Assembly: GCA_030673825.1 (NCBI GenBank)
Contig: JAUTCS010000159.1
Location: 1-64,000 of the forward strand
From: Verrucomicrobiota bacterium JB024
Lineage (GTDB): Bacteria; Verrucomicrobiota; Verrucomicrobiia; Opitutales; Cerasicoccaceae
Reading direction: 5' to 3'
DNA: 64,000 nt
Shown one piece after another: positions 1 through 64,000 of this stretch. Numbering within the stretch: the stretch's first letter is position 1; each line of letters starts with the position of its first letter. The translations under genes were made by a program, and so were the position numbers. The notes under the pieces were generated by a model, which made no database searches, was not told the origin of the DNA, and saw nothing but the letters and a program-made list of their open reading frames with translations.

Positions 1-96
1 CCGACGACCCCTACACTGGAGTCAATTCTCGCACTTGATGCGAATGCCACGCGAATCAGTTAGATAACTTTTCTCAAGCCCACACCCCATACCATT
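1..96 (+). other. Left-edge sequence, possible tail of a truncated gene
   Basis: No complete gene is visible. Three plus-strand frames stay open from the left edge and stop at about 36-38, 61-63 and 65-67, so the last few codons of an upstream gene could lie here. The strong plus-strand terminator at 97-127 fits a gene ending just before it. Which frame is real cannot be decided from this window. Confidence 0.25.
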
Positions 97-127
97 AAGG
101 CCGTCTTCCTCGGAAGACGGCCTTTTT
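97..127 (+). terminator. Rho-independent terminator
   Basis: A perfect 13-bp stem (97-109 with 112-124, AAGGCCGTCTTCC and its complement) closed by a two-base loop is followed by a T run through 127. The T run lies on the plus-strand side only, so it should end transcripts entering from the left edge. Confidence 0.85.
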
Positions 128-213
128 GATGTCTGGTTTTCCGAGCTTGGGCAGGCTGGGGGAGGGGCTCGAAGCGGATGCTTTCTTTGTTTTGGAGGAT
201 TACTCCATTCCGT

Positions 214-336
214 TGTCATCCTGAGCGAGCGTAGCGCGTCGAAGGATCTCCCGGTACGGATTTTTACGCGCCCGTCCGATACGCCGCACAGGGAGATCCT
301 TCGACGCGTCCGCAAGCGGACTTGCTCAGGATGACA
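214..336. repeat. Imperfect inverted repeat of the GTCATCCTGAGC type
   Basis: The left arm (about 214-252) and right arm (about 291-336) are reverse complements apart from an insertion of a few bases, and enclose about 38 bases. The arm starts TGTCATCCTGAGC and ends in GGATCTCCC. Intergenic repeats of this kind (TCATCCTGAGC...GAAGGATCT) recur in many bacterial genomes. No transposase is present. The long frames that cross it are chance translations of a GC-rich palindrome. Confidence 0.7.
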
Positions 337-471
337 GCGTACGAGAGTGCGGTCCCATTGATCGAGAGCAACCGCGGGACGGGCCAGCTTTTCGCCAAGT
401 TTGTTCAAATCTGAGAACCTTGTCTCTCCCGGGGCCGTATTTCTTCCCGGGGCAGGCGCCTTCTGTCGCCG

Positions 472-527
472 ATGGGGCGGAGCCCCATTGCGGTGCGCAG
501 CACCGAGGGTGCAGGGCCATGCCCTGC
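472..527. repeat. Array of three mini-palindromes with 3-nt loops
   Basis: Three short perfect hairpins stand almost head to tail: ATGGGGC-gga-GCCCCAT (472-488), CGGTGC-gca-GCACCG (491-505) and GCAGGGC-cat-GCCCTGC (511-527). Each has a 6-7 bp stem and exactly three loop bases. No T run follows, so they are not ordinary terminators. Related arrays lie at 4528-4853 and 8106-8237. The array abuts the 3' end of the minus-strand gene that stops at 528. Confidence 0.7.
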
Positions 528-1937
528 CTACCAGTTGAGGAGGCGCTTGATTTCAAGGTCGAGCAGTTGGGCGGCCTGATAGTCCGACCGAAACAGCTCT
601 ATCGACTGAAAGTATGCCCGCTCGGCCTCGGTGAGCTCGGCATTCGGGTCGTAATCCACGTCCGGCAAGGGCAGGGCCATCCACGCTTCGTACACGGTGC
701 CGAGCGTCAGGAGCGAATTATAATAGACGGGGTTCACCTTCTGGAGCTCGAGCTTGATTTCGCGCAGGCGCTGGAGGGCTGCCTTTTGCATGAGCGGGTT
801 ACCCCGGTAGGGGAAGAGTTCGTGGATGCGGGCGCGGACATCGCCGTTGTTAAGCTCGGCGGTGATGGACGCGCTGTCACGGATGAGGCGGATCGACTCG
901 TCGAGCGAGTAGAAGGGTGCACTGCGTGCGCGGATGGCCATCTCATAGCCGACCGCCCACCATAGTTCGGCATCCTTCTGGTTGGTAAACTGGTCGGGAA
1001 AGGCGGAGGCGAGCAGGTGGAAGGGGGGGAGGTTTTTCAGGAAGCCGGCCATCAGGCGGCGAAAGTGGTCGCGCTCGGGTGACTGGTTCTGGAGGAAGCG
1101 CAGCAGCCACAGGCATTGGCGGCGCGCCTCGGGGTCGCTTTCACTGCCCTTGAGCGCGAAGAGCCGCGTGAGCGGCCAGGGATTATCCTCGCGCGAGCGG
1201 AGCACGACCTCGTCGATCAGGGCCGGACGCAGCTCCAGTTCCAGACCCAGACCCGCTCCGAGCTCGAACCAGTCGGGCACCTCGGCGGAAGCCTCCGTCC
1301 CGAAGCGCCAGATTGCGCAGCGCACGAGATAGCCGCTCATGAGCGCCTGGCAGACTTGCGCGAACTCCGTGTCCTCGCCCCAGAGGATGCGCACATGGAC
1401 ATCTCCGTTGGGTTGCGGGCGGATGAGGAACGGGCTGTCAAAGCCGGCCTTGTCCGGCGGGATGAGCTCGACCAGGATGGGCAGGGGCAGGGAATTGGGC
1501 ATGGGCACGAGCGACGAGCCGTACTCGCCGGCCTGCTGTGCCATGTGGGTGACGTACTGCACGGAAATGTAGTCCTCCCCGGCAATCTGGAAGTAGTTGT
1601 TTTGGGTGATGCGGACTTGGACCGAGGGGGCCTCGGGTACTTGGGCGTCCTCCTCCTGGGCGGCGTCCGTCACCCCCCATACGTCGAGGACGGGCCCCAC
1701 GGTCAGCGGAGTCTCACGCGCGGGGACGGCAGTGGGCACCGTGGGGGGGGAGGGGGCCGTGGATGTTCCGTCGCTGGACTCAGCGTTCGCCTGTACGGCA
1801 GGCTCAGCGGTAGCTTGAGCGGTATCAGCCGGAGAATTGTGTGCGGCGGAGGGGGCGGATTCCTGCGCGTAGGCGAATCCCGGGGCAAGCGCCGCCCATC
1901 CCAAAATCGCTACTGACAATAATTTCAACGCAGCCAC
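528..1937 (-). CDS. Secreted protein with a peptidase_MA-like segment
   Basis: 469 aa from a GTG start, with a clear signal peptide (about residues 1-24, ending AYA-Q), then a low-complexity Ala/Pro/Thr/Ser linker to about residue 75, then a globular part. The segment VPDWFELGAGLGLELE in the middle resembles the helix that follows the HExxH site in secreted gluzincin-type peptidases (PxWxxEG). I find no HExxH, so it is probably a non-catalytic relative or the likeness is fortuitous. It is the last gene of a minus-strand run; 23 bp separate it from the gene upstream. Function unknown. Confidence 0.7.
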   Translation of the reverse strand: MAALKLLSVAILGWAALAPGFAYAQESAPSAAHNSPADTAQATAEPAVQANAESSDGTSTAPSPPTVPTAVPARETPLTVGPVLDVWGVTDAAQEEDAQVPEAPSVQVRITQNNYFQIAGEDYISVQYVTHMAQQAGEYGSSLVPMPNSLPLPILVELIPPDKAGFDSPFLIRPQPNGDVHVRILWGEDTEFAQVCQALMSGYLVRCAIWRFGTEASAEVPDWFELGAGLGLELELRPALIDEVVLRSREDNPWPLTRLFALKGSESDPEARRQCLWLLRFLQNQSPERDHFRRLMAGFLKNLPPFHLLASAFPDQFTNQKDAELWWAVGYEMAIRARSAPFYSLDESIRLIRDSASITAELNNGDVRARIHELFPYRGNPLMQKAALQRLREIKLELQKVNPVYYNSLLTLGTVYEAWMALPLPDVDYDPNAELTEAERAYFQSIELFRSDYQAAQLLDLEIKRLLNW

Positions 1938-1960
1938 GGCGAGATCCCGAGCGCGCGGGC

Positions 1961-2644
1961 TCAGCCCTTGGTCAAGGTGAGTGCGTTACCCTCGATGCGG
2001 ACATCCGAGAGCTCGTTCCAGGCGTCCACGACCGGATCGGCGGCCTCGGCCCGGGTAAATATCCGATAAATGAAATCGCTTACCAGCGGTGTTACGACCT
2101 CGCGCGGCAGCTTGGCCGACCCCAGGTAGGACTCCTCGGGGACGAATTCCACCCCGGCGGCGCCTTGGGCGAAGGTGCCTTGGGTCTGGAAAAGTACCTT
2201 GTGGCTCTTGCCGTAGGTTTTGACCTCCATCATGACCGCCATGTTCAGCGTGCCGTCAGAGATATTAAACTTCGGGGCGGAGGGGATGAGCACGAGCCCG
2301 CCTTCCTGCTCGCCTGGCATTTTCGCGAAACGGAAGGTGTCGGCCGCCCAGGTATTCAGCTCCGCAGTGGAAACGGATACCGTTCCGCCCTGCGCATCGA
2401 CGAGGGCTGTCTGCTTGGTCTTATAGGAGGGGGCCGCGCCGCTGGTGTTCTGCACGTAGTAAACGGTATGCGGCTCGGTCTCCTTGGGCATCGCCCGCAC
2501 CGTCTGTACCGGGATGAGCGCCAGGTGCACGACACCGGCCAGAAAGCCGATCGCCACGCACAGCACCGCCAGCACGAGGGAAATAACGAGGCTGCCGGTT
2601 CCCCGGTTTTCGGCGTCTTTCTGTTGCGGGCTTTTGCGTGGCAT
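1961..2644 (-). CDS. Membrane-anchored hypothetical protein
   Basis: 227 aa. A short charged N-terminus is followed by one strongly hydrophobic segment (about residues 19-43) and then a soluble domain of about 180 residues, so an inner-membrane anchor with a periplasmic domain is likely. No family is recognised. The FmdB-type gene lies 10 bp upstream and the signal-peptide protein 16 bp downstream of the stop, consistent with cotranscription on the minus strand. The gene looks intact. Confidence 0.75.
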   Translation of the reverse strand: MPRKSPQQKDAENRGTGSLVISLVLAVLCVAIGFLAGVVHLALIPVQTVRAMPKETEPHTVYYVQNTSGAAPSYKTKQTALVDAQGGTVSVSTAELNTWAADTFRFAKMPGEQEGGLVLIPSAPKFNISDGTLNMAVMMEVKTYGKSHKVLFQTQGTFAQGAAGVEFVPEESYLGSAKLPREVVTPLVSDFIYRIFTRAEAADPVVDAWNELSDVRIEGNALTLTKG

Positions 2645-2654
2645 AGTTGTAAAA

Positions 2655-2918
2655 TCAGTTTTTGCAGCCGCAGCTGCCGCTGCAGCAGTGGCCGCCTTCG
2701 CTCTTGCTTTCGGAGCTGGCGGAGCCCTTCTTGGATTTGTAGTCGGTTTCGTAAAAACCGCTGCCTTTAAAGATGATGCCGGCGCCGCCGGAGATCAGAC
2801 GCTGGACCTTGCCCTTCTTTTGGCAGAGCGGGCACTCGGTCAGCGGCTCCGCGGTGATGGACTGAAAATGCTCAAAGTCCTTGTTGCAGGCGCTGCAATG
2901 GTAATCGTAAGTCGGCAT
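2655..2918 (-). CDS. FmdB-family zinc-ribbon protein
   Basis: 87 aa. It starts with the family signature MPTYDYHCSAC. The zinc ribbon uses C8/C11 and C29/C32 (two CxxC knuckles), followed by the SGG...KGSGFYETDY segment typical of the FmdB/regulatory-protein family. The C-terminus is a Ser/Lys-rich linker ending in a Cys cluster (HCCSGSCGC) that could bind a second metal. The family's molecular role is not well established; some members sit near formamidase or urea genes, which is not the case here. It is 11 bp downstream of the membrane-protein gene. Confidence 0.9.
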   Translation of the reverse strand: MPTYDYHCSACNKDFEHFQSITAEPLTECPLCQKKGKVQRLISGGAGIIFKGSGFYETDYKSKKGSASSESKSEGGHCCSGSCGCKN

Positions 2919-2929
2919 GATTCGCTTGG

Positions 2930-3553
2930 TTAACTGGCTTCCTGGGTAAGGATATAAACCTGAGTAGTATAGCCAAGCAACGGGAGAAATCCACTAAAAA
3001 AGGCAAAGGGCAGCAGCGGGAAAAACAAGCCCGTCAGCCCCAGAAAGGCCAGCCCCGGGATGATCAGGCGCCGCCAGTTGCGGGCGAAGGGCTTCCAGAT
3101 GAGGGGGAAGTTCACCAGCACGGTCCAGTCGCTCTCGTTGCGCTGGAAGGCCCAGAAGGCCGAAAAGAACAGCCCGCACACGCCCCACAGCACGACGGAG
3201 GCGGCGATCATTCCCAGCAGGCCCAGCGGGCCGAACACCCACGCGAGGAAGCCCTGCACGGCCAGCATGACCAGCCACGGCAGGCAGAACCACGCCACGA
3301 ACACCGCCAGCGCCTTCAGGCCGGGGATGAGCAGCTCGGCCGGTTCGTGCCACGAGGGCAGCGAAAAGTCACCCTCGGCCCGGATTTGCGCCAGGTAGCG
3401 CCACAAATACCCGAAGGCGAAGGGCAGCCCGATCACCGTCAGGCACAACAGGCCGCCAATTAAGACTTTACGCCACGCGCTCTGTTCCGCAAATATCCTT
3501 GCGCAAATCGTTTCCAAGCTTGCCAGCTCCGGATGTGATCGAGTGTCTGCCAT
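2930..3553 (-). CDS. DUF4013-like integral membrane protein
   Basis: About 207 aa if it starts at the ATG at 3553; the frame stays open to 3658, but that extension overlaps the ispA start and has no hydrophobic or conserved character. Four to five membrane segments are visible. The N-terminal GYLWRYLAQIRAEGDFSLPSW block is like DUF4013 proteins (a G-x-L-R...G...LP pattern between helices). It is first in the minus-strand run and divergent from ispA, with only about 76 bp between starts. Function unknown. Confidence 0.7.
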   Translation of the reverse strand: MADTRSHPELASLETICARIFAEQSAWRKVLIGGLLCLTVIGLPFAFGYLWRYLAQIRAEGDFSLPSWHEPAELLIPGLKALAVFVAWFCLPWLVMLAVQGFLAWVFGPLGLLGMIAASVVLWGVCGLFFSAFWAFQRNESDWTVLVNFPLIWKPFARNWRRLIIPGLAFLGLTGLFFPLLPFAFFSGFLPLLGYTTQVYILTQEAS

Positions 3554-3629
3554 TCCCATTGAGTCGAAGGTTGATCTCGGGCCCATCCTAGGCCGCCCCT
3601 CCGGCAGCGCAAGCGTAAGATCATACTCT

Positions 3630-4526
3630 ATGCCCACGACTGACACCATGGATTTCAAGGCGACCTACAAGCAGTACCAGCAGAAGGTCGAAAACGCCAT
3701 CGACGCGCTCATGCCCGCCGCCGATACCCGCCCCGCCGTGCTTCACGAGGCCATGCGCTATAGCCTCCAGGCCGGGGGCAAGCGTATCCGCCCCGTCCTC
3801 CTGCAGGCCGCCCACGCCATGTTCCCCTCGCAGCTCGACCCCATGCCCGGCTGCGTCGCCCTTGAGTGTCTGCACACCTACAGCCTCATCCACGACGACC
3901 TGCCCTGCATGGACGACTCGGACCTGCGCCGTGGCCGCCCCACCTGCCACGTCCAGTTCGGTGAAGACACCGCCCTGCTCGCCGGTGACGCCCTCCTGAC
4001 TTGGGCCCTCTGGTTTCTGGCTGAGAAGTACCAGGACGCCCCCGTTACCGCCGTCGGCCTGGTCCGCGACCTCGGCGACGCCGCCGGTTCCGAAAAGCTT
4101 ATCGGTGGCCAGATGGAAGACCTGCTGGGCGAAAAACTCGAGCCCACCGCCGAGCGCCTGGACTTCATCCACCGCAACAAGACCGGCGCCCTCATCACCG
4201 CCAGCCTCACCATGGGCATCCGCCTGACCGATGCCCCCGCCGAGACGGTCGAGATCATGCGCACCATCGGCTACCACGTGGGCATGGCTTTCCAGATCGT
4301 GGACGACATCCTCGACGCCACCGCCGACGCCGAAACCCTCGGCAAGCCCGTCGGTGCCGACGCCGAGAACAACAAGTCCACCTATCCGGTCCTTTACGGC
4401 CTGGACGCCTCCCGCGCCAAGGCCCACGAGCACTCCGAGGCCGCCGTCACCGCCTGCGAAAAGCTCGGCGGCAACAATGCCTTCCTCATCGCCCTCATCC
4501 GCGAAATGGAAAACCGCGTCAACTAG
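3630..4526 (+). CDS. ispA: Polyprenyl synthetase (farnesyl diphosphate synthase)
   Basis: About 298 aa. It condenses isopentenyl diphosphate with DMAPP/GPP to give farnesyl diphosphate for undecaprenyl lipid and quinone synthesis, in the cytosol. Both aspartate-rich motifs are present: DDLPCMDD (from about residue 89) and DDILD (from about residue 225). GGKRIRP near residue 50 and GGQMEDL are also conserved. Small residues before the first motif fit a short-chain (C15) synthase. The frame opens at 3543, but ATG 3630 or 3648 fits the usual length better. No thiamine or DXS gene is adjacent. Geranylgeranyl synthase is the alternative. Confidence 0.9.
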   Translation: MPTTDTMDFKATYKQYQQKVENAIDALMPAADTRPAVLHEAMRYSLQAGGKRIRPVLLQAAHAMFPSQLDPMPGCVALECLHTYSLIHDDLPCMDDSDLRRGRPTCHVQFGEDTALLAGDALLTWALWFLAEKYQDAPVTAVGLVRDLGDAAGSEKLIGGQMEDLLGEKLEPTAERLDFIHRNKTGALITASLTMGIRLTDAPAETVEIMRTIGYHVGMAFQIVDDILDATADAETLGKPVGADAENNKSTYPVLYGLDASRAKAHEHSEAAVTACEKLGGNNAFLIALIREMENRVN

Positions 4527-4527
4527 G

Positions 4528-4565
4528 GTGCGTGACCGCACAGGACACTGAGGGGCTGCGCCCCT
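4528..4565. repeat. 38-nt intergenic repeat, copy A
   Basis: Starts at GTGCGTGACCGCAC, two bases after the ispA stop codon, and ends in the mini-hairpin AGGGGC-tgc-GCCCCT (4551-4565). It matches 8106-8143, directly after tRNA-Ser, at 35 of 38 positions. Two of the three differences fall in the hairpin loop (tgc versus tat), so the stem is kept while the loop varies. Confidence 0.85.
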
Positions 4566-4861
4566 ACGCCGCCAGAAAGGCGGCTACCCTTGGCGTGTCC
4601 GCGATCTCCGCACGTATTTCTTCCCCAACAGTCCTCATCTAGCCCGGAGCTCGGGGGCCTTGTGCGTCGTTAGCCTTGGTGCCTTGGATAAAGACTATTG
4701 GGTGCAACTCAGTTTTGATGCCTTCGCTCAGCGATTACTGAAATGAGCTTAGCTCATTTCAGTAATCGCTGACACGATGCGTAGCATCGAAAGTGCAGGG
4801 TCCGGCTGGACCAGCAATCTGCCTGCCGCAGGGGTTGGGGGCGCGGAGCCCCCAATATTAT
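4566..4861. other. Gene-free interval with further palindromes
   Basis: No coding frame is credible here. Visible structure: GCCGCC-agaaa-GGCGGC (4568-4584), a 45-nt palindrome (4728-4772, listed separately), CGATGC-gta-GCATCG (4775-4789), GGTCC-ggct-GGACC (4799-4812) and GGGGGC-gcgga-GCCCCC (4837-4853). None has a proper T tail. The last hairpin ends eight bases before the stop of the minus-strand YacP gene. Confidence 0.6.
4728..4772. repeat. 45-nt near-perfect palindrome
   Basis: Two 22-base arms (4728-4749 and 4751-4772) are exact reverse complements around a single central base. The arm reads TCAGCGATTACTGAAATGAGCT minus its first and last base. There is no poly-T and no flanking gene start within 100 bp, so neither a terminator nor a simple operator explains it. 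It is much longer than the other hairpins in this gap. Confidence 0.8.
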
Positions 4862-5368
4862 TTAGCCGAGGATGTCCCAGGGGCTGGGGTCGGGGGAGGC
4901 GGCGCGGTCTTTGCGGCGGCGCTGGCGGAGGGTGTCGGCCTGCTGGCGTTCGCAGCGTTCGACCCAGTCTAGGAGGTCCTGCGGGGTGAGCACAACGGCC
5001 CCGGAGGCGCGGATGGACTCGGCCACGAGGTTGTCCCGCGTGGCGACGGAGCAGGCGGTGGGCGTTTTCGAGTGGGCGACGAGCTGTTCGATCACCCCGT
5101 CGGCGGAGAGTCCGGTGGGCGAGAACACCACGGCGAACGTCTTTTGCCCGCCCGGGTACTCGACCTCGGGCTTGGCCCCGCGTCCGTCAAAGACCACCGT
5201 GGTCTGTGTGCCGCCGATGTCGTGAATGATCCGCACGATGTCCAGAAAGCGATCCCGTGCCCCGTCGATGTCGCGCCTGAGCAGGCGGCGCGTCTGCGGC
5301 CACGCGTGCATCAGATTGTACCCGTCGATGAGCAGGTGTTCGCGGGGCGGTGGCGTGGGGGAGGGCAT
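4862..5368 (-). CDS. YacP/Rae1-like NYN-domain endoribonuclease
   Basis: 168 aa. The family is a PIN-fold RNA-cleaving domain; the best-known member, Bacillus Rae1/YacP, cleaves mRNA in the ribosomal A site. Visible hallmarks are LIDGYNLMH (about residues 12-20, first acidic residue), VVFDGRG (about 58-64), FSPTGLSADGVIEQL (second acidic patch, SADGVI) and SVATRDNL (third). The C-terminus is a basic helix (RQRRRKDR) that may touch RNA. It stands alone between palindromic gaps and the copper ATPase. Usual Rae1 length is about 170 aa, so it is complete. Confidence 0.85.
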   Translation of the reverse strand: MPSPTPPPREHLLIDGYNLMHAWPQTRRLLRRDIDGARDRFLDIVRIIHDIGGTQTTVVFDGRGAKPEVEYPGGQKTFAVVFSPTGLSADGVIEQLVAHSKTPTACSVATRDNLVAESIRASGAVVLTPQDLLDWVERCERQQADTLRQRRRKDRAASPDPSPWDILG

Positions 5369-5502
5369 GACGGACGTTCGGGCGGTACGGGTTTTCTGCC
5401 GTCAGGGGTTAGTCCCCGAAGCCGGAAATGGCGATGCAATAAAATCCTCCCTGTCGCCTCCGCGTCCCGTCAACACACGCGATGCTCCCGCCTGCGGCAA
5501 GG

Positions 5503-5533
5503 CCTTCGCGCCCTTGGCGTCCTTCGCGGTTAA
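5503..5533. repeat. Dispersed intergenic repeat fragment
   Basis: The segment CCTTCGCGCCCTTGGCGTCC, followed by TTCGCGGTTAA, is the kind of low-complexity intergenic repeat (ACCGCGAAGGACGCCAAGG on the other strand) seen scattered in Verrucomicrobia and related phyla. It lies between the YacP gene start and the end of the copper ATPase. Recognition is from memory of the motif only. Confidence 0.4.
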
Positions 5534-5575
5534 ACACCGACTGACAATTAAACGCTAGCCGCCCGTCTAGCCCGC

Positions 5576-7840
5576 CTAGCGCTTCAGCGGCGTGGACTTC
5601 AGGCGCAGTGCGTTGGTAATGACCGAGACCGAACTGAGGCTCATGGCCGCCGCCGCTATCATCGGGCTCAGGAGCACGCCGATGAACGGGTAGAGGATGC
5701 CCGCGGCCACCGGTACGCCGACTCCGTTATAAATGAACGCGAAAAACAGGTTCTGGCGGATGTTGCGCATGACGGTGTGGCTGAGCGCGATGGCGTGATC
5801 GACGCCACGCAGGTCGCCTTTAACCAGCGTGACCCCGGCGCTCTCGATGGCCACGTCGGTCCCCGTGCCCATGGCGATCCCCACGTCGGCGGCGCTGAGT
5901 GCGGGGGCGTCGTTGACGCCGTCCCCGGCCATGGCCACGCGCCGCCCTTCGGCGCGCAGGCGTTTGACCTCCTCGATCTTGTCCCCGGGCTTGATCCCGG
6001 CGCGGTAGGTTTCGATCCCAAGCTGTTCGGCCACGGCGCGGGCCGTGCCCTCATTATCGCCGGTCAACATGACGAGCCGGATACCCCGCTTTTGCAGCGA
6101 CTTGACTGCCTCAGGCGTGCTCGCCTTGATCGGGTCGGCGACGGCGATGAGCCCCGCTACGGCCTGCCCGCGGGCGACGGCCATGACCGTCTTGCCTGCG
6201 GCGCTGAGCGCGTCCGCTGTTTCCTTTAAAGTATTCGCAAGCTGCGCCCCCTCCTCGATAGCGAAGGCCAGGTTCCCCACGCGCACGGCTTGTCCGTCAA
6301 CCTTCCCCCGGATCCCGCCGCCCGTCACGGACTCGAAGTCCTCCGTCTTGGCAGGCTTGACGCCGCGCTCCTTGGCCGCGTGGGCGATGGCCGAGGCTAA
6401 GGGGTGCTCGCTGCCTTGTTCGAGCGAGGCGGCCAGCCGAAGAACCTCCTGCTCGTCCTCGCCCTCAGCGGCGACCAGATCGGTCAACGCGGGCTTGCCC
6501 TCGGTCAGCGTGCCGGTCTTGTCGAGGCAGAGGGTGTCGATTTTTTCGAGCTTTTCCAGGCTCTCGGCGTTCTTGATCAGGATGCCCTCGCTCGCGCCGC
6601 GTCCGACCCCGACCATGATCGAGATCGGCGTGGCCAGCCCGAGCGCGCAGGGGCAGGCGATGATCAGCACCGCCACGGCGTTGACAAAGGCGAACGCCAG
6701 GGCGGGGGAGGGGCCCCACACCGCCCAGCAGATAAAGGAAACAATCGCCACGCCCACCACGAGCGGGACGAAAATGCCCGCGACCTTGTCGGCCACGGCC
6801 TGCACTGGAGCGCGGCTGCGCTGGGCCTCGGCCACCTGCGCGATGATGTGCGAGAGCACCGTGTCCGCGCCCACCTGCTTCGCCTCCATGATAAACGAGC
6901 CCCGCCCGTTGAGCGTGCCGCCGGTCACGGCGTCGTCCATCTGCTTTTCAACCGGGACGGGCTCGCCGGTGAGCATCGACTCGTCCACCGCGCTGGAGCC
7001 CTCGACCAGCGTGCCGTCCACGGGAATCTTCTCGCCTGGACGCACCCGCAGCCACATGCCCGCCTCGACTTCAGAGACGGCGATCTCCTCCTCGCTGCCG
7101 TCGTCGTGGACGACATGCGCGGTCTTGGCCGCCTGATCCATCAGCGCCCGCAACGCCTCGCCAGTGCGCCCGCGCGCGCGGGCCTCCAGCATCTGCCCCA
7201 GCAGCACGAGTGAGAGGATGACCGCGGTGGACTCGAAGTACACATGGACCTCGCCCCCGTGCCCCCGGAACGACTCCGGAAAGATCCCTGGTGCGATCAG
7301 CGCCACGGCGGAAAAGATAAAGGCCGCCCCGGCCCCGGTCATGATCAGCGTGAACATGTTCAGGTTGAACCCGCGCAGCGACTTCACCCCGCGCACGAAG
7401 ACGAAGTTCCCCGCCCAGAAAACCACCGGCAGTGTCAGCGCGAACTGGAGCCAGCGGTTGATGCCGTGCGGGACGAGGTCGTTGAATCCGCCCCAGGCCA
7501 TCGGCAGCATGGCCAGAAGAAAGACCGGGATCGTGAACACGAGTGACCCCCAGAAACGCCGGGCCATCGCGCGGTACTCCTCGCGCGCGGCCTCGTCCAC
7601 CGCGGCGGGGTTTTCCGGTTCCAGCGCCATCCCGCAGATGGGGCACTCGCCGGGCCCCTCCTGGCGGATCTCCGGGTGCATCGGGCAGATGAAAATCGTC
7701 ACGCCGGGAATGACCGGGGCGTCGGACTTTTTCGCGGCATGGTCGTGTCCGCCCCCGTGGCAGCAGCACGGCTTCTTGGCGGGCTCTGCCTGCGGAGCCG
7801 GTTTTTCCTCGTGTTTATGGTGTGAACAGCAGTCTGACAT
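5576..7840 (-). CDS. copA: Copper-translocating P1B-type ATPase
   Basis: About 754 aa from ATG 7840; the frame is open to 7909, but this ATG begins the recognisable metal-binding tail. The enzyme exports Cu(I) across the inner membrane at the cost of ATP. Order: a Cys/His-rich tail ([19 protein letters not shown]), a heavy-metal-binding domain FICPMHPEI...CPICGM (about 48-73), then the transport core with TGE in the actuator, CPC at 396-398 in the membrane, phosphorylated D440 in DKTGT, SEHP in the N domain, GDGVNDAP near 635, and an MSLSS motif in the last helix. CPC with the last-helix MSxSS points to copper. The classical HMA domain is absent. Confidence 0.93.
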
Positions 7841-8017
7841 GTCGGAACTGCAAGGATAGCCGGATACTTCCGTCTTGCAAATCCGAAGTGTCCGAGGCCG
7901 CCCCTCCACTTGTGCGGTCTGCCGAACCCCTCCTCACGCGCGCATTCCGTGGCACTAAGGCTAAAATTGCCCTTTCCCTGGCCGGTAAAATCCTCTAGCG
8001 TGCGCGCCTTTACCGAA

Positions 8018-8105
8018 GGAGAGGTGGCAGAGTGGCCGATTGCGGCGGTCTTGAAAACCGCTGTGCCGCAAGGTACCGGGGGTTCGAATCCCTCCCTCTC
8101 CGCCA
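8018..8105 (+). tRNA. tRNA-Ser(UGA)
   Basis: The 7-bp acceptor stem GGAGAGG (8018-8024) pairs with CCTCTCC (8095-8101); discriminator G and an encoded CCA follow (8103-8105). The anticodon stem GCGGT/ACCGC encloses CTTGAAA with anticodon TGA at 8052-8054, which reads UCA serine codons. The long variable arm (TGTGCCGCAAGGTACCGG region) and the GGTTCGAATCC T loop confirm a class II serine tRNA. No integrase or duplicated 3' end suggests use as an attachment site. Confidence 0.97.
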
Positions 8106-8237
8106 GTGCGTGACCGCACAGGACATTGAGGGGCTATGCCCCTGCGACACTGCGTGTCTACCCCTTGTGGGGTTGGCTGCGTAACAAAGGTTCGTTTCCA
8201 CCCTCATCGGCCTCGCCATTTGACGTGCCTACGGCAC
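8106..8237. repeat. 38-nt repeat copy B plus mini-palindrome array
   Basis: 8106-8143 is the second copy of the 38-nt element found at 4528-4565 and starts at the base after the tRNA CCA. Behind it run GACAC-tgc-GTGTC (8146-8158), ACCCC-ttgt-GGGGT (8160-8173) and GTGCC-tac-GGCAC (8225-8237). As elsewhere, the loops are mostly three bases. One hairpin could serve tRNA 3' processing or termination, but none has a T tail. Confidence 0.75.
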
Positions 8238-8267
8238 CGTCTACACGGGTGGCAAGTCGTTATGACA

Positions 8268-10286
8268 TCACGCGATATAGGTCGGTGTGGACGTTTGCCG
8301 GTACGGAATGGCCAGAGTCTGTGTCTGCTCCTCGGGCCAGAGCGGCTGAGGATCGCATTCCAACTCCTCGATCCGGTGGCAGGCATCCAGTAAATAGTCG
8401 TCGAGCTTGCGTCGGAGCGTGTCGAGGCGTGAGAGCAGTCCGGCGTAGCGGCGCTCGATGACTTCCCAGCCGAAGCACCGGAAGCTTTCGTGCCAACGGG
8501 TTTCGTGGCGTTCGCGCAGTTGTGAGACAGCCTCGCGCAGCTCCACCACCACCGCATCGCGCAGGCGGCGCAGAGTGGGGAGGTCGCGCTCCCGGTAGGC
8601 CGTACGCAGTGTCAGGTGGAGCTCGGTCTTTAACGCCAGGGTGGCCGCCAGCTTTTGGACAAAAATCAACCGTCTGTCCTCGCGGTGGGCGATCGGGACG
8701 CGGGCGAGCAGGCTTGCGATATGCTTAAAATGATCGAGGTACTCCGGGCGGATCTGCTGCTCGAAATGCCCCAGCAGCGGATCGTGCCAAAATATCCACT
8801 TACTGGCATTCGCTTCGTAGTCCGCCGTGCTCGCCGTTGGCACCAGGCTCAGTTCGCTGGCGCAAAACCAGCTCTCGAACGACCCCTCCGAGCTGCCGAG
8901 GAAATTGTCGGCGTGAGAGCAGACGGAGGACGCCTCCTCCTGCCGGTACGCCAGATCACAGAAGATTTGCAGCGCGGGCAGGGCGGAGAAGATATCGCAC
9001 TCCATCCCGTCGTCGCCCCACATCGTGACAAGGGCCTCCTCCAGGTTTTCCCGGTGCGCGGCGGCCATGCCCGCGCGCAGTGTGTCGCGGGAGTGGGGGA
9101 GCTGCGTCCAGAAGCGGTTCCACGTCCAGATACCGCCCGCGAAGATCGGCGTCTTGCCCATCTGCTTGTGGCGCCGGATCCACTCGTCGTAAAAGCCGCT
9201 GTCCGTGTGGTAGTAGTCCCAGTACACCAGTTCCACGCCGGTGGGGATTTGCTCCGCGACGGCGGGCTCGATGCGCGAGTCGAGGTCGTAGTAGCTGTTG
9301 GTCTTCGACCCGAGTCGGAAGAACATATCGCTCCAGATCATGGGCCGAAGCCCGTGGCGCTCGCAGGTGGCCACGGTTTTTTGCAGGTGTTCGCAGAGGA
9401 TGTCGAAGGGCGGGCGCAGGCCGTTTTTCAGGCGGTAGATACCGGATCCGATCCCGTGCGCCTCATCCATGCCGATGTGGATACGCTTGCTGCGAAAGGG
9501 GGTTGACGCGGCCGTGATCATTTTCTCGACAAAGGCGTCGGTCTCGGCCTCGCCGGTCAGCAGTACGCCGTTGGTGTCCTTGAGATGGTTATAGCACGGC
9601 CACTGGAGAACCTGCTCCAGGTGTCCTAAAGTTTGGATACACGGCACGACCTCGATCCCGAAGCTGGCTGCGTAGCGGTCGATGCCCCGTAGCTCCTCCT
9701 GGCTGTAGCCCCCGCGAAAGTACCCGAAGACCGGCTCACCCGGGATCTCGTAGGTGTCCTCCATGTAGAGCATCAGCTGGTTGATGCCCATGAGGGCAAA
9801 GTGGCGGATCAGCTTGCGCACCGCGCCGATGCGCAGCACGCCGTTGCGGGAGACGTCGAGCATTGCGCCGATTGAGAGAAAGCTGCTTGTCTGCTCCAGA
9901 GGCGAGGGGTTATGCCCGGATTCGATCTGCCCCATGAGGATGCCCAGGGCACGCAAGGCTGCTGCCGGTTGTGTATAGCGGATGCGCACGCAGCCCGTGG
10001 CATCTATTTCGAGACGGAAGCCCGGCTTAGGCGCAGGCTGGGGGATGAACTCGACTTCCCAGCCCGTCGGCTCCCCGGTAAAGCGATGGGCGAAGTGCTT
10101 GGATATTTCCGCGAGTGCGTCGGCCAGCTCCGCCGGGGGCGAACCAAAGGCTTTCAGTTTCCCGAGCGCGGGCGCGGCGGGATGTTCGTCCACGCTAATG
10201 TCTTGTGCAGGTCTCATGATGGGTGCGGAGGATTTGGATTTCGCGTGGGCCGCTTCGTGTCGCGGCGGTGAGAGAATGATCGCCAT
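8268..10286 (-). CDS. GH20 beta-N-acetylhexosaminidase, signal-less
   Basis: About 672 aa if started at ATG 10286; a TTG at 10313 is also possible. GH20 enzymes release terminal GlcNAc or GalNAc by substrate-assisted catalysis. The barrel begins near SIGAMLDVSRNGVLRI, and the catalytic Asp-Glu pair is in RIHIGMDEAHG (D274/E275). The layout, with a long helical C-terminal region (about 480-660), is like the intracellular GH20 of streptococci (GH20C). No signal peptide is visible, so it should act on imported oligosaccharides. No ROK operator is seen directly upstream. The secreted-protein gene at 10406-11029 precedes it on the same strand with a 119-bp gap and could be cotranscribed. Confidence 0.88.
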   Translation of the reverse strand: MAIILSPPRHEAAHAKSKSSAPIMRPAQDISVDEHPAAPALGKLKAFGSPPAELADALAEISKHFAHRFTGEPTGWEVEFIPQPAPKPGFRLEIDATGCVRIRYTQPAAALRALGILMGQIESGHNPSPLEQTSSFLSIGAMLDVSRNGVLRIGAVRKLIRHFALMGINQLMLYMEDTYEIPGEPVFGYFRGGYSQEELRGIDRYAASFGIEVVPCIQTLGHLEQVLQWPCYNHLKDTNGVLLTGEAETDAFVEKMITAASTPFRSKRIHIGMDEAHGIGSGIYRLKNGLRPPFDILCEHLQKTVATCERHGLRPMIWSDMFFRLGSKTNSYYDLDSRIEPAVAEQIPTGVELVYWDYYHTDSGFYDEWIRRHKQMGKTPIFAGGIWTWNRFWTQLPHSRDTLRAGMAAAHRENLEEALVTMWGDDGMECDIFSALPALQIFCDLAYRQEEASSVCSHADNFLGSSEGSFESWFCASELSLVPTASTADYEANASKWIFWHDPLLGHFEQQIRPEYLDHFKHIASLLARVPIAHREDRRLIFVQKLAATLALKTELHLTLRTAYRERDLPTLRRLRDAVVVELREAVSQLRERHETRWHESFRCFGWEVIERRYAGLLSRLDTLRRKLDDYLLDACHRIEELECDPQPLWPEEQTQTLAIPYRQTSTPTYIA

Positions 10287-10405
10287 GAACGGGCAGTCCA
10301 GACGGACGCTCAAGCTCCGCCTATGAATTTCCCTGTCCTGAGAGAGGAGTCATCGTCTTGGTGCTCTTGCGTTCGCCTGGACAAGCCTTGCCGTTGTTTC
10401 TTCTG

Positions 10406-11029
10406 TCATTCAGTAAGAACCAACATGTCGATGTAGGCGTCCTGGCGTGCATCAGGAGCCTGTTGGTTTTCAAAGCGCAGGCGCACATCGCTGGCCTGGG
10501 AAAGGGTCTGCTGCAGCGAGCTGTGCCCGCTCTCGCGAACCATGGTCGCCTCCGACAGCGGGATGATCACGGTGGTGTAGCTGCCGCTCGCGACGGTCGG
10601 CATGACGTCCGTGTCCGTCTGCCAGATGGAGTCGTCCGGTCCGCCCTTGATCACGAGGCGTAGCGCTGTGGGGCTGGTGGGCTGGCTGTATCCCTGGGCG
10701 TCGTCAGCCAGCTTCAGGATGACCTTCGCCTGGGTGTAGCCGCTCAGGTCCGTCTTTTCCGGCGGCAAGGCGATGAGACGCATGTTGGCGTTGTCCCCCG
10801 CGTCCCAGTTGAGTTGAAACAGCGCGGCGTTCGTGCCCGCCTCACCCTTGCCCGGGGCCAGACTGGCCGGGCCGGACGAGGCGGCCTTACCGAAGGAGTT
10901 CCAGCTCTTTTGCAGATCGGCGGTCGTGGCGTATCCGCTGAAATCGTCGATCACGAGTTGCTCCGCGCCGACAGCGGTGGTGACCGAGGTGAGCAGGATA
11001 ACGGCGATGGACGGGAGGAAGTGTCTCAT
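10406..11029 (-). CDS. Small secreted beta-sandwich protein, paralogue of 25071-25772
   Basis: 207 aa: signal peptide (about 1-22, cleaved after VGA), then a single domain opening with LVIDDFSGY and ending in a strand block with RLRFENQ and AYIDMLVLTE. The pattern (DDF at the start, alternating strands, a DxAYID end) is like carbohydrate-binding jelly-roll modules. It aligns over its whole length with the product of 25071-25772 (shared WNSFG, NANMR, DPTALKLVI-like, DSIWQT blocks) but lacks that protein's PEP-CTERM-like tail. A palindromic operator lies 44 bp upstream. Likely periplasmic or secreted; the ligand is unknown. Confidence 0.75.
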   Translation of the reverse strand: MRHFLPSIAVILLTSVTTAVGAEQLVIDDFSGYATTADLQKSWNSFGKAASSGPASLAPGKGEAGTNAALFQLNWDAGDNANMRLIALPPEKTDLSGYTQAKVILKLADDAQGYSQPTSPTALRLVIKGGPDDSIWQTDTDVMPTVASGSYTTVIIPLSEATMVRESGHSSLQQTLSQASDVRLRFENQQAPDARQDAYIDMLVLTE

Positions 11030-11072
11030 GGATCGTCAGCCTACACGGAATAGAGAACAAATCAATTAAAAA

Positions 11073-11087
11073 GTTTATTCAATGAAG
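11073..11087 (-). promoter_or_regulatory. Candidate ROK operator, site 1
   Basis: GTTTATTCAATGAAG, centred on 11080, is 12 of 15 bases identical to the window consensus TTTCATTCAATGAAA. It lies 44 bp upstream of the small secreted protein gene (start 11029) in the divergent interval it shares with the symporter. Confidence 0.6.
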
Positions 11088-11160
11088 TAATGCGTTCGGT
11101 ATTCCAGTAAACTCCCTCCGAGTGTTGATCCTGCTCTCGCTCGCTTTTACCGCTTTTCCG

Positions 11161-11204
11161 TTGACAGTTTGTTTCTATGATGCGAAATATTCCATTCAAT
11201 GAAA
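11161..11204 (+). promoter_or_regulatory. Symporter promoter with ROK operator, site 2
   Basis: A consensus -35 TTGACA stands at 11161-11166. An AT-rich -10 candidate (AAATAT, 11185-11190) follows after 18 bp. TTCCATTCAATGAAA at 11190-11204 (14 of 15 match to the consensus) covers the expected start of transcription. That arrangement fits repression of the SSS symporter gene. Confidence 0.65.
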
Positions 11205-11286
11205 TAAAAAGGCTGGCCACATATCTCACCAAACCGGTGTCTTGCGGTTCGGGCTCATGTGTATTCAGTCGAAAGGAAACATTTTT

Positions 11287-13344
11287 ATGAATTTGCAGTG
11301 GATGGATTGGCTGATTGTCGGGGCCTTGCTGGCCTTCCTGATCGGCGTGGCGGTGCGCACGCACCTGCTGACGCGCAGTGTGGCCGACTTTCTCGCCGGT
11401 AACCGCTGCGCCGGGCGCTACCTGTTGACTATGGCCGACGGCATGGCCGGGCTGGGCGCCATCTCCATCGCGGCGAACTTCGAGAAGTTCTACGAGTCCG
11501 GCTTCTCAGGTGCGTGGTGGGAGCAGATACTCGCGCCGCTGGGGCTGATCCTCGCGCTGTCGGGCTTCGTCATCTACCGCTACCGAGAGACCCGCGCACT
11601 GACCATGGCACAGTTTTTCGAGATGCGCTACAGTCGGCGCTTTCGCGTGTTTTCCGGAATGCTGGCATTCTTCTCGGGCGTATTGAACTACGGGATCTTC
11701 CCCGCCGTGACGGCGCGCTTTCTGGTCTATTTTTGCGGGCTTCCGCAGAGCTATGAGGTGATGGGCTTTACCGTTCCCGGCATCGCCCCGGTGATGTTTT
11801 TGCTGCTGGCCGTGGCGCTGACGCTGACCCTCTCCGGCGGGCAGATCGCGGTCATGATCACGGACTTTTTCCAGGGGCAGATGGTGCAGATCACGATCCT
11901 GATCTGCTTCTTTGTACTGCTCTCGCGCATCAGTTGGCCGGAGTTGATCAGCGGCCTGCAAATGGCGCCCGAGCAGGCCTCGCGGATCAACCCGTTCAAG
12001 CAGGGCGACACGAAGGGCTTTAACCCGGCCTTCTTCGTCATGATCGCTGTGCTGAACGTGTACGGCTTCAAGGCCTGGCAGGGCTCCCAGGGCTACAACG
12101 CCGCCCCCAAGAGCCCGCACGAGGCGCGCATGGCGAACATCCTGGGCATGTTTCGGGCGCAGGTGCTCTTTCTGCTGTCGATGCTGTGCCCGCTGTTTGT
12201 GTTCGCCATGCTGCACCTGCAGGAGTTCTCGGTACAGGCGGACGCGGTGCAGAGCATCCTCTCGACCATCGACAGCCCGCAAATTCAAAGCCAGATGCGG
12301 GTGCCTGCGGGCCTCTCGCAGTTGCTGCCGCTCGGGGTGATGGGGCTCTTTGTCGCCATGATTATCTCCGCCGCCGTCTCCACGGACGACACCTACCTGC
12401 ACTCGTGGGGGTCGATCTTTATCCAGGACGTGGTCATGCCGCTGCGCAAGAAACCGCTCAGCCAGCGGGCGCACATGTGGCTGTTGCGCGGGGCGATCGT
12501 GGGCGTGGCGGCCTTTGCGTTTTTCTTCAGCCTGTTCTTCCCGCTCAATGAGTACATCTACATGTATTTCCAGATCACCGGGGCGATCTATCTCGGTGGC
12601 GCGGGGGCGGTTATCCTCGGTGGGCTTTACTGGAAACGCGGCTCGGTCGAGGGCGCGTGGGCCGCGATGATCATCGGCTCGGTGGTGGCGGTATCCGGCA
12701 TCGTGCTGCGCAACCTTATCTGGCCCTACCTGCTGCCGGACTGGAAGCTCGCTCACCCCGGCACGACCTGGCTGCAAGACCTGCCGGTTGCCTTTCCGCT
12801 CAATGGCGTGCAGATGTCGCTCATCGCGGCGGTGTCGGCGGCGCTGGCCTACGTGGTCTTTTCGCTGCTGTCGAAGCGGCCTCCCGTCAACATGGACAAG
12901 CTGTTGCATCGTGGCGCGTACGCGGTCGAGGCGGTGGGGCATCATCCCGAAGGGGCGGCGGACAACCCGGTGCGGGCGACCGACCCTATGCCGGTGGGCT
13001 GGCGTCAACGCGCCTACCGCGTGCTGGGCATCAACCGCGATTTCACGCGCGGCGACCGGTTCATCTACCTGTTCGCCACCTGCTTCGCGCTCTTCTGGTT
13101 TATCTGCTTCCTCGTCGGCTCGGCCATCGCGGTCACGAGCGGCATCTCCGATGAAAGCTGGATCCGTTGGTGGGGCTTCAAGGTCGTCATCACGATCATT
13201 GTCGCGCTGATCGCGACCGTCTGGTTCCTGATCGGCGGCTTTCGCGACCTCTTTGATTTCGTGCGCCACCTCAAGGGAATCCAGCGCGACGCCTCCGACG
13301 ACGGCACCGTCCGCGGCGACGAGCATTTACAGGAAAGCGATTGA
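11287..13344 (+). CDS. Sodium:solute symporter (SSS family)
   Basis: 685 aa. SSS transporters move sugars, amino acids or related solutes into the cell with Na+. About fourteen hydrophobic segments are visible, from MDWLIVGALLAFLIGVAV to the last near WWGFKVVITIIVALIATVWFLIGG. The ADFLAGNRCAG segment near the N-terminus and the QGYNAAPKSPHEA stretch are SSS-like. The start ATG 11287 has AAAGGAAA upstream; an in-frame earlier codon at 11242 is not needed. It is followed without a gap by the CBM9-like gene. Placement under the ROK operator beside GH20 suggests an amino-sugar or oligosaccharide cargo; this is inference. Confidence 0.9.
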   Translation: MNLQWMDWLIVGALLAFLIGVAVRTHLLTRSVADFLAGNRCAGRYLLTMADGMAGLGAISIAANFEKFYESGFSGAWWEQILAPLGLILALSGFVIYRYRETRALTMAQFFEMRYSRRFRVFSGMLAFFSGVLNYGIFPAVTARFLVYFCGLPQSYEVMGFTVPGIAPVMFLLLAVALTLTLSGGQIAVMITDFFQGQMVQITILICFFVLLSRISWPELISGLQMAPEQASRINPFKQGDTKGFNPAFFVMIAVLNVYGFKAWQGSQGYNAAPKSPHEARMANILGMFRAQVLFLLSMLCPLFVFAMLHLQEFSVQADAVQSILSTIDSPQIQSQMRVPAGLSQLLPLGVMGLFVAMIISAAVSTDDTYLHSWGSIFIQDVVMPLRKKPLSQRAHMWLLRGAIVGVAAFAFFFSLFFPLNEYIYMYFQITGAIYLGGAGAVILGGLYWKRGSVEGAWAAMIIGSVVAVSGIVLRNLIWPYLLPDWKLAHPGTTWLQDLPVAFPLNGVQMSLIAAVSAALAYVVFSLLSKRPPVNMDKLLHRGAYAVEAVGHHPEGAADNPVRATDPMPVGWRQRAYRVLGINRDFTRGDRFIYLFATCFALFWFICFLVGSAIAVTSGISDESWIRWWGFKVVITIIVALIATVWFLIGGFRDLFDFVRHLKGIQRDASDDGTVRGDEHLQESD

Positions 13345-13347
13345 GTG

Positions 13348-14133
13348 ATGCGTTTTTTTAAAATCTGCCTGTTCGCGTTACTCCTGCCGATGGCCATGGC
13401 TTCCGTTGGCAGCGCATCCTCGACGGACTCGCTGCCCGGCGTGATGCAGACGCTCGCCCGCAATCATCAGCTGAGCGGCCCGCCGCTGCTGGCGCTGCCC
13501 CTGCGTCAGGCCTGGAGCGTACCGCCCGAGGCGGGATTCGAGCCGGGGTTGGTCCGGCTCTACGCTACCGCCGAGGGATTCGTGGTCCTGGCTGCGCTCA
13601 AGGACACGGCCATCCACAACGCGGCGGACGGCTTTAACCAAAAAACATGGGAAACGGGCGACGTCTTTGAATGCTTCATCCAGACCGGGCTGGAGCGGTA
13701 CTACGAGCTCCACGTCACCCCCGAGAACCAGAATCTCTTCCTGCGGTGGAGTCCGGCAACCTACCGGGCGTTTCGGGCGGGGGAAATCCCTTTCGCGACC
13801 GCACTTATCGATGAGCAGAGCTTTGCCCAAAGCGAAACATCCATCGACTCACCTGTCGGCTACTGGACGGTTACTCTGCTGATCCCCTACACGAGCCTGG
13901 GGTTGGCGTCGAGGTGTAGTGGTTTTTCGGATACAGTTGAGTATTCCGGAGAGGGAAAGCCGGGCCCGTCGCCGTTGAGGTTTTCCTTCGCTCGCTACGA
14001 CATACGCCCGGACTCCGACGAGCCGGTGCTGTCCGCCACGCCTGATTTTCCCGAGGCTAATTACCACTTGCGCGAGTACTGGCATCCGGTTGCGTGGCCG
14101 CCGCAGCAGTCGGGAATGATCGAGGCAGACTGA
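13348..14133 (+). CDS. Secreted CBM9/DOMON-like protein
   Basis: 261 aa: signal peptide (about 1-23, MAMASVGSAS), then a beta-sandwich resembling family 9 carbohydrate-binding modules (VRLYATAEGFVVLAALKDTAIHN, GDVFECFIQTG, YYELHVTPENQ, YWTVTLLIPYTSLGL). In CBM9-type domains such strands hold a sugar between aromatic residues. The ATG is three bases past the symporter stop (ATG 13348, TGA 13342-13344), so the two genes are translationally coupled. A substrate-capture partner of the symporter is plausible but unproven. Confidence 0.75.
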   Translation: MRFFKICLFALLLPMAMASVGSASSTDSLPGVMQTLARNHQLSGPPLLALPLRQAWSVPPEAGFEPGLVRLYATAEGFVVLAALKDTAIHNAADGFNQKTWETGDVFECFIQTGLERYYELHVTPENQNLFLRWSPATYRAFRAGEIPFATALIDEQSFAQSETSIDSPVGYWTVTLLIPYTSLGLASRCSGFSDTVEYSGEGKPGPSPLRFSFARYDIRPDSDEPVLSATPDFPEANYHLREYWHPVAWPPQQSGMIEAD

Positions 14134-14143
14134 AACCCGCGAC

Positions 14144-15001
14144 CTATTGCGCCAAGTCGATGTAGAGCGCCTCAATGTCCTGCTGGAGACGTTGGACGTG
14201 CCCGGTGACGAGGGCGAGCGGGGAGAGGGTGTCATCCTCCAGTAGCGGTGTCAGGTCGAGGGCGTAGGTCACCTTGTCCTGCTCATCGACACTGTGTGCA
14301 TCGAAGAAGGTGGCGTTGGCCAGGCGGCGGCCCTCGACGGCGAGGTCGTAGCGCTTGCCGCCGGTGATCTGCGAGTCAAAGACGCCGTTGAGCGCGGCGG
14401 CGAGGTTAGGGTGCCGACCGACGGGGAGCACGGCCTTGTCGGCGTCGCGTACCCAGTCGAGCCCGCGCCAGACTTCGCAGCCGAGGAGCTTTTTCGGGCG
14501 CATCTCCTGCGGTAGCGAGCGGATGGCCGCCAGCACCGCGAGAAAGACCCCGATGTGGGTGGCGTGCTTGTCGGCGGGGTTGTGAGTATAAACGACCTCG
14601 GGCTGGGCGGCAGTGAGGATGGCCCGTAAATCCTCGATCACGCGGGCGCGGGGCGTGGCGGTTTTGACCGCCGAGCTCGGGTGGGCCAGCTGCGCGACAA
14701 AGCCATACTGCCCGATGACGGCGGCGGCCCGCTGCTCCTGCACGCGCACGGCCTTCATCTGCTCGTCGGTAAAATTCTCATACGCGCCGGTGCGGGCGCT
14801 CCCGGCCCCGTCCGTGCAGGTCACCGCGCCGAACCACCGATCCGTGCGCTGAAAGCACTCCAAAATGCCGTGCAGGGCCATGAACTCCAGGTCGTCCTGA
14901 TGCGCGCCGATGCCCAGGTGGGTGGTACGGGCGAGGGCGTCCTGCGCGGGCAGGGCGTCGGGGATAAACAGGTCGGCGTTGGCTTGGGAAAAGATGGGCA
15001 T
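14144..15001 (-). CDS. PIG-L family deacetylase
   Basis: About 285 aa from ATG 15001; the frame is open upstream but there it overlaps the preceding gene. PIG-L/LmbE zinc enzymes remove the acetyl group from N-acetylglucosamine-containing substrates, and bacterial members include diacetylchitobiose deacetylases. The metal site is GIGAHQDDLEF (H34, D36, D37, the AHPDD motif with Gln for Pro) and the later VVYTHNPADKHATH block supplies the second His pair. No signal peptide. It is last in the minus-strand operon NagB-PIG-L / ROK-like / PIG-L, 19 bp after the ROK-like stop. Confidence 0.88.
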   Translation of the reverse strand: MPIFSQANADLFIPDALPAQDALARTTHLGIGAHQDDLEFMALHGILECFQRTDRWFGAVTCTDGAGSARTGAYENFTDEQMKAVRVQEQRAAAVIGQYGFVAQLAHPSSAVKTATPRARVIEDLRAILTAAQPEVVYTHNPADKHATHIGVFLAVLAAIRSLPQEMRPKKLLGCEVWRGLDWVRDADKAVLPVGRHPNLAAALNGVFDSQITGGKRYDLAVEGRRLANATFFDAHSVDEQDKVTYALDLTPLLEDDTLSPLALVTGHVQRLQQDIEALYIDLAQ

Positions 15002-15020
15002 GGTACGGGTGGGTGGAAAT

Positions 15021-16391
15021 TTAAAGGCGGGGCAGGCTGGCGGCGGCGATGGCCTGCCCATGACGTTTCATCTGTTCGTCGGGCGTGTCGAGTTGGATTT
15101 TCGCGGCCAGCTCCGGGAACTCCTCGCGCAGGACCGTTTGTGCCTGATCGAGAATTATCCGGCCGCCCTCGCCGGAGCTGACGCGCCCCAGCAGCAGCAG
15201 GTGGGTGAAATCGTAAAAGTCCGAGAAGTGCGCCAGCGCATAGCCGAAGTACACGCCGATCGTTTGGTAAATGGCGGCAGCGCGTTCGTCGCCTTCGGCC
15301 ATGCGGGACTGGACGGCTTCGAGGCGCTCGGGCAGCGAGGCGCGTTCGTCCACGGTGAGGCCGGAAGCCGGGATCAGCCGGGCCACGGCCTGTTGGGAAA
15401 AGTACTGCACGCCGCAGCCGTGGTCGCCGCTCCACTCGTCGCTCGGGGCGTCGTCCCGGTAGTCCACCGGGACGAAGGCCAGCTCATTAAGCCACCCGGT
15501 GACCTCCCCCTGCGGATCGACGTACCCGGCGGCCAGGCTCGTGCCCATGGAGATGCCCAGGACGGCGTTGGCCTTGAGGGACATGGCCCCGGCCAGCGCG
15601 GTGACGTCCCCGTCGTTAGCCACGGCGAAGGGGACGCCGTCCCACTCCTGCTGAAGCTGGCGGAAGAGCCCCCGGATGCTGCGGTCAAAATCTTCCGGCG
15701 AAACCCCGCGAAAGAGCGAGCCGGCGCGGGGTTCGTTGTTAATATAGATCCCGGCGGCGCTGCCTCCGATGGCATCGACGCGGGGCAGCCAGGCGGCGGC
15801 GAGCTGGAGGCTGTCGCGGATGCCTTCGAGGTGGTAGGCGGGGTCGGACTGGAAGTACGGGTCCCACTTGACCTCCTCGGAGTACACGACCTCGCCGTCG
15901 ATGAGCGCGGCGCATTTACGGTCGCTGCCCCCCAGGTCGAAGCCGATGCGGCAGCCCTTCAGGTTGTGCTCGACGCTCAGGCCGGGAGCATGGGCGGCGC
16001 GGGGCTGCGGGCGGCCTTCGCCGATGCTCATCGCCTCCCCAAAGCAGGTCTTTCCGATAAAGTCATGATCGAACGCGCGCGCCCCCTCGGGGCGGTAGGC
16101 CAGCTTGAGCCGGGAGACGATCTCGCGGGCGCCCTGCACGCGGATGCGGCTGCCCCCCCGGGCCCAGAGCAGGGTCTTGACCAGCCGCTCGGCGTAACGC
16201 CAGTTGCGCTCGGTGTGCTCGGGCAGGTCCGGGAGCATCGGCGTCATGAAGGTCCACGTCTGCCCGTCGGGTCGGGCGAGCGTGAAATGGACGGTGCGCG
16301 AACCGGCGGTCCGGGCCGCGTCGGCGCGGTAGTCGCGGTTCCAGCGGGCTGCCGGTACGAAGTCCGGGTCCAGAGGCGGATGGTGCGGCAT
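15021..16391 (-). CDS. ROK-like sugar kinase with extra N-terminal domain
   Basis: About 456 aa from ATG 16391. The ROK/hexokinase fold begins only near residue 150 (CRIGFDLGGSDRKCAAL, the phosphate-1 motif with the usual Gly-Gly-Thr replaced by Gly-Gly-Ser). It continues through GGSAAGIYIN, FAVANDGDVTALAGA (catalytic-Asp segment, ANDGD) and ISMGTSLAAGYV. A short Gly/Cys piece (GDHGCGVQYF) stands where ROK kinases have their zinc site, so only part of that site is kept. The roughly 150-residue N-terminal extension has no family I recognise. Its neighbours suggest it phosphorylates an amino sugar. It lies 19 bp after NagB-PIG-L. Confidence 0.8.
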   Translation of the reverse strand: MPHHPPLDPDFVPAARWNRDYRADAARTAGSRTVHFTLARPDGQTWTFMTPMLPDLPEHTERNWRYAERLVKTLLWARGGSRIRVQGAREIVSRLKLAYRPEGARAFDHDFIGKTCFGEAMSIGEGRPQPRAAHAPGLSVEHNLKGCRIGFDLGGSDRKCAALIDGEVVYSEEVKWDPYFQSDPAYHLEGIRDSLQLAAAWLPRVDAIGGSAAGIYINNEPRAGSLFRGVSPEDFDRSIRGLFRQLQQEWDGVPFAVANDGDVTALAGAMSLKANAVLGISMGTSLAAGYVDPQGEVTGWLNELAFVPVDYRDDAPSDEWSGDHGCGVQYFSQQAVARLIPASGLTVDERASLPERLEAVQSRMAEGDERAAAIYQTIGVYFGYALAHFSDFYDFTHLLLLGRVSSGEGGRIILDQAQTVLREEFPELAAKIQLDTPDEQMKRHGQAIAAASLPRL

Positions 16392-16410
16392 CGGATTCTT
16401 TGGTAAAGGG

Positions 16411-18327
16411 TCAGCTCTGCGGGAGGTAGCGTTTGAAGCCCTCAATGGCCTCGTACTCGGGCAGGCCGAGCGCATCGTAGGTCTTCGCTGTGGCGCGGTT
16501 GAGTTCGCTGGCGAGGTTCCAGGAGTTTTCGCTCTGGCGGCTGATGCTCGGGGACTGGCTGCGCTGGGTCTGGTGCTGATAGATGCCCTGGATCTTAAAG
16601 GTCAGCTCGTCGGGTGAGAGCGGGACCGCCATGTCCAGCTCGTGGATTTCCCACTCGGCCCCGTGGCCACGGTAGAGCCAGATCCAGCACTCGCCCAGCC
16701 AGTCAGCCCCGGCACAGGCCTTCAGCGCCTCGCGTAGAATCTCGAAACACAGCGCCGGGACCGAGAGCGGGTCGTGGCCCAGACCGGTGGCGAAAATCTG
16801 GTGCGGGCGCACCTCGTTGAGCAGCTCGACCATGGCGGAAACGTCCTCGGCCTGCGGCTGGAAGCGGCGGTAGCGCCCCTTCTCGTAAAAGGGCAGGTCG
16901 AGGAAGCGTAGGCGATCGGGCTCCAGCTCCAGTAATCGGGCTGAGGAGCGGGCTTCGCCGCGCCGGATGAGCCCCTTGAGATGACGGATGTCGGGGGTGT
17001 CTTCGCCGAACGCGCCCTTGCCATCGAGTTGCTTTTCCACCGCGCGGGCGTGCTTGACTTCGTCGGCGTTGCGCATCGTCTCGCCCAGCTCGATGATCAG
17101 CTCGATGGAGCGGCGGGCGTCCGTGTCCGGGACGGCGAGGTTGCCCGAGGTCAGGTAGGCGAGGGTGACGTCGTTGCCCTGATTGGCCAGCCGGTGAATG
17201 GTCCCGCCGAGGCAGAAAACGTCGTCAGTCGGCTCGGGGCTGAGGACGAGGGCCCGTTTGGGGAAGGGGTTGGCCCGCTCGGGTCGGTGGCTGTCGTCGG
17301 CCTTGGGCTTGCCGCCGGGCCAGCCGGTGATGGTGTGCTGCGTGGTGTTAAAGATGTCGATGTTGAGCTTGTAGGCGGAGCCTTTCTCCGTCAGCAGGTC
17401 GGCCATGCCGTTCTCGGTGTAGTCCTCGTCGGTCAGCTTGAGCAGGGGCTTTTGCGTGATCCCGGCCAGCCAGACCATGGCCTTGCGGATCATGGCGGGG
17501 GTCCACTCCACCGGGCCGACCAGCCAGGGGTGGCGCAGGCGGGTCAGGTGGCAACCGGCGGCCTCGTCGATGCAGAACACGCACTCGCGGTGCAGTTGGA
17601 GGAAGCTCGCCGGAATGGCGGCGGAGGGCTCGCCCTCGACGGCCTGGGCGATGACCCCGGCCTTGGCCTCGCCCCAGCCGAGCAGAAAGACTTGGCGGGC
17701 GTCGAGGATGGTGCCCACGCCCATGGTGATGGCGTGGCGGGGCACATTCTCCTCGCCGAGGAAGTCGCGGGCGGCGTCGCGGCGGGTGAGGCTGTCGAGG
17801 GTGACGAGGCGGGTGCGGCTGTCGGGGCCGGAGCCCGGCTCGTTAAAGCCGATGTGCCCGGTGCGGCCGATGCCGAGGATCTGGATGTCGATGCCCCCGG
17901 CCTGGCGGATGGCGGACTCGTAGCTCTGGCACGAGGCAAAGACCTTGTCGCGCGGGGCGAGGCCGTCGGGCACGTGGGTGTTCTCCGGCTTCAGGTCCAC
18001 GTGGTCGAAGAGCTGGTCCTGCATGAAGCGGCGGTAGCTCTCGGGGTGGCTGCCGGAAAGGCCGTAGTACTCGTCGAGGTTGAAGGTGATGACGTTCGCG
18101 AACGACAGTCCCTCCTCGCGGTGGCGGCGGATCAGCTCGCGGTACAGTCGCACCGGGGTCGAGCCGGTGGCCAGGCCGAGCACGGCGGGCTTGCCCTCGG
18201 CGGTACGCTGGCGGATCAGCGCCGTGATCGCGTCCGCGACGAACGTGCACGCGCCCTCGGCAGACGCATAAATCTGGGTCTGTATCTTCTCGCGCTGCGA
18301 CAGCTCGCTGATCTCTGTTTTCTTCAT
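16411..18327 (-). CDS. Glucosamine-6-P deaminase fused to PIG-L domain
   Basis: 638 aa. Residues 1 to about 285 are NagB-like (LGLATGSTP, FNLDEYYGL, LGIGRTGHIGFNEPGS), the deaminase that turns glucosamine-6-phosphate into fructose-6-phosphate and ammonia. Residues about 355-600 are a PIG-L-like domain. The same two-domain protein is known from Bacteroides-type genomes. Here the PIG-L motif is SPEPTDD (363-369) instead of SPHPDDD: Glu replaces the zinc His and Thr the first Asp, so this half is probably inactive. It heads a three-gene operon and diverges from an AraC regulator 74 bp away. A second, stand-alone NagB lies at 21213-21995. Confidence 0.88.
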   Translation of the reverse strand: MKKTEISELSQREKIQTQIYASAEGACTFVADAITALIRQRTAEGKPAVLGLATGSTPVRLYRELIRRHREEGLSFANVITFNLDEYYGLSGSHPESYRRFMQDQLFDHVDLKPENTHVPDGLAPRDKVFASCQSYESAIRQAGGIDIQILGIGRTGHIGFNEPGSGPDSRTRLVTLDSLTRRDAARDFLGEENVPRHAITMGVGTILDARQVFLLGWGEAKAGVIAQAVEGEPSAAIPASFLQLHRECVFCIDEAAGCHLTRLRHPWLVGPVEWTPAMIRKAMVWLAGITQKPLLKLTDEDYTENGMADLLTEKGSAYKLNIDIFNTTQHTITGWPGGKPKADDSHRPERANPFPKRALVLSPEPTDDVFCLGGTIHRLANQGNDVTLAYLTSGNLAVPDTDARRSIELIIELGETMRNADEVKHARAVEKQLDGKGAFGEDTPDIRHLKGLIRRGEARSSARLLELEPDRLRFLDLPFYEKGRYRRFQPQAEDVSAMVELLNEVRPHQIFATGLGHDPLSVPALCFEILREALKACAGADWLGECWIWLYRGHGAEWEIHELDMAVPLSPDELTFKIQGIYQHQTQRSQSPSISRQSENSWNLASELNRATAKTYDALGLPEYEAIEGFKRYLPQS

Positions 18328-18401
18328 GGTACCAGTATAGCAAATCTTTTAGGGTTTATGATTGCTGATTTCGGCGGAAAAATTGATTATTTCGGAAGTC
18401 G

Positions 18402-19241
18402 ATGCCGTCGCGATTTCCAGCTTCCCTGCCCGCGCCCCGCAGTTACTTCCACGGGGTCACGGCCTCCGTGCGTCCGGTCAGCCAGAACGCCATCGTTTTC
18501 ATGCGGACGGACCGGGCCTCCTTGCAGCAGAAGCACTTCACGAACCGCTCGCACCACCGCCATGTGCTCATGTTGCCGTTGGACACGCCGGGCTCCGTGC
18601 TGGTGGACGGGGTGGAAATCCCCTTGCGCGAGCGCGAGGCGCTGCTCGTGCTGCCGTTCCAGTTCCACCACTATATCCACCTGGCCGCGGATAAACTGCG
18701 GTGGCTTTTCGTGACTTTCGACCTGGAGCAGGGGGCCGCGCTGCTGAACCCGCTCAGCTACCGCGCCCTGCCTCAGGACGAGGCCGCGCTGGCGCTGTGG
18801 GAGACGATTGTCCGGCTCTGGCAGGGGCCGGAGAGCGCCGCCGAGGAAATCCTCCCTGTGCTCGACCGGCTGCTGCTGCGCCTGCTTGACCAGTCTCAAC
18901 AGGAGCAAGCCCGCGCCCACCCGAAAAGCTCCTGGATCGCGCGGGCGCAGGAACTGGTTCTGCAGGCGACGCTGGAAGGGTGGACGCTGGAGGCGGTGGC
19001 ACGGCGCATCGGCCTCTCCGAGCGGCAGTTGCGCACGCGCTTCGAGGCCGAGGCAGGGGTCTCCATCCGCTGCTACCGGGCGAACTACCAACTGCACCGG
19101 ACGCTTGCCCTGATGCGCGATCAACGCCTGTCGCTGGCCCAGATCGCGGAAATGGTCGGCTTCCGCTCCTCGGCGGCGTTCACCCGCTTCGTTCGGCGCG
19201 AAACGGGTAAGTCCCCCTCCGAACTCAGGCGCGCGGAGTGA
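18402..19241 (+). CDS. AraC-family transcriptional regulator
   Basis: 279 aa. An N-terminal cupin-like sensor (TDRASLQQKHFTNRSHHRHVLMLPL, ending near residue 140) is joined to two helix-turn-helix units: WTLEAVARRIGLSERQLRTRF and LSLAQIAEMVGFRSSAAFTRFVRRETGKSPSELRR. The second carries the GF...F.R.F....G.SP signature of AraC/XylS proteins. It is divergent from the NagB-PIG-L operon, so control of that operon is likely. ATG 18402 is preceded by CGGAAG. Inducer unknown; it may sense a GlcNAc-derived oligosaccharide. Confidence 0.9.
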   Translation: MPSRFPASLPAPRSYFHGVTASVRPVSQNAIVFMRTDRASLQQKHFTNRSHHRHVLMLPLDTPGSVLVDGVEIPLREREALLVLPFQFHHYIHLAADKLRWLFVTFDLEQGAALLNPLSYRALPQDEAALALWETIVRLWQGPESAAEEILPVLDRLLLRLLDQSQQEQARAHPKSSWIARAQELVLQATLEGWTLEAVARRIGLSERQLRTRFEAEAGVSIRCYRANYQLHRTLALMRDQRLSLAQIAEMVGFRSSAAFTRFVRRETGKSPSELRRAE

Positions 19242-19341
19242 CGGCCACCCTCGCCGGAGTGGCGGGGATGCTTGCTGTTGCAGGTGGAGAGTCGTTGGTT
19301 GGGCCAAGTGGGTTCCCACTGCGCGGGACCGCGCTCGGGCC

Positions 19342-20088
19342 TTAACGGTCGGCAATGACGTTGGCGTAGGTGACGGTGCCTTTTTCCATCAGGTCGGCAT
19401 GGCCGTCCACGAAGGCCACCGGCGCGAAGCCGCGGGCACGGTAGCGGAGCGCCCCGCCCACACCATCCACGTCGGAGTTGGTCGGGATAAGGGCGTCGAG
19501 ACTTTCCGTGCTGTTCGCGCGACGGAAGGCCGTGGGATTGGAAAAGCTGGCGTTGGCGTAGGTGCTGTTCGTTCGCTGGGTGCTTTCACCGACGAGGATG
19601 ATCTCGGCCGGACGCTGAATCATGGACTGGCGCATGGGCACGGCTCCACTGCTGGAGTCTGGGCAGATCAGCCCGTGCAGCGAGTAGGTGGAGGGAATGT
19701 AGCCCGCGTTGTAGTTGCCGTCCCTGACGGGGATTTCGGCCAGCGGGGAAACGAAGATGTTCCGGGAGCTTTCGCCAGAGGCGGTTTTCTGCTCCATGTA
19801 CGGCGAGAGCAGGACCACCCAGTTACGTTCGCCCTGACCGGGCTGGTAAAAGTAGCTGATCGGGTAGAGCCCGCCGTGCTCGGAGGCGTAGAGATTCAGT
19901 GCGGTGGCAATCTGCCGCAGGTTGCTGACAGAAGTGGATTCGCGGGCCGACTGGCGCACATAGTTGACCGCGGGGACCAGGATTGCGCAGAGGATCCCGA
20001 TGACCGCAATCACCGTCAGCAGCTCGATCAGACTGAACGCACCGGCTGCGCGCTTCCGGTGGCCGGGCTCTGCTGGGTGTCGGTTCAT
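19342..20088 (-). CDS. Type II-secretion-like prepilin
   Basis: About 248 aa from ATG 20088; upstream codons overlap the nagA end. It has a short basic leader, then G-AFSLIELLTVIAVIGILCAILVPAV, the class III prepilin cleavage site and hydrophobic helix, then a Ser/Thr-rich body with NLRQIATALNLYASEHGGLYP and an end FVDGHADLME. The FVDGHA end is typical of the DUF1559-like prepilins abundant in Planctomycetes and Verrucomicrobia. No pilus assembly gene is in the window, so this is an orphan. Its place between an AraC gene and nagA is unexplained. Confidence 0.88.
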   Translation of the reverse strand: MNRHPAEPGHRKRAAGAFSLIELLTVIAVIGILCAILVPAVNYVRQSARESTSVSNLRQIATALNLYASEHGGLYPISYFYQPGQGERNWVVLLSPYMEQKTASGESSRNIFVSPLAEIPVRDGNYNAGYIPSTYSLHGLICPDSSSGAVPMRQSMIQRPAEIILVGESTQRTNSTYANASFSNPTAFRRANSTESLDALIPTNSDVDGVGGALRYRARGFAPVAFVDGHADLMEKGTVTYANVIADR

Positions 20089-20215
20089 CTTGCCGGAAAG
20101 TATACTACGATGGGTGGTGCTTGGGGAAGCGTTAACCGCAAAAGCGCCCGCTGTCCAATCTGTGCCTTCGATTTTAGTCCCTGTCATTGTCTTCATCGCC
20201 ATTTTACCTTTTAGG

Positions 20216-21193
20216 TTAATTTTTGGTTGGTCGGGCAGTTTGAGGGGGCTTGGCAAGTAAGGGGGCGCTGATGCCGAGAACTTCCCGCACGCGGGAGCCG
20301 AGGGTCGCTGTGGCGGCGGTATGGGTGTAGCCCAGGTGGCGGGTCAGGTTGTCCACGGCCTCGTCGGGGCAGAGGGAGGAGCCGGCCAGTCCACCGCCAT
20401 CGGGCTGACGGGCGATGCCGTCGGCGCCCACGTGGACGCGCAGTTCGCCCAGCGTATAGTCCCCAGGAGGGGCGCCGGCAGCCGCCATGCAGTCGGTGGT
20501 GAAAATCACCTGTTCGGGTGGCTTGGCCCGGAGGAAGTTCTTCAGTATGTGAAAAGGAATGTGAATGCCGTCAGGAATGAAGCAGGCCGTCAGCTCGTCA
20601 CGGGAAAGCAGCCGCTGGATGATATTGTCATGGCGGGGCAGGTTCAGCGGGACGCCGTTGCCCAGATGGGTGCACAGCGTGGCCCCGGCTTCGATTGCCT
20701 GATCGATGTCGGTATGGCTGGCATTCGTGTGTCCCAAGCTGATGACTACATTCATATCGACGAGATCCCGGATCGCCGCTGCGGAGCCTTGGCGCTCGGG
20801 CGCGAGCGTCATCAGACGCAATTGACCATCCGCCGCCTCCACAAGCCGTAAGATGTCTTTCGGCGTCGGGTCGCGCGTCTCTTTAGCAGGATGCGCGCCA
20901 CAGTAGCCGGGCAGATGGCTGATAAAAGGGCCCTCCAGGTGGTAACCGGCGATGGTTTCCGCGATCAGGGGGGAAGCCTGGCGCCAGGCTTCGATTTTTT
21001 CGAGCTGGCGGCAGAGCTGAGTCACGGGAGCCGTGATCAGCGTCAGTAGGATGCCGCCAACCCGGCGTCGGCGAAGTTGTTCACAGGCGAACTCCAGCGC
21101 GGACTGGTTCAGGCACGGGCTCTGGAAATCGATGCCCGCAAAGCCGTTTACCTGCAGGTCGAAGAGCGGAGAGTCGTGCCGGAAATAGTCCAT
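20216..21193 (-). CDS. nagA: N-acetylglucosamine-6-phosphate deacetylase
   Basis: 325 aa. NagA removes acetate from GlcNAc-6-P, giving GlcN-6-P for NagB. Metal-binding blocks are visible: YHLEGPFISHLPGYCGAHP (first Glu), VISLGHTNAS (His), CTHLGN (His) and VIFTTDCMAAAG (catalytic Asp). It begins directly at the VNGFAGIDF segment, so it is about 50 residues shorter than the usual 380 aa and lacks most of the N-terminal small domain. No better start is available upstream: the nagB gene ends 19 bp before it. It is downstream of nagB on the minus strand. Confidence 0.92.
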   Translation of the reverse strand: MDYFRHDSPLFDLQVNGFAGIDFQSPCLNQSALEFACEQLRRRRVGGILLTLITAPVTQLCRQLEKIEAWRQASPLIAETIAGYHLEGPFISHLPGYCGAHPAKETRDPTPKDILRLVEAADGQLRLMTLAPERQGSAAAIRDLVDMNVVISLGHTNASHTDIDQAIEAGATLCTHLGNGVPLNLPRHDNIIQRLLSRDELTACFIPDGIHIPFHILKNFLRAKPPEQVIFTTDCMAAAGAPPGDYTLGELRVHVGADGIARQPDGGGLAGSSLCPDEAVDNLTRHLGYTHTAATATLGSRVREVLGISAPLLAKPPQTARPTKN

Positions 21194-21212
21194 GGTCGTT
21201 ACGGGGGGAGGC

Positions 21213-21995
21213 TCAGGATGCGACCGTGTCCAGAAGGTAGGCCGCGTCGGGGTCGAGAAAAAGTCGGGCGGAGGGGTGGGTGCGCAGGATGGTGGCCGGG
21301 CACGCGGGGCTGATCGAGCCCAGCAGGGTCTCGCGGACAGCGGCGGCCTTGAGTTTGCCGGGGACGACGCAGGAGACGTGCTTACAATTAAAGAGGGTGG
21401 GGACAGTCAGGGTGAGCGCGTGCGTGGGCACTTCGTCGAGGGTGGGGAAGCAGCCGTCGTTGACCTGCTGCACGCGGCACTCCCGGTCGAGCTCGGCGGG
21501 TTTGATCGTCAAGGGGTCCTCAAAGTCCGCCACGCCCGGATCGTTAAAGGCGATATGGCCGTTTTCGCCGATGCCCATGCAGACGAGGTCCACGGGGGCC
21601 TCTTTCAGGAGCGCCGTGTAGCGTACGCATTCCTGCGGGATGGACGGGGCGTTCCCGCCGATGGCGTGAAACGCGCGCACGTGGACATGGCGCAGCAGGT
21701 GCTCCTGCAGGTAGTAGCGGAAGCTCTGGGGCTGGTCCGCGGAGAGCCCGATGTATTCGTCCATGTGAAAGACGGTAACGCGCTGCCAGTCCACGGCGTC
21801 CTTCTGCGCGACCAAGGCGCGCAGGAAATCGTCCTGAGAGGGCGCACAGGCGAAGATGACCCGCGCGTGCCCTTGCCGGGCGAGGGTGTCGTTGAGGGTG
21901 GCCAGCACGTGGCTGGCGGCTGCCTCGCCCTGGGTTGGGCGGTCGGCGGCGGTGTGGACCTTTAACCGGTCGAAAGTGGAGTCGTTGACTGACAT
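21213..21995 (-). CDS. nagB: Glucosamine-6-phosphate deaminase
   Basis: 260 aa, the normal stand-alone length. It isomerises and deaminates GlcN-6-P to Fru-6-P. Active-site segments: FHMDEYIGL (general base Asp), MGIGENGHIAFNDPG (His, and Glu of the catalytic triad) and the DRECR.Q...GCF block. The cell thus has two NagB copies, this one paired with nagA and the other fused to a PIG-L-like domain. It lies 35 bp downstream of the second GH20 gene, so the order GH20 - nagB - nagA forms one operon. Confidence 0.93.
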   Translation of the reverse strand: MSVNDSTFDRLKVHTAADRPTQGEAAASHVLATLNDTLARQGHARVIFACAPSQDDFLRALVAQKDAVDWQRVTVFHMDEYIGLSADQPQSFRYYLQEHLLRHVHVRAFHAIGGNAPSIPQECVRYTALLKEAPVDLVCMGIGENGHIAFNDPGVADFEDPLTIKPAELDRECRVQQVNDGCFPTLDEVPTHALTLTVPTLFNCKHVSCVVPGKLKAAAVRETLLGSISPACPATILRTHPSARLFLDPDAAYLLDTVAS

Positions 21996-22030
21996 AGTGA
22001 TGGTGGTTAGTTGAAAATCGTTGGTTACAT

Positions 22031-23482
22031 TTAGCGCAGACTCAGGGCGGGGGCCTCAGGACTGGCTGCCTGTTTGCGCAGGCTGTTGCGAAAGTTGATC
22101 AGGAGGTACTCATTGATCTCCCAGGGGAAAACCGGCCTGTATTTGCGCGGGTCGTCCGGGAAGCGTTCCTGATCCCACACCCGCTCCAGCCACTCCAGCC
22201 ACTGGCGGCCCTCGGCGGTGAGTGCTTCCCCGGTCTCGGCGTTCGCCTCTCTGGCGGCCAAGTGGGCCGAGCGCCGGTAGAGGTACGCCATCCAGCCCGT
22301 GAACCGGCAAAGCGTGTCGTAGGCGCGGTGCTCGCGGCGAACGAGGTCCACCGAGTCTTGCAGGGTCTTGTAAATCTCGCTCCAGGCTGTTGCGCGTTCC
22401 GTGAGGTGCGCGGCGTCAAGTTCCTCGGGGGAGCCCTTGAGGATGCCCAGATACTCCTGGCGCTGCGGGGCGATGTACGAGCACCGGCACAGGGCCCGAA
22501 GCAGCGCCGAAGAGGGGACGATCCCGTGGAAGTCCTGCATGTGACGGGCCAATGACTGCGCGAGCGTCAGGCCATTTCCGGTCATGGCGTCGGCGGCCAC
22601 GCGCAGCGAGGGCCAGAGGCAGTCGTGCAGGTAGCGCATGGGCGTCCACACCGTGGTGAGCGCGCCGAGGACTTTTCCGGCTCCGCGCAGGCTCTGGTAC
22701 GAGCTCATGCGTGCGATGTTAGGCAGCGCGAAGTCGCCCGGGTAGGCCTGCTGATCGTAGGTGACGAGCCCCGGGCATAGCAGCACGCCGAAGCCCTTGT
22801 CGAGCACTGCTTGTGCGAGCGCGTCCGACACACCCGGTGTGTATTGCCAGACCGCGATGACGATGTCCTTGGGCAGATGATCGAGGAGTCCCGTGTCGTA
22901 ACTGGGCTGATCGACCCACATGATCATTTTCCGGCCGAGCCGCTTGATCTCATCGTAGATGAAGCGCGTGTACTCCGCGAATATCTCCACCTCGCTGCGG
23001 GTACGGAGGGCCTCCGCCGTCAGCGGGTGCCCGCCGAAGTGCACCTCGTCGAGTCCGGCGTGGATATACTCCGAGGGGAAAATTTCCGCGACATCGCGCA
23101 GGAGCTTTCTCATTAGGGCCCGGGTCTCCGGGTGGACGGGGCAGATCGCGGTAAAGTCGTGATCGTTCTCCAGCAGATGCCGGTACTGCGGGTGGCGCGT
23201 CAGGTAGCGTGAGTGCCCGAGCGTTTCCAGCTCAGGGATGAGCGTAATCCCCTGCGCCTGTGCGTAGTCGATCAGCTCCCGCATCTCGTCCGGCGAGTAG
23301 GCGTTCGGGTCACCGACCCGGGGGGCGCTGGGGAAATCCAGCGTGCAGCCCTGGTCGTCCGTGAAGTGCCAAAGCAGCGTGTTCATCCCGCTCTGCGCGC
23401 TGAAGCGTATCAGGCGTTTGTAGTAGTCCCGGTTTTCCAGACACCGGGCACTGTCGATCATAAATCCGTGTATCTTGCTCAT
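22031..23482 (-). CDS. GH20-type beta-N-acetylhexosaminidase, signal-less
   Basis: 483 aa from ATG 23482. The long open frame upstream of it contains a regulatory palindrome and is non-coding. The first residues (MSKIHGFMIDSARC) enter the barrel directly, so the usual N-terminal GH20b domain and signal peptide are missing. TDDQGCTLDFPSAPRVG and YIHAGLDEVHFGG carry the signature; D145/E146 are the predicted catalytic pair. Predicted cytoplasmic. It heads the GH20-nagB-nagA operon and is divergent from the ROK repressor gene. A ROK operator sits about 141 bp upstream. Activity on chitooligosaccharides or N-glycan fragments fits the context. Confidence 0.87.
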   Translation of the reverse strand: MSKIHGFMIDSARCLENRDYYKRLIRFSAQSGMNTLLWHFTDDQGCTLDFPSAPRVGDPNAYSPDEMRELIDYAQAQGITLIPELETLGHSRYLTRHPQYRHLLENDHDFTAICPVHPETRALMRKLLRDVAEIFPSEYIHAGLDEVHFGGHPLTAEALRTRSEVEIFAEYTRFIYDEIKRLGRKMIMWVDQPSYDTGLLDHLPKDIVIAVWQYTPGVSDALAQAVLDKGFGVLLCPGLVTYDQQAYPGDFALPNIARMSSYQSLRGAGKVLGALTTVWTPMRYLHDCLWPSLRVAADAMTGNGLTLAQSLARHMQDFHGIVPSSALLRALCRCSYIAPQRQEYLGILKGSPEELDAAHLTERATAWSEIYKTLQDSVDLVRREHRAYDTLCRFTGWMAYLYRRSAHLAAREANAETGEALTAEGRQWLEWLERVWDQERFPDDPRKYRPVFPWEINEYLLINFRNSLRKQAASPEAPALSLR

Positions 23483-23622
23483 GCTTGCGGTCGGGGGAAA
23501 GTTCCTCCCGGCAGGTGGTGTGAAGGTCTTCGCGGGCGGAGTTCTACCGCCCAGGACCGTCACGCCGATTAGCTTTACGGCTCTTATTGATAAGCGGATG
23601 TGCGCGGGGGTCAAGGTAAATG

Positions 23623-23637
23623 TTTCATTCAATGAAT
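23623..23637. promoter_or_regulatory. Candidate ROK operator, site 3
   Basis: TTTCATTCAATGAAT (14 of 15 to consensus) lies between the divergent GH20 and ROK repressor genes, 132-155 bp from each start. It could therefore control both, including autorepression. A 12-nt perfect palindrome CACGGGCCCGTG stands next to it at 23645-23656. Confidence 0.65.
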
Positions 23638-23768
23638 TTATGTCCACGGGCCCGTGCGCATGAATATCCGCGCAGGGATTGGGAGTGATGGGAGCGGAAT
23701 GGTTTGTTGTTCCTCTGGCTGAACTATTAGTCTTGCCCACCGGAAGCGTTCCCCAAAGAACAGGGGGT

Positions 23769-24929
23769 ATGCATTCTTCAGAAAGTATGTTGGGGGGGAT
23801 GAAGCCGACCCCGAAGGGCAAGGCTGGGGCTGGCTTTGAAAAGCCGAAAAACAACCGCAAGCAGGCACAGATCGCCAACCGGCTGCGGGTGTTGCGCCTG
23901 ATCTACTCCCGCCGGCAGTACTCGCAGCGCCTCATCGTCCGCGAGACACAGATGCAGGCCTCGACCATTTCCAACATCGTATCCGAGCTGATCAGCTCCG
24001 GCCTCGTGGTCGAGGGCGAGGCGCGCGAGAGCAGCCGCGTGGGGCCCAAGGAAACGATCCTGCACATCAATCCGCGCGCGGCCTACGCGGTCGGGATCAA
24101 CTTCCACACCTTCGCGCACGAGATCTGTATCTTTGACGGCGACGGGACACTGATCGCCGAAGAGGTTTACGAGAAGGAGTGGAGTAACCGGACGCTGGGA
24201 CAGCTGCCCCGGCAGATCGAGTCCGTGGCCCGCCGGGCCGGGCTGACGATGCCTCAGATCAACGGGGTAGGGGTATCCATCCCCGGTATCGTCAACCCTG
24301 ATGAGGGCATGGTCATCCTCTCCCGCGCCCTTAAGCTGGAGAACTACCCGATCCGCGACGTTTTGCAGGAGAAGCTTAATCTCCCCGTCTTCGTGGACCG
24401 CAATGTGAATTTCGGCACCTACTATGAGCAGTATATGAATCCCGATGAGTACTGGGACAACTCCGGTTACCTGTTGGTCAAGCTCAACTCCATGCCGCAT
24501 CTGAAGTCGCCCTTTTCGCTGGGCTTGGGTATCAACGTCAACGGCGAGATCTACCGCGGGGCGAACGACGCGGCAGGCGAGCTCGACGCCGTGCTCATCC
24601 CGCCCGATTTGGAAGAGGTCGGCCAGCGTGGCGGCGTCGATACCGTTGTTTTCTTCTCCCGGCTGGGCCATCTGCTCGCCTCGGCGATCAACCTGCTCGA
24701 CATCGGCCATCTCGTCATCGCCTCCGATCAGGTGTCGATGGAGCGCGAGCATTTCGAGGTCCTGGAATCATCGCTCAGTCAGTCGTTGATCCCTATCACC
24801 GAGCGCCGGTTCAGCATCCGCTTCGCTCGGAACGGTCTGGCCGATCTTTCCAAGGGCACCGCCCTGTGGGTCCTGCATGCGTGCCTGGAGTCGGCGCTGG
24901 GCGGCCATATTCTCAGCGCGAGTAAGTAG
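23769..24929 (+). CDS. ROK-family repressor (NagC/XylR type)
   Basis: About 386 aa from ATG 23769, which follows AACAGGGGG; ATG 23787 or 23799 are possible. The N-terminal winged helix-turn-helix is at about residues 30-95 (LRVLRLIYSRRQYSQRLIV...STISNIVSELISSGLV). The ROK domain follows: AVGINFHTFAHEICIF replaces the kinase phosphate motif DxGGT, so it is a sugar sensor, not an enzyme. GVGVSIPGIVN, FVDRNVNFGTYYEQ and the late GINVNGEIYRGANDAAGELD are ROK landmarks. The zinc motif CxCGxxGC is absent. It is flanked by five matching palindromes in the region, so it is the likely regulator. GlcNAc-6-P is a plausible effector, as for E. coli NagC. Confidence 0.9.
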   Translation: MHSSESMLGGMKPTPKGKAGAGFEKPKNNRKQAQIANRLRVLRLIYSRRQYSQRLIVRETQMQASTISNIVSELISSGLVVEGEARESSRVGPKETILHINPRAAYAVGINFHTFAHEICIFDGDGTLIAEEVYEKEWSNRTLGQLPRQIESVARRAGLTMPQINGVGVSIPGIVNPDEGMVILSRALKLENYPIRDVLQEKLNLPVFVDRNVNFGTYYEQYMNPDEYWDNSGYLLVKLNSMPHLKSPFSLGLGINVNGEIYRGANDAAGELDAVLIPPDLEEVGQRGGVDTVVFFSRLGHLLASAINLLDIGHLVIASDQVSMEREHFEVLESSLSQSLIPITERRFSIRFARNGLADLSKGTALWVLHACLESALGGHILSASK

Positions 24930-24979
24930 CTACACGACAGGCGCTTTCGCCTTACTCCGCTAAATTTTTGCAAAAAACG

Positions 24980-25019
24980 TTGACGGATTTGCTGAAAACA
25001 AATAATTCATTAAATGAAA
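24980..25019 (+). promoter_or_regulatory. Promoter with ROK operator, site 4
   Basis: A -35 TTGACG (24980-24985) and a 17-bp spacer lead to a weak -10 TAATTC (25003-25008). ATTCATTAAATGAAA (25005-25019, 13 of 15 to consensus) overlaps that -10. It is 52 bp upstream of the PEP-CTERM-tailed protein gene. This geometry fits direct repression. Confidence 0.65.
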
Positions 25020-25070
25020 TAAAAGACTCTCTCTCACCAACGGACTCAAATCACTCAAAAACACAAAGAC

Positions 25071-25772
25071 ATGAACAAGGTAATATTATGTACGCTATTC
25101 GCGGTCGTGGCCGCTTCCGGGAACCTGTTCTCTGACGTTACGATCGATAATTTTGACAGCTATACGACCTCGGCGGAACTGCAGACCTACTGGAACTCCT
25201 TCGGCGCGGCCAGCGCGGGCCTTCCCGCTCTGAACGTCGGTGGAGGCGTGGGCGGCACGAATGCCGCGCGTTATGGTCTGGTCTGGAGCGCGGGTAACAA
25301 CGCCAATATGCGGATGTTCAATGTCCCCTCCGGCGTGCAGGATCTGAGTGCGGCCACCTCGGTTGAAGTGACTCTGTATATCGTCACTCGCGATGGCTTC
25401 AGTGCCCCCACCGATCCCACGGCACTTAAACTCGTGATCCAGGGCGGGGCCAATGACTCCATCTGGCAGACGACCGATGCCGCCGCTGTCAGCCTGAGTA
25501 ATACGAGTTATTCCACGGTGGGCTTTACGCTCAACACGACCGACATGGAGCGCGTTGGCGGTAGCGATTCGCTGACCGATACCCTGGCCGCCATTACGTC
25601 CATCCGCCTGCGCTTTGAGAATGCGGTCGAGAGCAATGTGATTCAGGATGCCTATATCGATTCGATCGTCGCCGTGACGGTTCCAGAGGCCGAACACTAC
25701 GCTTCCTTCGCGGCGATTGGTGTGCTCCTGATTACGATGGTTTACCGTCGGCGCGGCTGTCGTCAGGGATAA
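25071..25772 (+). CDS. PEP-CTERM-like secreted protein, paralogue of 10406-11029
   Basis: 233 aa: signal peptide (about 1-20), then a jelly-roll-like domain starting VTIDNFDSY and ending RLRFEN...DAYIDSIVAV, then a tail VPEAEHYASFAAIGVLLIT with basic MVYRRRG. That tail has the order of PEP-CTERM sorting signals: a Pro-Glu motif, a single hydrophobic helix, then arginines. The tail is the only clear difference from its paralogue at 10406-11029. Carbohydrate binding is suggested by fold pattern only. Its ROK operator ties it to the amino-sugar genes. No exosortase gene is in this window. Confidence 0.75.
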   Translation: MNKVILCTLFAVVAASGNLFSDVTIDNFDSYTTSAELQTYWNSFGAASAGLPALNVGGGVGGTNAARYGLVWSAGNNANMRMFNVPSGVQDLSAATSVEVTLYIVTRDGFSAPTDPTALKLVIQGGANDSIWQTTDAAAVSLSNTSYSTVGFTLNTTDMERVGGSDSLTDTLAAITSIRLRFENAVESNVIQDAYIDSIVAVTVPEAEHYASFAAIGVLLITMVYRRRGCRQG

Positions 25773-25858
25773 CCTCCGTGCTCTCGTCTTTGCACATTTC
25801 CAAGGCTGCCTGAGGGCGGTTGCATCGCCAAACAAATCCAGTTATGTTTATTTCTCTG

Positions 25859-26914
25859 ATGTTATCAGGAGTGAGAGTTAGGTTAACCCGGTGGCAACCC
25901 GCGCGCAGCCTGCGCGTGTGGTTGGCTGCCGCTGCGTTGACTTTGCCCCTGTACGCCCGCGGCTCGGATGCGAATGCCTGTTGCGCTGCGCAAATGCCCC
26001 AGTCGGAGCAGCAGTCGGGCTCATTGATCGCCCCCGGCGCCAAGCTGGGCATGTGGGTCTGGCACGCGCAACCGGTGTATGACGCCGGGGCGCGGGCCGA
26101 CCTGATCAGCTTCTGCCAGCGCTTCGGGATTAACCGCCTGTTCGTTCAGGTGCGCCTCAACAAGGAGGGTGGAGCTTACCAGATGGAGAATCCGCAGGCG
26201 TGGGCGGCGTTTCTGGCGCAGGCCCACGAGGCGGGTATTCAGGTGGAGGCGCTCGACGGGGCCGGAGACATGGGCTTCGCGAACAACCGTGCCGACACCC
26301 TGGCCAAGCTCGACGCGGTCCTGGCCTTTCAGGATTCGCTCCCGGCGGGGGAGGGCTTTTCCGGGCTGCATTACGACATCGAGCCCTATGTTACCGGTCG
26401 CTGGAAGACCGGCGACAAGCAGCAGGTCGCACTCGAACTGCTGGAGACGATGCAGGATATTTGCCAAAAGGTGGAGGACGCCGATCCGGACCTTACCATC
26501 ACCCACGACATTCCCTTCTGGTACAGCGGTCGGGATGAGCTGGCGGTGGAGTTCGACGGCGAGACCAAGTACCTCGACGAGCACATTCAGGATCTGGCCG
26601 ATGGCGTCGGCATCATGTCCTACCGCACGAAAATGACCGGGGGCAATTCGGTGGTCGCCATTACAGAGGAAGAGATGGCCTATGCCCGTCTGACGGGCGG
26701 GAGCGTCTATCTTTCGCTGGAGACGGTGCCGCTGGCTGAGACACCCACCATCACCTTTCACGGGCGCGATGGCGCGGAGCTGATCGCCGCTGTTCAGGAG
26801 CTGAACGCGACGCTTCAGGGCGATCCAGCCTTCGGCGGGATCAACTTGCACTGCTACCGTACCTTGCGCCCGATGCTTGAGCCGGTGAAGCCCACCGACT
26901 TGGCCACCAATTAA
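25859..26914 (+). CDS. Secreted putative TIM-barrel hydrolase, unknown family
   Basis: About 351 aa from ATG 25859; starts at 25820 (TTG) or 25844 are possible. It has a basic, then hydrophobic N-terminus (RVWLAAAALTLPLYA) and then a region with TIM-barrel spacing: GMWVWHAQPVYD, NRLFVQVRLNKEGG, GIQVEALDG, GLHYDIEPY, LTITHDIPFWY, GIMSYRTK, VYLSLETVP, GINLHCYRTL. HYDIEP resembles the acidic strand-4 motif of sugar hydrolases, and HDIPFWY and the SLETVP Glu are candidate active-site elements. I cannot name a CAZy family. It sits between the PEP-CTERM-tailed protein and the pseudopilin-like gene and could be read from the same operator-controlled promoter. Confidence 0.7.
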   Translation: MLSGVRVRLTRWQPARSLRVWLAAAALTLPLYARGSDANACCAAQMPQSEQQSGSLIAPGAKLGMWVWHAQPVYDAGARADLISFCQRFGINRLFVQVRLNKEGGAYQMENPQAWAAFLAQAHEAGIQVEALDGAGDMGFANNRADTLAKLDAVLAFQDSLPAGEGFSGLHYDIEPYVTGRWKTGDKQQVALELLETMQDICQKVEDADPDLTITHDIPFWYSGRDELAVEFDGETKYLDEHIQDLADGVGIMSYRTKMTGGNSVVAITEEEMAYARLTGGSVYLSLETVPLAETPTITFHGRDGAELIAAVQELNATLQGDPAFGGINLHCYRTLRPMLEPVKPTDLATN

Positions 26915-26925
26915 GTCCGTCTTCC

Positions 26926-26965
26926 CCGTTTGCCTGGGCGCCGTTTCTGGCGCTCAGGCAAACGG
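26926..26965. repeat. 17-bp stem-loop after the TIM-barrel gene
   Basis: CCGTTTGCCTGGGCGCC (26926-26942) pairs with 26949-26965 across a 6-base loop, with one G-T wobble. It lies 12 bp after the stop codon, where a terminator would be, but there is no T tail on either strand. It may stabilise the mRNA end or terminate weakly. Confidence 0.6.
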
Positions 26966-27289
26966 AAACCTCTCTCACAAAAACATCTACAGCGCGCTTG
27001 CGAAGGGCATTACCTAGCGCTGTCAGGAGCGCGTTTTCTACCTGGTTATCCACCCCGATTTTCTCTCCTCGCCCCCCCGGCCTCAACCCCTAATCATCAA
27101 GCCAGTGGAACAACGAGAGGCGATGCCTCCCCGGTCCCGGCGCGATTCTGCAAGGGGCGGTCTGCCCGCCACTTCAATGGTACCGCCGCCCCTTTGACCA
27201 TAGCCGTCAAATAATTATACTCACACATTGATCTGAAAGAAGTGGCATGACGGGTGCTTGATTGTTTCATTCAATAAAATAATTGAGTG
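26966..27289. other. Gene-free leader before the pseudopilin-like gene
   Basis: No credible gene is seen. The stretch holds the promoter at 27194-27221 and operator site 5 at 27265-27279 (see next entry); the rest is unremarkable GC-rich sequence. Confidence 0.6.
27194..27279 (+). promoter_or_regulatory. Promoter and ROK operator, site 5
   Basis: A -35 TTGACC (27194-27199), 16 bp and a -10 TATACT (27216-27221) give a good sigma-70-like promoter. TTTCATTCAATAAAA (27265-27279, 14 of 15 to consensus) then lies just 8-11 bp before the start codon, about 40 bp downstream of the likely transcription start. Repression here would act as a roadblock, unlike sites 2 and 4. Confidence 0.6.
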
Positions 27290-30200
27290 ATGCCTATTTT
27301 CGAACTCCGCCAAAAACCGAGCAATATGTACCACAGGGTCTCCCGCCATCGACGCTACTGTAAGCCCGGGTTTGCCCTCGTGGTTGCCCTGACGTTGATG
27401 GGGTTTATCTTCCTGCTGGTTGTGTCACTGGCCACCTCGGCACGGCTGGAGATGGCGACGAGCAGCTCGCAGAAGACCGCGACGCTGGCGCGGGAAAACG
27501 CTCGTCTGGGCTTGCTCACAGCCCTCGCGCACCTGCAGCGAAGCGCAGGTCCTGACCAGCGGGCGACGGCGCGCGCGGACATTCTCGGGTCTGCCGATCC
27601 GGTGAACAAATACTGGACCGGCGTGTGGTCGACGACTGACGGCACACTCCAGACCTGGCTCGTGTCCGGGAATGCCAGTTCTCAGCATCCTGTGGACTTT
27701 ACGCCTGACCTGGAGCCGGATAACGCCGTGGTGCTGCTGGGCAGCGAAGGCCAGGCCGGTGCCGTCGAGGCGCCGCTCGTCAGCATCGAGAGCGTGGAGG
27801 GCGATACGATGGGGCACTACGCCTACTGGATTGCCGATGAGGGCATTAAGGCGCGCATCAACCTCGACGACACGAGATGGAACAGCTCCGAGGCTGCCGC
27901 CGTCCAGAGCGGACGGCAGGTCTCCGGCAGATTCGGCATCGAGGCGATGAGCGTGTGGCATCCACTGGCGGACTATCAGGGCGATTCCGGCTGGGGGCAT
28001 GCGCTGGGGCAGCTCGTTTCCGAATCACAGCTTCCCCTCTTATTCCAGAGCTGGAGCTCGGGGGACGCATCCGCCATCGATTGGCAGTCTCACACTCACG
28101 ACGCGACGCTGGTATCGAACTCGCTGGCAGTGGATGCCTCCGGCGGTGGGTTAAAGCTTGATCTGTCCCGCATCCTGGAGCCGGGTTTCTATGCGCCGGG
28201 CTATGGCGAGTCGGACTTACTGATCGAGGATGCCGACGCCCCCATGATTACCTGGGGCGCTCTCCGCAGTTTCGCCAACCCGTGGGACACCTGGGCGCAG
28301 GCACAGGTAAACTATCCTCAGGTCGCTCCGCGTGCGCCCCGCAGTGACCAGGCGGGCCTTTTCCCGATTCCCGTACTGGTGCAGATGGGGTGGGGGGCGA
28401 TCCGCTCGGGCACAGGACCGGGTAGCACGCTCTTACTGACCATGAAGCCCGTGGTTGTATTGGTAAATCCCTACGACACGGCGTTGGAGCCCGCCAGCTA
28501 TCAGCTCGTGTGGACACCGGACGAGGGCCGGGGGCTGGTGATGATCACTTTCGATCCCGAGCCGCGACCGGCTGCCGCCGAGTTTCAGGAGGGGGTGAAC
28601 ACGCGGCCCACCGAATTTTACCCGAAAAACCTCCTCGGGGAATATCCCACGCTGACGATCCGCGACGCGGCTTTCGAGCCGGGGGAGATCAAGGTCTTCA
28701 GTCCCATCGAGACGGAGGAATACCCGGACGCGGGCGAGAACGGCATCGAACTGGGCAGCCAGTATCCGTCGGTCGCCTACAGCTGGAAAGACACTCGCCG
28801 CGAGCTGGGTAGCTATACCCGCAGCGCCGATGGCAAAGTCACCCTCCAGATCAGCGGCGGGAAAATGACGGTCGATTACCGGCTTCTGGAAGGGGCGGCC
28901 TGGGCACCCTTACAGTCTATTCAGGAGATCGGCATCGGGATGTCCCCGAGCGCCTCCCAGGTCGGTAACGCCGGTCAGCCCAAGATCCAGGTCAGCCTGG
29001 AGCCGGAGAGCGCGGGTGCCATGCCCCCCTCGATCAACCTCATCCGCCGTCGTCTGGTCATGCGCAGCTCGGCCTCTTCCTACGTTTCGGATTATTACAC
29101 GGGGAGTGGATTGCGTTGGCTGGCCGACTTCAACCCCCGTGCCTATGGGGCAAATGCGCGCCCGCCCGAGTGGAATTCGCACCCGCTGTGGATGGCCGAC
29201 GCGGGGAACACCAATAACCAGCTGCCCGTCGGCGCGGACTGGTTTGTCGATTACGAACTGACCGCGAGCGGCGCGCCCCGGGGGTTCTGGGGACCGTCCA
29301 CAGACGCCAGCGGCGAAAGCGTCACGACACTCTTCAGCGTGCCGCGTACGCCGATCCTTTCGCTGGGATTTTTACAGCACGCGCCGATGGGCCTTCGCGT
29401 CTGGGACCCCGCCTATCCCTTTGGAAACTCCTACGCCAACCCGTTTGTCCCGCTGGAGGACAAGGACATCGGCTATGAACTTAACGAAGCCTTTTGGGAC
29501 CGCTATTTCTTTTCCGGCCTGACACGGGATGAGGTTACAGACGAATGGGAGGTACTTAACCCGCGCATTAAACGGCTCGACGATACTGACGACACACTCG
29601 TCGATAACTACCAGGGCGCGGCGGCGGCCGTCACTGTTGAGGGCGGCTTCAATGTGAACTCGACTTCGCTGGAGGCATGGAAGGCCCTGTTAAGCAATTT
29701 CAACGGGCAGGACATCGACTACTACAATACGCAGACCGGCCAGAGCTCGCAGGCTCATCTGGGCAGCAGTTTTTTCCGCACACTCAACCCCAACGGCTCC
29801 GGCGGCGAGGATTGGCGCGGGTACCACGCGCTTAGCGATGAGCAGATCGAGCGGCTGGCCGCGCAGATAGTCTACCGTATCCGCGAGCGCGGAGCGCCCT
29901 TCACCTCCTTGCAGGAGTTTGTCAACCGGCCCTTGGGCGAGCTCTCAGGGCTCTTGCAGGAGGCTATCGACAGTGATGAGACGGTGTCGGTTGACGGTGT
30001 CGAATATCCGCCGACAGGTATCAACGATGACCTGAAAACTCCCCGTGTGTCCACCTACGATGCAGGTACCGTCTCCAGTCCGAGCGCCGGTCTGGGAGCC
30101 CGCTCGACAGCCTCTCCGGGCTGGCTGACGCAGGCCGACATTCTCACGGCGGTGGCTCCGCTCATTCAGGTGCGCTCCGACACTTTTATCATTCGCGCCT

Positions 30201-30385
30201 ATGGAAACACCACTGATCCGATCAGCGGGGAGGTCGTTGCCGAGGCCCGCTGCGAAGCCGTCGTGCAGCGCGTTCCCCGTCCGCTCAATCCGACGGGTGC
30301 CGATCCTTCCAGCCCGGATTACTACACGGTGGCCGATAACTTTGGCCGTGCCTTTACGATCATCCACTTCAAATGGTTAAACTGA
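27290..30385 (+). CDS. Very large pseudopilin-like protein (Verru_Chthon cassette A type)
   Basis: 1031 aa from ATG 27290 (GTG 27287 adjacent). The N-terminus is basic, then GFALVVALTLMGFIFLLVVSLATSARLEM, a prepilin-like hydrophobic helix with ALVV in place of the usual FTLIE. The helix continues as a heptad-like stretch (TATLARENARLGLLTALAHLQ), as in GspK/PilX-type minor pseudopilins. Similar long proteins are annotated as 'Verru_Chthon cassette protein A' in Verrucomicrobia. A GspK-like helical part is visible near the end (EQIERLAAQIVYRIRERGAPFTSLQEFVNRPLGELSGLL). The large middle is mostly beta-rich with Trp/Tyr patches. Operator site 5 precedes it. Its role in this sugar locus is unknown. 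Confidence 0.75.
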   Translation: MPIFELRQKPSNMYHRVSRHRRYCKPGFALVVALTLMGFIFLLVVSLATSARLEMATSSSQKTATLARENARLGLLTALAHLQRSAGPDQRATARADILGSADPVNKYWTGVWSTTDGTLQTWLVSGNASSQHPVDFTPDLEPDNAVVLLGSEGQAGAVEAPLVSIESVEGDTMGHYAYWIADEGIKARINLDDTRWNSSEAAAVQSGRQVSGRFGIEAMSVWHPLADYQGDSGWGHALGQLVSESQLPLLFQSWSSGDASAIDWQSHTHDATLVSNSLAVDASGGGLKLDLSRILEPGFYAPGYGESDLLIEDADAPMITWGALRSFANPWDTWAQAQVNYPQVAPRAPRSDQAGLFPIPVLVQMGWGAIRSGTGPGSTLLLTMKPVVVLVNPYDTALEPASYQLVWTPDEGRGLVMITFDPEPRPAAAEFQEGVNTRPTEFYPKNLLGEYPTLTIRDAAFEPGEIKVFSPIETEEYPDAGENGIELGSQYPSVAYSWKDTRRELGSYTRSADGKVTLQISGGKMTVDYRLLEGAAWAPLQSIQEIGIGMSPSASQVGNAGQPKIQVSLEPESAGAMPPSINLIRRRLVMRSSASSYVSDYYTGSGLRWLADFNPRAYGANARPPEWNSHPLWMADAGNTNNQLPVGADWFVDYELTASGAPRGFWGPSTDASGESVTTLFSVPRTPILSLGFLQHAPMGLRVWDPAYPFGNSYANPFVPLEDKDIGYELNEAFWDRYFFSGLTRDEVTDEWEVLNPRIKRLDDTDDTLVDNYQGAAAAVTVEGGFNVNSTSLEAWKALLSNFNGQDIDYYNTQTGQSSQAHLGSSFFRTLNPNGSGGEDWRGYHALSDEQIERLAAQIVYRIRERGAPFTSLQEFVNRPLGELSGLLQEAIDSDETVSVDGVEYPPTGINDDLKTPRVSTYDAGTVSSPSAGLGARSTASPGWLTQADILTAVAPLIQVRSDTFIIRAYGNTTDPISGEVVAEARCEAVVQRVPRPLNPTGADPSSPDYYTVADNFGRAFTIIHFKWLN

Positions 30386-30386
30386 T

Positions 30387-31112
30387 ATGACGCATAAAAT
30401 GAACACCCTCGTGCTGACCCTGCTGCTGGGGAGCGCCCTGACGGGCTCCGCCCGGGCCGAACCGGCCTCTGACGTGTCTTTTTCCTTTCGCGCCATCACC
30501 TGGTCAGATGCGCCCCTGGCGGGGCTGACCATTCCCACCGCGGGTAACCCGCTGGTGATCGACGCGCCGGTCAATCAGCGCTCGCGGGCCTATGAATACC
30601 GGGGCGACCCGACGGTGGAAATTTATCCCGGGAAGGACATGACCGACGCGAGTCCGGTCGGGCAGTTTGTCGCCGGTCCGAACTGGAGTCAGGTCTTGCT
30701 CTTTCTGCTGCCGAACCCGCGTGGCGGCGATGTCAAGGTGTTCGCCATGGATGACAGCCTGAGCGCGTTTCCCCCCGACACCGTGCGTTTCGTGAACCTC
30801 TCGGGGAAGACGATCGCGGGCTTTCTGGGAAATCAGAAAGTCGTTCTGGAAAACATGGACGATAAGCAACTCTCCGCCGCTGGCGGCGCCGCCTTCCTGC
30901 CCATCCGCTTTGCGGAAAGCTCAAGCGAGCAGGGCGGCTGGAAGCGTTTCCTGTCCTCCGCTGTCGGCGTCAACAAGGGCATGCGGACACTCATCGTCTT
31001 CTATCCGGGATCAGCGGATAACCAGCGTACGGGCAAAGAAATCTGCTACAAACTCTTCTATGATTATCCCGCTACGAGCAGTAGTGTCGTGGCCGGAAAC
31101 ACTCAGCGGTGA
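30387..31112 (+). CDS. Secreted hypothetical protein coupled to the pseudopilin gene
   Basis: 241 aa: signal peptide (about 1-24, ending ARA-E), then a soluble all-beta-looking domain without a known motif. Its ATG begins one base after the previous stop (TGA 30383-30385), so expression is coupled to the 1031-aa protein. No lipobox or PEP-CTERM tail. A partner or periplasmic chaperone of that protein is a reasonable guess, nothing more. It ends 25 bp before the convergent GH42-like gene. Confidence 0.7.
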   Translation: MTHKMNTLVLTLLLGSALTGSARAEPASDVSFSFRAITWSDAPLAGLTIPTAGNPLVIDAPVNQRSRAYEYRGDPTVEIYPGKDMTDASPVGQFVAGPNWSQVLLFLLPNPRGGDVKVFAMDDSLSAFPPDTVRFVNLSGKTIAGFLGNQKVVLENMDDKQLSAAGGAAFLPIRFAESSSEQGGWKRFLSSAVGVNKGMRTLIVFYPGSADNQRTGKEICYKLFYDYPATSSSVVAGNTQR

Positions 31113-31137
31113 CCGGCCACGCCGCTAGCGTCACGCC

Positions 31138-34100
31138 TTACAGCTGTTTCTCGATGATATGAAACACGAGGCTGTCCAGGTTGAGTGTCCGCGTATCAAA
31201 GGTCTCCGCCGTGAGCACGTCGCTTGCGCCTTCCCATCCCTCGGGAAGGGTGACCTCAGCCGAGTCGTATCCAATGTTCAATACGTAGAGCAGTTCGCGG
31301 TCGCCATCCACGACATGCCGCCACTCGACAGTCGGGTAGGGCAGGCCGTTTTTAACCTCGATGTGTACGTCAGGCGATACGCCCATCTGCGCCAGCGCGG
31401 GGATGAGCTTGCTACGGGCGGCATCGGCGTCCTTGAAACCGTCGAGTCTGAGCAGGCTTGGGTAGTCCGCTAAGGGGCTCTGCTCGACGCCGTGCGGCGT
31501 GTGGGTAAAGACATCGCCGATAAAGATGGCCTTGCCGCCGGCCTTCAGGTGCGCCTCAACGGCTGCACGTGTCTCGGGGGCGACATGAGAGCTGTTGGGG
31601 ACGATGAGGACCTTATCTGCGGGAAGCTTGCCGTCCTGGACCTGTTTGTCAGTGAGGTAGCCGATCTGCAGCCCGTCGAAAAACAGGCTCTCGTAAACAA
31701 TACCCGACTGATCCGAGTGACCGAGAACGACGCCGTCCTCCGTGCGCACGTGCGGTGTGCTGGCGTTGGAATAAAGCAGGTACACGTCGTCGGGTTTTTC
31801 CTGGAGCGCGATGACTTCCTTCGCCGTGCGCTGCAGATCGAGCGAGACCTCGCCGCTTTCGATCAGCACATTGGCGTCGAGCAGGAGGGCCGCTCCGATG
31901 TTGGGTGAGTGGGACCATACCCAGCCATAGCTGCTGTCAATGCCATGGATGTAGCACTGGTAATAAATTGCCCGTGTCCAGTTGTCCGGGTAGATCCTGC
32001 GCCGGTTGGCGAAGTGGAACTCTCCCTCATTGAGCGGGCGGTCCTCGGCGATGCCGCGCATCAGGTCGTAGAAGCTGCACATCCAGGTAAACATGGCCAT
32101 GGCGTAGCGTTCGTTTTTCTGCGGACCGGAGCTGTCGGCCCCGACCATTTCCATGTTCGCCACGTCGAGTTCGGGGTCGCAGGCGTGCCGGTAGTAGACC
32201 CCGACGTCGCGTGCGCTATGGTAGTACGGATAACCGTGGACGATGGCGTCCTGATCATACTCCCGGATAATGTCGGCCGTGCGCGAAAGCTCATCGGCGA
32301 TCAACATCTGGCGGAAGCGTGTATAATCGTACTTCGGCGCTGACAGCTCGGGCAGGCTGTCCGGGAACGGCACCTCCTCGAAGCTTGTGTACTGCGTGTC
32401 CCAGAGCTGGTTCAGATCGCTGATATCCCCGTAGGTGCCGCTCAGGTACTGCGCCCAGCGCTCGCCGTGGATGCCCGCATCGTACAGAGCGGGCGCGCGG
32501 CGGGTCTCGGCGATGATCATGTAGTCGAAGATATTCAGCGGCTCGAGTAGTGGGATGGCACGCTCGGCGATCGTATCGACGAGGCTCCGTAGCTCGGGCA
32601 TGGTAATGTCGCCGCCGCGGGTGGCCCCCATCCAGACCTGTTCGGGGCAGATCATCAGGGTGCCTACGGACATGTTTTTCTTGTGCGCGCGGCGGATGGT
32701 GTCTTGGACGACAGGGTAAAGCGTCTCGCTCAGCGGCCTGAGCTGACCCTTGTCATCGAAGTGCACCTGTGCGAGCCACCCGACCGCGACCTGATTGTAG
32801 CCGATGTCGCCGATGTCCAAGATACCGCCGTGCAACTCCCAGAGCCAGCCGCCGGGGCCGACCAGCAGGCTCGGCTCGCCGTTGACGGCAAGGTTCTTCC
32901 CATCGATCTCCACCTGGGTAAAATCCAGCTCGGGCACGCGCATATACTCCGGTGTGCCGTCGGGCGAGTCGAGCCAGCTGAACAGCTGGTTGATCGCCGC
33001 CTCCAGCTTGTCGCGCAGCACCCGGGAATTGTGCAGGGCGAGCTCGTACTTGCCCTTGGCGATGTCTTCCTCGGTATACTTCTTGAAAAGCTTGGCCGCC
33101 GTCAGCACCGAAAGCTGGTACTTCGTCTGCACACCCTGCTCCCGGGCGTATGCGATCGTATCCTCGAGCTCCAGTCGCAGGTCGGCGATCTCGTCGGCCA
33201 GCAGGTCAAGCTCGCCAAGGTCGGTGCGCTGGACCGTGTGCGTGGCCAGCACTTGACCGGTCTCGTCCAGTACCTCGATCCGGTACTCGCCCGCTTCCCA
33301 GTCGGAGCTGTCGGCGTGAAGCGCGTAGGCGGAGCGTTCTGCGTCAACCGGTGGGAGCGGCTGCGTCTCGCCGGTCTCTTCATCCGGCGTGGTCAGGCGC
33401 CAGAACAGTGGCTGGTCCCAGGACTGGGGATTGAGCGGGATGACGCGCATGTCCAGCCCCTCGGTGCCGACAGTCGCATTTGCACTGACAAGCAGGCCGG
33501 TGTTGTTCATGCTGGGGGCGGCCTTGGAGAACGTCAGCGTCCCGAACTGGTCGGGGGCCTTGCCGGCAACGATCCCCGGCGTCCACCCGAGAGCCTTGTG
33601 CTCGTTGCCATCGTTATCCTGCAGCACGATATTGAACTTTACCTGCTGCCCGTCCTGCGGGTCGCGCAGCGGTGCGAGCATGGACCACTCAAGGGCGGCC
33701 TCGTAAACAAGCACGCCGGAGGGTTGTTTCTTCACAGCGAGGTCCGCGTGCTCGGCGATGCCTACGGGCCAGCCTGCGGTGGCGTACCAGCGGTAAACGA
33801 CGGGTTTGCCCCCGGCGACGCCGAAGCCGTATTCATAATTATCGTTGCTGTAGCCCTCGCCGCCATCGTTACGGATATCGATCGCCCATTGCAGGGAGTC
33901 CTTTTCATAGATGGTGCTGGCGCTGCTGAGCGAAGTGTCCTGCACGGTCTGGTCGTCCACCACCTCGATGGCGAAGTACAGGTACGTGTCGTCCCAGCTT
34001 AGGCGTACCTTGGCGTGCGAATCCGGAGCCCCACGCCACAGGCCGTTGGCGACTTGGCTTTCCTCGCCCAGCAGGATGATGGGCAGACTTGGCCAGTCGG

Positions 34101-34221
34101 ACAGGTCACCGTCGATGGTCAGCGGATGCTGGTTGTCGAGCCGGTAGGCGGTGTATTCCGGCTTGTCGGCCAAGAGCAAAGACGGGATCAATAACAGGAG
34201 GAGGGCACTCGGGATTCTCAT
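31138..34221 (-). CDS. Secreted CBM9/GH42-like protein, copy 1
   Basis: 1027 aa with signal peptide (about 1-18). Residues about 20-245 are a CBM9-like module (YTAYRLDNQHPLTIDGDLSDW; LSWDDTYLYFAIEVVDD; YEAALEWSMLAPLRD). Residues about 300-410 are a linker with a coiled-coil-like helix (DLLADEIADLRLELEDTIAYA). Residues about 425-800 look like a GH42-type beta-galactosidase barrel (WAQYLSGTYGDISDLNQLW, SFEEVPFPDS), and about 800-960 like the GH42 trimerisation domain (DGLQIGYLTDKQV...KVLIVPNSSHV). The expected catalytic Asn-Glu pair is not obvious, so activity is unproven. Copy 2 (48702-51791) aligns end to end. A promoter with a LacI-type operator precedes it. Confidence 0.75.
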   Translation of the reverse strand: MRIPSALLLLLIPSLLLADKPEYTAYRLDNQHPLTIDGDLSDWPSLPIILLGEESQVANGLWRGAPDSHAKVRLSWDDTYLYFAIEVVDDQTVQDTSLSSASTIYEKDSLQWAIDIRNDGGEGYSNDNYEYGFGVAGGKPVVYRWYATAGWPVGIAEHADLAVKKQPSGVLVYEAALEWSMLAPLRDPQDGQQVKFNIVLQDNDGNEHKALGWTPGIVAGKAPDQFGTLTFSKAAPSMNNTGLLVSANATVGTEGLDMRVIPLNPQSWDQPLFWRLTTPDEETGETQPLPPVDAERSAYALHADSSDWEAGEYRIEVLDETGQVLATHTVQRTDLGELDLLADEIADLRLELEDTIAYAREQGVQTKYQLSVLTAAKLFKKYTEEDIAKGKYELALHNSRVLRDKLEAAINQLFSWLDSPDGTPEYMRVPELDFTQVEIDGKNLAVNGEPSLLVGPGGWLWELHGGILDIGDIGYNQVAVGWLAQVHFDDKGQLRPLSETLYPVVQDTIRRAHKKNMSVGTLMICPEQVWMGATRGGDITMPELRSLVDTIAERAIPLLEPLNIFDYMIIAETRRAPALYDAGIHGERWAQYLSGTYGDISDLNQLWDTQYTSFEEVPFPDSLPELSAPKYDYTRFRQMLIADELSRTADIIREYDQDAIVHGYPYYHSARDVGVYYRHACDPELDVANMEMVGADSSGPQKNERYAMAMFTWMCSFYDLMRGIAEDRPLNEGEFHFANRRRIYPDNWTRAIYYQCYIHGIDSSYGWVWSHSPNIGAALLLDANVLIESGEVSLDLQRTAKEVIALQEKPDDVYLLYSNASTPHVRTEDGVVLGHSDQSGIVYESLFFDGLQIGYLTDKQVQDGKLPADKVLIVPNSSHVAPETRAAVEAHLKAGGKAIFIGDVFTHTPHGVEQSPLADYPSLLRLDGFKDADAARSKLIPALAQMGVSPDVHIEVKNGLPYPTVEWRHVVDGDRELLYVLNIGYDSAEVTLPEGWEGASDVLTAETFDTRTLNLDSLVFHIIEKQL

Positions 34222-34330
34222 GGACAGGTTCTCGCGGCGGTTCAGGAGGAGGTTGGCTAAGCTGGCCCGGTGTCTTTGCGGGGCCAGATTCGGGTATCGG
34301 GCAGGTCAATAGAGCCAATTACCAACATAT

Positions 34331-34372
34331 TGCAAACGTTTTTATTTTAAGACGTCAAAAGTTATTTGTCAA
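34331..34372 (-). promoter_or_regulatory. Sigma-70 promoter with overlapping LacI-type operator
   Basis: Reading the minus strand: -35 TTGACA (34372-34367), exactly 17 bp, -10 TAAAAT (34349-34344). TGCAAACGTTTTTA (34331-34344 on the plus strand) matches the cre/LacI-GalR consensus TGNAANCGNTTNCA at all but one defined base, and it covers the predicted transcription start. It lies about 110 bp upstream of the CBM9/GH42-like gene. A LacI-type repressor is not encoded nearby, except for the LacI-like sensor half of the XylR-type protein at 38457. Confidence 0.8.
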
Positions 34373-34490
34373 TGAACGTCGCAAAACTGTCTTCAGCGCA
34401 TCACTTCCAAAGGCGATGAGCAGAGGACTGGAAAAACGCCGATGTCAGGCGGGAAATGCAGTCCGTCAGACTACCGCGATACAGGACCGC

Positions 34491-35102
34491 TCACGCGAAA
34501 AACTCGTCTTCCAGCATGAGGCAGAGAGTGTGGTAAATCGGCAGGTGGTACTCCTGTACCTGATAGGTCTCGGTCGCCGGGGCTCGCAGGCACAGGTCAA
34601 CCAGGCCAGCGAGCCGCCCCCCTCCGGCCCCGGTCAGGGCGAGGCAGCTCAGTCCGCGTGCGCGGGCCACCTCCGCCGCCGCGCACACGTTGCGGGCGTT
34701 GCCGGAGGTGCTCAGTCCGATGAAAACGTCGCCGGGCTTGCCCAGACCCCAGACGAGCTGCGCGTAGGTCAGCTCGGGATCCACGTCATTGTTGAACGCT
34801 GTGGTCAGCGCCGGAAAGACGGTCAGCGGAATGGCCGGGAGGGAGCCTTGGAGCTTGTCGGCCATGTCGGCGGGAAGGCCCTCGCGCTCGGCGGCTGAGA
34901 GCGGGCGCTTGCTGGCGAAGCCCTTGAGGAGCTCGCCGGTCCAATGGTCGGCGTCGGCGGCGCTGCCGCCGTTCCCGGCCAGTAGAAGCTTGCCGCCGGT
35001 GCGGTAGCAGTCGCGCAGCATGGTAAAAGCCTGCTCGATGTCGGCCTGAAGCGGCGCGAGCGCGGGGTGGCGTGTCATGAGTTTCTGGATACGCATAGTC
35101 AT
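34491..35102 (-). CDS. SIS-domain sugar-phosphate isomerase (GmhA/DiaA-like)
   Basis: About 203 aa. The ATG at 35102 overlaps the upstream ROK stop as ATGA, so it is translationally coupled; earlier in-frame codons fall inside that gene. The SIS fold is clear: KLLLAGNGGSAADADHWTGELL (phosphosugar-binding loop), FNNDVDPELTYAQLVWGLGKPGDVFIGLSTSGNARNV, ending in CLMLEDEFF. GmhA makes heptose-7-phosphate for LPS; DiaA is a regulator. In an operon with a GH2 beta-mannosidase and a ROK kinase, a hexose-phosphate isomerase role (for example mannose-6-P to fructose-6-P) is an attractive alternative. Confidence 0.83.
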   Translation of the reverse strand: MTMRIQKLMTRHPALAPLQADIEQAFTMLRDCYRTGGKLLLAGNGGSAADADHWTGELLKGFASKRPLSAAEREGLPADMADKLQGSLPAIPLTVFPALTTAFNNDVDPELTYAQLVWGLGKPGDVFIGLSTSGNARNVCAAAEVARARGLSCLALTGAGGGRLAGLVDLCLRAPATETYQVQEYHLPIYHTLCLMLEDEFFA

Positions 35103-36061
35103 GAAGATTTCTGAAAGGCGAGGGTGGCGACGGAGAGCGCGGCGTAGTCGCCGACCTGCTCGCCGAGCTTGGCAGGGACAACCATGCACACCGACTGCGC
35201 GAGGGTGAGCGCCTCGGCCCGTAGCACCTCCCCCGCGATGGGCCAGAGCGCCTCCCGCTGGCGGGCGAAGATGCTGCCGATGACGATACGCTCCGGGTTG
35301 AGCAGGTCGATGAGCAGCGCCAGGCCGCGGCCGAGCTGGGTCGCCGCCGCCTTGATGGACTGGAGGGCGGCGGCGTCGCCAGCGGCGGCCGCGTTAAAGA
35401 CCTGGTGCGCGCTCTCGGCGGTGAAGCCATTCATATGGGCGAGGCGGACAATTCCCCCGCCACTGCAAAAACCCTCGAACGAACCGGCCTTGCCGTAGCC
35501 GGTGGGGCCATCCTCGGCCATCCGGATGTGGCCGACTTCCCCGGCGTTGTCATTGGTTCCTGAATACAGTTTCCCGTCCAGGATGAGACCCGCGCCCATA
35601 CCTGTGCCGAAGGTGAGGAAGACCATGTTGCTAGTGCCCCGGCCAGCGCCCCATCGCCACTCGGCGAGCGCGCAGGCGTTGGCGTCGTTTTGGAGAAAGG
35701 CAGGCACGCCGAAGGTCTTGGCAAAAAACTGCGTGACGGGAATGGCGTCCCAAGCGGGCAGGTTGGGCGGACTCAGCACGAGTCCGCGGCGGCTGTCCAG
35801 CGGACCACCACAACTGATGCCGACTGCGTCAGGGGAGAGGTTCAGCTCGGAGAGCATGGCTTGCGCTGTCTCTGCGAGCTGGTGCAGGACCGTCTGCGGC
35901 TCGGGCGCGGTCGGGAAGGACTCCCGGTCAAGGATACGCACGGTGTCGCCCGCGCTCTCGCCGAGGATGGCCGCGCTCTTGGTTCCGCCGATGTCGAATC
36001 CCAGCAAGGTGCGTGTCGCTTTCATCGTGTACGTGAAGGGTTGCTTTTCGAGGGGTGGCAT
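35099..36061 (-). CDS. ROK-family sugar kinase
   Basis: 320 aa from the ATG next to the GH2 stop codon; ATG 36025 is a possible start and begins right at the fold. The family phosphorylates hexoses. LLGFDIGGTKSAAIL is the phosphate motif, QNDANACALAEWRWGAG carries the catalytic Asp, and LTFGTGMGAGLIL is the second glycine loop. The zinc site CxCGxxGCxE is not intact: the matching segment reads GSFEGFCSGGGI, with one Cys. It lies between the GH2 mannosidase and the SIS isomerase, so it probably acts on the sugar released by GH2 (mannose). Confidence 0.88.
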   Translation of the reverse strand: MPPLEKQPFTYTMKATRTLLGFDIGGTKSAAILGESAGDTVRILDRESFPTAPEPQTVLHQLAETAQAMLSELNLSPDAVGISCGGPLDSRRGLVLSPPNLPAWDAIPVTQFFAKTFGVPAFLQNDANACALAEWRWGAGRGTSNMVFLTFGTGMGAGLILDGKLYSGTNDNAGEVGHIRMAEDGPTGYGKAGSFEGFCSGGGIVRLAHMNGFTAESAHQVFNAAAAGDAAALQSIKAAATQLGRGLALLIDLLNPERIVIGSIFARQREALWPIAGEVLRAEALTLAQSVCMVVPAKLGEQVGDYAALSVATLAFQKSS

Positions 36062-38374
36062 CTACCGGGCGCCTTCGTCCTGCCAGCCGAGTTCGCGCAT
36101 CCACGTGCGATACTGGTTGAGGGAAAAGGGCGGGTTGCCCGCGAGGGTGTGGTTCTCGCCGGTGCCCTGCTCACTCTGCCAGGTGATCTGGTAAAGTGTC
36201 TGTCGGGAGGCGGTGTAGGGCAGGCGACCGAGAACGGTCACGGCGTCCGCCCGCGCGCTGCGCTCGCCGGTGAGGACAGTTTCGCCGGTGCCGAGATCGC
36301 GTACCTGCCAGCGCAGGGGGATGTCCTCGCGGGTGTCGTTGCAGGCGGCCAGCTCCAGGTGCCAGTCGCGCGGTTCGCGGAAGCTCAGGCAGAGCGGGGC
36401 TTGCGAGCGTCGGAGGGCGTAAAAGGCCCGCTTGGGCACATCGTAGTAGTCGATGACCGCGTCGGAAAACTGCGGCCAGCCGTCGCGCAGATTCCACCAG
36501 ACGATGCCGGTGCGGCGCCACTTGGCCAGGCGGAATTGTTCGACGAAAAACTTCATCGCCTCGGCCTGCACGCACTGCGAGGAAAAGGCGAAGTCGTCCA
36601 GGTTGTCCGGCACGGTGCCGAAGAGTTCGCGCACCTGCTTGCACATCAGCTCGACGCGGTAGTCGTACAGGTCCACGCCGGGGATGGGCGAGGTCGCGTG
36701 CAGGCGCCACTCGTCGTTGTGCGGCGGCCAGTGCTTGTCCGGGGAGATAAAGCGGGCCACCGAGGCGGGCTCGGGGCAGCCGTGGTAACCCATCTCCGAG
36801 GCGAAGTGCGCGGTGGTGAGCCGGTAATAGTCGCTCTTGAAATTATCGCGAGCCCCCCACAGGTGGCGTTCGGGCAGGGCGTCCAATCCGGCGGAGTGCC
36901 GGTATGCCTCTGGTGAAATATACGGCGAGGAGGGCAGGTATTCGCGGCCCGGGTCGTGGGCGCGGACCGCGGCGGGGAGCACGTGGCGGGTGAGCGCGTT
37001 GTCGTTGGGGTCGCCCCCGGCAAAGCCCGGCCAACCGGCGGCCTCGTCGCACTCGTTGTCGCCCGCCCACAGTGCCAGGCAGGCATGTGCGCGCAGGCGC
37101 TTGACGACCTTCACCGCCTCCGCCGAGAGGCGCGCCTGGAACTCCGCGTCCTGCGGGTAGAGGGCGCAGCCCAGCGCGAAGTCCTGCCACACGAGCAGCC
37201 CGTGCTCGTCACACAGGTCGTAGAAAAGGTCGTCCTCGTACACATTGCCACCCCAGCAACGAACGAGGTTGCAGCCCGATTCGATCAGCCGTGCGATGAA
37301 GCCCGGTACCTTGTCGCGATCGCGCGAGTGGTAGGCGTCGAGGGGGACGTGGTTCGTGCCGAGGATGAAGACGGGCTCGCCGTTGACGTGAAACTGAAAA
37401 GCTCCCGAGCCCTGCGCGTCGGTGGCGTCCGTGCGCTCCAGCCGCACGGTACGGATGCCGTGCCGGAATTCGGCCTGGTCGATCTCATGGCCGTTTTTGA
37501 GCAGGCGGACGGTGACCGCGTACAGGTGCGGCTCGCCACGCCCACGCGGCCACCAGCGCAGCGGCTGGTCCACGCTGATCGGCAGACGTGTTGCCTCGAA
37601 CAGGAATTTCTTCTTTGCCGTAAACTGCGAGTTCCCGCACACGCCCGTGATCTCGACTTCGTAGTTATCTTTGGATACAGGGCCCAGCCGCGCTCGCACA
37701 TGCAGGGACAGCTCGGCCTGATACTCGTCAGCCTTGACCGTGCGCAGGAAAACATCGTCCAGGCGCTCCACCGGGCGCTCGATGAGCTGCACGGGCCGCC
37801 ACAACCCGACGGAGAGGGCGCGGGGCATGATGTCCCAGCCGAAGCTGTGCGGGGCCTTGCGCACGTAGAGCGCTTCCCAGCAGGAGCCCTGCGCCATGAC
37901 GGCTGCCGGGTACTCGTAGCGAGTGGCTTCCTGCGGGACAGGCCGCAGGCGTACGAGGAGTTCGTTGAGGCCGGGGAGCAGTCGGTTGCCGACTTCGAAC
38001 TCGTGCTCGACGAGGGCGTTGTCGCTCGTGCCGATGAGTTCACCGTTGAGAAAATAGTCGGCGAAACAGTCCACGCCCTCGAAGCGCAGAAAGACCGGTC
38101 CCTCCGCTTCTCCGCTCCACTCGAAGGTGCGGGCGTATGCGACATGGAAGTCCTCGAAGGCCCGCAGGTCCGCGATATTCATGCCGTGAAAGGGCTCGGG
38201 GATCTCGCCCGCCGCGAGCAGATCGAGCTCCAGGTTGCCGGGGACGGTGGCGGGGTAGGCGGGAGCCCCGCTGGCGCGGAGGCCGTCGATCGTGGTGGCG
38301 GTCAGAGGCTGCTCGCTCAGGGTGAGCGTCCAGGCACCGGACAAGGAATGGACTTTATGGGAGGAAAACTGCAT
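36062..38374 (-). CDS. GH2 beta-mannosidase-like enzyme, signal-less
   Basis: 770 aa. The order is the GH2 one: sugar-binding jelly roll (FLRFEGVDCFADYFLNGELIGTSDN, about 95-125), an immunoglobulin-like domain, a TIM barrel (about 340-600) and C-terminal domains. Predicted acid/base is E441 in GDNE, where most family members have GNNE; the nucleophile is E527 in FASEMGYHG. The general sequence (LHGMN, WPHNDEWRLH) is nearer beta-mannosidases than beta-galactosidases. No signal peptide, so it should be cytoplasmic. It leads the operon GH2 - ROK kinase - SIS isomerase and is divergent from the XylR-like regulator 82 bp away. Confidence 0.9.
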   Translation of the reverse strand: MQFSSHKVHSLSGAWTLTLSEQPLTATTIDGLRASGAPAYPATVPGNLELDLLAAGEIPEPFHGMNIADLRAFEDFHVAYARTFEWSGEAEGPVFLRFEGVDCFADYFLNGELIGTSDNALVEHEFEVGNRLLPGLNELLVRLRPVPQEATRYEYPAAVMAQGSCWEALYVRKAPHSFGWDIMPRALSVGLWRPVQLIERPVERLDDVFLRTVKADEYQAELSLHVRARLGPVSKDNYEVEITGVCGNSQFTAKKKFLFEATRLPISVDQPLRWWPRGRGEPHLYAVTVRLLKNGHEIDQAEFRHGIRTVRLERTDATDAQGSGAFQFHVNGEPVFILGTNHVPLDAYHSRDRDKVPGFIARLIESGCNLVRCWGGNVYEDDLFYDLCDEHGLLVWQDFALGCALYPQDAEFQARLSAEAVKVVKRLRAHACLALWAGDNECDEAAGWPGFAGGDPNDNALTRHVLPAAVRAHDPGREYLPSSPYISPEAYRHSAGLDALPERHLWGARDNFKSDYYRLTTAHFASEMGYHGCPEPASVARFISPDKHWPPHNDEWRLHATSPIPGVDLYDYRVELMCKQVRELFGTVPDNLDDFAFSSQCVQAEAMKFFVEQFRLAKWRRTGIVWWNLRDGWPQFSDAVIDYYDVPKRAFYALRRSQAPLCLSFREPRDWHLELAACNDTREDIPLRWQVRDLGTGETVLTGERSARADAVTVLGRLPYTASRQTLYQITWQSEQGTGENHTLAGNPPFSLNQYRTWMRELGWQDEGAR

Positions 38375-38421
38375 GGGCTGGGATGCGTTTTATCCTAGCA
38401 GGTGAGGCAATTTTAGGCGTT

Positions 38422-38453
38422 GCCAAAATCGCTCATAGATTTATCGTTTTGGC
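38422..38453. promoter_or_regulatory. Inverted-repeat operator next to the XylR-like start
   Basis: GCCAAAA (38422-38428) and TTTTGGC (38447-38453) form an inverted repeat with centres about 25 bp apart, ending three bases before the regulator ATG. It lies in the 82-bp divergent gap to the GH2 gene. A binding site for the XylR-like protein and autoregulation are likely by position. CGTTTTGGC recurs at 46568-46576 upstream of the sulfatase gene. Confidence 0.5.
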
Positions 38454-38456
38454 TTG

Positions 38457-39626
38457 ATGATCAAGCGCCGCCGACCGACACCGCCCTACCTCGTGCAGGT
38501 GGTGGCCGACCTGCAGTGGGACTACTTTCGTGAAGTGGCCCTGGGGGCGCGTCACTACGGGTTCGAGACCGGGCGGCTGCGCTTCGCTGATCACTGGCTG
38601 GAGCACGAGCTGGCCGAGGGGATCGAAAAGCTGGTCATGAAGCGCGGCATCCACGGCCTGATCATCCCCATGCACAGCGCGGCGGATTTCAAACGCGTTT
38701 CCCACGTGCCGGTGCCGATCGTTAATGTGTCAAACTCGCTGGGCTCACCGGGTGTGCCGCTGGTCACGCAGGATGACGAGGAGGTCGGCCGTCTGGCCGC
38801 CGAGCACTTGCTGGACAACGGTTGCCGCGTGTTTGGCTTTTGGGGGATGGGGATGCAGCCCTACTCGGAGGGTCGCTTGCGGGGCTTCACGGCGCGGCTG
38901 GCCGAGGACGGGTTCAAGCCGTCGGTGGGACGCGCACTGGGGACTTCCCGTCAATGGGTGGGCAAGCTGCGCGCCTGGCTGGCTGAGCTGCCGCTGCCTG
39001 CGGGGATTTTCGCTGCCGACGACTCCCGCGCGCTCACGGTCATGCGCATCGCACGGGAGTTCGGCTATCGTGTGCCGGAGGATCTCGCCGTGCTCGGGGC
39101 GGGTAACGAAAGCTACTGGGTGGACTTTGAGCGCACACCTTTGACAAGTATCCCCCTGCCGGCCCGTGCTATCGGCTATCAGGCGGCGGCGCTGCTGGAC
39201 GAGCTGATCACGGCAGGCAAGCGCGAGGCGCCGACCCGACGGCTGCCGGTCTCCGGACTGGTTCGTCGCAAGTCCACCGACATCCTTTTTATCGAGGACG
39301 AGGCCCTCCGCCGAGCCCTTGCCTTTATCCGGCAGCATGCGCATGAGAACCCGTACGTCGAGGACGTGGCCCGCGCCGCCGGGGTCTCCCGCGCTGTACT
39401 CAAGGCCCGCTTCCGCAAGCAGCTCGGGCGCTCCGTGCTGGAGGAAATTCTGCGGGTACGGATCGATCTCGCCCAGCGCCTGCTGGCAGATACGACGCTG
39501 CCGACCTCCGCCGTGGCCGAGCGCTGTGGCTTCCCGAACTCGCAGCGATTCAGCCTGCGCTTCAAGCAATCGACCGGCCAGACACCGACCGCCTACCGCA
39601 AGCGTTCACAGGCCTACGCGGGTTGA
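38457..39626 (+). CDS. XylR-like regulator: LacI-type sensor plus AraC HTH
   Basis: About 389 aa from ATG 38457. Residues about 10-270 form a periplasmic-binding-protein-like sensor as in LacI/XylR (VVADLQWDYFREVALGARHYGFE; IHGLIIPMHSAADFKRV; LPLPAGIFAADDSRALTVMRIAREFGYRVPEDLAVLG; SIPLPARAIGYQAAALL). The C-terminus carries two AraC helix-turn-helices (NPYVEDVARAAGVSRAVLKARFRKQLGRSVLEEI and LPTSAVAERCGFPNSQRFSLRFKQSTGQTPTAYR). This is the E. coli XylR architecture, frequent in Opitutales. It is divergent from the GH2 operon and probably activates it when bound to sugar. Confidence 0.92.
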   Translation: MIKRRRPTPPYLVQVVADLQWDYFREVALGARHYGFETGRLRFADHWLEHELAEGIEKLVMKRGIHGLIIPMHSAADFKRVSHVPVPIVNVSNSLGSPGVPLVTQDDEEVGRLAAEHLLDNGCRVFGFWGMGMQPYSEGRLRGFTARLAEDGFKPSVGRALGTSRQWVGKLRAWLAELPLPAGIFAADDSRALTVMRIAREFGYRVPEDLAVLGAGNESYWVDFERTPLTSIPLPARAIGYQAAALLDELITAGKREAPTRRLPVSGLVRRKSTDILFIEDEALRRALAFIRQHAHENPYVEDVARAAGVSRAVLKARFRKQLGRSVLEEILRVRIDLAQRLLADTTLPTSAVAERCGFPNSQRFSLRFKQSTGQTPTAYRKRSQAYAG

Positions 39627-39785
39627 ACGGGGCGGACGCTTCGGCTGGCTTGTCGGGATGCTTATCGAGCAGAACCGATATCCGCGCGGGCAGGGGAGGG
39701 CCGTCAGTTCTGGCGACGCGGGTAGGCAGGTGTTTTTTACGCGATAAAACCTTGGCAAGCCGGGGGACGTTCCCACCATGGCGGC

Positions 39786-40934
39786 GTGAATGCTAAAACA
39801 TCCGGGCTGCTCGCCCTTTTAATCCTGAGCTTGTGCGCCGCCCCGATTCGGGCGGACTGGGGGGACGGCGGCTTGGCTGACACCGTTGCTTCCGGGGATA
39901 CGCCGGTGGTGGATATGTCCGGCTGGACGCCGTCCGGGCCGGTGGAGGGGAGTGAAGACGATTGGATCGAGCTGACCTCGGGCGAGCTTCTGCGCGGCGA
40001 GATCAAGCGCATGTACGACGAGAGCCTGGTCTTTGACAGCGACAAGCTCGGGGACCTCACCCTGGACTGGGACGACATCAAGCAGATCCACTCGAAGCGC
40101 CCGTTGAGCATGCGCCTCGACAACCGCACCACAGTGGTCGGGCAGGTCAGCCTGGAGGGCGACAACGTCATCGTCAAGGGACCGGCAGGCGAGACGCAGA
40201 CCTACAAGCGCGAGGACGTGGTCTCCCTTGTCACCGCGAAGACGAGCGAGCTCAAGCGCTGGAACTTCGAGGCGAGCTTCGGCATGGATGTGCAGAGCGG
40301 CAACACCAACGAGGTTTCGTACAGCGCCAGTGTGGACATCAAGCGGCGTACCGCGCTGACCCGTTTCTCCATCACCTATCTGGGCAACTACTCGCGTAAC
40401 GACGGAGTCGTCAGCACCAGCAATCAGCGCGTGAACAGCTACTTCGACTATTTTTGGGACAAGCGTCTGTTTATCCGCCCGATCTTTGTCCAGTACTACC
40501 AGGACCCCTTCCAGAACCTCGATTTTCAGGGGCTGATTGGCACGGGTGTTGGTTACCAGCTCGTCAAGAACGCGGACTTCGAGTGGGACGTGGTGGCCGG
40601 TCCGGCCTTCCAGTATAACATCTACGACAACGTGCAGCCCGGCCAGAGCAAGTCCAACGGAAGCCCCGCTGCCATGATCACCACGACCTACAGCTACGAC
40701 ATCAACGACGACCTCACTCTCTCGGGTAACTACCAGTTCATCGTGACGGATAAGGAGACCGGTCTGCTCACAACGAACTTCACCACCACGCTCAGCTACG
40801 AGATCAACGACATCTTTGACATCAACACTTCGCTGATCTGGAACCGCATTCAGGACCCCACGCCCGACTCCAGCGGTAACGTGCCCAAGCGGAACGACCT
40901 CAGCCTCATCATCGGCCTGGGGATCAGCTACTAG
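39786..40934 (+). CDS. DUF481-family outer-membrane protein
   Basis: 382 aa from a GTG start at 39786; no upstream ATG stays in frame. A signal peptide (about 1-23) is followed by a segment of small strands (DDWIELTSGELLRGEIKRMYDESLVFDSDKLGDLTLDWDDIKQIHS), then the DUF481 barrel from about residue 150 (FEASFGMDVQSGNTNEVSYS). Alternating strands run to the C-terminal LSLIIGLGISY, an aromatic end typical of outer-membrane barrels. Function unknown; the family is called salt-induced outer membrane protein in some annotations. Free-standing between operons. Confidence 0.9.
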   Translation: MNAKTSGLLALLILSLCAAPIRADWGDGGLADTVASGDTPVVDMSGWTPSGPVEGSEDDWIELTSGELLRGEIKRMYDESLVFDSDKLGDLTLDWDDIKQIHSKRPLSMRLDNRTTVVGQVSLEGDNVIVKGPAGETQTYKREDVVSLVTAKTSELKRWNFEASFGMDVQSGNTNEVSYSASVDIKRRTALTRFSITYLGNYSRNDGVVSTSNQRVNSYFDYFWDKRLFIRPIFVQYYQDPFQNLDFQGLIGTGVGYQLVKNADFEWDVVAGPAFQYNIYDNVQPGQSKSNGSPAAMITTTYSYDINDDLTLSGNYQFIVTDKETGLLTTNFTTTLSYEINDIFDINTSLIWNRIQDPTPDSSGNVPKRNDLSLIIGLGISY

Positions 40935-40943
40935 CGAAGAGCG

Positions 40944-41012
40944 ATTAACCGCAGAGGGCACAGAATACACAGAGGATTTCAGTCTGTGTGCCTTTGCGTC
41001 TTTAGTGGTAAA
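40944..41012. repeat. Intergenic repeat of the ACCGCAGAGG/CACAGAGG type
   Basis: TTAACCGCAGAGGGCACAGA, continuing to CACAGAGG (to about 40975), is followed by its loose reverse complement CTGTGTGCCTTTGCGTC...TAGTGGTAAA. It is a recognisable intergenic repeat type in several environmental phyla and forms an imperfect hairpin between the DUF481 and OYE genes. Confidence 0.5.
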
Positions 41013-41057
41013 TCGAATCTTTCAAGTTTTACGGGTGAGCCCTGCCCGGCCCGCCGC

Positions 41058-42131
41058 TTACGAGGCGGCGAGGGCCGGGTAGTCGGTGTAGCCGACGGAG
41101 CCAGCGCCGTAGAAGGTGTCGGAGCGCGGTTCGTTCAGCGGGGCACCGGCGGCCAGGCGGGCGGGCAGGTCCGGGTTGGCGATGAAGAGCTTGCCCCAGG
41201 CGGCAGCATCGGCCTCGCCGCTTTCGATCAGGCGGTTGGCAGTGGGGACGTCGAGCTGCTGGTTGGCGATGAGGACTCCACCGAAGGCCTGCTTCATGAG
41301 CGGGCTCAGGCGGGGGTTCTCCTGAGATTCTCGGGTGAATAGGAAGGCCAGGCCGCGCTTGCCCGCTTCGCGGGCGACGTAGGTAAAGGTCTCTTCCGGG
41401 TTCGCGTCTCCCATGTCGTGGGAGTCGCCACGCGGGGCCAGATGCAGGCCGACGCGATCCGCGCCCCAGACGGAGATGGCGGCATCCACGGCCTCCAGCA
41501 TGAGGCGGGCGCGGTTCTCGACCGGGCCGCCGTACTCGTCGGTGCGGTGGTTGGTGCCGGATTGCAGGAACTGGTCGAGCAGGTAGCCGTTGGCCCCGTG
41601 GAGTTCCACCCCGTCGAATCCGGCGCGCTTGGCGTTCTCGGCGCCGCGTCGGTAGGCCTCGACGATGGCGGGGATTTCATGGGTTTCGAGGGCTCGGGGC
41701 GTTTCAAAGTCCTTCATCGGACGCACCAGGCTGACGTGCCCGGCGGGCTTGACGGCGCTCGGGGCCACCGGCAGCTTGCCGTCGAGGTAGGTCGGGTCCG
41801 AGATACGGCCGACGTGCCATAACTGCATAAAAATGCGTCCACCCGCTTCGTGCACGGCGGCGGTGATCTTTTTCCAGCCCTCGACCTGGGCCTCACTCCA
41901 GATGCCGGGGGTGTCCGGATAGCCCACGCCCATGGGGTCCACAGCGGTGGCCTCGGTCAGGATGAGTCCTGCACCCGCACGTTGGCGGTAGTATTCGACC
42001 ATCAAGTCAGTCGGCACGCGGCCTTCACCGGCGCGGCAGCGAGTCAGCGGCGCCATGATGACGCGGTTGGGGAGGGTGAGGGCGCCCGCCTGGAGCGGCT
42101 GGAAGAGAGGAGATTGTGTGTTGGCTTTCAT
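41058..42131 (-). CDS. Old Yellow Enzyme family flavin oxidoreductase
   Basis: 357 aa from ATG 42131; a longer frame upstream runs into the divergent regulator and is spurious. OYE-family FMN enzymes reduce electrophilic alkenes such as N-ethylmaleimide with NAD(P)H. Hallmarks: LFQPLQAGALTLPNRVIMAPLTRCRAGEGRVPT (FMN pocket), LWHVGRIS, GFDGVELHGANGYLLDQFLQ, and NHRTDEYGGPVENRARL (active-site Tyr). About 360 aa is normal, and the NemA/YqjM group is the closest by eye. It is divergent from ArsR-type gene 42230-42544 with two copies of an operator between them. Confidence 0.92.
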   Translation of the reverse strand: MKANTQSPLFQPLQAGALTLPNRVIMAPLTRCRAGEGRVPTDLMVEYYRQRAGAGLILTEATAVDPMGVGYPDTPGIWSEAQVEGWKKITAAVHEAGGRIFMQLWHVGRISDPTYLDGKLPVAPSAVKPAGHVSLVRPMKDFETPRALETHEIPAIVEAYRRGAENAKRAGFDGVELHGANGYLLDQFLQSGTNHRTDEYGGPVENRARLMLEAVDAAISVWGADRVGLHLAPRGDSHDMGDANPEETFTYVAREAGKRGLAFLFTRESQENPRLSPLMKQAFGGVLIANQQLDVPTANRLIESGEADAAAWGKLFIANPDLPARLAAGAPLNEPRSDTFYGAGSVGYTDYPALAAS

Positions 42132-42201
42132 TGTTCGATTCCTTTCGAACATAGACGGTTTTTTCGCCCCGTCAAATCGAATGTTTGATTTTTGTCGAAC
42201 A
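42132..42201. promoter_or_regulatory. Twin inverted-repeat operators for the ArsR-type protein
   Basis: TGTTCGA-n6-TCGAACA (42132-42151) and TGTTTGA-n6-TCGAACA (42182-42201) share arms and spacing. They are exactly 50 bp apart, about five helical turns, in the divergent interval. The first touches the OYE start codon, the second lies 29 bp before the regulator start. Both genes can thus be silenced by one dimeric repressor bound in register. Confidence 0.8.
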
Positions 42202-42229
42202 ATCTGTACGTTTATGAAAAGACAGTCCC

Positions 42230-42544
42230 GTGAAAGAGTATACCCATCCCGACCTCTCCGATGTGACCCTGAGCGCCGCCATGCAGACCCTGGCCGATCC
42301 GGCCCGGGTGGCGATTCTGCGCGCGGTGATCGCGTCGGACACGGGCGAGATCGCGTGTAATGAGATCCCGCTCCAGTTGAGCAAGGCCACGGTCTCGCAC
42401 CACTTCGAATCACTCCGGGAGGCCGGGCTGATCCAGACCCGGGTCGTGGGGACGAAGTGCCTCTCCTCGCTGCGACGGGAAGAGTTCGAGGCGCGTTTCC
42501 CCGGACTGCTCGATCTCGTGCTGGGCGAGAAGACGGGGGCGTAG
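42230..42544 (+). CDS. ArsR-type winged-helix regulator
   Basis: 104 aa from a GTG start. The winged helix is clear: TLADPARVAILRAVIA, then LQLSKATVSHHFESLREAGLIQTRVVGTKCLSSL. The metal-binding CxCxxC box of metal sensors is missing. Two cysteines, C43 just before the recognition helix and C77 in the wing, could sense electrophiles or redox change. That would fit its partner OYE, an enzyme that detoxifies electrophiles. The short length is usual for ArsR. Confidence 0.88.
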   Translation: MKEYTHPDLSDVTLSAAMQTLADPARVAILRAVIASDTGEIACNEIPLQLSKATVSHHFESLREAGLIQTRVVGTKCLSSLRREEFEARFPGLLDLVLGEKTGA

Positions 42545-42596
42545 GAACGGTCCCGTCGGGTTGCAATCGCGCGGGCCTTCGGGCATACTGGGCCCC

Positions 42597-43679
42597 ATGC
42601 GAACCCTACTTCTCTTTGTCATGGCTCTTGCGCTGGGCCGGGCGGACGCCGCCGAGCCGGGGATTCGGCTGGAGGGCGTTGAGTACCCGTACCCGACCTC
42701 GACCTACCGCTTTACGAGCCAGGAGCAGCCGCTCGAAATGGTCTACATGGACGTGAAGCCCCCGTCGGAACCGGTGGGGACGGTTGTACTCCTGCACGGC
42801 AAGAATTTCTCTGGTTCGTACTTTGGGGAGACGGCGGCGGCGTTGGTCGAGGCGGGCTATCGGGTGGTCATCCCCGAGCAGATTGGCTTCGGTAAGTCCA
42901 GCAAACCGGCGCACTACCAGTACAGCTTTCAGCAACTGGCCGAGAACACCCACGGGCTGCTGGAGTCGCTCGGGGTGGAGTCGGCCAACGTGCTCGGGCA
43001 CTCCATGGGCGGGATGCTCGCCGTGCGCTACGCGCTCATGTACCCGGAGCAGACCGAGAGCCTGACCCTGCTCAACCCCATCGGCCTCGAAGACTGGAAG
43101 GCCAAGGGCGTGCCTTATCAGGATATCGACACGTGGTACCAGTCCGAACTGAAAAAGACCCCGGAGAAAATCCGGGCCTACCAACTCGACTCCTACTACG
43201 ATGGCCAGTGGAAGCCCGCGTACGACCCGTGGGTGGAGCAACTGGCGAGTTTTAATCAAAGTCCGGAGTACCCAACGGTGGCGTGGAATCAGGCCCTGAC
43301 CTACGACATGATCTTCACACAGCCGGTCATCTATGAACTGGAGAACCTGCCCATGCCGGTGCTGCTGATCATCGGCCAGCGCGATACCACCGCGCTGGGT
43401 AAGAACCTCGTTTCCCCCGAGGTGCGGGCGCAGCTGGGTAACTATCCCGAGCTGGGCCGCGCCGCCGCTGCCGCGGTCCCGAATTCCGTACTGGTCGAGC
43501 TTGAAGGCATCGGCCACCTTCCGCACATCGAGGCCTTTGACCGGTTCATGCCGCCTTACCTGGATTTTCTGAAAGCGGCGGACGAGGAAGCTTCCGCCGC
43601 CCGGCTCAAGGCCCGCTTCGAGGAGCTGAGCAAGCGCCGCCGGGGCCACCTCATGATCCAGAACAGCATCCGCCGGTAA
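42597..43679 (+). CDS. Secreted alpha/beta-hydrolase
   Basis: 360 aa: signal peptide (about 1-19, GRADA-AEP), then an alpha/beta-hydrolase. The fold elements are TVVLLHGKNFSGSYFGET (oxyanion region), VLGHSMGGMLAVRYAL with nucleophile S136, LLIIGQRDTTALG (acid Asp) and ELEGIGHLPHIEAFD (catalytic His). Substrate not predictable. Close to the alpha/beta-hydrolase family with haloalkane/ester specificity only in a general sense. It stands between ArsR and the YhcH-type gene with no shared promoter evident. Confidence 0.88.
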   Translation: MRTLLLFVMALALGRADAAEPGIRLEGVEYPYPTSTYRFTSQEQPLEMVYMDVKPPSEPVGTVVLLHGKNFSGSYFGETAAALVEAGYRVVIPEQIGFGKSSKPAHYQYSFQQLAENTHGLLESLGVESANVLGHSMGGMLAVRYALMYPEQTESLTLLNPIGLEDWKAKGVPYQDIDTWYQSELKKTPEKIRAYQLDSYYDGQWKPAYDPWVEQLASFNQSPEYPTVAWNQALTYDMIFTQPVIYELENLPMPVLLIIGQRDTTALGKNLVSPEVRAQLGNYPELGRAAAAAVPNSVLVELEGIGHLPHIEAFDRFMPPYLDFLKAADEEASAARLKARFEELSKRRRGHLMIQNSIRR

Positions 43680-43799
43680 GTCTCCAATTGCCTTGCGCAG
43701 GGTGGGGCGTGTGCTCAACATGAGCGGATACGGTTGTTCCCGCTGGCCAGTGGGCTTGGCGGGCAGGCCGTTTCCTTCACAAAATATCCCGACCGACCC

Positions 43800-44249
43800 A
43801 TGATTTACGACCATCTGGACCAGCAGCTCCGCTACCGTAATTGCCACCCGGGCCTTGCCCTGGCTTTCGACTACCTGACGACGCTCGACCCTGAGACGCC
43901 GGACGGGCGTGTCGATCTCGACGGCGACCGTGTGTTCGCCCTCGTGCAGAGCTATGAGACCTCCCCGGCGTCGGGGCGGCAGTTCGAGTCGCACTACAAC
44001 TACGTGGACCTCCAGTATATGGTCAGCGGCGAGGAGATCATCTACCACAGCCCGCTGGGCCCGCTGAAGGAGTCCGTCCCCTATAACCCGGAAAAGGACC
44101 TGATCTTCTACACCGGAGAGGCCGCGCAGGCGCTCATTATGACGCCCGGCATGTTCACCGTGCTCTTCCCGCAGGACGGCCATATGCCGTGCTGCTCGCA
44201 CCGCGCGGATGCCCCGGCCAAAAAGGTCGTGATCAAGCTGCGCGTGTAG
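43800..44249 (+). CDS. YhcH/YjgK/YiaL family cupin-like protein
   Basis: About 149 aa from ATG 43800; the frame opens at 43734, but this start gives the family length of about 150. The family includes EbgC-like sugar anomer or isomerase-like proteins found in sialic acid and polysaccharide loci. Signature blocks: FALVQSYETSP, FESHYNYVDLQYMVSGEEIIYH (metal-binding His/Glu), and MFTVLFPQDGHMPCC with VVIKLRV at the end. The usual context is sugar catabolism. Here it is convergent to the IclR gene, with only 6 bp between stops. Confidence 0.88.
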   Translation: MIYDHLDQQLRYRNCHPGLALAFDYLTTLDPETPDGRVDLDGDRVFALVQSYETSPASGRQFESHYNYVDLQYMVSGEEIIYHSPLGPLKESVPYNPEKDLIFYTGEAAQALIMTPGMFTVLFPQDGHMPCCSHRADAPAKKVVIKLRV

Positions 44250-44255
44250 GAGCGA

Positions 44256-45011
44256 TTACTCTTCGAGTCGCTGGCAGGCGCTTTCGAGCAGGCTGGTCAG
44301 GCGGATTTGTTCGCGGCTCAGCGCCTGTTCGGTGAGGCCGAAGAACACCGTGCCGAGTTGCCCGTTGTGCCGGAAAGCGCGGGCCAGGCGACAGATGCCG
44401 GGCCGCGCCTGCGAGTGGTCGATGAGAGCGGGGCCGCAACGGCGGGTCTTGGCCAGGCACGTCTCGACTGAGACGCCCGTGTCGAAACGGCTGAACGGCC
44501 CGGCCAGGTAGCGTTCGCGCTCTTCGGTCGGGAGCTGCTCAAGAATGGACAAGGACCCGGCGTGGTCCGGCTCGAAGTGCAGCGTGTCGCCGGGCTGGAT
44601 GATGCGGATGCCGTCCTTGACCGAGTGCGAGCAGAGCACCTCGATCTTTTCCTCGCCCAGCAGGGCGATGCAGGCGGACTCGTGCCCCTCGCGGGCGAGG
44701 CGGTCCACCTCGCGCCGGGCCAGGTCGGCCAGCGCGGGGCGGGCGCCATTGAGGTAGGCGCGCCAGCCGAGCACGCGGGTGCTCAGCCGGTAGCCGGTGT
44801 CGGCGTCGCGCTCGATGTACCCGTAGCCCTCCAGTGACTTCAGGATTCGCGCCAGGGTCGAGTCCTGCACGCCGCTCAGGTGCGCGCGCAGCTCCCCGAA
44901 GCGCAGGGGGCCGCCCCCGGCCCGGATGAGCAGGTCGAGGATGGCCAGCCCGCGGTCGAGGGCGGGCAGCGAGGGTTTGGAAGATTTGGAGGGTGGGGGG
45001 CTCTTAATCAT
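44256..45011 (-). CDS. IclR-family transcriptional regulator
   Basis: 251 aa. Winged helix-turn-helix in the first 90 residues (LDRGLAILDLLIRAGGGPLRFGELRAHL...STLARILKSLEGYGYI), then the effector domain (ESACIALLGEEKIEVLCSHSV, FEPDHAGSLSILEQLPTEERERYLAG). Its ATG shares an A with the TGA stop of the sulfatase (45011), so translation is coupled. It may regulate the sulfatase itself. The effector is likely a desulfated sugar or acid; not determinable here. Confidence 0.9.
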   Translation of the reverse strand: MIKSPPPSKSSKPSLPALDRGLAILDLLIRAGGGPLRFGELRAHLSGVQDSTLARILKSLEGYGYIERDADTGYRLSTRVLGWRAYLNGARPALADLARREVDRLAREGHESACIALLGEEKIEVLCSHSVKDGIRIIQPGDTLHFEPDHAGSLSILEQLPTEERERYLAGPFSRFDTGVSVETCLAKTRRCGPALIDHSQARPGICRLARAFRHNGQLGTVFFGLTEQALSREQIRLTSLLESACQRLEE

Positions 45012-46522
45012 CAGGCGGGCGCGATACGGGGCATCGGCAGCAGTTCCTTGGCCATTTCGGCCTGGAGGAAGCGCTGGAGCAGGCGGGTCTTAACGGCCGC
45101 GTACTCTGGATCATCAAACCGATTCTCGAACTCGCCGGGATCTTTTTCAAGGTCGTAAAGCTCGCCCTCGTCGAAGGCGCGGAAGACGGTGAGCTTGTAG
45201 CGCGCGTCGATATAGGTCTTCAACTCGGCGCATCCGGGCTCGTGGTTGTTCTCGACGATGCAGTTGTCGCGGACGCCCTTGGATTCGCCCTCCCAGACCG
45301 GGAGCTCGTTCACGCCGGTCATCTTCTGCGGCTTGTCCATCCCGGCGGCGGCGAGGAAGGTCACGGGCAGGTCCACCAGGCTCTGGAGGGCGTCGGTGCG
45401 GGTACCCGCGGGGATGTGACCGGGCCAGGCGGCGACCATCGGCACCTTGACCTCGTCCTCGTAGTGGAAGGGGCCCTTGGCGATGAGGCCGTGCTGGCCG
45501 ATGAAGTGACCGTGGTCCGTGGTGAAAACGATGAGCGTGTTGTCGGTCAGGCCGAGCTCGTCGAGGCGGTCAAGGGTTTTGCCGATGGCGTGGTCCATGC
45601 ACGAGACCATCCCGTAGTACAGGGCCAGGTCCTGACGGAGCTGCTCCTCGGTGTGGACATGGCTTTCCACGCCGTGCATCCAGCGTCCGGATATCCCGAA
45701 GTCCTCCCGCTTGGCGTCCTTTTCCATGGCAAAGCGGTGGAAGCGCGGGTTGTGCTCGTGCTCGCCGGGACGAGTCTCGGGCAGGGTGAGGGTGGCCGGA
45801 TCGTACATGGTGTCCCACGGGGCGGGCACGACGTAGGGCGGGTGCGGGTCGAAGTAGCTCGACCACAGAAAGAAGGGCTCGTCCTTTTCGGCGAACTGGT
45901 CGAGCAGGGCGTTCGTGCGCTCGGAAATCCAGGTGTTGTAGTGGTACTCCTCGGGGATGTTCCAGCGACCGTACTGGTTCTCGCTGGTGCCGGTGGGCTT
46001 GCGGTAGCACTCGCGCCACTGGGTGAAGCCCTTTTCCTCCATCCACAGGGCGTAGTGCTGGCCGACATGGGCCTCGTCACCGTGGTTGCGGGCCAGCTCG
46101 AAGTGATCGAAACCATAGAAGGGCCCCTTGAACGTGCGCCAGAACTCCAGGTCCTGCAGGATGGGGTAGGCCTCCAGCGAAGGGTACTCGGGGGTCGAGT
46201 CCAAGGGCTGGAAGTGTGCCTTGCCGACGAGTGCGGTGGTGTAGCCAAGCTGGTGCCAACTGTCGTTGACCGTCGGGACGCCCTCGTCGAGCTTGGTGCC
46301 GAGGGTATAGGCCCCGTGCTGGCTCGGGTACATGCCAGTCAGCAGGCTGGCTCGCGTAGGCGTGCAGGTCGGGTTGGGGCAATAAGCCCGGTCAAAGATC
46401 ATTCCCCGGGCGGCCAGACGGTCGAGGTTGGGGGTCTTGATCTCGGGGTTGTTATACCCCATGGCCATCCAGTGTTGCTGGTCGCTGGTGATGAGAAGAA
46501 TATTGGGTCGGGTATTTTTCAT
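45011..46522 (-). CDS. Type I sulfatase
   Basis: 503 aa. Formylglycine-type sulfatases remove sulfate from carbohydrates. The signature is CTPTR (C53-R57), the cysteine to be converted to formylglycine, inside NPTCTPTRASLLTGMYPSQHG. Metal-site parts are NILLITSDQQHWMAMG at the start and VFTTDHGHFIGQHG near residue 310. No signal peptide is visible, unlike most sulfatases of polysaccharide degraders, so a cytoplasmic or leaderless route is implied. No anaerobic sulfatase-maturating enzyme or FGE gene lies in the window. It is coupled to the IclR regulator. Confidence 0.9.
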   Translation of the reverse strand: MKNTRPNILLITSDQQHWMAMGYNNPEIKTPNLDRLAARGMIFDRAYCPNPTCTPTRASLLTGMYPSQHGAYTLGTKLDEGVPTVNDSWHQLGYTTALVGKAHFQPLDSTPEYPSLEAYPILQDLEFWRTFKGPFYGFDHFELARNHGDEAHVGQHYALWMEEKGFTQWRECYRKPTGTSENQYGRWNIPEEYHYNTWISERTNALLDQFAEKDEPFFLWSSYFDPHPPYVVPAPWDTMYDPATLTLPETRPGEHEHNPRFHRFAMEKDAKREDFGISGRWMHGVESHVHTEEQLRQDLALYYGMVSCMDHAIGKTLDRLDELGLTDNTLIVFTTDHGHFIGQHGLIAKGPFHYEDEVKVPMVAAWPGHIPAGTRTDALQSLVDLPVTFLAAAGMDKPQKMTGVNELPVWEGESKGVRDNCIVENNHEPGCAELKTYIDARYKLTVFRAFDEGELYDLEKDPGEFENRFDDPEYAAVKTRLLQRFLQAEMAKELLPMPRIAPA

Positions 46523-46550
46523 GCTTACAAAAACGATAGTTCATAACTAA

Positions 46551-46577
46551 AATGCTAGCATTTGCCGTTTTGGCAAG
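46551..46577 (-). promoter_or_regulatory. Palindromes upstream of the sulfatase operon
   Basis: AAATGCTAGCATTT (46551-46564) is a perfect 14-nt palindrome 29 bp before the sulfatase start. Next to it, TTGCC-gtttt-GGCAA (46563-46577) is a second short inverted repeat. The first is the better candidate for an IclR-type operator, but IclR sites vary and no second copy is present to compare. Confidence 0.45.
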
Positions 46578-46771
46578 CTAATCCGCACCCGTTCATAGAA
46601 AAAGCCTCCCCTGCGACAAGGACGGTCAAGGATGACCCGGCCCGGCGTCAGGTTCCGGGCTATAAGCCGCTCAAATACAGTCTCAAACGTTGCCTTAATT
46701 TTCGACTTTTGATTAGCATGTCGCATTCAGGGATTGCTTGAGATAAGAATGTGTAATGTAGTAGGGGTGGT

Positions 46772-48133
46772 ATGGAACCGATTTTAGTGGTTTTGTTTGT
46801 GTTGGGCTATCTGGCCATCACGCTCGAGCACCCGTTGCGGCTGGATAAAACTGTCCCGGCTCTGGCAATGGCGGTGATTATGTGGGCGGTGTTGGCCTGC
46901 GGGTTCAAGGAGGGCTGGTTTTCAATCGTCAGCGAACACGGCGAAGTGCTGACCTTTTCACCGGAGACGGCAGAGGCCTCGATGGAGGGGCTCAGCGGCG
47001 TGATCCTGCATCACCTCGGGAAGGCGGCGGAGATCCTGATCTTTCTGATCGGGGCGATGACCATCGTGGAGATCATCGACTTGCACCAGGGCTTCGGCAT
47101 CCTCAAGGGAGCCGTGCGCACACAGAGCAAGCGCAAGCTTCTCTGGATCACCGGCATCGGCGGGTTTATCCTCTCCTCGGTCATCGACAACCTCACGGCG
47201 ACGATCATCCTTGTAACCCTCCTGCGCAAGCTCATCACCAACCGCGAGGAGCGCATCTGGTACGTCAGTCTGGTTGTCGTTGCCGCCAATGCGGGGGGTG
47301 CCTGGTCTCCGATCGGTGACGTTACTACAACCATGCTCTGGATCGCCAACAAGGTGACGGCGGGGCACTTGGTGCTGCACATTATTCTGCCGTCGATTAC
47401 CTGTTTCGCGGTCCCCTATGCGATTGCGTCGTTTTTGCCGGTCTTTCGCGGAGAGCTCACGGTGGACAACGCTTCGGACGAAGAGGAGGAGCGCCTGCTC
47501 AGCAGTCGGACGATGCTCTGGGTCGGGCTTGGGGCGATTGTGGCGGTGCCTGTGTTTAAATCGCTCACCCACCTGCCGCCGTACATGGGGATCATGCTCG
47601 GGTTGGCCGTGGTCTGGGCCGTCTCCGAGAGCATTCACCCGGAGCGAGATTTCAAGCAGGCCCGGCGTTACCTTTACTCCTCCAACCGCGCCCTCTCAAA
47701 GATCGAGATGTCGAGTATCCTGTTTTTCTGGGGCATCCTCATGGCCGTTGGTGTGTTGGAGACGCTGGTTTACGGCTCAGTCAACGGCGAGTCGATGGGC
47801 TCGCTGCGCTACATGGCCGAGAGTCTGAAGGTCGTCATCCCGAGCGAAAATACGGTCGTCCTCCTGCTGGGGATGCTCTCGTCGGTGGTGGACAACGTAC
47901 CGCTGGTGGCCGCTTCGATCGGAATGTACACCGACCCTTGTGACGCGCCGGTGTGGCAGTTTATCGCGCTGTCGGCCGGTACCGGGGGCAGCCTGCTGAT
48001 CATCGGTTCGGCGGCCGGTGTGGCCGCCATGGGGATGGAGAAGATCGACTTCCTGTGGTACCTCAAACACATTTCCCTCCTCGCGCTGGCAGGCTTTTTC
48101 GCGGGGGCGGGTTTGTTTCTCATCACCGCTTGA
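46772..48133 (+). CDS. nhaD: NhaD-type Na+/H+ antiporter
   Basis: 453 aa, about 12 membrane segments, family length normal. NhaD exchanges Na+ or Li+ for protons and suits alkaline or saline habitats. Characteristic parts are the helix FLIGAMTIVEIIDLHQGFGIL, the ion-site region SSVIDNLTATIILVTLLRKL, NAGGAWSPIGDVTTTMLWI, and SSVVDNVPLVAASIGMY near the C-terminus, with the paired DN motifs. AGGGGTGGT lies right before ATG 46772. It fits the Na+-driven symporter of the sugar region as a means of restoring the Na+ gradient. Confidence 0.92.
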   Translation: MEPILVVLFVLGYLAITLEHPLRLDKTVPALAMAVIMWAVLACGFKEGWFSIVSEHGEVLTFSPETAEASMEGLSGVILHHLGKAAEILIFLIGAMTIVEIIDLHQGFGILKGAVRTQSKRKLLWITGIGGFILSSVIDNLTATIILVTLLRKLITNREERIWYVSLVVVAANAGGAWSPIGDVTTTMLWIANKVTAGHLVLHIILPSITCFAVPYAIASFLPVFRGELTVDNASDEEEERLLSSRTMLWVGLGAIVAVPVFKSLTHLPPYMGIMLGLAVVWAVSESIHPERDFKQARRYLYSSNRALSKIEMSSILFFWGILMAVGVLETLVYGSVNGESMGSLRYMAESLKVVIPSENTVVLLLGMLSSVVDNVPLVAASIGMYTDPCDAPVWQFIALSAGTGGSLLIIGSAAGVAAMGMEKIDFLWYLKHISLLALAGFFAGAGLFLITA

Positions 48134-48701
48134 GTGCAGTGGCTGACGCGGCGGGCTCCGGTTCCGTACGAAGACTTGCAGCCAATGGTCTGTTGCCTAC
48201 CGGGGTTCAATCCTCGCCGTGGGGCGAATGAAGTTGGTTTGAGTTGCGCTAACCGCCTTCGTCTTGCTGGGGCGGTTGGACCTTTTTGTGTCCCGGCCTG
48301 TCAGTAGCGGGAAAGGGTGAACGGTGGAGGCGCCTTTTGCGGCCCCACATTTATCCTTATTCTCTCCGGTATGGGCGTCCCTTTCGCGTTCTTTAATATC
48401 TGCGTTGCCCTGCTTGAGTTGGGGTAAAGACCTTTATTCGGTTGAACTTGACAACGTTTTCGATATATTCTTACAACGTTTTTAATTTAGGTTGACTTGT
48501 CTTCCGGCCCCGGCATGTTCACGCAGACAATGCCGCTCGGAAGAGTCGGCAGCCTGACACACCCAACCCTCCGGCCCTGCCGGGTTTTCTCGTGGCACAC
48601 CCGCAAACATCGACCGCATCCATGGCGTCTCTCGGTTGAGATGCCGGCTCCTTGTTTGTGCCGCGTTCACCCTTGATAACCTCCTCATGCCCAGACCCTT
48701 T
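48134..48701. other. Gene-free interval with terminator and operator candidates
   Basis: No credible gene. AACCGCC (48251-48257) pairs with GGCGGTT (48271-48277) and a T5 run (48283-48287) ends it: a weak terminator for nhaD. Near 48448-48480 lie a TTGACA -35 and two AACGTT-core repeats (next entry). From 48481 to the start codon I see no further motif. Confidence 0.5.
48448..48480 (+). promoter_or_regulatory. Promoter with two LacI-type half operators
   Basis: TTGACA (48448-48453) is a good -35. ACAACGTTTT occurs twice, with AACGTT cores at 48453-48458 and 48475-48480, 22 bp apart (two turns). The core matches the operator of copy 1 at 34331-34344. The -10 is weak (TTACAA about 17 bp after the -35). 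It is some 220 bp upstream of the CBM9/GH42-like gene. Confidence 0.5.
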
Positions 48702-51700
48702 ATGAAAGCCCTCATCCCGTTTCTGCTGCTGGCCCCCTGTCTCTGGGGCGCCCCCAAGCCTGAATACACGGCCTATCGCCTGGACAATCAGCATCCGCTG
48801 ACCATCGACGGCGATCTTTCCGATTGGCCGGATAACCTTCCCATCCTTCTGTTGGGGCAGGAAGACCAGGTTGTGAGCGGTTCCTGGGGCGGCCCCAGCG
48901 ACTCGCACGCGAAGGTGCGCATCACCTGGGACGACCAGAAGCTTTACATGGCCATTGAGGAAGTGGACGACATGATCGTCCAGGATGCCAAACGTGCCCG
49001 GGCACACACGATCCACGGCCAGGATGCTTTCCAGTGGGCGGTGGATATTTCCAATGACGGCGGGCAGGGCTACGGCGACGATAATTACGAGTACGGTTTC
49101 AGCCTCGTCGAAGGGGAACCGCTGGCCTACCGCTGGTACTCCTCCTCCGGCTGGCCTACGGGGATCGCCGAGCACATTGACATGGCCATCGTGGATAACC
49201 CACAGGGGGGACAAATCTACGAAGCAGCCATCGACTGGTCCATGCTCGCTCCGTTGCGCAACCCTGAAGACGGCCGTGTTATCGGCTTTACCATCCTTTT
49301 GCAGGACCGGGACAAAACCGAACGGAAAACCCTCGGGTGGACGCCCGGCGTCGCCACCGGTAAGAACCCCGACGCCTTCGGCAAGCTGATCTTTTCCCGT
49401 GCCAGTCCGAGTTCCGATGGCAGTGGCCTGCTCCTGAGCGCCAGCGATACGGTCGGTACCAGCGGGCTGGACGTGCGCGTCATCCCCACCGGACCTGATC
49501 AGGTTCAGGGTGACATGCTTTACCAGGTGGTCCTCGAGGACGGTAGCGAACTGGAAGCCGAGCCCTTGACGCCTGTCGATGACGCCGGTTCAGCCTACAC
49601 GGCCACGATTCCTACCCGCGACATACCCGCCGGCAAGCACATGCTCCTTATCGTGGATGAGGACGGTGAGACGCTCGCGCGCCACGGTTTCACCCGCAGC
49701 GATACCGAGCGGCTCCAGTGGCTGACCGAGGAGATCGGCATCAAGACCGAGGAGCTGGAAGAGCTTATTGCCGAGGCCGACGCCAAGGGCATTCAGACCC
49801 GCTACCCGCTCTCCGTCCTCACCGCCGCGAAGATGTTCAAGGGCTATATCGAGGAGGACACCGACAACAAGCTTTACGAACTGGCCCTGCACAACGCCGA
49901 AGCCATCGACCAGGCCCTGACTGATGCCGAGAACGACTTGCTCACTTGGATGCAGTCGCCCGACGGCATGCCAAAGGGCATGCTGGTGCCGGACTTCAAC
50001 TACGCCGATACGCAGATCGACGGTCGTCATTTCGTCATCGACGGGCAGCCGGTTCTGCTCGTTGGTCCGCTGGCCTGGATGTGGGGCGTGCGCTCGGACA
50101 TCGCCAAGATGGGCGATATGGGTTACAACTACGTCATTATCGGCTGGGACGCTTCTCATCAGTTCAAGCCCGACGGCTCGATGAAGCCCATGAGCGACAT
50201 TCCCTACTGGGCCGTAAAGGACATCCAGAAGGTTGCCACCGAGAAGAAGATGGCCGTCTCCAACAGCATGGTCCCGGAAGATATCTGGAAAGTGCTCGAA
50301 AGAAGGGAAGGAGAGCAGACCGTGGATAAGCTGCACGAGGTCTTCGATATGTATGCCAGCAAGCACATCAAGGCCATGGGCAAGGGCAAGACCTTCGACT
50401 ATAACGTATCGGTCGAAGGCCAGCGCCCGCACGTCAACTATGAGCCCGAGCACCACAAGGAAATCTGGGTGGCCTACCTTGAGGAGAACTACCCCGGTGG
50501 TATCGAAGAGCTCAACGGCCTCTATGGCACCAAGTACACCACCTTTGAAGAGGTTGCTTTCCCGACCTCTCTGCCGGAGAAACCGGCCCAGAAGTACGAC
50601 TACACACGCATGCGCCAGATCATGATCGCCAACGAGCTTTCGCGCGCCGCCGACAAGGTCCGTGAAAACGACCCCGGCGCGTATGTGCGCGGTTATCCCT
50701 ACGTGTGGACCTTTCGCGACGCGGGCGCCTACTACCATCACGCCATCGACCCCGAGCTGGACATGGCCAACTGGGACATCGCCGGTTGCGACACCTCCGG
50801 CCCTTACCAGAGCGACCGCTACGCCATGTCCACCATCAACTGGATGCCCGGCTACTACGACCTCATGCGCAGTATCGCCGGTGATCGTCCGCTCTGTGAC
50901 GGCGAGTACCACTACGTCAATCGCCGCCGCATCTACCCGGACAACTGGGCGCGCGCCATCTATTACCAGTCCTACATGCACGGGCTTGACGCCACCATCT
51001 CCTGGGTCTGGGTCCGCGGTAACATGGACACCTCCATCCTGCTTGATGCCAAGGTCCTGCTCGGTAGCGGCGAGGTCGCCCTCGACCTCCAGCGCACCGC
51101 GCCCGCCGTGGCGGCCTTCCAGGATATGCCCAATAACGTCGTGCTGATGTACTCCAATGCCAGCTCGCCGCACTCCGGCCGCGCCTCTGATGGCACCACG
51201 CTTTCGCAGATGACGCAGACCGACCGTGCCTACGAGGGCATGTTCTTCGACGGGATGCAGGTCGGCTACGTGAGCGAGACCATGGCCCAAGACGGAGCTC
51301 TCGATGATCAAAAGGTGCTCATCGTGCCGAACTGCTCGCATGTCTATCCGGCCACGCGTCAGGCGATCATCGACTTCGCCCAAAAGGGCGGCCGTGTCGT
51401 GCTGCTCGGCGACAGCCTGCTCTACACGCCGCAGGGCGCCCCGCTGGAGCCGCTGCCGGACCTGCCGACGATCACCACCTTCAAGAACGGTTTCCGCGAT
51501 GGCGACCAGGCCCGCAAGGCCCTTCAGCCGATCCTCAAGAAGGCCGGTGTCCTGCCCGACATCGACATTAAGTTCGAGAACGGTCTGGAGTACCCGACCG
51601 TAGAGTGGAAGCACGCCACCGACGCCGACGGCAACGAGATGCTCTTCGTACTGAATCTTGGCTACGATCCGGCGAGCGTCACGATGCCCAAGGGCTGGGA

Positions 51701-51791
51701 TGATGCGTACGACCTGCTCGCTTGCGAAACTCCTGGCGGCTCCTTCGACCTGGGCAGCCTTGAGTTCCGCCTCCTCAAGAAACAGAAGTAG
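48702..51791 (+). CDS. Secreted CBM9/GH42-like protein, copy 2
   Basis: About 1029 aa from ATG 48702, chosen to match copy 1 (1027 aa); ATG 48687 is possible. Signal peptide (about 1-17), CBM9-like module with the identical YTAYRLDNQHPLTIDGDLSDWP opening, helix linker, GH42-like barrel (WVAYLEENYPGGIEELNGLYGTKYTTFEEVAFP) and GH42-like trimerisation region (DGMQVGYVSETMAQDGALDDQKVLIVPNCSHV). Compared with copy 1 the pair of acidic residues around FDYNVSVEGQRP differs from the MIIAETRRAP of copy 1, so the two may differ in substrate. A strong terminator follows. Confidence 0.75.
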   Translation: MKALIPFLLLAPCLWGAPKPEYTAYRLDNQHPLTIDGDLSDWPDNLPILLLGQEDQVVSGSWGGPSDSHAKVRITWDDQKLYMAIEEVDDMIVQDAKRARAHTIHGQDAFQWAVDISNDGGQGYGDDNYEYGFSLVEGEPLAYRWYSSSGWPTGIAEHIDMAIVDNPQGGQIYEAAIDWSMLAPLRNPEDGRVIGFTILLQDRDKTERKTLGWTPGVATGKNPDAFGKLIFSRASPSSDGSGLLLSASDTVGTSGLDVRVIPTGPDQVQGDMLYQVVLEDGSELEAEPLTPVDDAGSAYTATIPTRDIPAGKHMLLIVDEDGETLARHGFTRSDTERLQWLTEEIGIKTEELEELIAEADAKGIQTRYPLSVLTAAKMFKGYIEEDTDNKLYELALHNAEAIDQALTDAENDLLTWMQSPDGMPKGMLVPDFNYADTQIDGRHFVIDGQPVLLVGPLAWMWGVRSDIAKMGDMGYNYVIIGWDASHQFKPDGSMKPMSDIPYWAVKDIQKVATEKKMAVSNSMVPEDIWKVLERREGEQTVDKLHEVFDMYASKHIKAMGKGKTFDYNVSVEGQRPHVNYEPEHHKEIWVAYLEENYPGGIEELNGLYGTKYTTFEEVAFPTSLPEKPAQKYDYTRMRQIMIANELSRAADKVRENDPGAYVRGYPYVWTFRDAGAYYHHAIDPELDMANWDIAGCDTSGPYQSDRYAMSTINWMPGYYDLMRSIAGDRPLCDGEYHYVNRRRIYPDNWARAIYYQSYMHGLDATISWVWVRGNMDTSILLDAKVLLGSGEVALDLQRTAPAVAAFQDMPNNVVLMYSNASSPHSGRASDGTTLSQMTQTDRAYEGMFFDGMQVGYVSETMAQDGALDDQKVLIVPNCSHVYPATRQAIIDFAQKGGRVVLLGDSLLYTPQGAPLEPLPDLPTITTFKNGFRDGDQARKALQPILKKAGVLPDIDIKFENGLEYPTVEWKHATDADGNEMLFVLNLGYDPASVTMPKGWDDAYDLLACETPGGSFDLGSLEFRLLKKQK

Positions 51792-51817
51792 GCCCTCGGT
51801 TCGCCCGTTTTTCTTCC

Positions 51818-51852
51818 ACGCCCCCTGGCCAACGCCCGGGGGCGTTTCTTTT
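51818..51852 (+). terminator. Rho-independent terminator after CBM9/GH42-like copy 2
   Basis: ACGCCCCC (51818-51825) pairs with GGGGGCGT (51838-51845) and the tail TTCTTTTG follows. It lies 27 bp after the stop codon. Confidence 0.8.
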
Positions 51853-52003
51853 GTACGGTTTGCGAGGTTGCATCCGGTATTGGTGAAAGGAACTGCACCC
51901 GCGCTAATCGCACCGGCCAGCTCCGTTGATAGTTGCAGGAGCGTGGCGGCGAATCCGTGCCGTCCCGGTTGCGTTGGACGCCGGTTGCCCTATACTGGAC
52001 TCT

Positions 52004-52951
52004 ATGACGGTAAAACCACTTGGAAATTCGGACATGGCGATCACCCCCGTCGGCTTCGGGGCCTGGGCCATCGGCGGCAACTGGAAATTTGGCTGGGGCG
52101 ATCAGGATGACCGCGACTCAATCGCCGCCATCCACAGGGCGCTCGAACTGGGGGTGAACTGGATCGACACAGCCCCGGCTTACGGACTCGGCCACTCCGA
52201 ATATCTGGTGGCGCAAGCCCTGGCGGATTGGACCGGCCCGCGCCCCTACGTCTTTACCAAGTGCGGCATCATCTGGGACAAGGACGGCAAGGTGGACTAC
52301 TCCGTCCGCGCCAAGTCCATCCGCCGCGAGATTGAGGACAGCCTCAAGCGCCTGAAGGTGGACGTTATCGACCTCTACCAGATGCACTGGCCCGGCGACG
52401 AGATGGACGAAACCCTCGAAGGCTGGGCCGAGATGGCCAAGCTGAAAGAAGAGGGGAAGGTTCGCTGGATCGGCGTCTCGAACTTCAGCGTCGAGGAGCT
52501 GGAGAAAGCCTCCGCCATCGCGCCCATCACCTCGCTCCAGCCGCCGTATTCGCTGCTCAAGCGCGAGATCGAGGAGGGGCAGCTCCCGTACTGCGACGAG
52601 CATAACGTCGGCGTCATCGTGTACTCGCCCATGGGCTCGGGCATGCTCACCGGCGCGATGACCCGCGAACGCGCCGCCAGCCTCCCCAAGGAAGATTGGC
52701 GCAGCGGGAACCCCCAATTTACCGAGCCCAAGCTCTCCGAAAACCTGAAACTCGTGGACCGCCTGCGCGAAGTCGCCGGGACGCACGGGCGTTCGCCCGG
52801 CGAGGCCGCCATCGCCTGGACCCTCCGTCGCCCGGAGGTGACCGCAGCCATCGTGGGCGCCCGTAACCCTGCCCAGGTGGAGGGGATCGTCGGGGCGATG
52901 GACTTTCGCCTCAGCGACGAGGAAATCGCCCACGTCGAGGGGCGGGCCTAG
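52004..52951 (+). CDS. Aldo/keto reductase
   Basis: 315 aa from ATG 52004; an upstream in-frame start at 51926 lies before any conserved residue. NADPH-dependent reductases of carbonyls. Fold landmarks: GFGAWAIGG, NWIDTAPAYGLGHSEYLVAQAL (active-site Asp and Tyr), YVFTKCG (Lys), LYQMHWPGDEM (His), RWIGVSNFS, LQPPYSLLKREIE, YSPMGSGMLTG and the cofactor end TAAIVGARNPAQVE. Complete and ordinary. Substrate unknown; it lies alone between a terminator and the nrdJ leader. Confidence 0.9.
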   Translation: MTVKPLGNSDMAITPVGFGAWAIGGNWKFGWGDQDDRDSIAAIHRALELGVNWIDTAPAYGLGHSEYLVAQALADWTGPRPYVFTKCGIIWDKDGKVDYSVRAKSIRREIEDSLKRLKVDVIDLYQMHWPGDEMDETLEGWAEMAKLKEEGKVRWIGVSNFSVEELEKASAIAPITSLQPPYSLLKREIEEGQLPYCDEHNVGVIVYSPMGSGMLTGAMTRERAASLPKEDWRSGNPQFTEPKLSENLKLVDRLREVAGTHGRSPGEAAIAWTLRRPEVTAAIVGARNPAQVEGIVGAMDFRLSDEEIAHVEGRA

Positions 52952-53324
52952 CCGTCTCAACGAGACCATTTTCCGACCCGGGCGCCTCCCGCTTCCGGTC
53001 ACGGTTCATCATCCGTATTCAGGAGGGTGAGGTGGACTTTTCGTGTCCCCGTTTTGTCACTTCCGTGGATGCGGGTGGCGCGTTATGTTTCGTCATCAAG
53101 AGGTTAGGGGAGAGGCAATTTTGCCCGGGTGGACAGGGTCGATTAGTCGGGCTAATGTGTCCTTTAACTACCGTTTGAAAGTGCCCGGAAAGCGTTCTTT
53201 CCGCGTGCACTATTCGTCTTGAGTGTTTTTATACAACCACTAGATTTAGCGCACCCCCGCTAAATGTGCCCCATATGTAGTAAGTTGCTCACTTCAATTC
53301 ACATTCTATTACCATTTTATTCGC
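52952..53324. other. Leader of nrdJ with a stem-loop, no riboswitch seen
   Basis: No gene. ATTTAGCG (53244-53251) pairs with CGCTAAAT (53258-53265) across CACCCC, about 60 bp before the nrdJ start; this may be an operator or an RNA hairpin. The B12 riboswitch core (GCCACTG/B12 box) is not found. A clear NrdR box pair is not seen either. Confidence 0.5.
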
Positions 53325-56237
<2,913 letters not shown>

Positions 56238-56268
56238 TTTCCAATACGCATCCTGTATTGATCGAGAG

Positions 56269-56298
56269 CCGGCCTCCCGCGTGGGGGGCCGGTTTTTT
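56269..56298 (+). terminator. Rho-independent terminator after nrdJ
   Basis: CCGGCCTCCC (56269-56278) pairs with GGGGGGCCGG (56283-56292, one G-T wobble) and six Ts follow at 56293-56298. It lies 31 bp after the stop. Confidence 0.9.
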
Positions 56299-56783
56299 CG
56301 TGCTCTCACTGGCAGACGCGTTGTCAGTGTACTGTTTTGTACTCTGGACGCCAGTCGGTGATATCGATGTCATATATGAGAATAAAATGGCTCGGAAAAT
56401 TTCTGAGTATCTCCTACATGTCTTGCATCGTTCTGGATAACATCGAGTGAAGTGATCCCACTCTCGGCCTCAGATACAGCACGTGAAAAGAGCCGATCAA
56501 TATCGAGCCAGTACAACTGGTTTTTGCTAAGTCCTGATTTTAATCAATTGAAAGCTTGATTTCCTGATTATATTTCTATATTGGAATATAAAATCTACGC
56601 GGATAATACCTACGAATATCTTCACTGGAGTGTGCTCACTTGAGTGGATGATAACTATTCCCCCTATATCTGGCAGTAGTTCTTTACCTGGCCTACCCTT
56701 GATTTTGCTGTCGGGATCGATGTCTCTTTTTTGGGGAGTCATCCTGACATTACCGCCATAATACCCCATCACACACAACTCCT
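56299..56783. other. AT-richer gene-free leader of the GH51-like gene
   Basis: No convincing gene; a minus-strand frame of 83 codons (56527-56778) has no start signal or family resemblance. The stretch is visibly richer in A and T than the rest of the window (TGATTTTAATCAATTGAAAG, ATTATATTTCTATATTGG), and several in-frame TATA-like blocks make promoters hard to choose. It may mark foreign origin. Confidence 0.55.
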
Positions 56784-59456
56784 ATGATAAAGAAATCTCG
56801 TTGGCTCCTCATCGCTGCCGGACTACCCCTGGCAGCTGTTTTCTTCTCCTCGGTTACACTCAATGCGCAGACGATTACCGTACCCAGTCCTGCGCCAGAC
56901 TCGGTCAGCGTGACTGTTGGAACGACGGTAGTCCGAGACTATTCGGACAACCCCCTTACGCTTGGTTTCAATGTTCAGTGGGCAAGTTTTCAGGGGGCGC
57001 CCACATTGTGTGGAAAACTCTGGAACTCGAATACCGGGACGCTTAGCGCCGAGCTAGTGAATTTCCTCAAAGGCGATTTTGCCGGGGCGCTCTACCGTTA
57101 TCCCGGGGGCGAGGCGAACTACTTTGAATGGCAGAAGACTGTCGGAACCAACCGAAGCCCGGTGACGCGTACCGAAGGCCTGCAGACCTACATCGTTTAT
57201 TTCGGTTTCGACGAGTTCATGGAGATGGTCGAGGCCGTGGGCGGGCAGGCTACTTGTACGATGAACATCTATAGCATAGATGGTACACCGATCTCAGACG
57301 CCTCATGGCCTGCACTCAAGCAAACGCAGCTCGGCTGGCTGGAGTATGCCAATGCCCCGGTCAATGAGGACTGGAACGGAGACGGAACCTGCCAGGGGCA
57401 GCTTCGCGCCAACAACGGCCATGCGGCTCCCTATAATATCTCGATCTGGGAACTCGGCAACGAACTCGACCTTAAGATCAGCTACCAGACATACGTTAAC
57501 CGGTGTGCGGATCTCATTGCCGCCATGCGGGCTCACGACCCGTATCTGAACTTCGTCATCCATGGACGCACGGGTGCCTGGGATGCGAAGCCGACGATTG
57601 CGCCGAACCCGCCGTACTCCGTGTATGAGGATCAGTCCAGTTGGCGCGACTGGCACAACGCGCTTCTGGACAGCCTTGGGCAAGATGTCTGGGCGGTTGC
57701 GATGCACCCGTATTACGATGGGGGCCATATCCCCTGGATCGACAGTTACACCGTGCGTACCTGGCTGGATGCGGTCGATTGGGCCACTGGCCAGGAGGAG
57801 AGCCCCACGGCTCCTGCCATTGCTCTGACGGAGAATGCCTGTTGGCCCGCAGATGTTGACGATACAAGCACATGGCCTCCCATGACGTCCATCAAGGGAG
57901 CCGTATCGGTCAGCGATTACACGATCAAACAGCAGCAGCAGCCTCAGGTCCAGATGGCGCTCAACCACGCTCTGTGCATACAGAGTCCGTGGTCCCTGTT
58001 TAGCGAGATCGATCCCGTTACGGGGAAATATGTGATGAGCGATACCTTCGCTCCGAGGCCGATCGCCTACGCGTTAAAATTAGCTGCCCGCGTTTGTCAG
58101 GGGGCCGATGTGCTTGAGACCGCTATCGAAACGTCCAACCTGTCCGGTTACAACTACGACGTGCGGGCCTTCGGGTATCAGTACGGAAGCACCGGCCCCA
58201 TGGGCGCCTTTATGGTCAACCGTGCCCAGGTGTACCGGACGGTTGGCCTGAGCCTGCCCGGATGGAGCACGGGCGAGCACATCATGCGCATCGACGCCAT
58301 CGGCGGCGATGATGACACACAGCTGTGGAGCCGCTATGTTTCTACGGATGTGGTTGACGAGACCGGATCGATCAAGCTCCCGCAAACCGCAGTGCTCAAT
58401 GCGCTGGACCTTGGGCCAAACCTTGTCATCAACGGAGATTTTGAAAACGGCACCCTCCGGCAGATTCCGACTGACTGGATCGTACGGCTGGTCTCTGGCG
58501 TGACCGGCAACGCCGTCCTCGTCGCCGATGCAGCGGATTCGGTGAATGGAGATAATGTGGTCCGCCTGCAGGCGTCGTCCGCGACAGGAGGAGTCAATCT
58601 GGTTCAGCCCAAGTGGAAGAACGCGTTGCTGGATGCGGACGGCGTGTCCGGCACTTACCCGGATGATAGTTTTGTCTTCAGGGCCAATGTCCGCACCTCG
58701 GGCACGACGGCTGACAAGGTGCGCCTGAAGCTACAAGTCTTCAATGCGAACAACACGTACCTCGCATCCAGTCCGGTCAGCGCAACTGCCCCGGCCGATA
58801 CTGCCGGCTCTTGGGAGCCGTTGGCGCTTGAGTTTGTGCCTGCGGAACTCCTGGCCGGCGAGATATTCGGATATTCCGAGCTGGTGCTGATGAACCACTC
58901 CGCCAGTGGTTATGCCGATTTCGACGGAGCGACCTTGCAACATCGTGAGAACAAGGCGACGAACCCGTATTTCGCGGATATTGCCCCGGCCGACAATTCA
59001 CCCGATGGCTGGGTCAGCCGTTGCAACGGGACGGGGACGGTCAGCTACTTCGGGGCCGCGACTCCGCGTTATGTGCGCCTGAGTAAGACACAGACGGGTG
59101 ATGGCAACCAGTTCCTGCAGGTGCATGGCTCGAGCAGTGAATTAGCGAATCGCCAAAACACGCGTTGGCGCTTGCGCGCATGGGTGCGCTATCAGGATTT
59201 AGATGCGTCAGGAGCGGTGCTTAAGGTCCAGTTGTTCAGCACAGAAAGCGGTTACCTGGGCACGAGTCCGATCGGTGAGAAGATGACGGGCAGTTCTCCG
59301 ACCGGAGGCAGTGGATGGGTTCAGGTCGCTCTGGAGTTCTATCCCGCTGAGCTTTTCGGCGCCGAGAGTTTCTCCCGGGCGGAAATCATGCTGCAAAACA
59401 ATTCGGCGACAGGAAACGTCGATGTGCGCTACATGAGCCTGGAGGCGCTCGATTGA
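56784..59456 (+). CDS. Secreted GH51-like enzyme with two C-terminal modules
   Basis: 890 aa: signal peptide (about 1-27), catalytic barrel to about residue 530, then two jelly-roll modules (about 560-720 and 730-888). GH51/GH39-like marks: LYRYPGGEANYFEWQKTVG early, and ISIWELGNELDL with candidate acid/base E227; E350 in IALTENACW is a candidate nucleophile. This would be alpha-L-arabinofuranosidase-like, but I cannot fix the family. The two modules share an FVPAELLAGE/FYPAELFGAE repeat and a CBM4/CBM22-like look, so a tandem duplication is likely. It is convergent with the VWA operon. Confidence 0.8.
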   Translation: MIKKSRWLLIAAGLPLAAVFFSSVTLNAQTITVPSPAPDSVSVTVGTTVVRDYSDNPLTLGFNVQWASFQGAPTLCGKLWNSNTGTLSAELVNFLKGDFAGALYRYPGGEANYFEWQKTVGTNRSPVTRTEGLQTYIVYFGFDEFMEMVEAVGGQATCTMNIYSIDGTPISDASWPALKQTQLGWLEYANAPVNEDWNGDGTCQGQLRANNGHAAPYNISIWELGNELDLKISYQTYVNRCADLIAAMRAHDPYLNFVIHGRTGAWDAKPTIAPNPPYSVYEDQSSWRDWHNALLDSLGQDVWAVAMHPYYDGGHIPWIDSYTVRTWLDAVDWATGQEESPTAPAIALTENACWPADVDDTSTWPPMTSIKGAVSVSDYTIKQQQQPQVQMALNHALCIQSPWSLFSEIDPVTGKYVMSDTFAPRPIAYALKLAARVCQGADVLETAIETSNLSGYNYDVRAFGYQYGSTGPMGAFMVNRAQVYRTVGLSLPGWSTGEHIMRIDAIGGDDDTQLWSRYVSTDVVDETGSIKLPQTAVLNALDLGPNLVINGDFENGTLRQIPTDWIVRLVSGVTGNAVLVADAADSVNGDNVVRLQASSATGGVNLVQPKWKNALLDADGVSGTYPDDSFVFRANVRTSGTTADKVRLKLQVFNANNTYLASSPVSATAPADTAGSWEPLALEFVPAELLAGEIFGYSELVLMNHSASGYADFDGATLQHRENKATNPYFADIAPADNSPDGWVSRCNGTGTVSYFGAATPRYVRLSKTQTGDGNQFLQVHGSSSELANRQNTRWRLRAWVRYQDLDASGAVLKVQLFSTESGYLGTSPIGEKMTGSSPTGGSGWVQVALEFYPAELFGAESFSRAEIMLQNNSATGNVDVRYMSLEALD

Positions 59457-59513
59457 TTTTCAGCTTATTGTGGAGACGAAGCCATTCACGCGCGAGTCAG
59501 GCGAGACTTGATG

Positions 59514-62021
59514 CTAGTTACTCCCCCAGCGGAACCATGCGGCCTCGGCGAGAAACGCAGCCGCGAGCAGGAGTAGGAGCACCGGGCGCAGACTCTGCAT
59601 GCGGGCGCGCGCGTCGGTCTGCCAGATGTCCTCCAGCAGGTTGGCCGGGCCGCCGCCGCAGGTCTGCGCGGCGGCCTTGAGCGCTTGGAGCATGGCCGGG
59701 GGCGTTTGCCATTCAATGTTTTCCTGCACAGTGACCGGGCCGAAGGGAAGAGTGGCGTCATCCCACTGCACCGCGCCCAGATAGGGGCTGCCGGGCCGAA
59801 GTGAAAGGCGCGTCTGAAAATGGCCCGGGGACATACGCTCCCAAACGCCGCGTCCGGGCTCATCTGTATCCAGTCTCTGATACACAAGGGCGGGCGAACT
59901 GTTCGCGTGTTCCTTTGTCCATCCCTCGTTATAAAACAGATCCAGCACGAGACTGCTGCCGTCGAGTCGAGTGCGGATGCCCAGATCACGGTGGGGCTGA
60001 GCCCCCATTAGCCAACGGCTCAGAGTCTGGATAAAGTCACCATAGCCGGGCCAGGCACGGACGCTCTCGCTATACGGGCCGCTCAGGGGAAAGGTGATTG
60101 CCACGGTGCGTCCGCTGCCGCGCCGCCAGAAGGCCAGCAGCGGTGCCTGATACTCGTCCGTGGTGTCCAGGGCGCTGGCCGCCCGGGGGCGCAGGTAGCT
60201 GAGGTTGTAGCCGTCGAGTTGCCCGGGCCAGTTCATGGGCTGAGGGGAGATTTCCAGCCAGTCGGCGTTCGGATGGCAGCCGATCGGCTCGTCGATAAAG
60301 GCCGAACGCGACACGGCCACCGTCTCTTGCGCGAAGAGCGAGGGCAGGGCCGCAGGGTCGGTACTGAAGAAGATGCGTCCATTCCCGAGGGCGGCCACAT
60401 CCTTGAGGAAATCCGCGTCCGTGTCGGCTTCGCTGCCTAGCCCGATCACGCTGACACTCGCCCCCGCTCCGGTGATTTCCTTGAGCAGCGCCTTGTACTG
60501 GCCGGGCTCCTCGGCGTCGGCGGCGTCGGCGAAGAGGATGATATGTTTTTGCCCGACCTCGGATTTTTTCAACTCTTCCCAGGCCGCCTTGAGCCCGGTA
60601 TAGACAAAAATGCCGCCGCCCATGCTGACGATGCTCCGCACGCGTTTGGTGATCTCAGACTGGTTGCCTTTTACCCCGGTTAGGGGGACAACTGTATGTG
60701 GCTCGCTGTCTACGGCGAAGACCGTGACAGCGTCATAGCCGCCGAGCAGCCCGACGGTGTCGGCGGCTCCGGCGTTGGCGAGGTCCATCTTCGTCTGGCC
60801 GCCTCCGACCGTAGCGCCCATGCTGCCCGAGCGGTCCAGCACGATGGCCATGGCTACGGCGAGCTTCTTGTGGTCCTCCTTGAGCTCCATGCTCACCGGC
60901 AGGATATCATCGATGGGCGAGTCAAAGTACCCGCCCGAGCCGAAGCTGTTTCGCCCCCCGATCATGGCGAGCCCGCCGCCCTGTTCAGTGACATAGAAGT
61001 GCAGCGTATTGAGAAAGTCACCGGGCAGGACGTGGGCGGGAACATCGTTGAGGATGACTGCCTGCGCCCCCATGACGGTGCCGGGGGTGAGCGTGGAAAA
61101 ATCAGTGATCAGCTGCACGGGTACGCCTGCCTGGGCAAGCGCTCCGGCCACTGGGTCGTTCGCGTACTGGCTCAGTAGGACGACTCGCGGTGCACTGTCG
61201 GCCATGACCCAGGTTTCGGCTTGGTTGTTTCCCGGGACGGGATCATTCGTATCCAGTATGCCGATACGGTAGCTGTGGCTGCCGGGCGGCGCATGCCGGT
61301 CCACCAGCCGGAAGTGCGCCCGCCCGTCCGCGTCGAAGGTAAATTCGCGGTTGGCGATGACCTCCTGGTCGCGCATCAGTCGGTAGCGTGTCGCATGGCC
61401 GACCGGCCCGGCTGCTTCTATCTCGAGCAGGAGCGGTTCGCCAGGGGAGAGGCGGGTGGGGGCGTTGAACTTTTCCACACGTGAGTCAGCGGAGCGATCC
61501 AACGAGGGAAAGCGATAATACAGTGGAATTCCGGCCTGGCTCAGTTTTTCACCAATGCCGGTGAGCTGCTCAGTGCTGTATCCGTCACTGAACAGCAGAA
61601 TCTTGGCCGCGCGGTTCGGATCGCGTCCGGCGAGAGCCATCTGCACGGCGAGCGGGATATCGGTGCGGGCGGTGGCGTTTATCTCGGCGCTGGCGGCTCC
61701 GGCTGGGCGCTCGCTCGCCTCTGCGGCGAAATCCAGATAATGCAGAGTATCCCGAGCCCCTTGGCCTGATTCCACAAGCTGTTGCCACTCTTCCAGCGTG
61801 GGGCTCAGTGCGGCGCGGGCCGAGTCGGAACGGTCCACCAGTACCCATAGGTCCAGACCGGGCCGGACCTGGTTCATCTGCGGATCGACGAGGATGAGCG
61901 TGAGCAGTGCCAGGCAGAGCACGCGTAGCGGTCTCCACAGCCGCAGGCCGCGCAGCCACCAGCCGATGAAAGCCAGGGCGGGGATGAGCAGAAACCATTC
62001 GGGTCGTGCGAAGTGCATCAT
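59514..62021 (-). CDS. VWA-domain membrane protein (BatA/glutamine-amidotransferase-like)
   Basis: About 835 aa from ATG 62021, which overlaps the preceding stop as ATGA. It has three membrane helices at the start (WFLLIPALAFIGWWLRGL...VLCLALLTLILVDPQ), a von Willebrand A-like half, a GATase-like region (VVLLSQYANDPVAGALAQAG...GGGLAMIGGRNSFGSGGY), a true VWA domain with the MIDAS motif DRSGSM (near 410), and a last helix (LLLLLAAAFLAEAAWF). Members accompany DUF58 and BatA proteins next to MoxR ATPases. It likely works in the cell envelope with them. Confidence 0.85.
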   Translation of the reverse strand: MMHFARPEWFLLIPALAFIGWWLRGLRLWRPLRVLCLALLTLILVDPQMNQVRPGLDLWVLVDRSDSARAALSPTLEEWQQLVESGQGARDTLHYLDFAAEASERPAGAASAEINATARTDIPLAVQMALAGRDPNRAAKILLFSDGYSTEQLTGIGEKLSQAGIPLYYRFPSLDRSADSRVEKFNAPTRLSPGEPLLLEIEAAGPVGHATRYRLMRDQEVIANREFTFDADGRAHFRLVDRHAPPGSHSYRIGILDTNDPVPGNNQAETWVMADSAPRVVLLSQYANDPVAGALAQAGVPVQLITDFSTLTPGTVMGAQAVILNDVPAHVLPGDFLNTLHFYVTEQGGGLAMIGGRNSFGSGGYFDSPIDDILPVSMELKEDHKKLAVAMAIVLDRSGSMGATVGGGQTKMDLANAGAADTVGLLGGYDAVTVFAVDSEPHTVVPLTGVKGNQSEITKRVRSIVSMGGGIFVYTGLKAAWEELKKSEVGQKHIILFADAADAEEPGQYKALLKEITGAGASVSVIGLGSEADTDADFLKDVAALGNGRIFFSTDPAALPSLFAQETVAVSRSAFIDEPIGCHPNADWLEISPQPMNWPGQLDGYNLSYLRPRAASALDTTDEYQAPLLAFWRRGSGRTVAITFPLSGPYSESVRAWPGYGDFIQTLSRWLMGAQPHRDLGIRTRLDGSSLVLDLFYNEGWTKEHANSSPALVYQRLDTDEPGRGVWERMSPGHFQTRLSLRPGSPYLGAVQWDDATLPFGPVTVQENIEWQTPPAMLQALKAAAQTCGGGPANLLEDIWQTDARARMQSLRPVLLLLLAAAFLAEAAWFRWGSN

Positions 62022-63760
62022 CGGCCCCTTTCCGCATAGTGCCAGCTGCCCAGCAGGACACCAGTCAGCAGGAGGACCCACCAGAGCTGATGGGCGTCGG
62101 TTTCACTGTTTGTTTCGGCCAGCTCTCGCCTGAGCGTGGCGAGTTCGGATAGCTTATCGGCCCGGCTCAGGTCGGCCTCGCGCACATCTGCGAAGTGCGC
62201 GGCCCCGCGCAGCAGCGGCTCGCCGTCCACCGTGATCGTGATCGGTCCCGGTCGATCTGGCGCATTCAGGGTCAGGTGTGGGGTGGGGGCGACGCTTTCG
62301 CCATTAATGAGGACCTCCTGCGCGTCTGCGGGAAGCGCGGCGTTCACGCGCTGGCCCAGCTCGAAGTTCGCGGACTCATAGCCCGGCTTAACATCACGCA
62401 GTTGATTGACGAAACGCCCGATCAGCAGCACGGTGGCGGGAAGCTTTAAGGCGTTGCTTTCGCGTAGGGAAAAATTGAATATAAGGTCACGTCCGTCCGT
62501 CCGTTCACGCAGCCAGATAAGCGGCGTGCCGCCGAGCCAGACGAGCGGCGTCTCGCCGGGGCCGAGCTGGCGGGGGAGGACGCCCCCGCGCACGGTGAGG
62601 CCGTTCCAGTTGAGACCCGAGTTGAGCGGGTGGGCCTCGGCGTTGAGCAGGCCCGGCGGGAGGGTGCCCTCGGTGCCCGCGGGGGCAAAGAGAATCTGGT
62701 TGCGTGCGTCACTGTCGAGGGAATGCAGGCCGTCCGACTCCGCGGCGAGCAGGTCCGTTTGTCCGTTCAGGGTGCCCTGGTAGGTCTCGCCCAGACTTTT
62801 TAAAAGGTTGCGCAGGACGGAGGCCGTATCCGCATTTTCGATACGCACCTGATAGGCGATGCGCTTGGGCTCGGGCCAGACGAGGGGCAAGCGGTTGTCG
62901 ATGGGCCAGGCGTCGTCTTCGAGCACGAGCGTAAGGGCGTTGACGCCTGCGGGGAGGGCTCCGGAGAGGGCGAGGGTGCCGTTGGCAGGCAGCTGTGCCC
63001 GGCGCGGTTCGGTGCGCTCGCCGTTGATCTCGATCCACCACTGGCGCTCGACGGGGCGGTCACTGTAGTTGCGGAGCATGGCCTGCCAGACGGCGTCCCC
63101 GGCCTGCATGCCCACGTGCAGCCCAGCGAACCCGGCGTTGTCCAGCGGCGTGCCCACGCTCAGGATGGCCGTCTCGTGGGGGCGCTCGGTGGGCACGTGA
63201 TCAGTGACGAAGATCACCGCCCCTTCCGTGCCCACGAGGGCGCGGGCTGTGCCGACGGCTCCGGCCCACTCGTGTGTACCGAGGCGGGGACGCCACTGCC
63301 CGACGGCCCGGAGAAGGGCTTCGCGGTCCGTGCCGCGGGTGAGGACGGGGGCGCGCGGATCGCTTTCCATGAGCAGCCAGTCGGTGCGCGCGGCGGTTTT
63401 CTCCAGAGCTGCGGTTTCGGTGCGCAGGGAGTCGAGCAAGGTGTCTTGGAACGCCTCCATGGACAGCGAGCTGTCGAGGACAAGAGCGATGCGTTGCGTG
63501 GTCTGCGGGCCGATCCAGCGCGGCTGGAGCAGCAGCCAGGTAATCAGCAGGGCGGCAAGCACTTGCAGCCAGAAGGCGATCGAGTGCTTCCAGAAAACGA
63601 ATTTGCGCCCGCCTCGGCGTTCCATTGATCCGCGCTGTACGAGAAAGAGCGTGCTGATAACCAGTGGGCGGCGGTTGCGGTGCAGGCAGTGGATGAGCAC
63701 CAGAGCGGGGATCATGGTCAGCCCCCACCAGCCGAGTGGGTTGGAAAGGATCAGTTGCAC
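62018..63760 (-). CDS. BatA-like membrane protein with N-terminal helices
   Basis: 580 aa from a GTG start (63760) with GGGAGGAG seven bases upstream, a near-perfect ribosome site. It begins with the BatA N-terminal motif (LSNPLGWWGLTMIPALVLIHCLHRNRR), a second helix near 60 and the VWA-like half IALVLDSSLSMEAF (DxSxS, MIDAS). It ends in a helix (WWVLLLTGVLLGSWHYAERG). It overlaps the DUF58 stop by 10 bp and the next gene by 4 bp. The family is tied to MoxR-type ATPase operons for envelope or aerotolerance functions; the exact role is unknown. Confidence 0.85.
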   Translation of the reverse strand: MQLILSNPLGWWGLTMIPALVLIHCLHRNRRPLVISTLFLVQRGSMERRGGRKFVFWKHSIAFWLQVLAALLITWLLLQPRWIGPQTTQRIALVLDSSLSMEAFQDTLLDSLRTETAALEKTAARTDWLLMESDPRAPVLTRGTDREALLRAVGQWRPRLGTHEWAGAVGTARALVGTEGAVIFVTDHVPTERPHETAILSVGTPLDNAGFAGLHVGMQAGDAVWQAMLRNYSDRPVERQWWIEINGERTEPRRAQLPANGTLALSGALPAGVNALTLVLEDDAWPIDNRLPLVWPEPKRIAYQVRIENADTASVLRNLLKSLGETYQGTLNGQTDLLAAESDGLHSLDSDARNQILFAPAGTEGTLPPGLLNAEAHPLNSGLNWNGLTVRGGVLPRQLGPGETPLVWLGGTPLIWLRERTDGRDLIFNFSLRESNALKLPATVLLIGRFVNQLRDVKPGYESANFELGQRVNAALPADAQEVLINGESVAPTPHLTLNAPDRPGPITITVDGEPLLRGAAHFADVREADLSRADKLSELATLRRELAETNSETDAHQLWWVLLLTGVLLGSWHYAERGR

Positions 63761-64000
63761 AGCTCGACTCCTCCCTGCGGGCCGGCGGTGGCCAGGAGTT
63801 GTTCGGCCAGCGTGCCCGCGTCAGGCACACGGACGAAGGCGGCCCGCGTGCGGGTGGCGGCGTCCGCCCAGCCGGTGAAGTGCCCCTCGTAGCGAGCGTG
63901 GTAGTCCTCGATGTCCTGCCGGGTGAAGTGGCGACGCACGCGCTTGCCGTTCTCGCAGTCGAGAAGCTCCACGTCGCCAAGCCAGGCGGGGCGCATCTCG
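63751..64000 (-). CDS. DUF58-family protein, 3' part only
   Basis: Only the last about 83 codons are inside the window; the frame is open at the right edge, so an ATG seen at 63996 is internal. VELLDCENGKRVRRHFTRQDIEDYHARYEGHF near the visible start and the TLAEQLLA end are DUF58-like C-terminal features. The stop overlaps the BatA-like gene start by 10 bp. A MoxR ATPase would be expected further right. Confidence 0.75.
   Translation of the reverse strand, partial: EMRPAWLGDVELLDCENGKRVRRHFTRQDIEDYHARYEGHFTGWADAATRTRAAFVRVPDAGTLAEQLLATAGPQGGVELCN

Follow-up and report, generated by a model that had tools for sequence, protein, structure and literature searches.

In Escherichia coli, the nag genes are targets of NagC, whose motif differs from the operator word considered here. 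The Thermotoga maritima ROK protein ChiR is encoded in the locus it controls, where a transporter and a hydrolase serve chitobiose use along with nagAB; chitobiose abolishes DNA binding by ChiR (PMC3750489). The Bifidobacterium ROK protein NagR has palindromic operators, 10 of 11 of which overlap a −10 or −35 box; nagAB are among its targets, its regulon is confined to a single locus in some lineages, and its effectors in vitro are GlcNAc and phosphorylated derivatives (PMC9599254). For XylR, a ROK protein of Paenibacillus and Bacillus, the operator GTTT-N7-AAAC has been described within a predicted 25-bp site, with the ROK gene divergent from its target (PMC9104551).

Here we describe five predicted operators in a 64-kb stretch of DNA (the window) that quite probably form a one-cluster repressor regulon for GlcNAc or chitin-type sugars, under a ROK protein whose gene adjoins the third. 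Among the papers searched, no title or abstract opening described a ROK or other regulon for this Verrucomicrobiota family, and the operator word, in six spellings, appeared in no apparent operator study. The kind of circuit is ordinary and known; the operator word and a shortened sensor are its new details. A preliminary description of this DNA had proposed a coherent regulon tied to ROK, and that proposal is well supported: the word is scarce elsewhere, it is conserved in orthologous promoters, and ROK, sites and targets occur together.

Predicted operator copies in the window and its genome

At up to three mismatches, the 15-bp word TTTCATTCAATGAAA occurs at five places in the window and at no further place there. 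The five copies carry 3, 1, 1, 2 and 1 mismatches, bearing out the 12–14 matching bases of 15 previously given for them, and the nine strand-wise matches compare with 0.37 expected from shuffles, the largest shuffle count being two. Operator 1 (11069–11091, core 11073–11087), with a weak core and a good flank, lies before sec1 (10406–11029, minus strand), a gene for a secreted CBM-like protein. Operator 2 (11186–11208, core 11190–11204), with TTGACA 23 nt upstream, precedes the gene for an SSF sodium:solute symporter (11284–13344, plus strand; Pfam SSF), which has 84–86% identical orthologues in two relatives, G002 and G005. Operator 3 (23619–23641, core 23623–23637) lies between the ROK gene (23769–24929, plus strand) and the divergent genes for a GH20 hexosaminidase (22031–23482, minus strand; Pfam Glyco_hydro_20, start inferred from the orthologue alignment), nagB (21213–21995, minus strand) and nagA (20216–21193, minus strand), the last two named as in the preliminary description. 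Operator 4 (25001–25023, core 25005–25019), with TTGACG 19 nt upstream, precedes sec2 (25071–25772, plus strand), which encodes a PEP-CTERM-type CBM-like protein, and Operator 5 (27261–27283, core 27265–27279) stands immediately before a pseudopilin-like gene (27287–30385, plus strand). With sensible gene starts, all five sites fall in promoter intervals and none in a coding region, as had been claimed, but mechanically called open reading frames (ORFs) do cross 11073, 11190 and 23623.

A scan of the whole 4.6-Mb genome, earlier suggested as a check, gave no random genome-wide spread. At up to one mismatch, TTTCATTNAATGAAA has four places in this genome, all of them within the window (11190, 23623, 25005 and 27265), and its reversed control has none. 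Nine more places appear at two mismatches; when their neighbours were read by eye, none preceded a gene of the regulon's kind, and most lay inside ORFs. At up to three mismatches there are 90 forward matches against 49 for the reversed control, and the site at 11073, with three mismatches to TTTCATTNAATGAAA, is on its own within background. That site ranks only with the AT flanks included in the pattern. The resulting 23-bp pattern WWTANTTYATTNAATRAANTAWW, to which Operator 4 has no mismatch, is found at up to two mismatches at exactly five places in the genome, namely the five sites (control 0); having been designed from the sites themselves, it is a refinement and no independent test, and this own-genome result is partly circular.

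The word and the cluster in relatives

Of the 54 genomes searched for the ROK protein, its own among them, 15 gave a match at E ≤ 0.001, mostly a weak one. Clear orthologues, 49–69% identical by BLASTP and 47–67% over the alignment, are found in G002 and G003 of the same genus and in G005, G008 and G009 of the same family. G003 and G005 are Verrucomicrobiia MAGs, G008 is Cerasicoccus frondis NBRC 105381 and G009 is Cerasicoccus maritimus NBRC 105382, a genus placed by the NCBI taxonomy in Puniceicoccales, Cerasicoccaceae. Four genomes of the same family (G001, G004, G006 and G007) have no ROK orthologue, G004 showing only a 4.9e-6 match. Among 286 genomes of the class, a set that did not list G005, C. 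frondis or C. maritimus, a ROK match at E ≤ 1e-40 was obtained in five (G000, G002, G003, G062 and G104); of these, G062 and G104 alone come from other families, and G002 additionally has a ROK paralogue.

The 15-mer was fixed before the relatives' genomes were seen. At up to one mismatch, 11 of its 14 places in the five ROK carriers are in the ROK cluster (1 of 3 in G002, 2 of 2 in G003, 2 of 2 in G005, 3 of 4 in C. frondis and 3 of 3 in C. maritimus); of the remaining three, two are on paralogous G002 contigs and one is in C. frondis. The four non-carriers hold six places in all (three in G004 and one in each of the others), none of which, on reading the neighbours, is at the promoter of a regulon-gene orthologue. 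Three of four perfect palindromes are in clusters, and the fourth lies inside a gene of the ROK-less G004. The nine off-cluster places adjoin or hit ribosomal-protein genes, gene interiors, unrelated genes and the two paralogous G002 contigs. Two come near pilin-like sequences, neither of them at an orthologue's promoter: in G006 the word falls within a pilin-like ORF that is 27% similar to the window pseudopilin, near a 23% SSF relative, and in C. frondis it directly follows a pilin-like gene (51%, over no more than 47 residues). We also read by eye the neighbours of the 7 off-cluster WWTANTTYATTNAATRAANTAWW places and, for a looser 13-mer, of 5 of the 17 off-cluster places (those in ROK carriers) plus 2 of the 12 in ROK-less genomes. 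Off-cluster places were inside genes, by ribosomal-protein or paralogous repeat genes, or before genes not linked to the regulon; two, at two mismatches, adjoin IclR-type (G001) and MarR-type (C. maritimus) genes. The paralogous G002 contigs, C47 and C49 (L060:666-680 and L061:5091-5105), encode STAWG-type repeat proteins with the same TTTCAATCAATGAAA word on the 3′ side, and the pair is either a recent duplication or an assembly split.

Comparison of orthologous promoters, also suggested at the outset, found the word before the same genes in the five ROK-carrying relatives. A site precedes the sec1 orthologue in 5 of 5 (the G002 copy with three mismatches), and Operator 3 is kept at the GH20/ROK interval in G002, G003 and G005 and at the ROK/PilX interval in both Cerasicoccus genomes, where a perfect 15-bp palindrome also stands before the orthologue of the Operator 5 gene. 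The GH20 site of C. maritimus has three mismatches.

Fetched cluster stretches contained 34 matches at up to three mismatches, and the 23 before homologues of window genes were used to derive a motif; the 11 dropped were G000 56539 and 90105, G002 60447 and 60451, G008 60028 and 62482, G009 2994 and 14633, G005 105447 and 129082, and G003 26319. In the resulting motif, WWWTAnTTCATTnAATGAAnTAWWW, symmetry extends across roughly 25 bp. The outermost T and A of the original 15-bp word are poorly conserved (0.42 bits only at the first and last positions) and the palindrome runs outward, the next four bases holding 1.0–1.3 bits. Across the 23 sites the spacing TTTC-N7-GAAA places 4-bp half-sites 7 bp apart, the ROK-operator geometry as given for XylR. 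In ten genomes, WWTANTTYATTNAATRAANTAWW at up to two mismatches has 27 places against 0 for the reversed control, with 20 of the 27 in ROK clusters, and at up to one mismatch 17 of 17 are in clusters. The looser 13-mer TTCAYTNARTGAA, at zero mismatches, separates less cleanly, with 32 places (control 4), 15 in clusters and 8 in the ROK-less G004. One AGTGAA half is present in each of the four G002 operators, as against 1 of 19 elsewhere (hypergeometric 5.6e-4, with sites treated as independent). We count this common half-site change, such as might arise in operator–regulator co-evolution, in favour of ROK as the binder.

We tabulated 30 gene-facing sides and dropped one, G005 114281 '+' (labelled SSF), because the G005 SSF gene is on the minus strand behind sec2. 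TTGAC stands 16–23 nt before the 15-mer at 14 of 23 non-ROK gene sides (2 of 5 in the window, 12 of 18 in relatives), where chance, given how often TTGAC occurs in these stretches, would yield about 0.15, orthologous sides not being independent. With a 17-nt spacer, the −10 box lands on the operator or its AT flank. The earlier claim that sites 2 and 4 overlap a likely −10 or start agrees with the palindrome's place over the −10/start region wherever a TTGAC box is present, and this arrangement favours repression by occlusion. Operator 3 had been taken to serve both GH20-nagB-nagA and the ROK gene itself. Autoregulation of ROK gains no support here: TTGAC stands in the 16–23-nt range at 0 of 6 ROK-facing sides of this shared site.

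Among ORFs of at least 90 aa, all six clusters share ROK, two sec paralogues, two GH20 proteins, a protein with a HYDIEP motif and a DUF1559 pseudopilin, and ROK is the sole DNA-binding family common to them; a further ORF group, in five genomes, is antisense to GH20 and spurious. The second GH20 family hexosaminidase is encoded behind sec1 (8268–10313, minus strand; Pfam Glyco_hydro_20 and Glyco_H_20C_C). The DUF1559 pseudopilin-like gene (19342–20256, minus strand; Pfam SBP_bac_10/DUF1559), with a homologue in 6 of 6 clusters, follows nagA. Behind sec2, the 364-aa HYDIEP protein (25820–26914, plus strand), conserved in 6 of 6 clusters, has no Pfam family and gave a weak PDB profile match to 10yv, a putative glycoside hydrolase (E 7e-4); it is possibly an undescribed enzyme. 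The Operator 5 gene encodes a large prepilin-type protein of 1032 aa, PilX/GspK-like by eye and without a Pfam family, for which Verru_Chthon cassette protein A was rejected (TIGR02600, 14.2 bits against a cut-off of 332.3); a gene for a 241-aa protein with a signal peptide by eye follows (30387–31112, plus strand). These last two, nagB and nagA were matched in the Cerasicoccus stretches only, with none in the fetched stretches of G002, G003 and G005; in both Cerasicoccus genomes the PilX-like protein has orthologues, the 241-aa protein has 32–36% homologues in the same place, and the nagB (61% identical) and nagA (61–62%) orthologues keep the same order.

Gene order varies around the operators. 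In Cerasicoccus, a single operator heads PilX-241aa-GH20-nagB-nagA and another precedes GH20; in the window, PilX and GH20-nagBA are split, with one operator each. The gene for the HYDIEP protein stands behind sec1 in four relatives and behind sec2 in G002 and the window; the SSF gene, with an operator to itself in the window and G002, comes after sec2 in G005. Genes that changed operon remain behind an operator.

At E ≤ 1e-5, sec genes number exactly two in each of the six ROK carriers and none in the four non-carriers. The sec1 product has a signal peptide by eye and lacks a PEP-CTERM tail; its paralogue sec2 has a PEP-CTERM-type tail with a weak NCBIfam PEP-CTERM match (19.1 bits, cut-off 65). 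Aligned by eye, a (V/I)PE-hydrophobic-Arg tail is present in 6 of 6 sec2-type and 0 of 6 sec1-type proteins, and Pfam PEP-CTERM at E ≤ 0.1 is found in 4 of the 12 family members. The sec1 model (pLDDT 90) resembles the CBM11 β-sandwich (6r3m, Z 15.2 and 2.7 Å over 151 residues), but it matches just as well a chain of a complex I assembly factor (7zkq, Z 15.9), a mannanase module and further CBMs. By sequence, sec1 gave no family match to any CBM, and its profile found no PDB sequence. Because the complex I assembly factor chain scores as high as the CBMs, sugar binding by sec1 would be a guess.

Two other parts of the window carry related functions. At 14144–19241, a second amino-sugar set, divergent from an AraC-type regulator (by eye) and with no operator copy, includes a GlcN-6-P deaminase-like fusion (NCBIfam PRK02122, 834.6 bits), a PIG-L-like protein by eye and a sub-threshold ROK match; it is possibly a separate regulon. 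At 31138–34221, on the opposite strand and adjoining the pseudopilin gene pair, lies the gene for a 1027-aa protein with CBM9-like and GH42-like Pfam matches.

The ROK protein and its sensor

The putative repressor has 386 aa, with a helix–turn–helix (HTH) region followed by a shortened ROK domain. Pfam ROK (PF00480) matches with 52.9 bits (cut-off 22.9) over profile positions 11–157 of 294 only, and over 1–155 and 2–155 in two relatives. The N-terminal HTH reaches 23.4 bits for MarR_2, below the cut-off of 27, and aligns with Lmo0178, 2hoe, 4ija and 1z05; in the structure model its helices span residues 29–45, 53–60 and 64–76. Confidence in this model is moderate (pLDDT 73) and low over residues 1–27, 180–192 and 266–289; its first fold match is the operator-bound repressor Lmo0178 (5f7q). 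ROK kinases have a catalytic Asp. At that position all six ROK orthologues have Asn ([VI]DRNV), as does Lmo0178 (VDKNI), and we read the protein as a regulator, not a kinase. G104 has a distant ROK homologue with the palindrome TTGATTCGGTTTCCGAATCAA directly upstream (L070:1390-1410). This is the sole perfect copy in that genome and shares the TTC-N7-GAA spacing; as a single case it was not used as evidence. The other three distant loci with a readable ROK frame (L072, L022 and L032) have no palindrome upstream of ROK, and a fifth locus, L071, had no such frame.

A zinc site and the GH histidine of the sugar pocket are typical of ROK proteins, though not universal. In the window protein, GE.GH is replaced by AAGELDAV, the GH histidine is absent, and the stretch after GE contains no Cys. 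After the conserved GE there are about 28 residues fewer than in 2hoe, in one continuous alignment, and about 46 fewer than in Lmo0178, whose second segment scores only 2.4 bits. We take the shortened stretch to be the one that holds the zinc site in other ROK proteins. Judged by these alignments, the shortening is a clearer oddity than the loss of the histidine, which is not unique because 2hoe (GEIGY) and 4ija (GEIGK) also lack it.

Membership in NagC was rejected: the NCBIfam equivalog NF047937 is the best NCBIfam match yet reaches 69 bits against a cut-off of 650. Because the sensor domain is shortened and departs from NagC, GlcNAc-6-P should not be assumed to be the inducer. The regulon's symporter, moreover, is expected to import unphosphorylated sugar, which counts against release by GlcNAc-6-P.

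The regulon model and its alternatives

We propose that all five sites serve as operators for ROK, whose own gene is next to the third. A ROK dimer would bind the 25-bp palindrome and, at TTGAC promoters, where the palindrome covers the −10/transcription-start region, would block RNA polymerase. An amino sugar or chito-oligosaccharide, or a product of its uptake, may then bind the ROK domain, whereupon ROK would leave and the cluster would be expressed: two GH20 enzymes, nagBA, the sodium symporter, the secreted CBM-like pair (one PEP-CTERM), pseudopilin-like proteins and the conserved enzyme-like protein.

It is unlikely that the palindrome is instead the operator of another regulator, either an unlinked factor or the AraC-like protein at 18402–19241, with ROK merely a regulated neighbour. 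Binding by ROK is a prediction and the window cluster does include the AraC-type gene (by eye), but in the relatives' fetched stretches that protein has one match of only 29%, in 1 of 5, and was rejected as the binder, not being common to the six clusters. ROK, by contrast, is the only DNA-binding family present in 6 of 6, targets and sites are missing where ROK is absent, and the half-sites are spaced as in a ROK operator. A ROK protein acting from these sites as an activator, or in a dual mode, seems slightly less probable again: ROK proteins are known in both roles, but here the sites come after TTGAC boxes and fall on the −10/start region, much as in B. infantis, where the negative regulator NagR shows similar overlap at 10 of 11 operators (PMC9599254).

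We regard it as very improbable that the word is a promoter element, a special −10/start region with no protein to bind it. Such an element would sit where the word does, 16–23 nt downstream of TTGAC at 14 of 23 sides, but would not be expected to be a palindrome of about 25 bp whose centre is unconserved and whose 15-mer ends are weakly conserved, to occur also at sides lacking a TTGAC box, or to be concentrated in ROK clusters. Chance matches in AT-rich promoters might explain the site at 11073 taken alone; for the set, chance is negligible and is ruled out by the shuffle, reversed-pattern and genome-wide counts (nine strand-wise matches in the window against 0.37; 27 places in ten genomes against 0), and positions are conserved before orthologues across genomes. 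As read from the genomes compared, the regulon is real in a comparative sense and very probably driven by ROK.

A wider reading of the ROK regulon is more tentative, and we would lean somewhat against it, slightly more so since the missing histidine proved to be shared with other ROK regulators. A Cerasicoccaceae ROK repressor with a shortened sensor, probably sensing something other than GlcNAc-6-P (for example, an imported chito-oligosaccharide), might link GlcNAc catabolism to a cell-surface capture apparatus of free and PEP-CTERM CBM-like proteins, GH20 and pseudopilins, with ROK, operators and the CBM-like pair gained or lost as one module. For a Verrucomicrobiota family, the analysis offers an operator that can be tested and a predicted regulon that is complete. 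It also connects secreted and pseudopilin-like genes of blank function with amino-sugar use, and the shortened sensor raises the question of which inducer it can still hold.

Among described systems, E. coli NagC provides the best NCBIfam match, far below cut-off as given above. The nearest solved relative is Listeria Lmo0178 (5f7p, 5f7q and 5f7r; profile E 3e-23, Foldseek E 1e-20, TM 0.65), which differs in its 19% identity, its GEFGH and its longer following stretch. XylR has the same 15-bp half-site geometry (4-7-4), a 25-bp site and a divergent ROK gene, but other bases and xylose genes (PMC9104551). NagR shares palindromic, promoter-overlapping operators, nagAB targets and a single locus, but belongs to another phylum and has ABC transporters in its regulon (PMC9599254). 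ChiR, like the protein here, is a ROK regulator in its own locus with a hydrolase, a transporter and nagAB; it differs in having a chiEFG-type chitobiose transporter where this locus has a symporter, in having one confirmed site against five predicted here, and in that, in the part of the source used, no secreted CBM-like or pseudopilin genes are named for it (PMC3750489).

Follow-up and report, generated by a model that had tools for sequence, protein, structure and literature searches.

The window, meaning the whole stretch of 64,000 nucleotides of contig JAUTCS010000159.1 of Verrucomicrobiota bacterium JB024 that was analysed, contains an amino-sugar locus in which a ROK-family regulator, nag genes and shared operators are found together with two adjacent genes, here called A and B. 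The features of this locus are listed below with their coordinates in the window, and operator sites are given relative to the pattern TTTCATTNAATGAAA.

8268 to 10313, minus strand: GH20 with a Glyco_H_20C_C domain (Pfam).
10406 to 11029, minus strand: small exported protein, found behind operators in relatives also (no Pfam hit).
11073 to 11087: possible weak operator upstream of the 10406 gene (3 mismatches).
11190 to 11204, no strand assigned: operator between the 10406 gene (minus) and the SSF symporter (plus), at most one mismatch.
11242 to 13344, plus strand: sodium:solute symporter, probable amino-sugar importer (PF00474, E 8.5e-17; 84 % orthologue in the G005 regulon).
19342 to 20256, minus strand: second pseudopilin, GspG/DUF1559-type, with a GFxxxE-type leader (PF07596, E 6.5e-10; TIGR01710, E 2e-7).
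20216 to 21193, minus strand: NagA-like GlcNAc-6-phosphate deacetylase, assigned from sequence (61-62 % in the orthologous operons).
21213 to 21995, minus strand: NagB-like glucosamine-6-phosphate deaminase, assigned likewise (61 % to its counterpart in the orthologous operons).
22031 to 23500, minus strand: GH20 hexosaminidase (Pfam E 8e-31), which in both orthologous operons comes third, after A and B.
23623 to 23637, no strand assigned: operator between GH20-nagB-nagA-pseudopilin (minus) and the ROK gene (plus), at most one mismatch.
23679 to 24929, plus strand: ROK-family regulator with an N-terminal winged-helix region (Pfam ROK E 7e-14; weak MarR_2/HTH matches below the gathering cut-off), start probably downstream of 23679.
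25005 to 25019, no strand assigned: operator upstream of the 25071 gene, at most one mismatch.
25820 to 26914, plus strand: exported protein of the amino-sugar regulon that four relatives also have in their NAG loci (no Pfam family).
27265 to 27279, plus strand: operator 5, TTTCATTCAATAAAA, upstream of A (one mismatch; exact copies in place in both orthologues, L138:10787 and L140:13370).
27326 to 30385, plus strand: gene A, predicted giant minor pseudopilin-like protein with the GspK fold (start probably at ATG 27326, with the frame open from GTG 27287 and ATG 27290 possible too; AlphaFold2 pTM 0.83; Z 11.6-12.7 against GspK/XcpX; about 24 paralogues).
30387 to 31112, plus strand: gene B, exported protein with two predicted beta-sandwich domains and cassette partner of A (AlphaFold2 pLDDT 89; PepT1/2 ectodomain-like; homologue after 22 of 24 own A frames).

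The operators and the place of A in the amino-sugar regulon

A search of the 4.6 Mb genome for TTTCATTNAATGAAA with at most one mismatch gave four sites (11190, 23623, 25005 and 27265), all in the window, and the reversed-pattern control gave zero sites in the genome at the same threshold. The ROK domain, the winged-helix region (weak HTH) and the palindromic operators shared at nag genes are traits of a NagC-like ROK regulon. True orthologues of A were found at 55-56 % identity in two genomes of another genus of the same family (G003 and G004), and in both of them A is first in an operon A-B-GH20-NagB-NagA that lies behind an exact palindrome and is divergent from the ROK orthologue. Among the best two candidates per genome in 372 genomes of the order no further A orthologue was found at this level. 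An initial annotation of this DNA had tied A to amino-sugar control, and the rare operator, the ROK regulator and the GH20-nagB-nagA operon kept in both orthologues agree with this, so that the placement of A in the amino-sugar regulon is well supported by the sequence comparison. The same annotation had named orthologues in unrelated contexts without the operator as evidence against its proposal; neither of the two true orthologues is of this kind, and only the paralogues, at about 30-46 % identity, are found in such contexts.

Two other genomes, G005 and G009, contain the amino-sugar regulon and its operators and have neither A nor B. As the regulon and operators are kept there without the pair, A and B are, on this gene content, a recruited and accessory member of the amino-sugar regulon. 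Their absence from these two regulons and the presence of paralogues in unrelated loci would also fit a mobile passenger that came to lie behind an amino-sugar operator by chance and is functionally unrelated to amino sugars. This we consider highly improbable, since both orthologues, in another genus, keep A and B first in the nag operon with the exact operator and the A copy in the window, which sits in a rearranged locus, has still kept an operator of its own.

Several other features of these loci were observed. The 19342-20256 pseudopilin gene and the end of nagA overlap, and in G003, G004 and G005 this pseudopilin again lies near the NAG genes; its position beside nagA means that the amino-sugar locus holds two different pseudopilins. 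It also gave hits to the Verru_Chthon cassette proteins C and D that were below cut-off. Small exported proteins occur repeatedly right behind operators, both in the window (10406-11029 and 25071-25772, the latter with a PEP-CTERM-like match) and in loci of relatives (L138, L139, L140, L147 and L148). In two relatives two large frames beside the ROK gene (L138:4898-9511 and L140:14658-19274), apparently an ABC importer, fuse permease domains (BPD_transp_1) with a solute-binding or GH42-like domain. Fused glucosamine-6-phosphate isomerase and PIG-L-type de-N-acetylase domains are encoded at 16411-18327 on the minus strand with a single-domain PIG-L nearby (14144-15061), and a CBM9/GH42 protein is encoded downstream of B.

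Gene A and its resemblance to GspK

The A frame (27287-30385, plus strand) is open for 1032 aa from GTG 27287 or 1031 aa from ATG 27290. The start at ATG 27326, which gives the leader MYHRVSRHRRYCKPG, is more likely to be the true one than either of these because this leader resembles the probable leaders of both orthologues. The operator would then end 46 bp upstream of A, not 7 or 10 bp as for the starts at 27287 or 27290, and in the two orthologues the corresponding gap is 58 and 61 bp. Operator 5 had initially been placed 8-11 bp from the start codon; the operator itself is real and the distance is likely to be 46 bp. A sigma-70-like site (TTGACC-16-TATACT) lies upstream of the operator at 27194-27221, although such matches occur at near chance level. 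The N-terminus of A reads KPG and, after the cleavage site, FALVVALTLMGFIFLLVVSLATSARLEM, which is a class III prepilin leader with a hydrophobic helix; the basic leader ends in Pro-Gly and a residue other than Glu is found at mature position 5. The stop codon of A ends at 30385 and the ATG of B follows one base later at 30387.

The structure of A was modelled with AlphaFold2 from 65 sequences (pLDDT 77, pTM 0.83), which gave a single helix at residues 16-74 and an insertion with parts at a pLDDT below 50. Foldseek alone ranked 3ci0_K first for this model but with an E of 0.15. When the 272 best Foldseek candidates were aligned to the model with VIA-align, four chains reached Z of 8 or more and all four were GspK/XcpX (6utu_C 12.7, 5vtm_X 12.6, 9a1f_T 12.4 and 3ci0_K 11.6), while the next-best chain was at Z 2.6. 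These chains align to the model over 223-257 residues at about 3 A, and for XcpX 225 of its 261 residues are aligned (3.0 A, Z 12.7). The initial annotation had described a prepilin-like N-terminus and GspK-like helix in a protein of about 1031 aa and had called for structure prediction; the leader and the predicted fold agree with that description, and the model matches GspK/XcpX at Z 11.6-12.7.

Comparison of sequence profiles pointed to the same family at the N-terminus. Alignment of A with the canonical GspK set by hhalign gave E values of 4.5e-5 to 1e-5 over the N-terminal ~80 residues and no significant match outside them; the C-terminal half was tried separately and an NxN[ST] motif aligned there at P about 0.1, which is not significant. 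The GspK model NF037980 matched 23 of 25 relatives of A (best E 9.5e-11), with the match limited to the N-terminal region in those relatives inspected singly. A itself had no hit to NF037980 or PF03934, belonged to no Pfam family and matched TIGR02600 at the N-terminus only, and a PDB sequence search with the A profile returned nothing even at E 10. A search of the genome with PF03934 found one paralogue of A below cut-off, at E 0.11. The best hit of this model, C20, was considered as a GspK and rejected, since it carries an S1 domain and a ComEA-like helix-hairpin-helix. Taken together, the structure matches and the N-terminal profile matches predict that A has the whole GspK/XcpX fold plus about 760 extra residues. 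On the model, A is a structural homologue of GspK that lies outside the GspK equivalog family.

In the type II system the established tip subunit is GspK, which has no Glu5. The ordinary GspK of this genome (386 aa) is single and lies in a gsp cluster on a separate contig, C117, that comprises GspH, a frame in the I/J position that carries a second prepilin leader, GspK, a frame in the L position with no family match, GspM, GspD and GspE. Residues 29-329 of this GspK match NF037980 with an E of 7e-30 and 104.6 bits, where the cut-off is 130, and its cleavage site, between G and AILM, is likewise without Glu at +5. An ordinary GspK was found in 45 of 52 genomes of the order, nearly always as a single copy. 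A is encoded outside the gsp operon.

The A family and its partner B

When its own genome was searched with A, 61 matching stretches were found; these belong to about 24 open frames, of which nearly all have 1000-1260 codons. The family shares the motifs GFALxxxL, GPDQR, YAYWVGDEGVKA, NPY and GAFNVNSTS together with RGPFxSLxDFVNR, RSDTFxIRAYG, CEAxVQR and GRRFxIVSFRWL. With the A profile, members were detected in 38 of the 52 genomes searched in the order, from 1 up to at least 17 listed matches per genome. More than 500 relatives of A were found in the public genome collection, and the best 79 are in Verrucomicrobiota and Kiritimatiellota with Cerasicoccus, Coraliomargarita, Luteolibacter and Haloferula among the hosts (named isolates included). 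By these searches A does not stand alone: about 24 A+B cassettes are present in this genome, and the family is spread across the phylum.

The other A paralogues are in different loci, often with sulfatases. Among 79 proteins that neighbour other A+B pairs, with gene calls taken as simple longest open frames, 12 were sulfatases, and AraC and LacI regulators, beta-helix proteins and sugar transporters were also present. In the control, a small set of 68 proteins from other regions, there was no sulfatase among the families listed; for each set the first 25 families were considered.

The secreted protein that had been reported one base after A is confirmed, as the start of B, MTHKMNTLVLTLLLGSALTGSARA with the cut before EP, reads as a Sec signal peptide. 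A homologue of B directly follows A in 21 of the 24 own frames at strict spacing and in 22 when one over-extended frame is counted; of the two frames without B, one is cut by the contig end and one has none. In the relatives the corresponding counts were 70 of 82 at strict spacing and about 79 of 82 with over-extended frames. In two relatives (L086 and L128) a second B-like gene was seen slightly downstream of A. B was assigned to no known family by the family-model searches, and AlphaFold2 predicted two beta-sandwich domains at pLDDT 89. The nearest solved structures were the tandem Ig-like ectodomains of PepT1/PepT2 (Z up to 14.3), and Caf1M was the single chaperone among the structural matches listed (E 0.04). 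The suggestion that B is the chaperone of A is not supported by these matches, which show tandem beta-sandwiches nearest to the PepT1/PepT2 extracellular domain and no family hit. A pore-forming toxin was also considered, given the likeness of the second domain of B to the domain with which cholesterol-dependent cytolysins bind membranes, and it was rejected as the second domain equally resembles HGSNAT, AlgF and transthyretin and is a common beta-sandwich.

The number of copies per genome, the huge insertion and the fact that no gsp genes were seen beside A would suit an envelope-anchored surface or periplasmic protein that has kept a pseudopilin anchor and enters no filament, with B as its periplasmic binding partner. 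The cleavage-site Gly, in contrast, is near-invariant (65 of 65 aligned relatives, none of which has Glu at +5) and the helix is conserved in the same 65 relatives, which argues for continued processing and packing of A and makes this explanation improbable. If A does enter a filament, a type IV pilus is conceivable, as the genome encodes several PilB/PilT/GspE-type ATPases. A would then be the pilus tip, a modular minor pilin anchoring the cell to a glycan, and B would be an accessory protein of adhesion; modular glycan-binding tip pilins do exist (PMC9934059, PMC8179133) and one A paralogue had a weak PilX_N hit (E 0.076). However, the GspK model matches relatives of A far more often than PilX_N does, and the structural matches of A are to type II secretion GspK/XcpX and cover most of that protein, and we judge the type IV pilus tip to be unlikely, if less so than a protein outside any filament.

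Proposed role and comparison with known systems

We favour, with moderate confidence, the interpretation that A is a giant GspK-fold minor pseudopilin that is made together with B under ROK/amino-sugar control and serves as a substrate-specific pseudopilus tip. In this mechanism the ROK repressor of the amino-sugar genes would bind the operator before A and be released by a hexosamine-derived signal, and expression of A and B would then accompany that of the hexosaminidases, the importer, NagA and NagB. After cleavage by the prepilin peptidase, A would take the place of the housekeeping GspK, or sit beside it, at the tip of the type II pseudopilus (a related type 4 filament is the alternative), where it may bind a glycan at the outer membrane or select the enzymes exported to digest it. 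The insertion of A, together with B, would deal with one glycan or its enzymes. The ROK repression, the signal, the assembly into a filament, the position at the tip and the binding targets of A and B are what we infer, and an inducible, interchangeable tip of the type II pseudopilus appears to be the most economical reading of A. In this polysaccharide-eating bacterium the tip of a secretion filament may thus be changed according to the food. An inducible tip is made plausible by the alginate-induced pseudopilin of Verruconatronum alginivorum (PMC13274419) and by the tip pilins of Streptococcus sanguinis, which are modular and bind glycans or host receptors (PMC9934059; also PMC8179133).

A wider form of this proposal is possible, and we put it forward only tentatively: a single type II secretion machine would be supplied with inducible giant GspK-type tips, some two dozen in all and each tied to one glycan locus and a B protein of its own, that are swapped according to the polysaccharide met, and the amino-sugar A would be among them. 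The selection of cargo in type II secretion has long been an open question, and the pseudopilus is proposed to have GspK at its tip. One ordinary GspK together with some two dozen giant substrate-linked versions would let tip exchange, and the choice of cargo or glycan, be studied as a natural experiment. The proposal also offers a testable function for a large family that is below the cut-offs of the libraries searched and for its equally unrecognised partner B, and the amino-sugar A is the easiest member to test because its operator and regulator are defined.

Like GspK/XcpX of type II secretion (NF037980, PF03934; 3CI0, 5VTM, 6UTU, 9A1F), A has a leader, no Glu5 and a long N-terminal helix, and its predicted core covers most of the length of GspK. 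A differs in its ~760 extra residues, its many copies outside the gsp operon and its B partner, and it is below the GspK model cut-offs with significant sequence similarity at the N-terminus only.

Verru_Chthon cassette protein A (TIGR02600) is about 1300 aa with a GspK-like N-terminus, and hhalign matched it to the A family at 96 % and E 1.8e-9 with two more weak colinear matches, at a FWTDDESxKxNINT motif and at the C-terminus. Membership of A in TIGR02600 was rejected (14.2 bits over residues 28-85 against a cut-off of 332.3), and no TIGR cassette hit was found for the B, 25071 and 25820 genes. Of 145 genomes of the phylum, only 2 had TIGR02600 members above the cut-off (G118 and G130, L186-L194, ~4 copies each), in contrast to the 38 of 52 genomes of the order with the A family. 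Based on the colinear profile matches the two look like sister groups of giant GspK-type proteins. Among the papers listed by a literature search none used the term 'Verru_Chthon', and a paper on polysaccharide use in Verrucomicrobiota (PMC8857213) does not mention pilins.

As in NagC/NagR-type ROK regulons, a ROK protein, palindromic AT-rich operators and nag genes occur together here, and the difference is that pseudopilins are included and that the effector and binding are putative. Streptococcus sanguinis PilB/PilC (PMC8179133, PMC9934059) have an adhesive or glycan-binding module grafted on a pilin, as is proposed for A, although these belong to a monoderm type IV pilus, their modules have no shown relation to A and they do not form a large family over sugar loci. 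In Verruconatronum alginivorum (PMC13274419) a pseudopilin was among the proteins over-expressed on alginate and the genome has 67 PulG-like homologues. This case resembles A in coming from the Verrucomicrobiota and in linking a pseudopilin, there over-expressed with polysaccharide-degradation clusters, to glycan use. It differs in that the proteins are described as PulG-like (the major type) and not as GspK-like and in that the substrate is alginate and not an amino sugar, with no operator described in the parts consulted (PMC13274419). The alginate-induced pseudopilin of Verruconatronum alginivorum is the closest precedent for A (PMC13274419).
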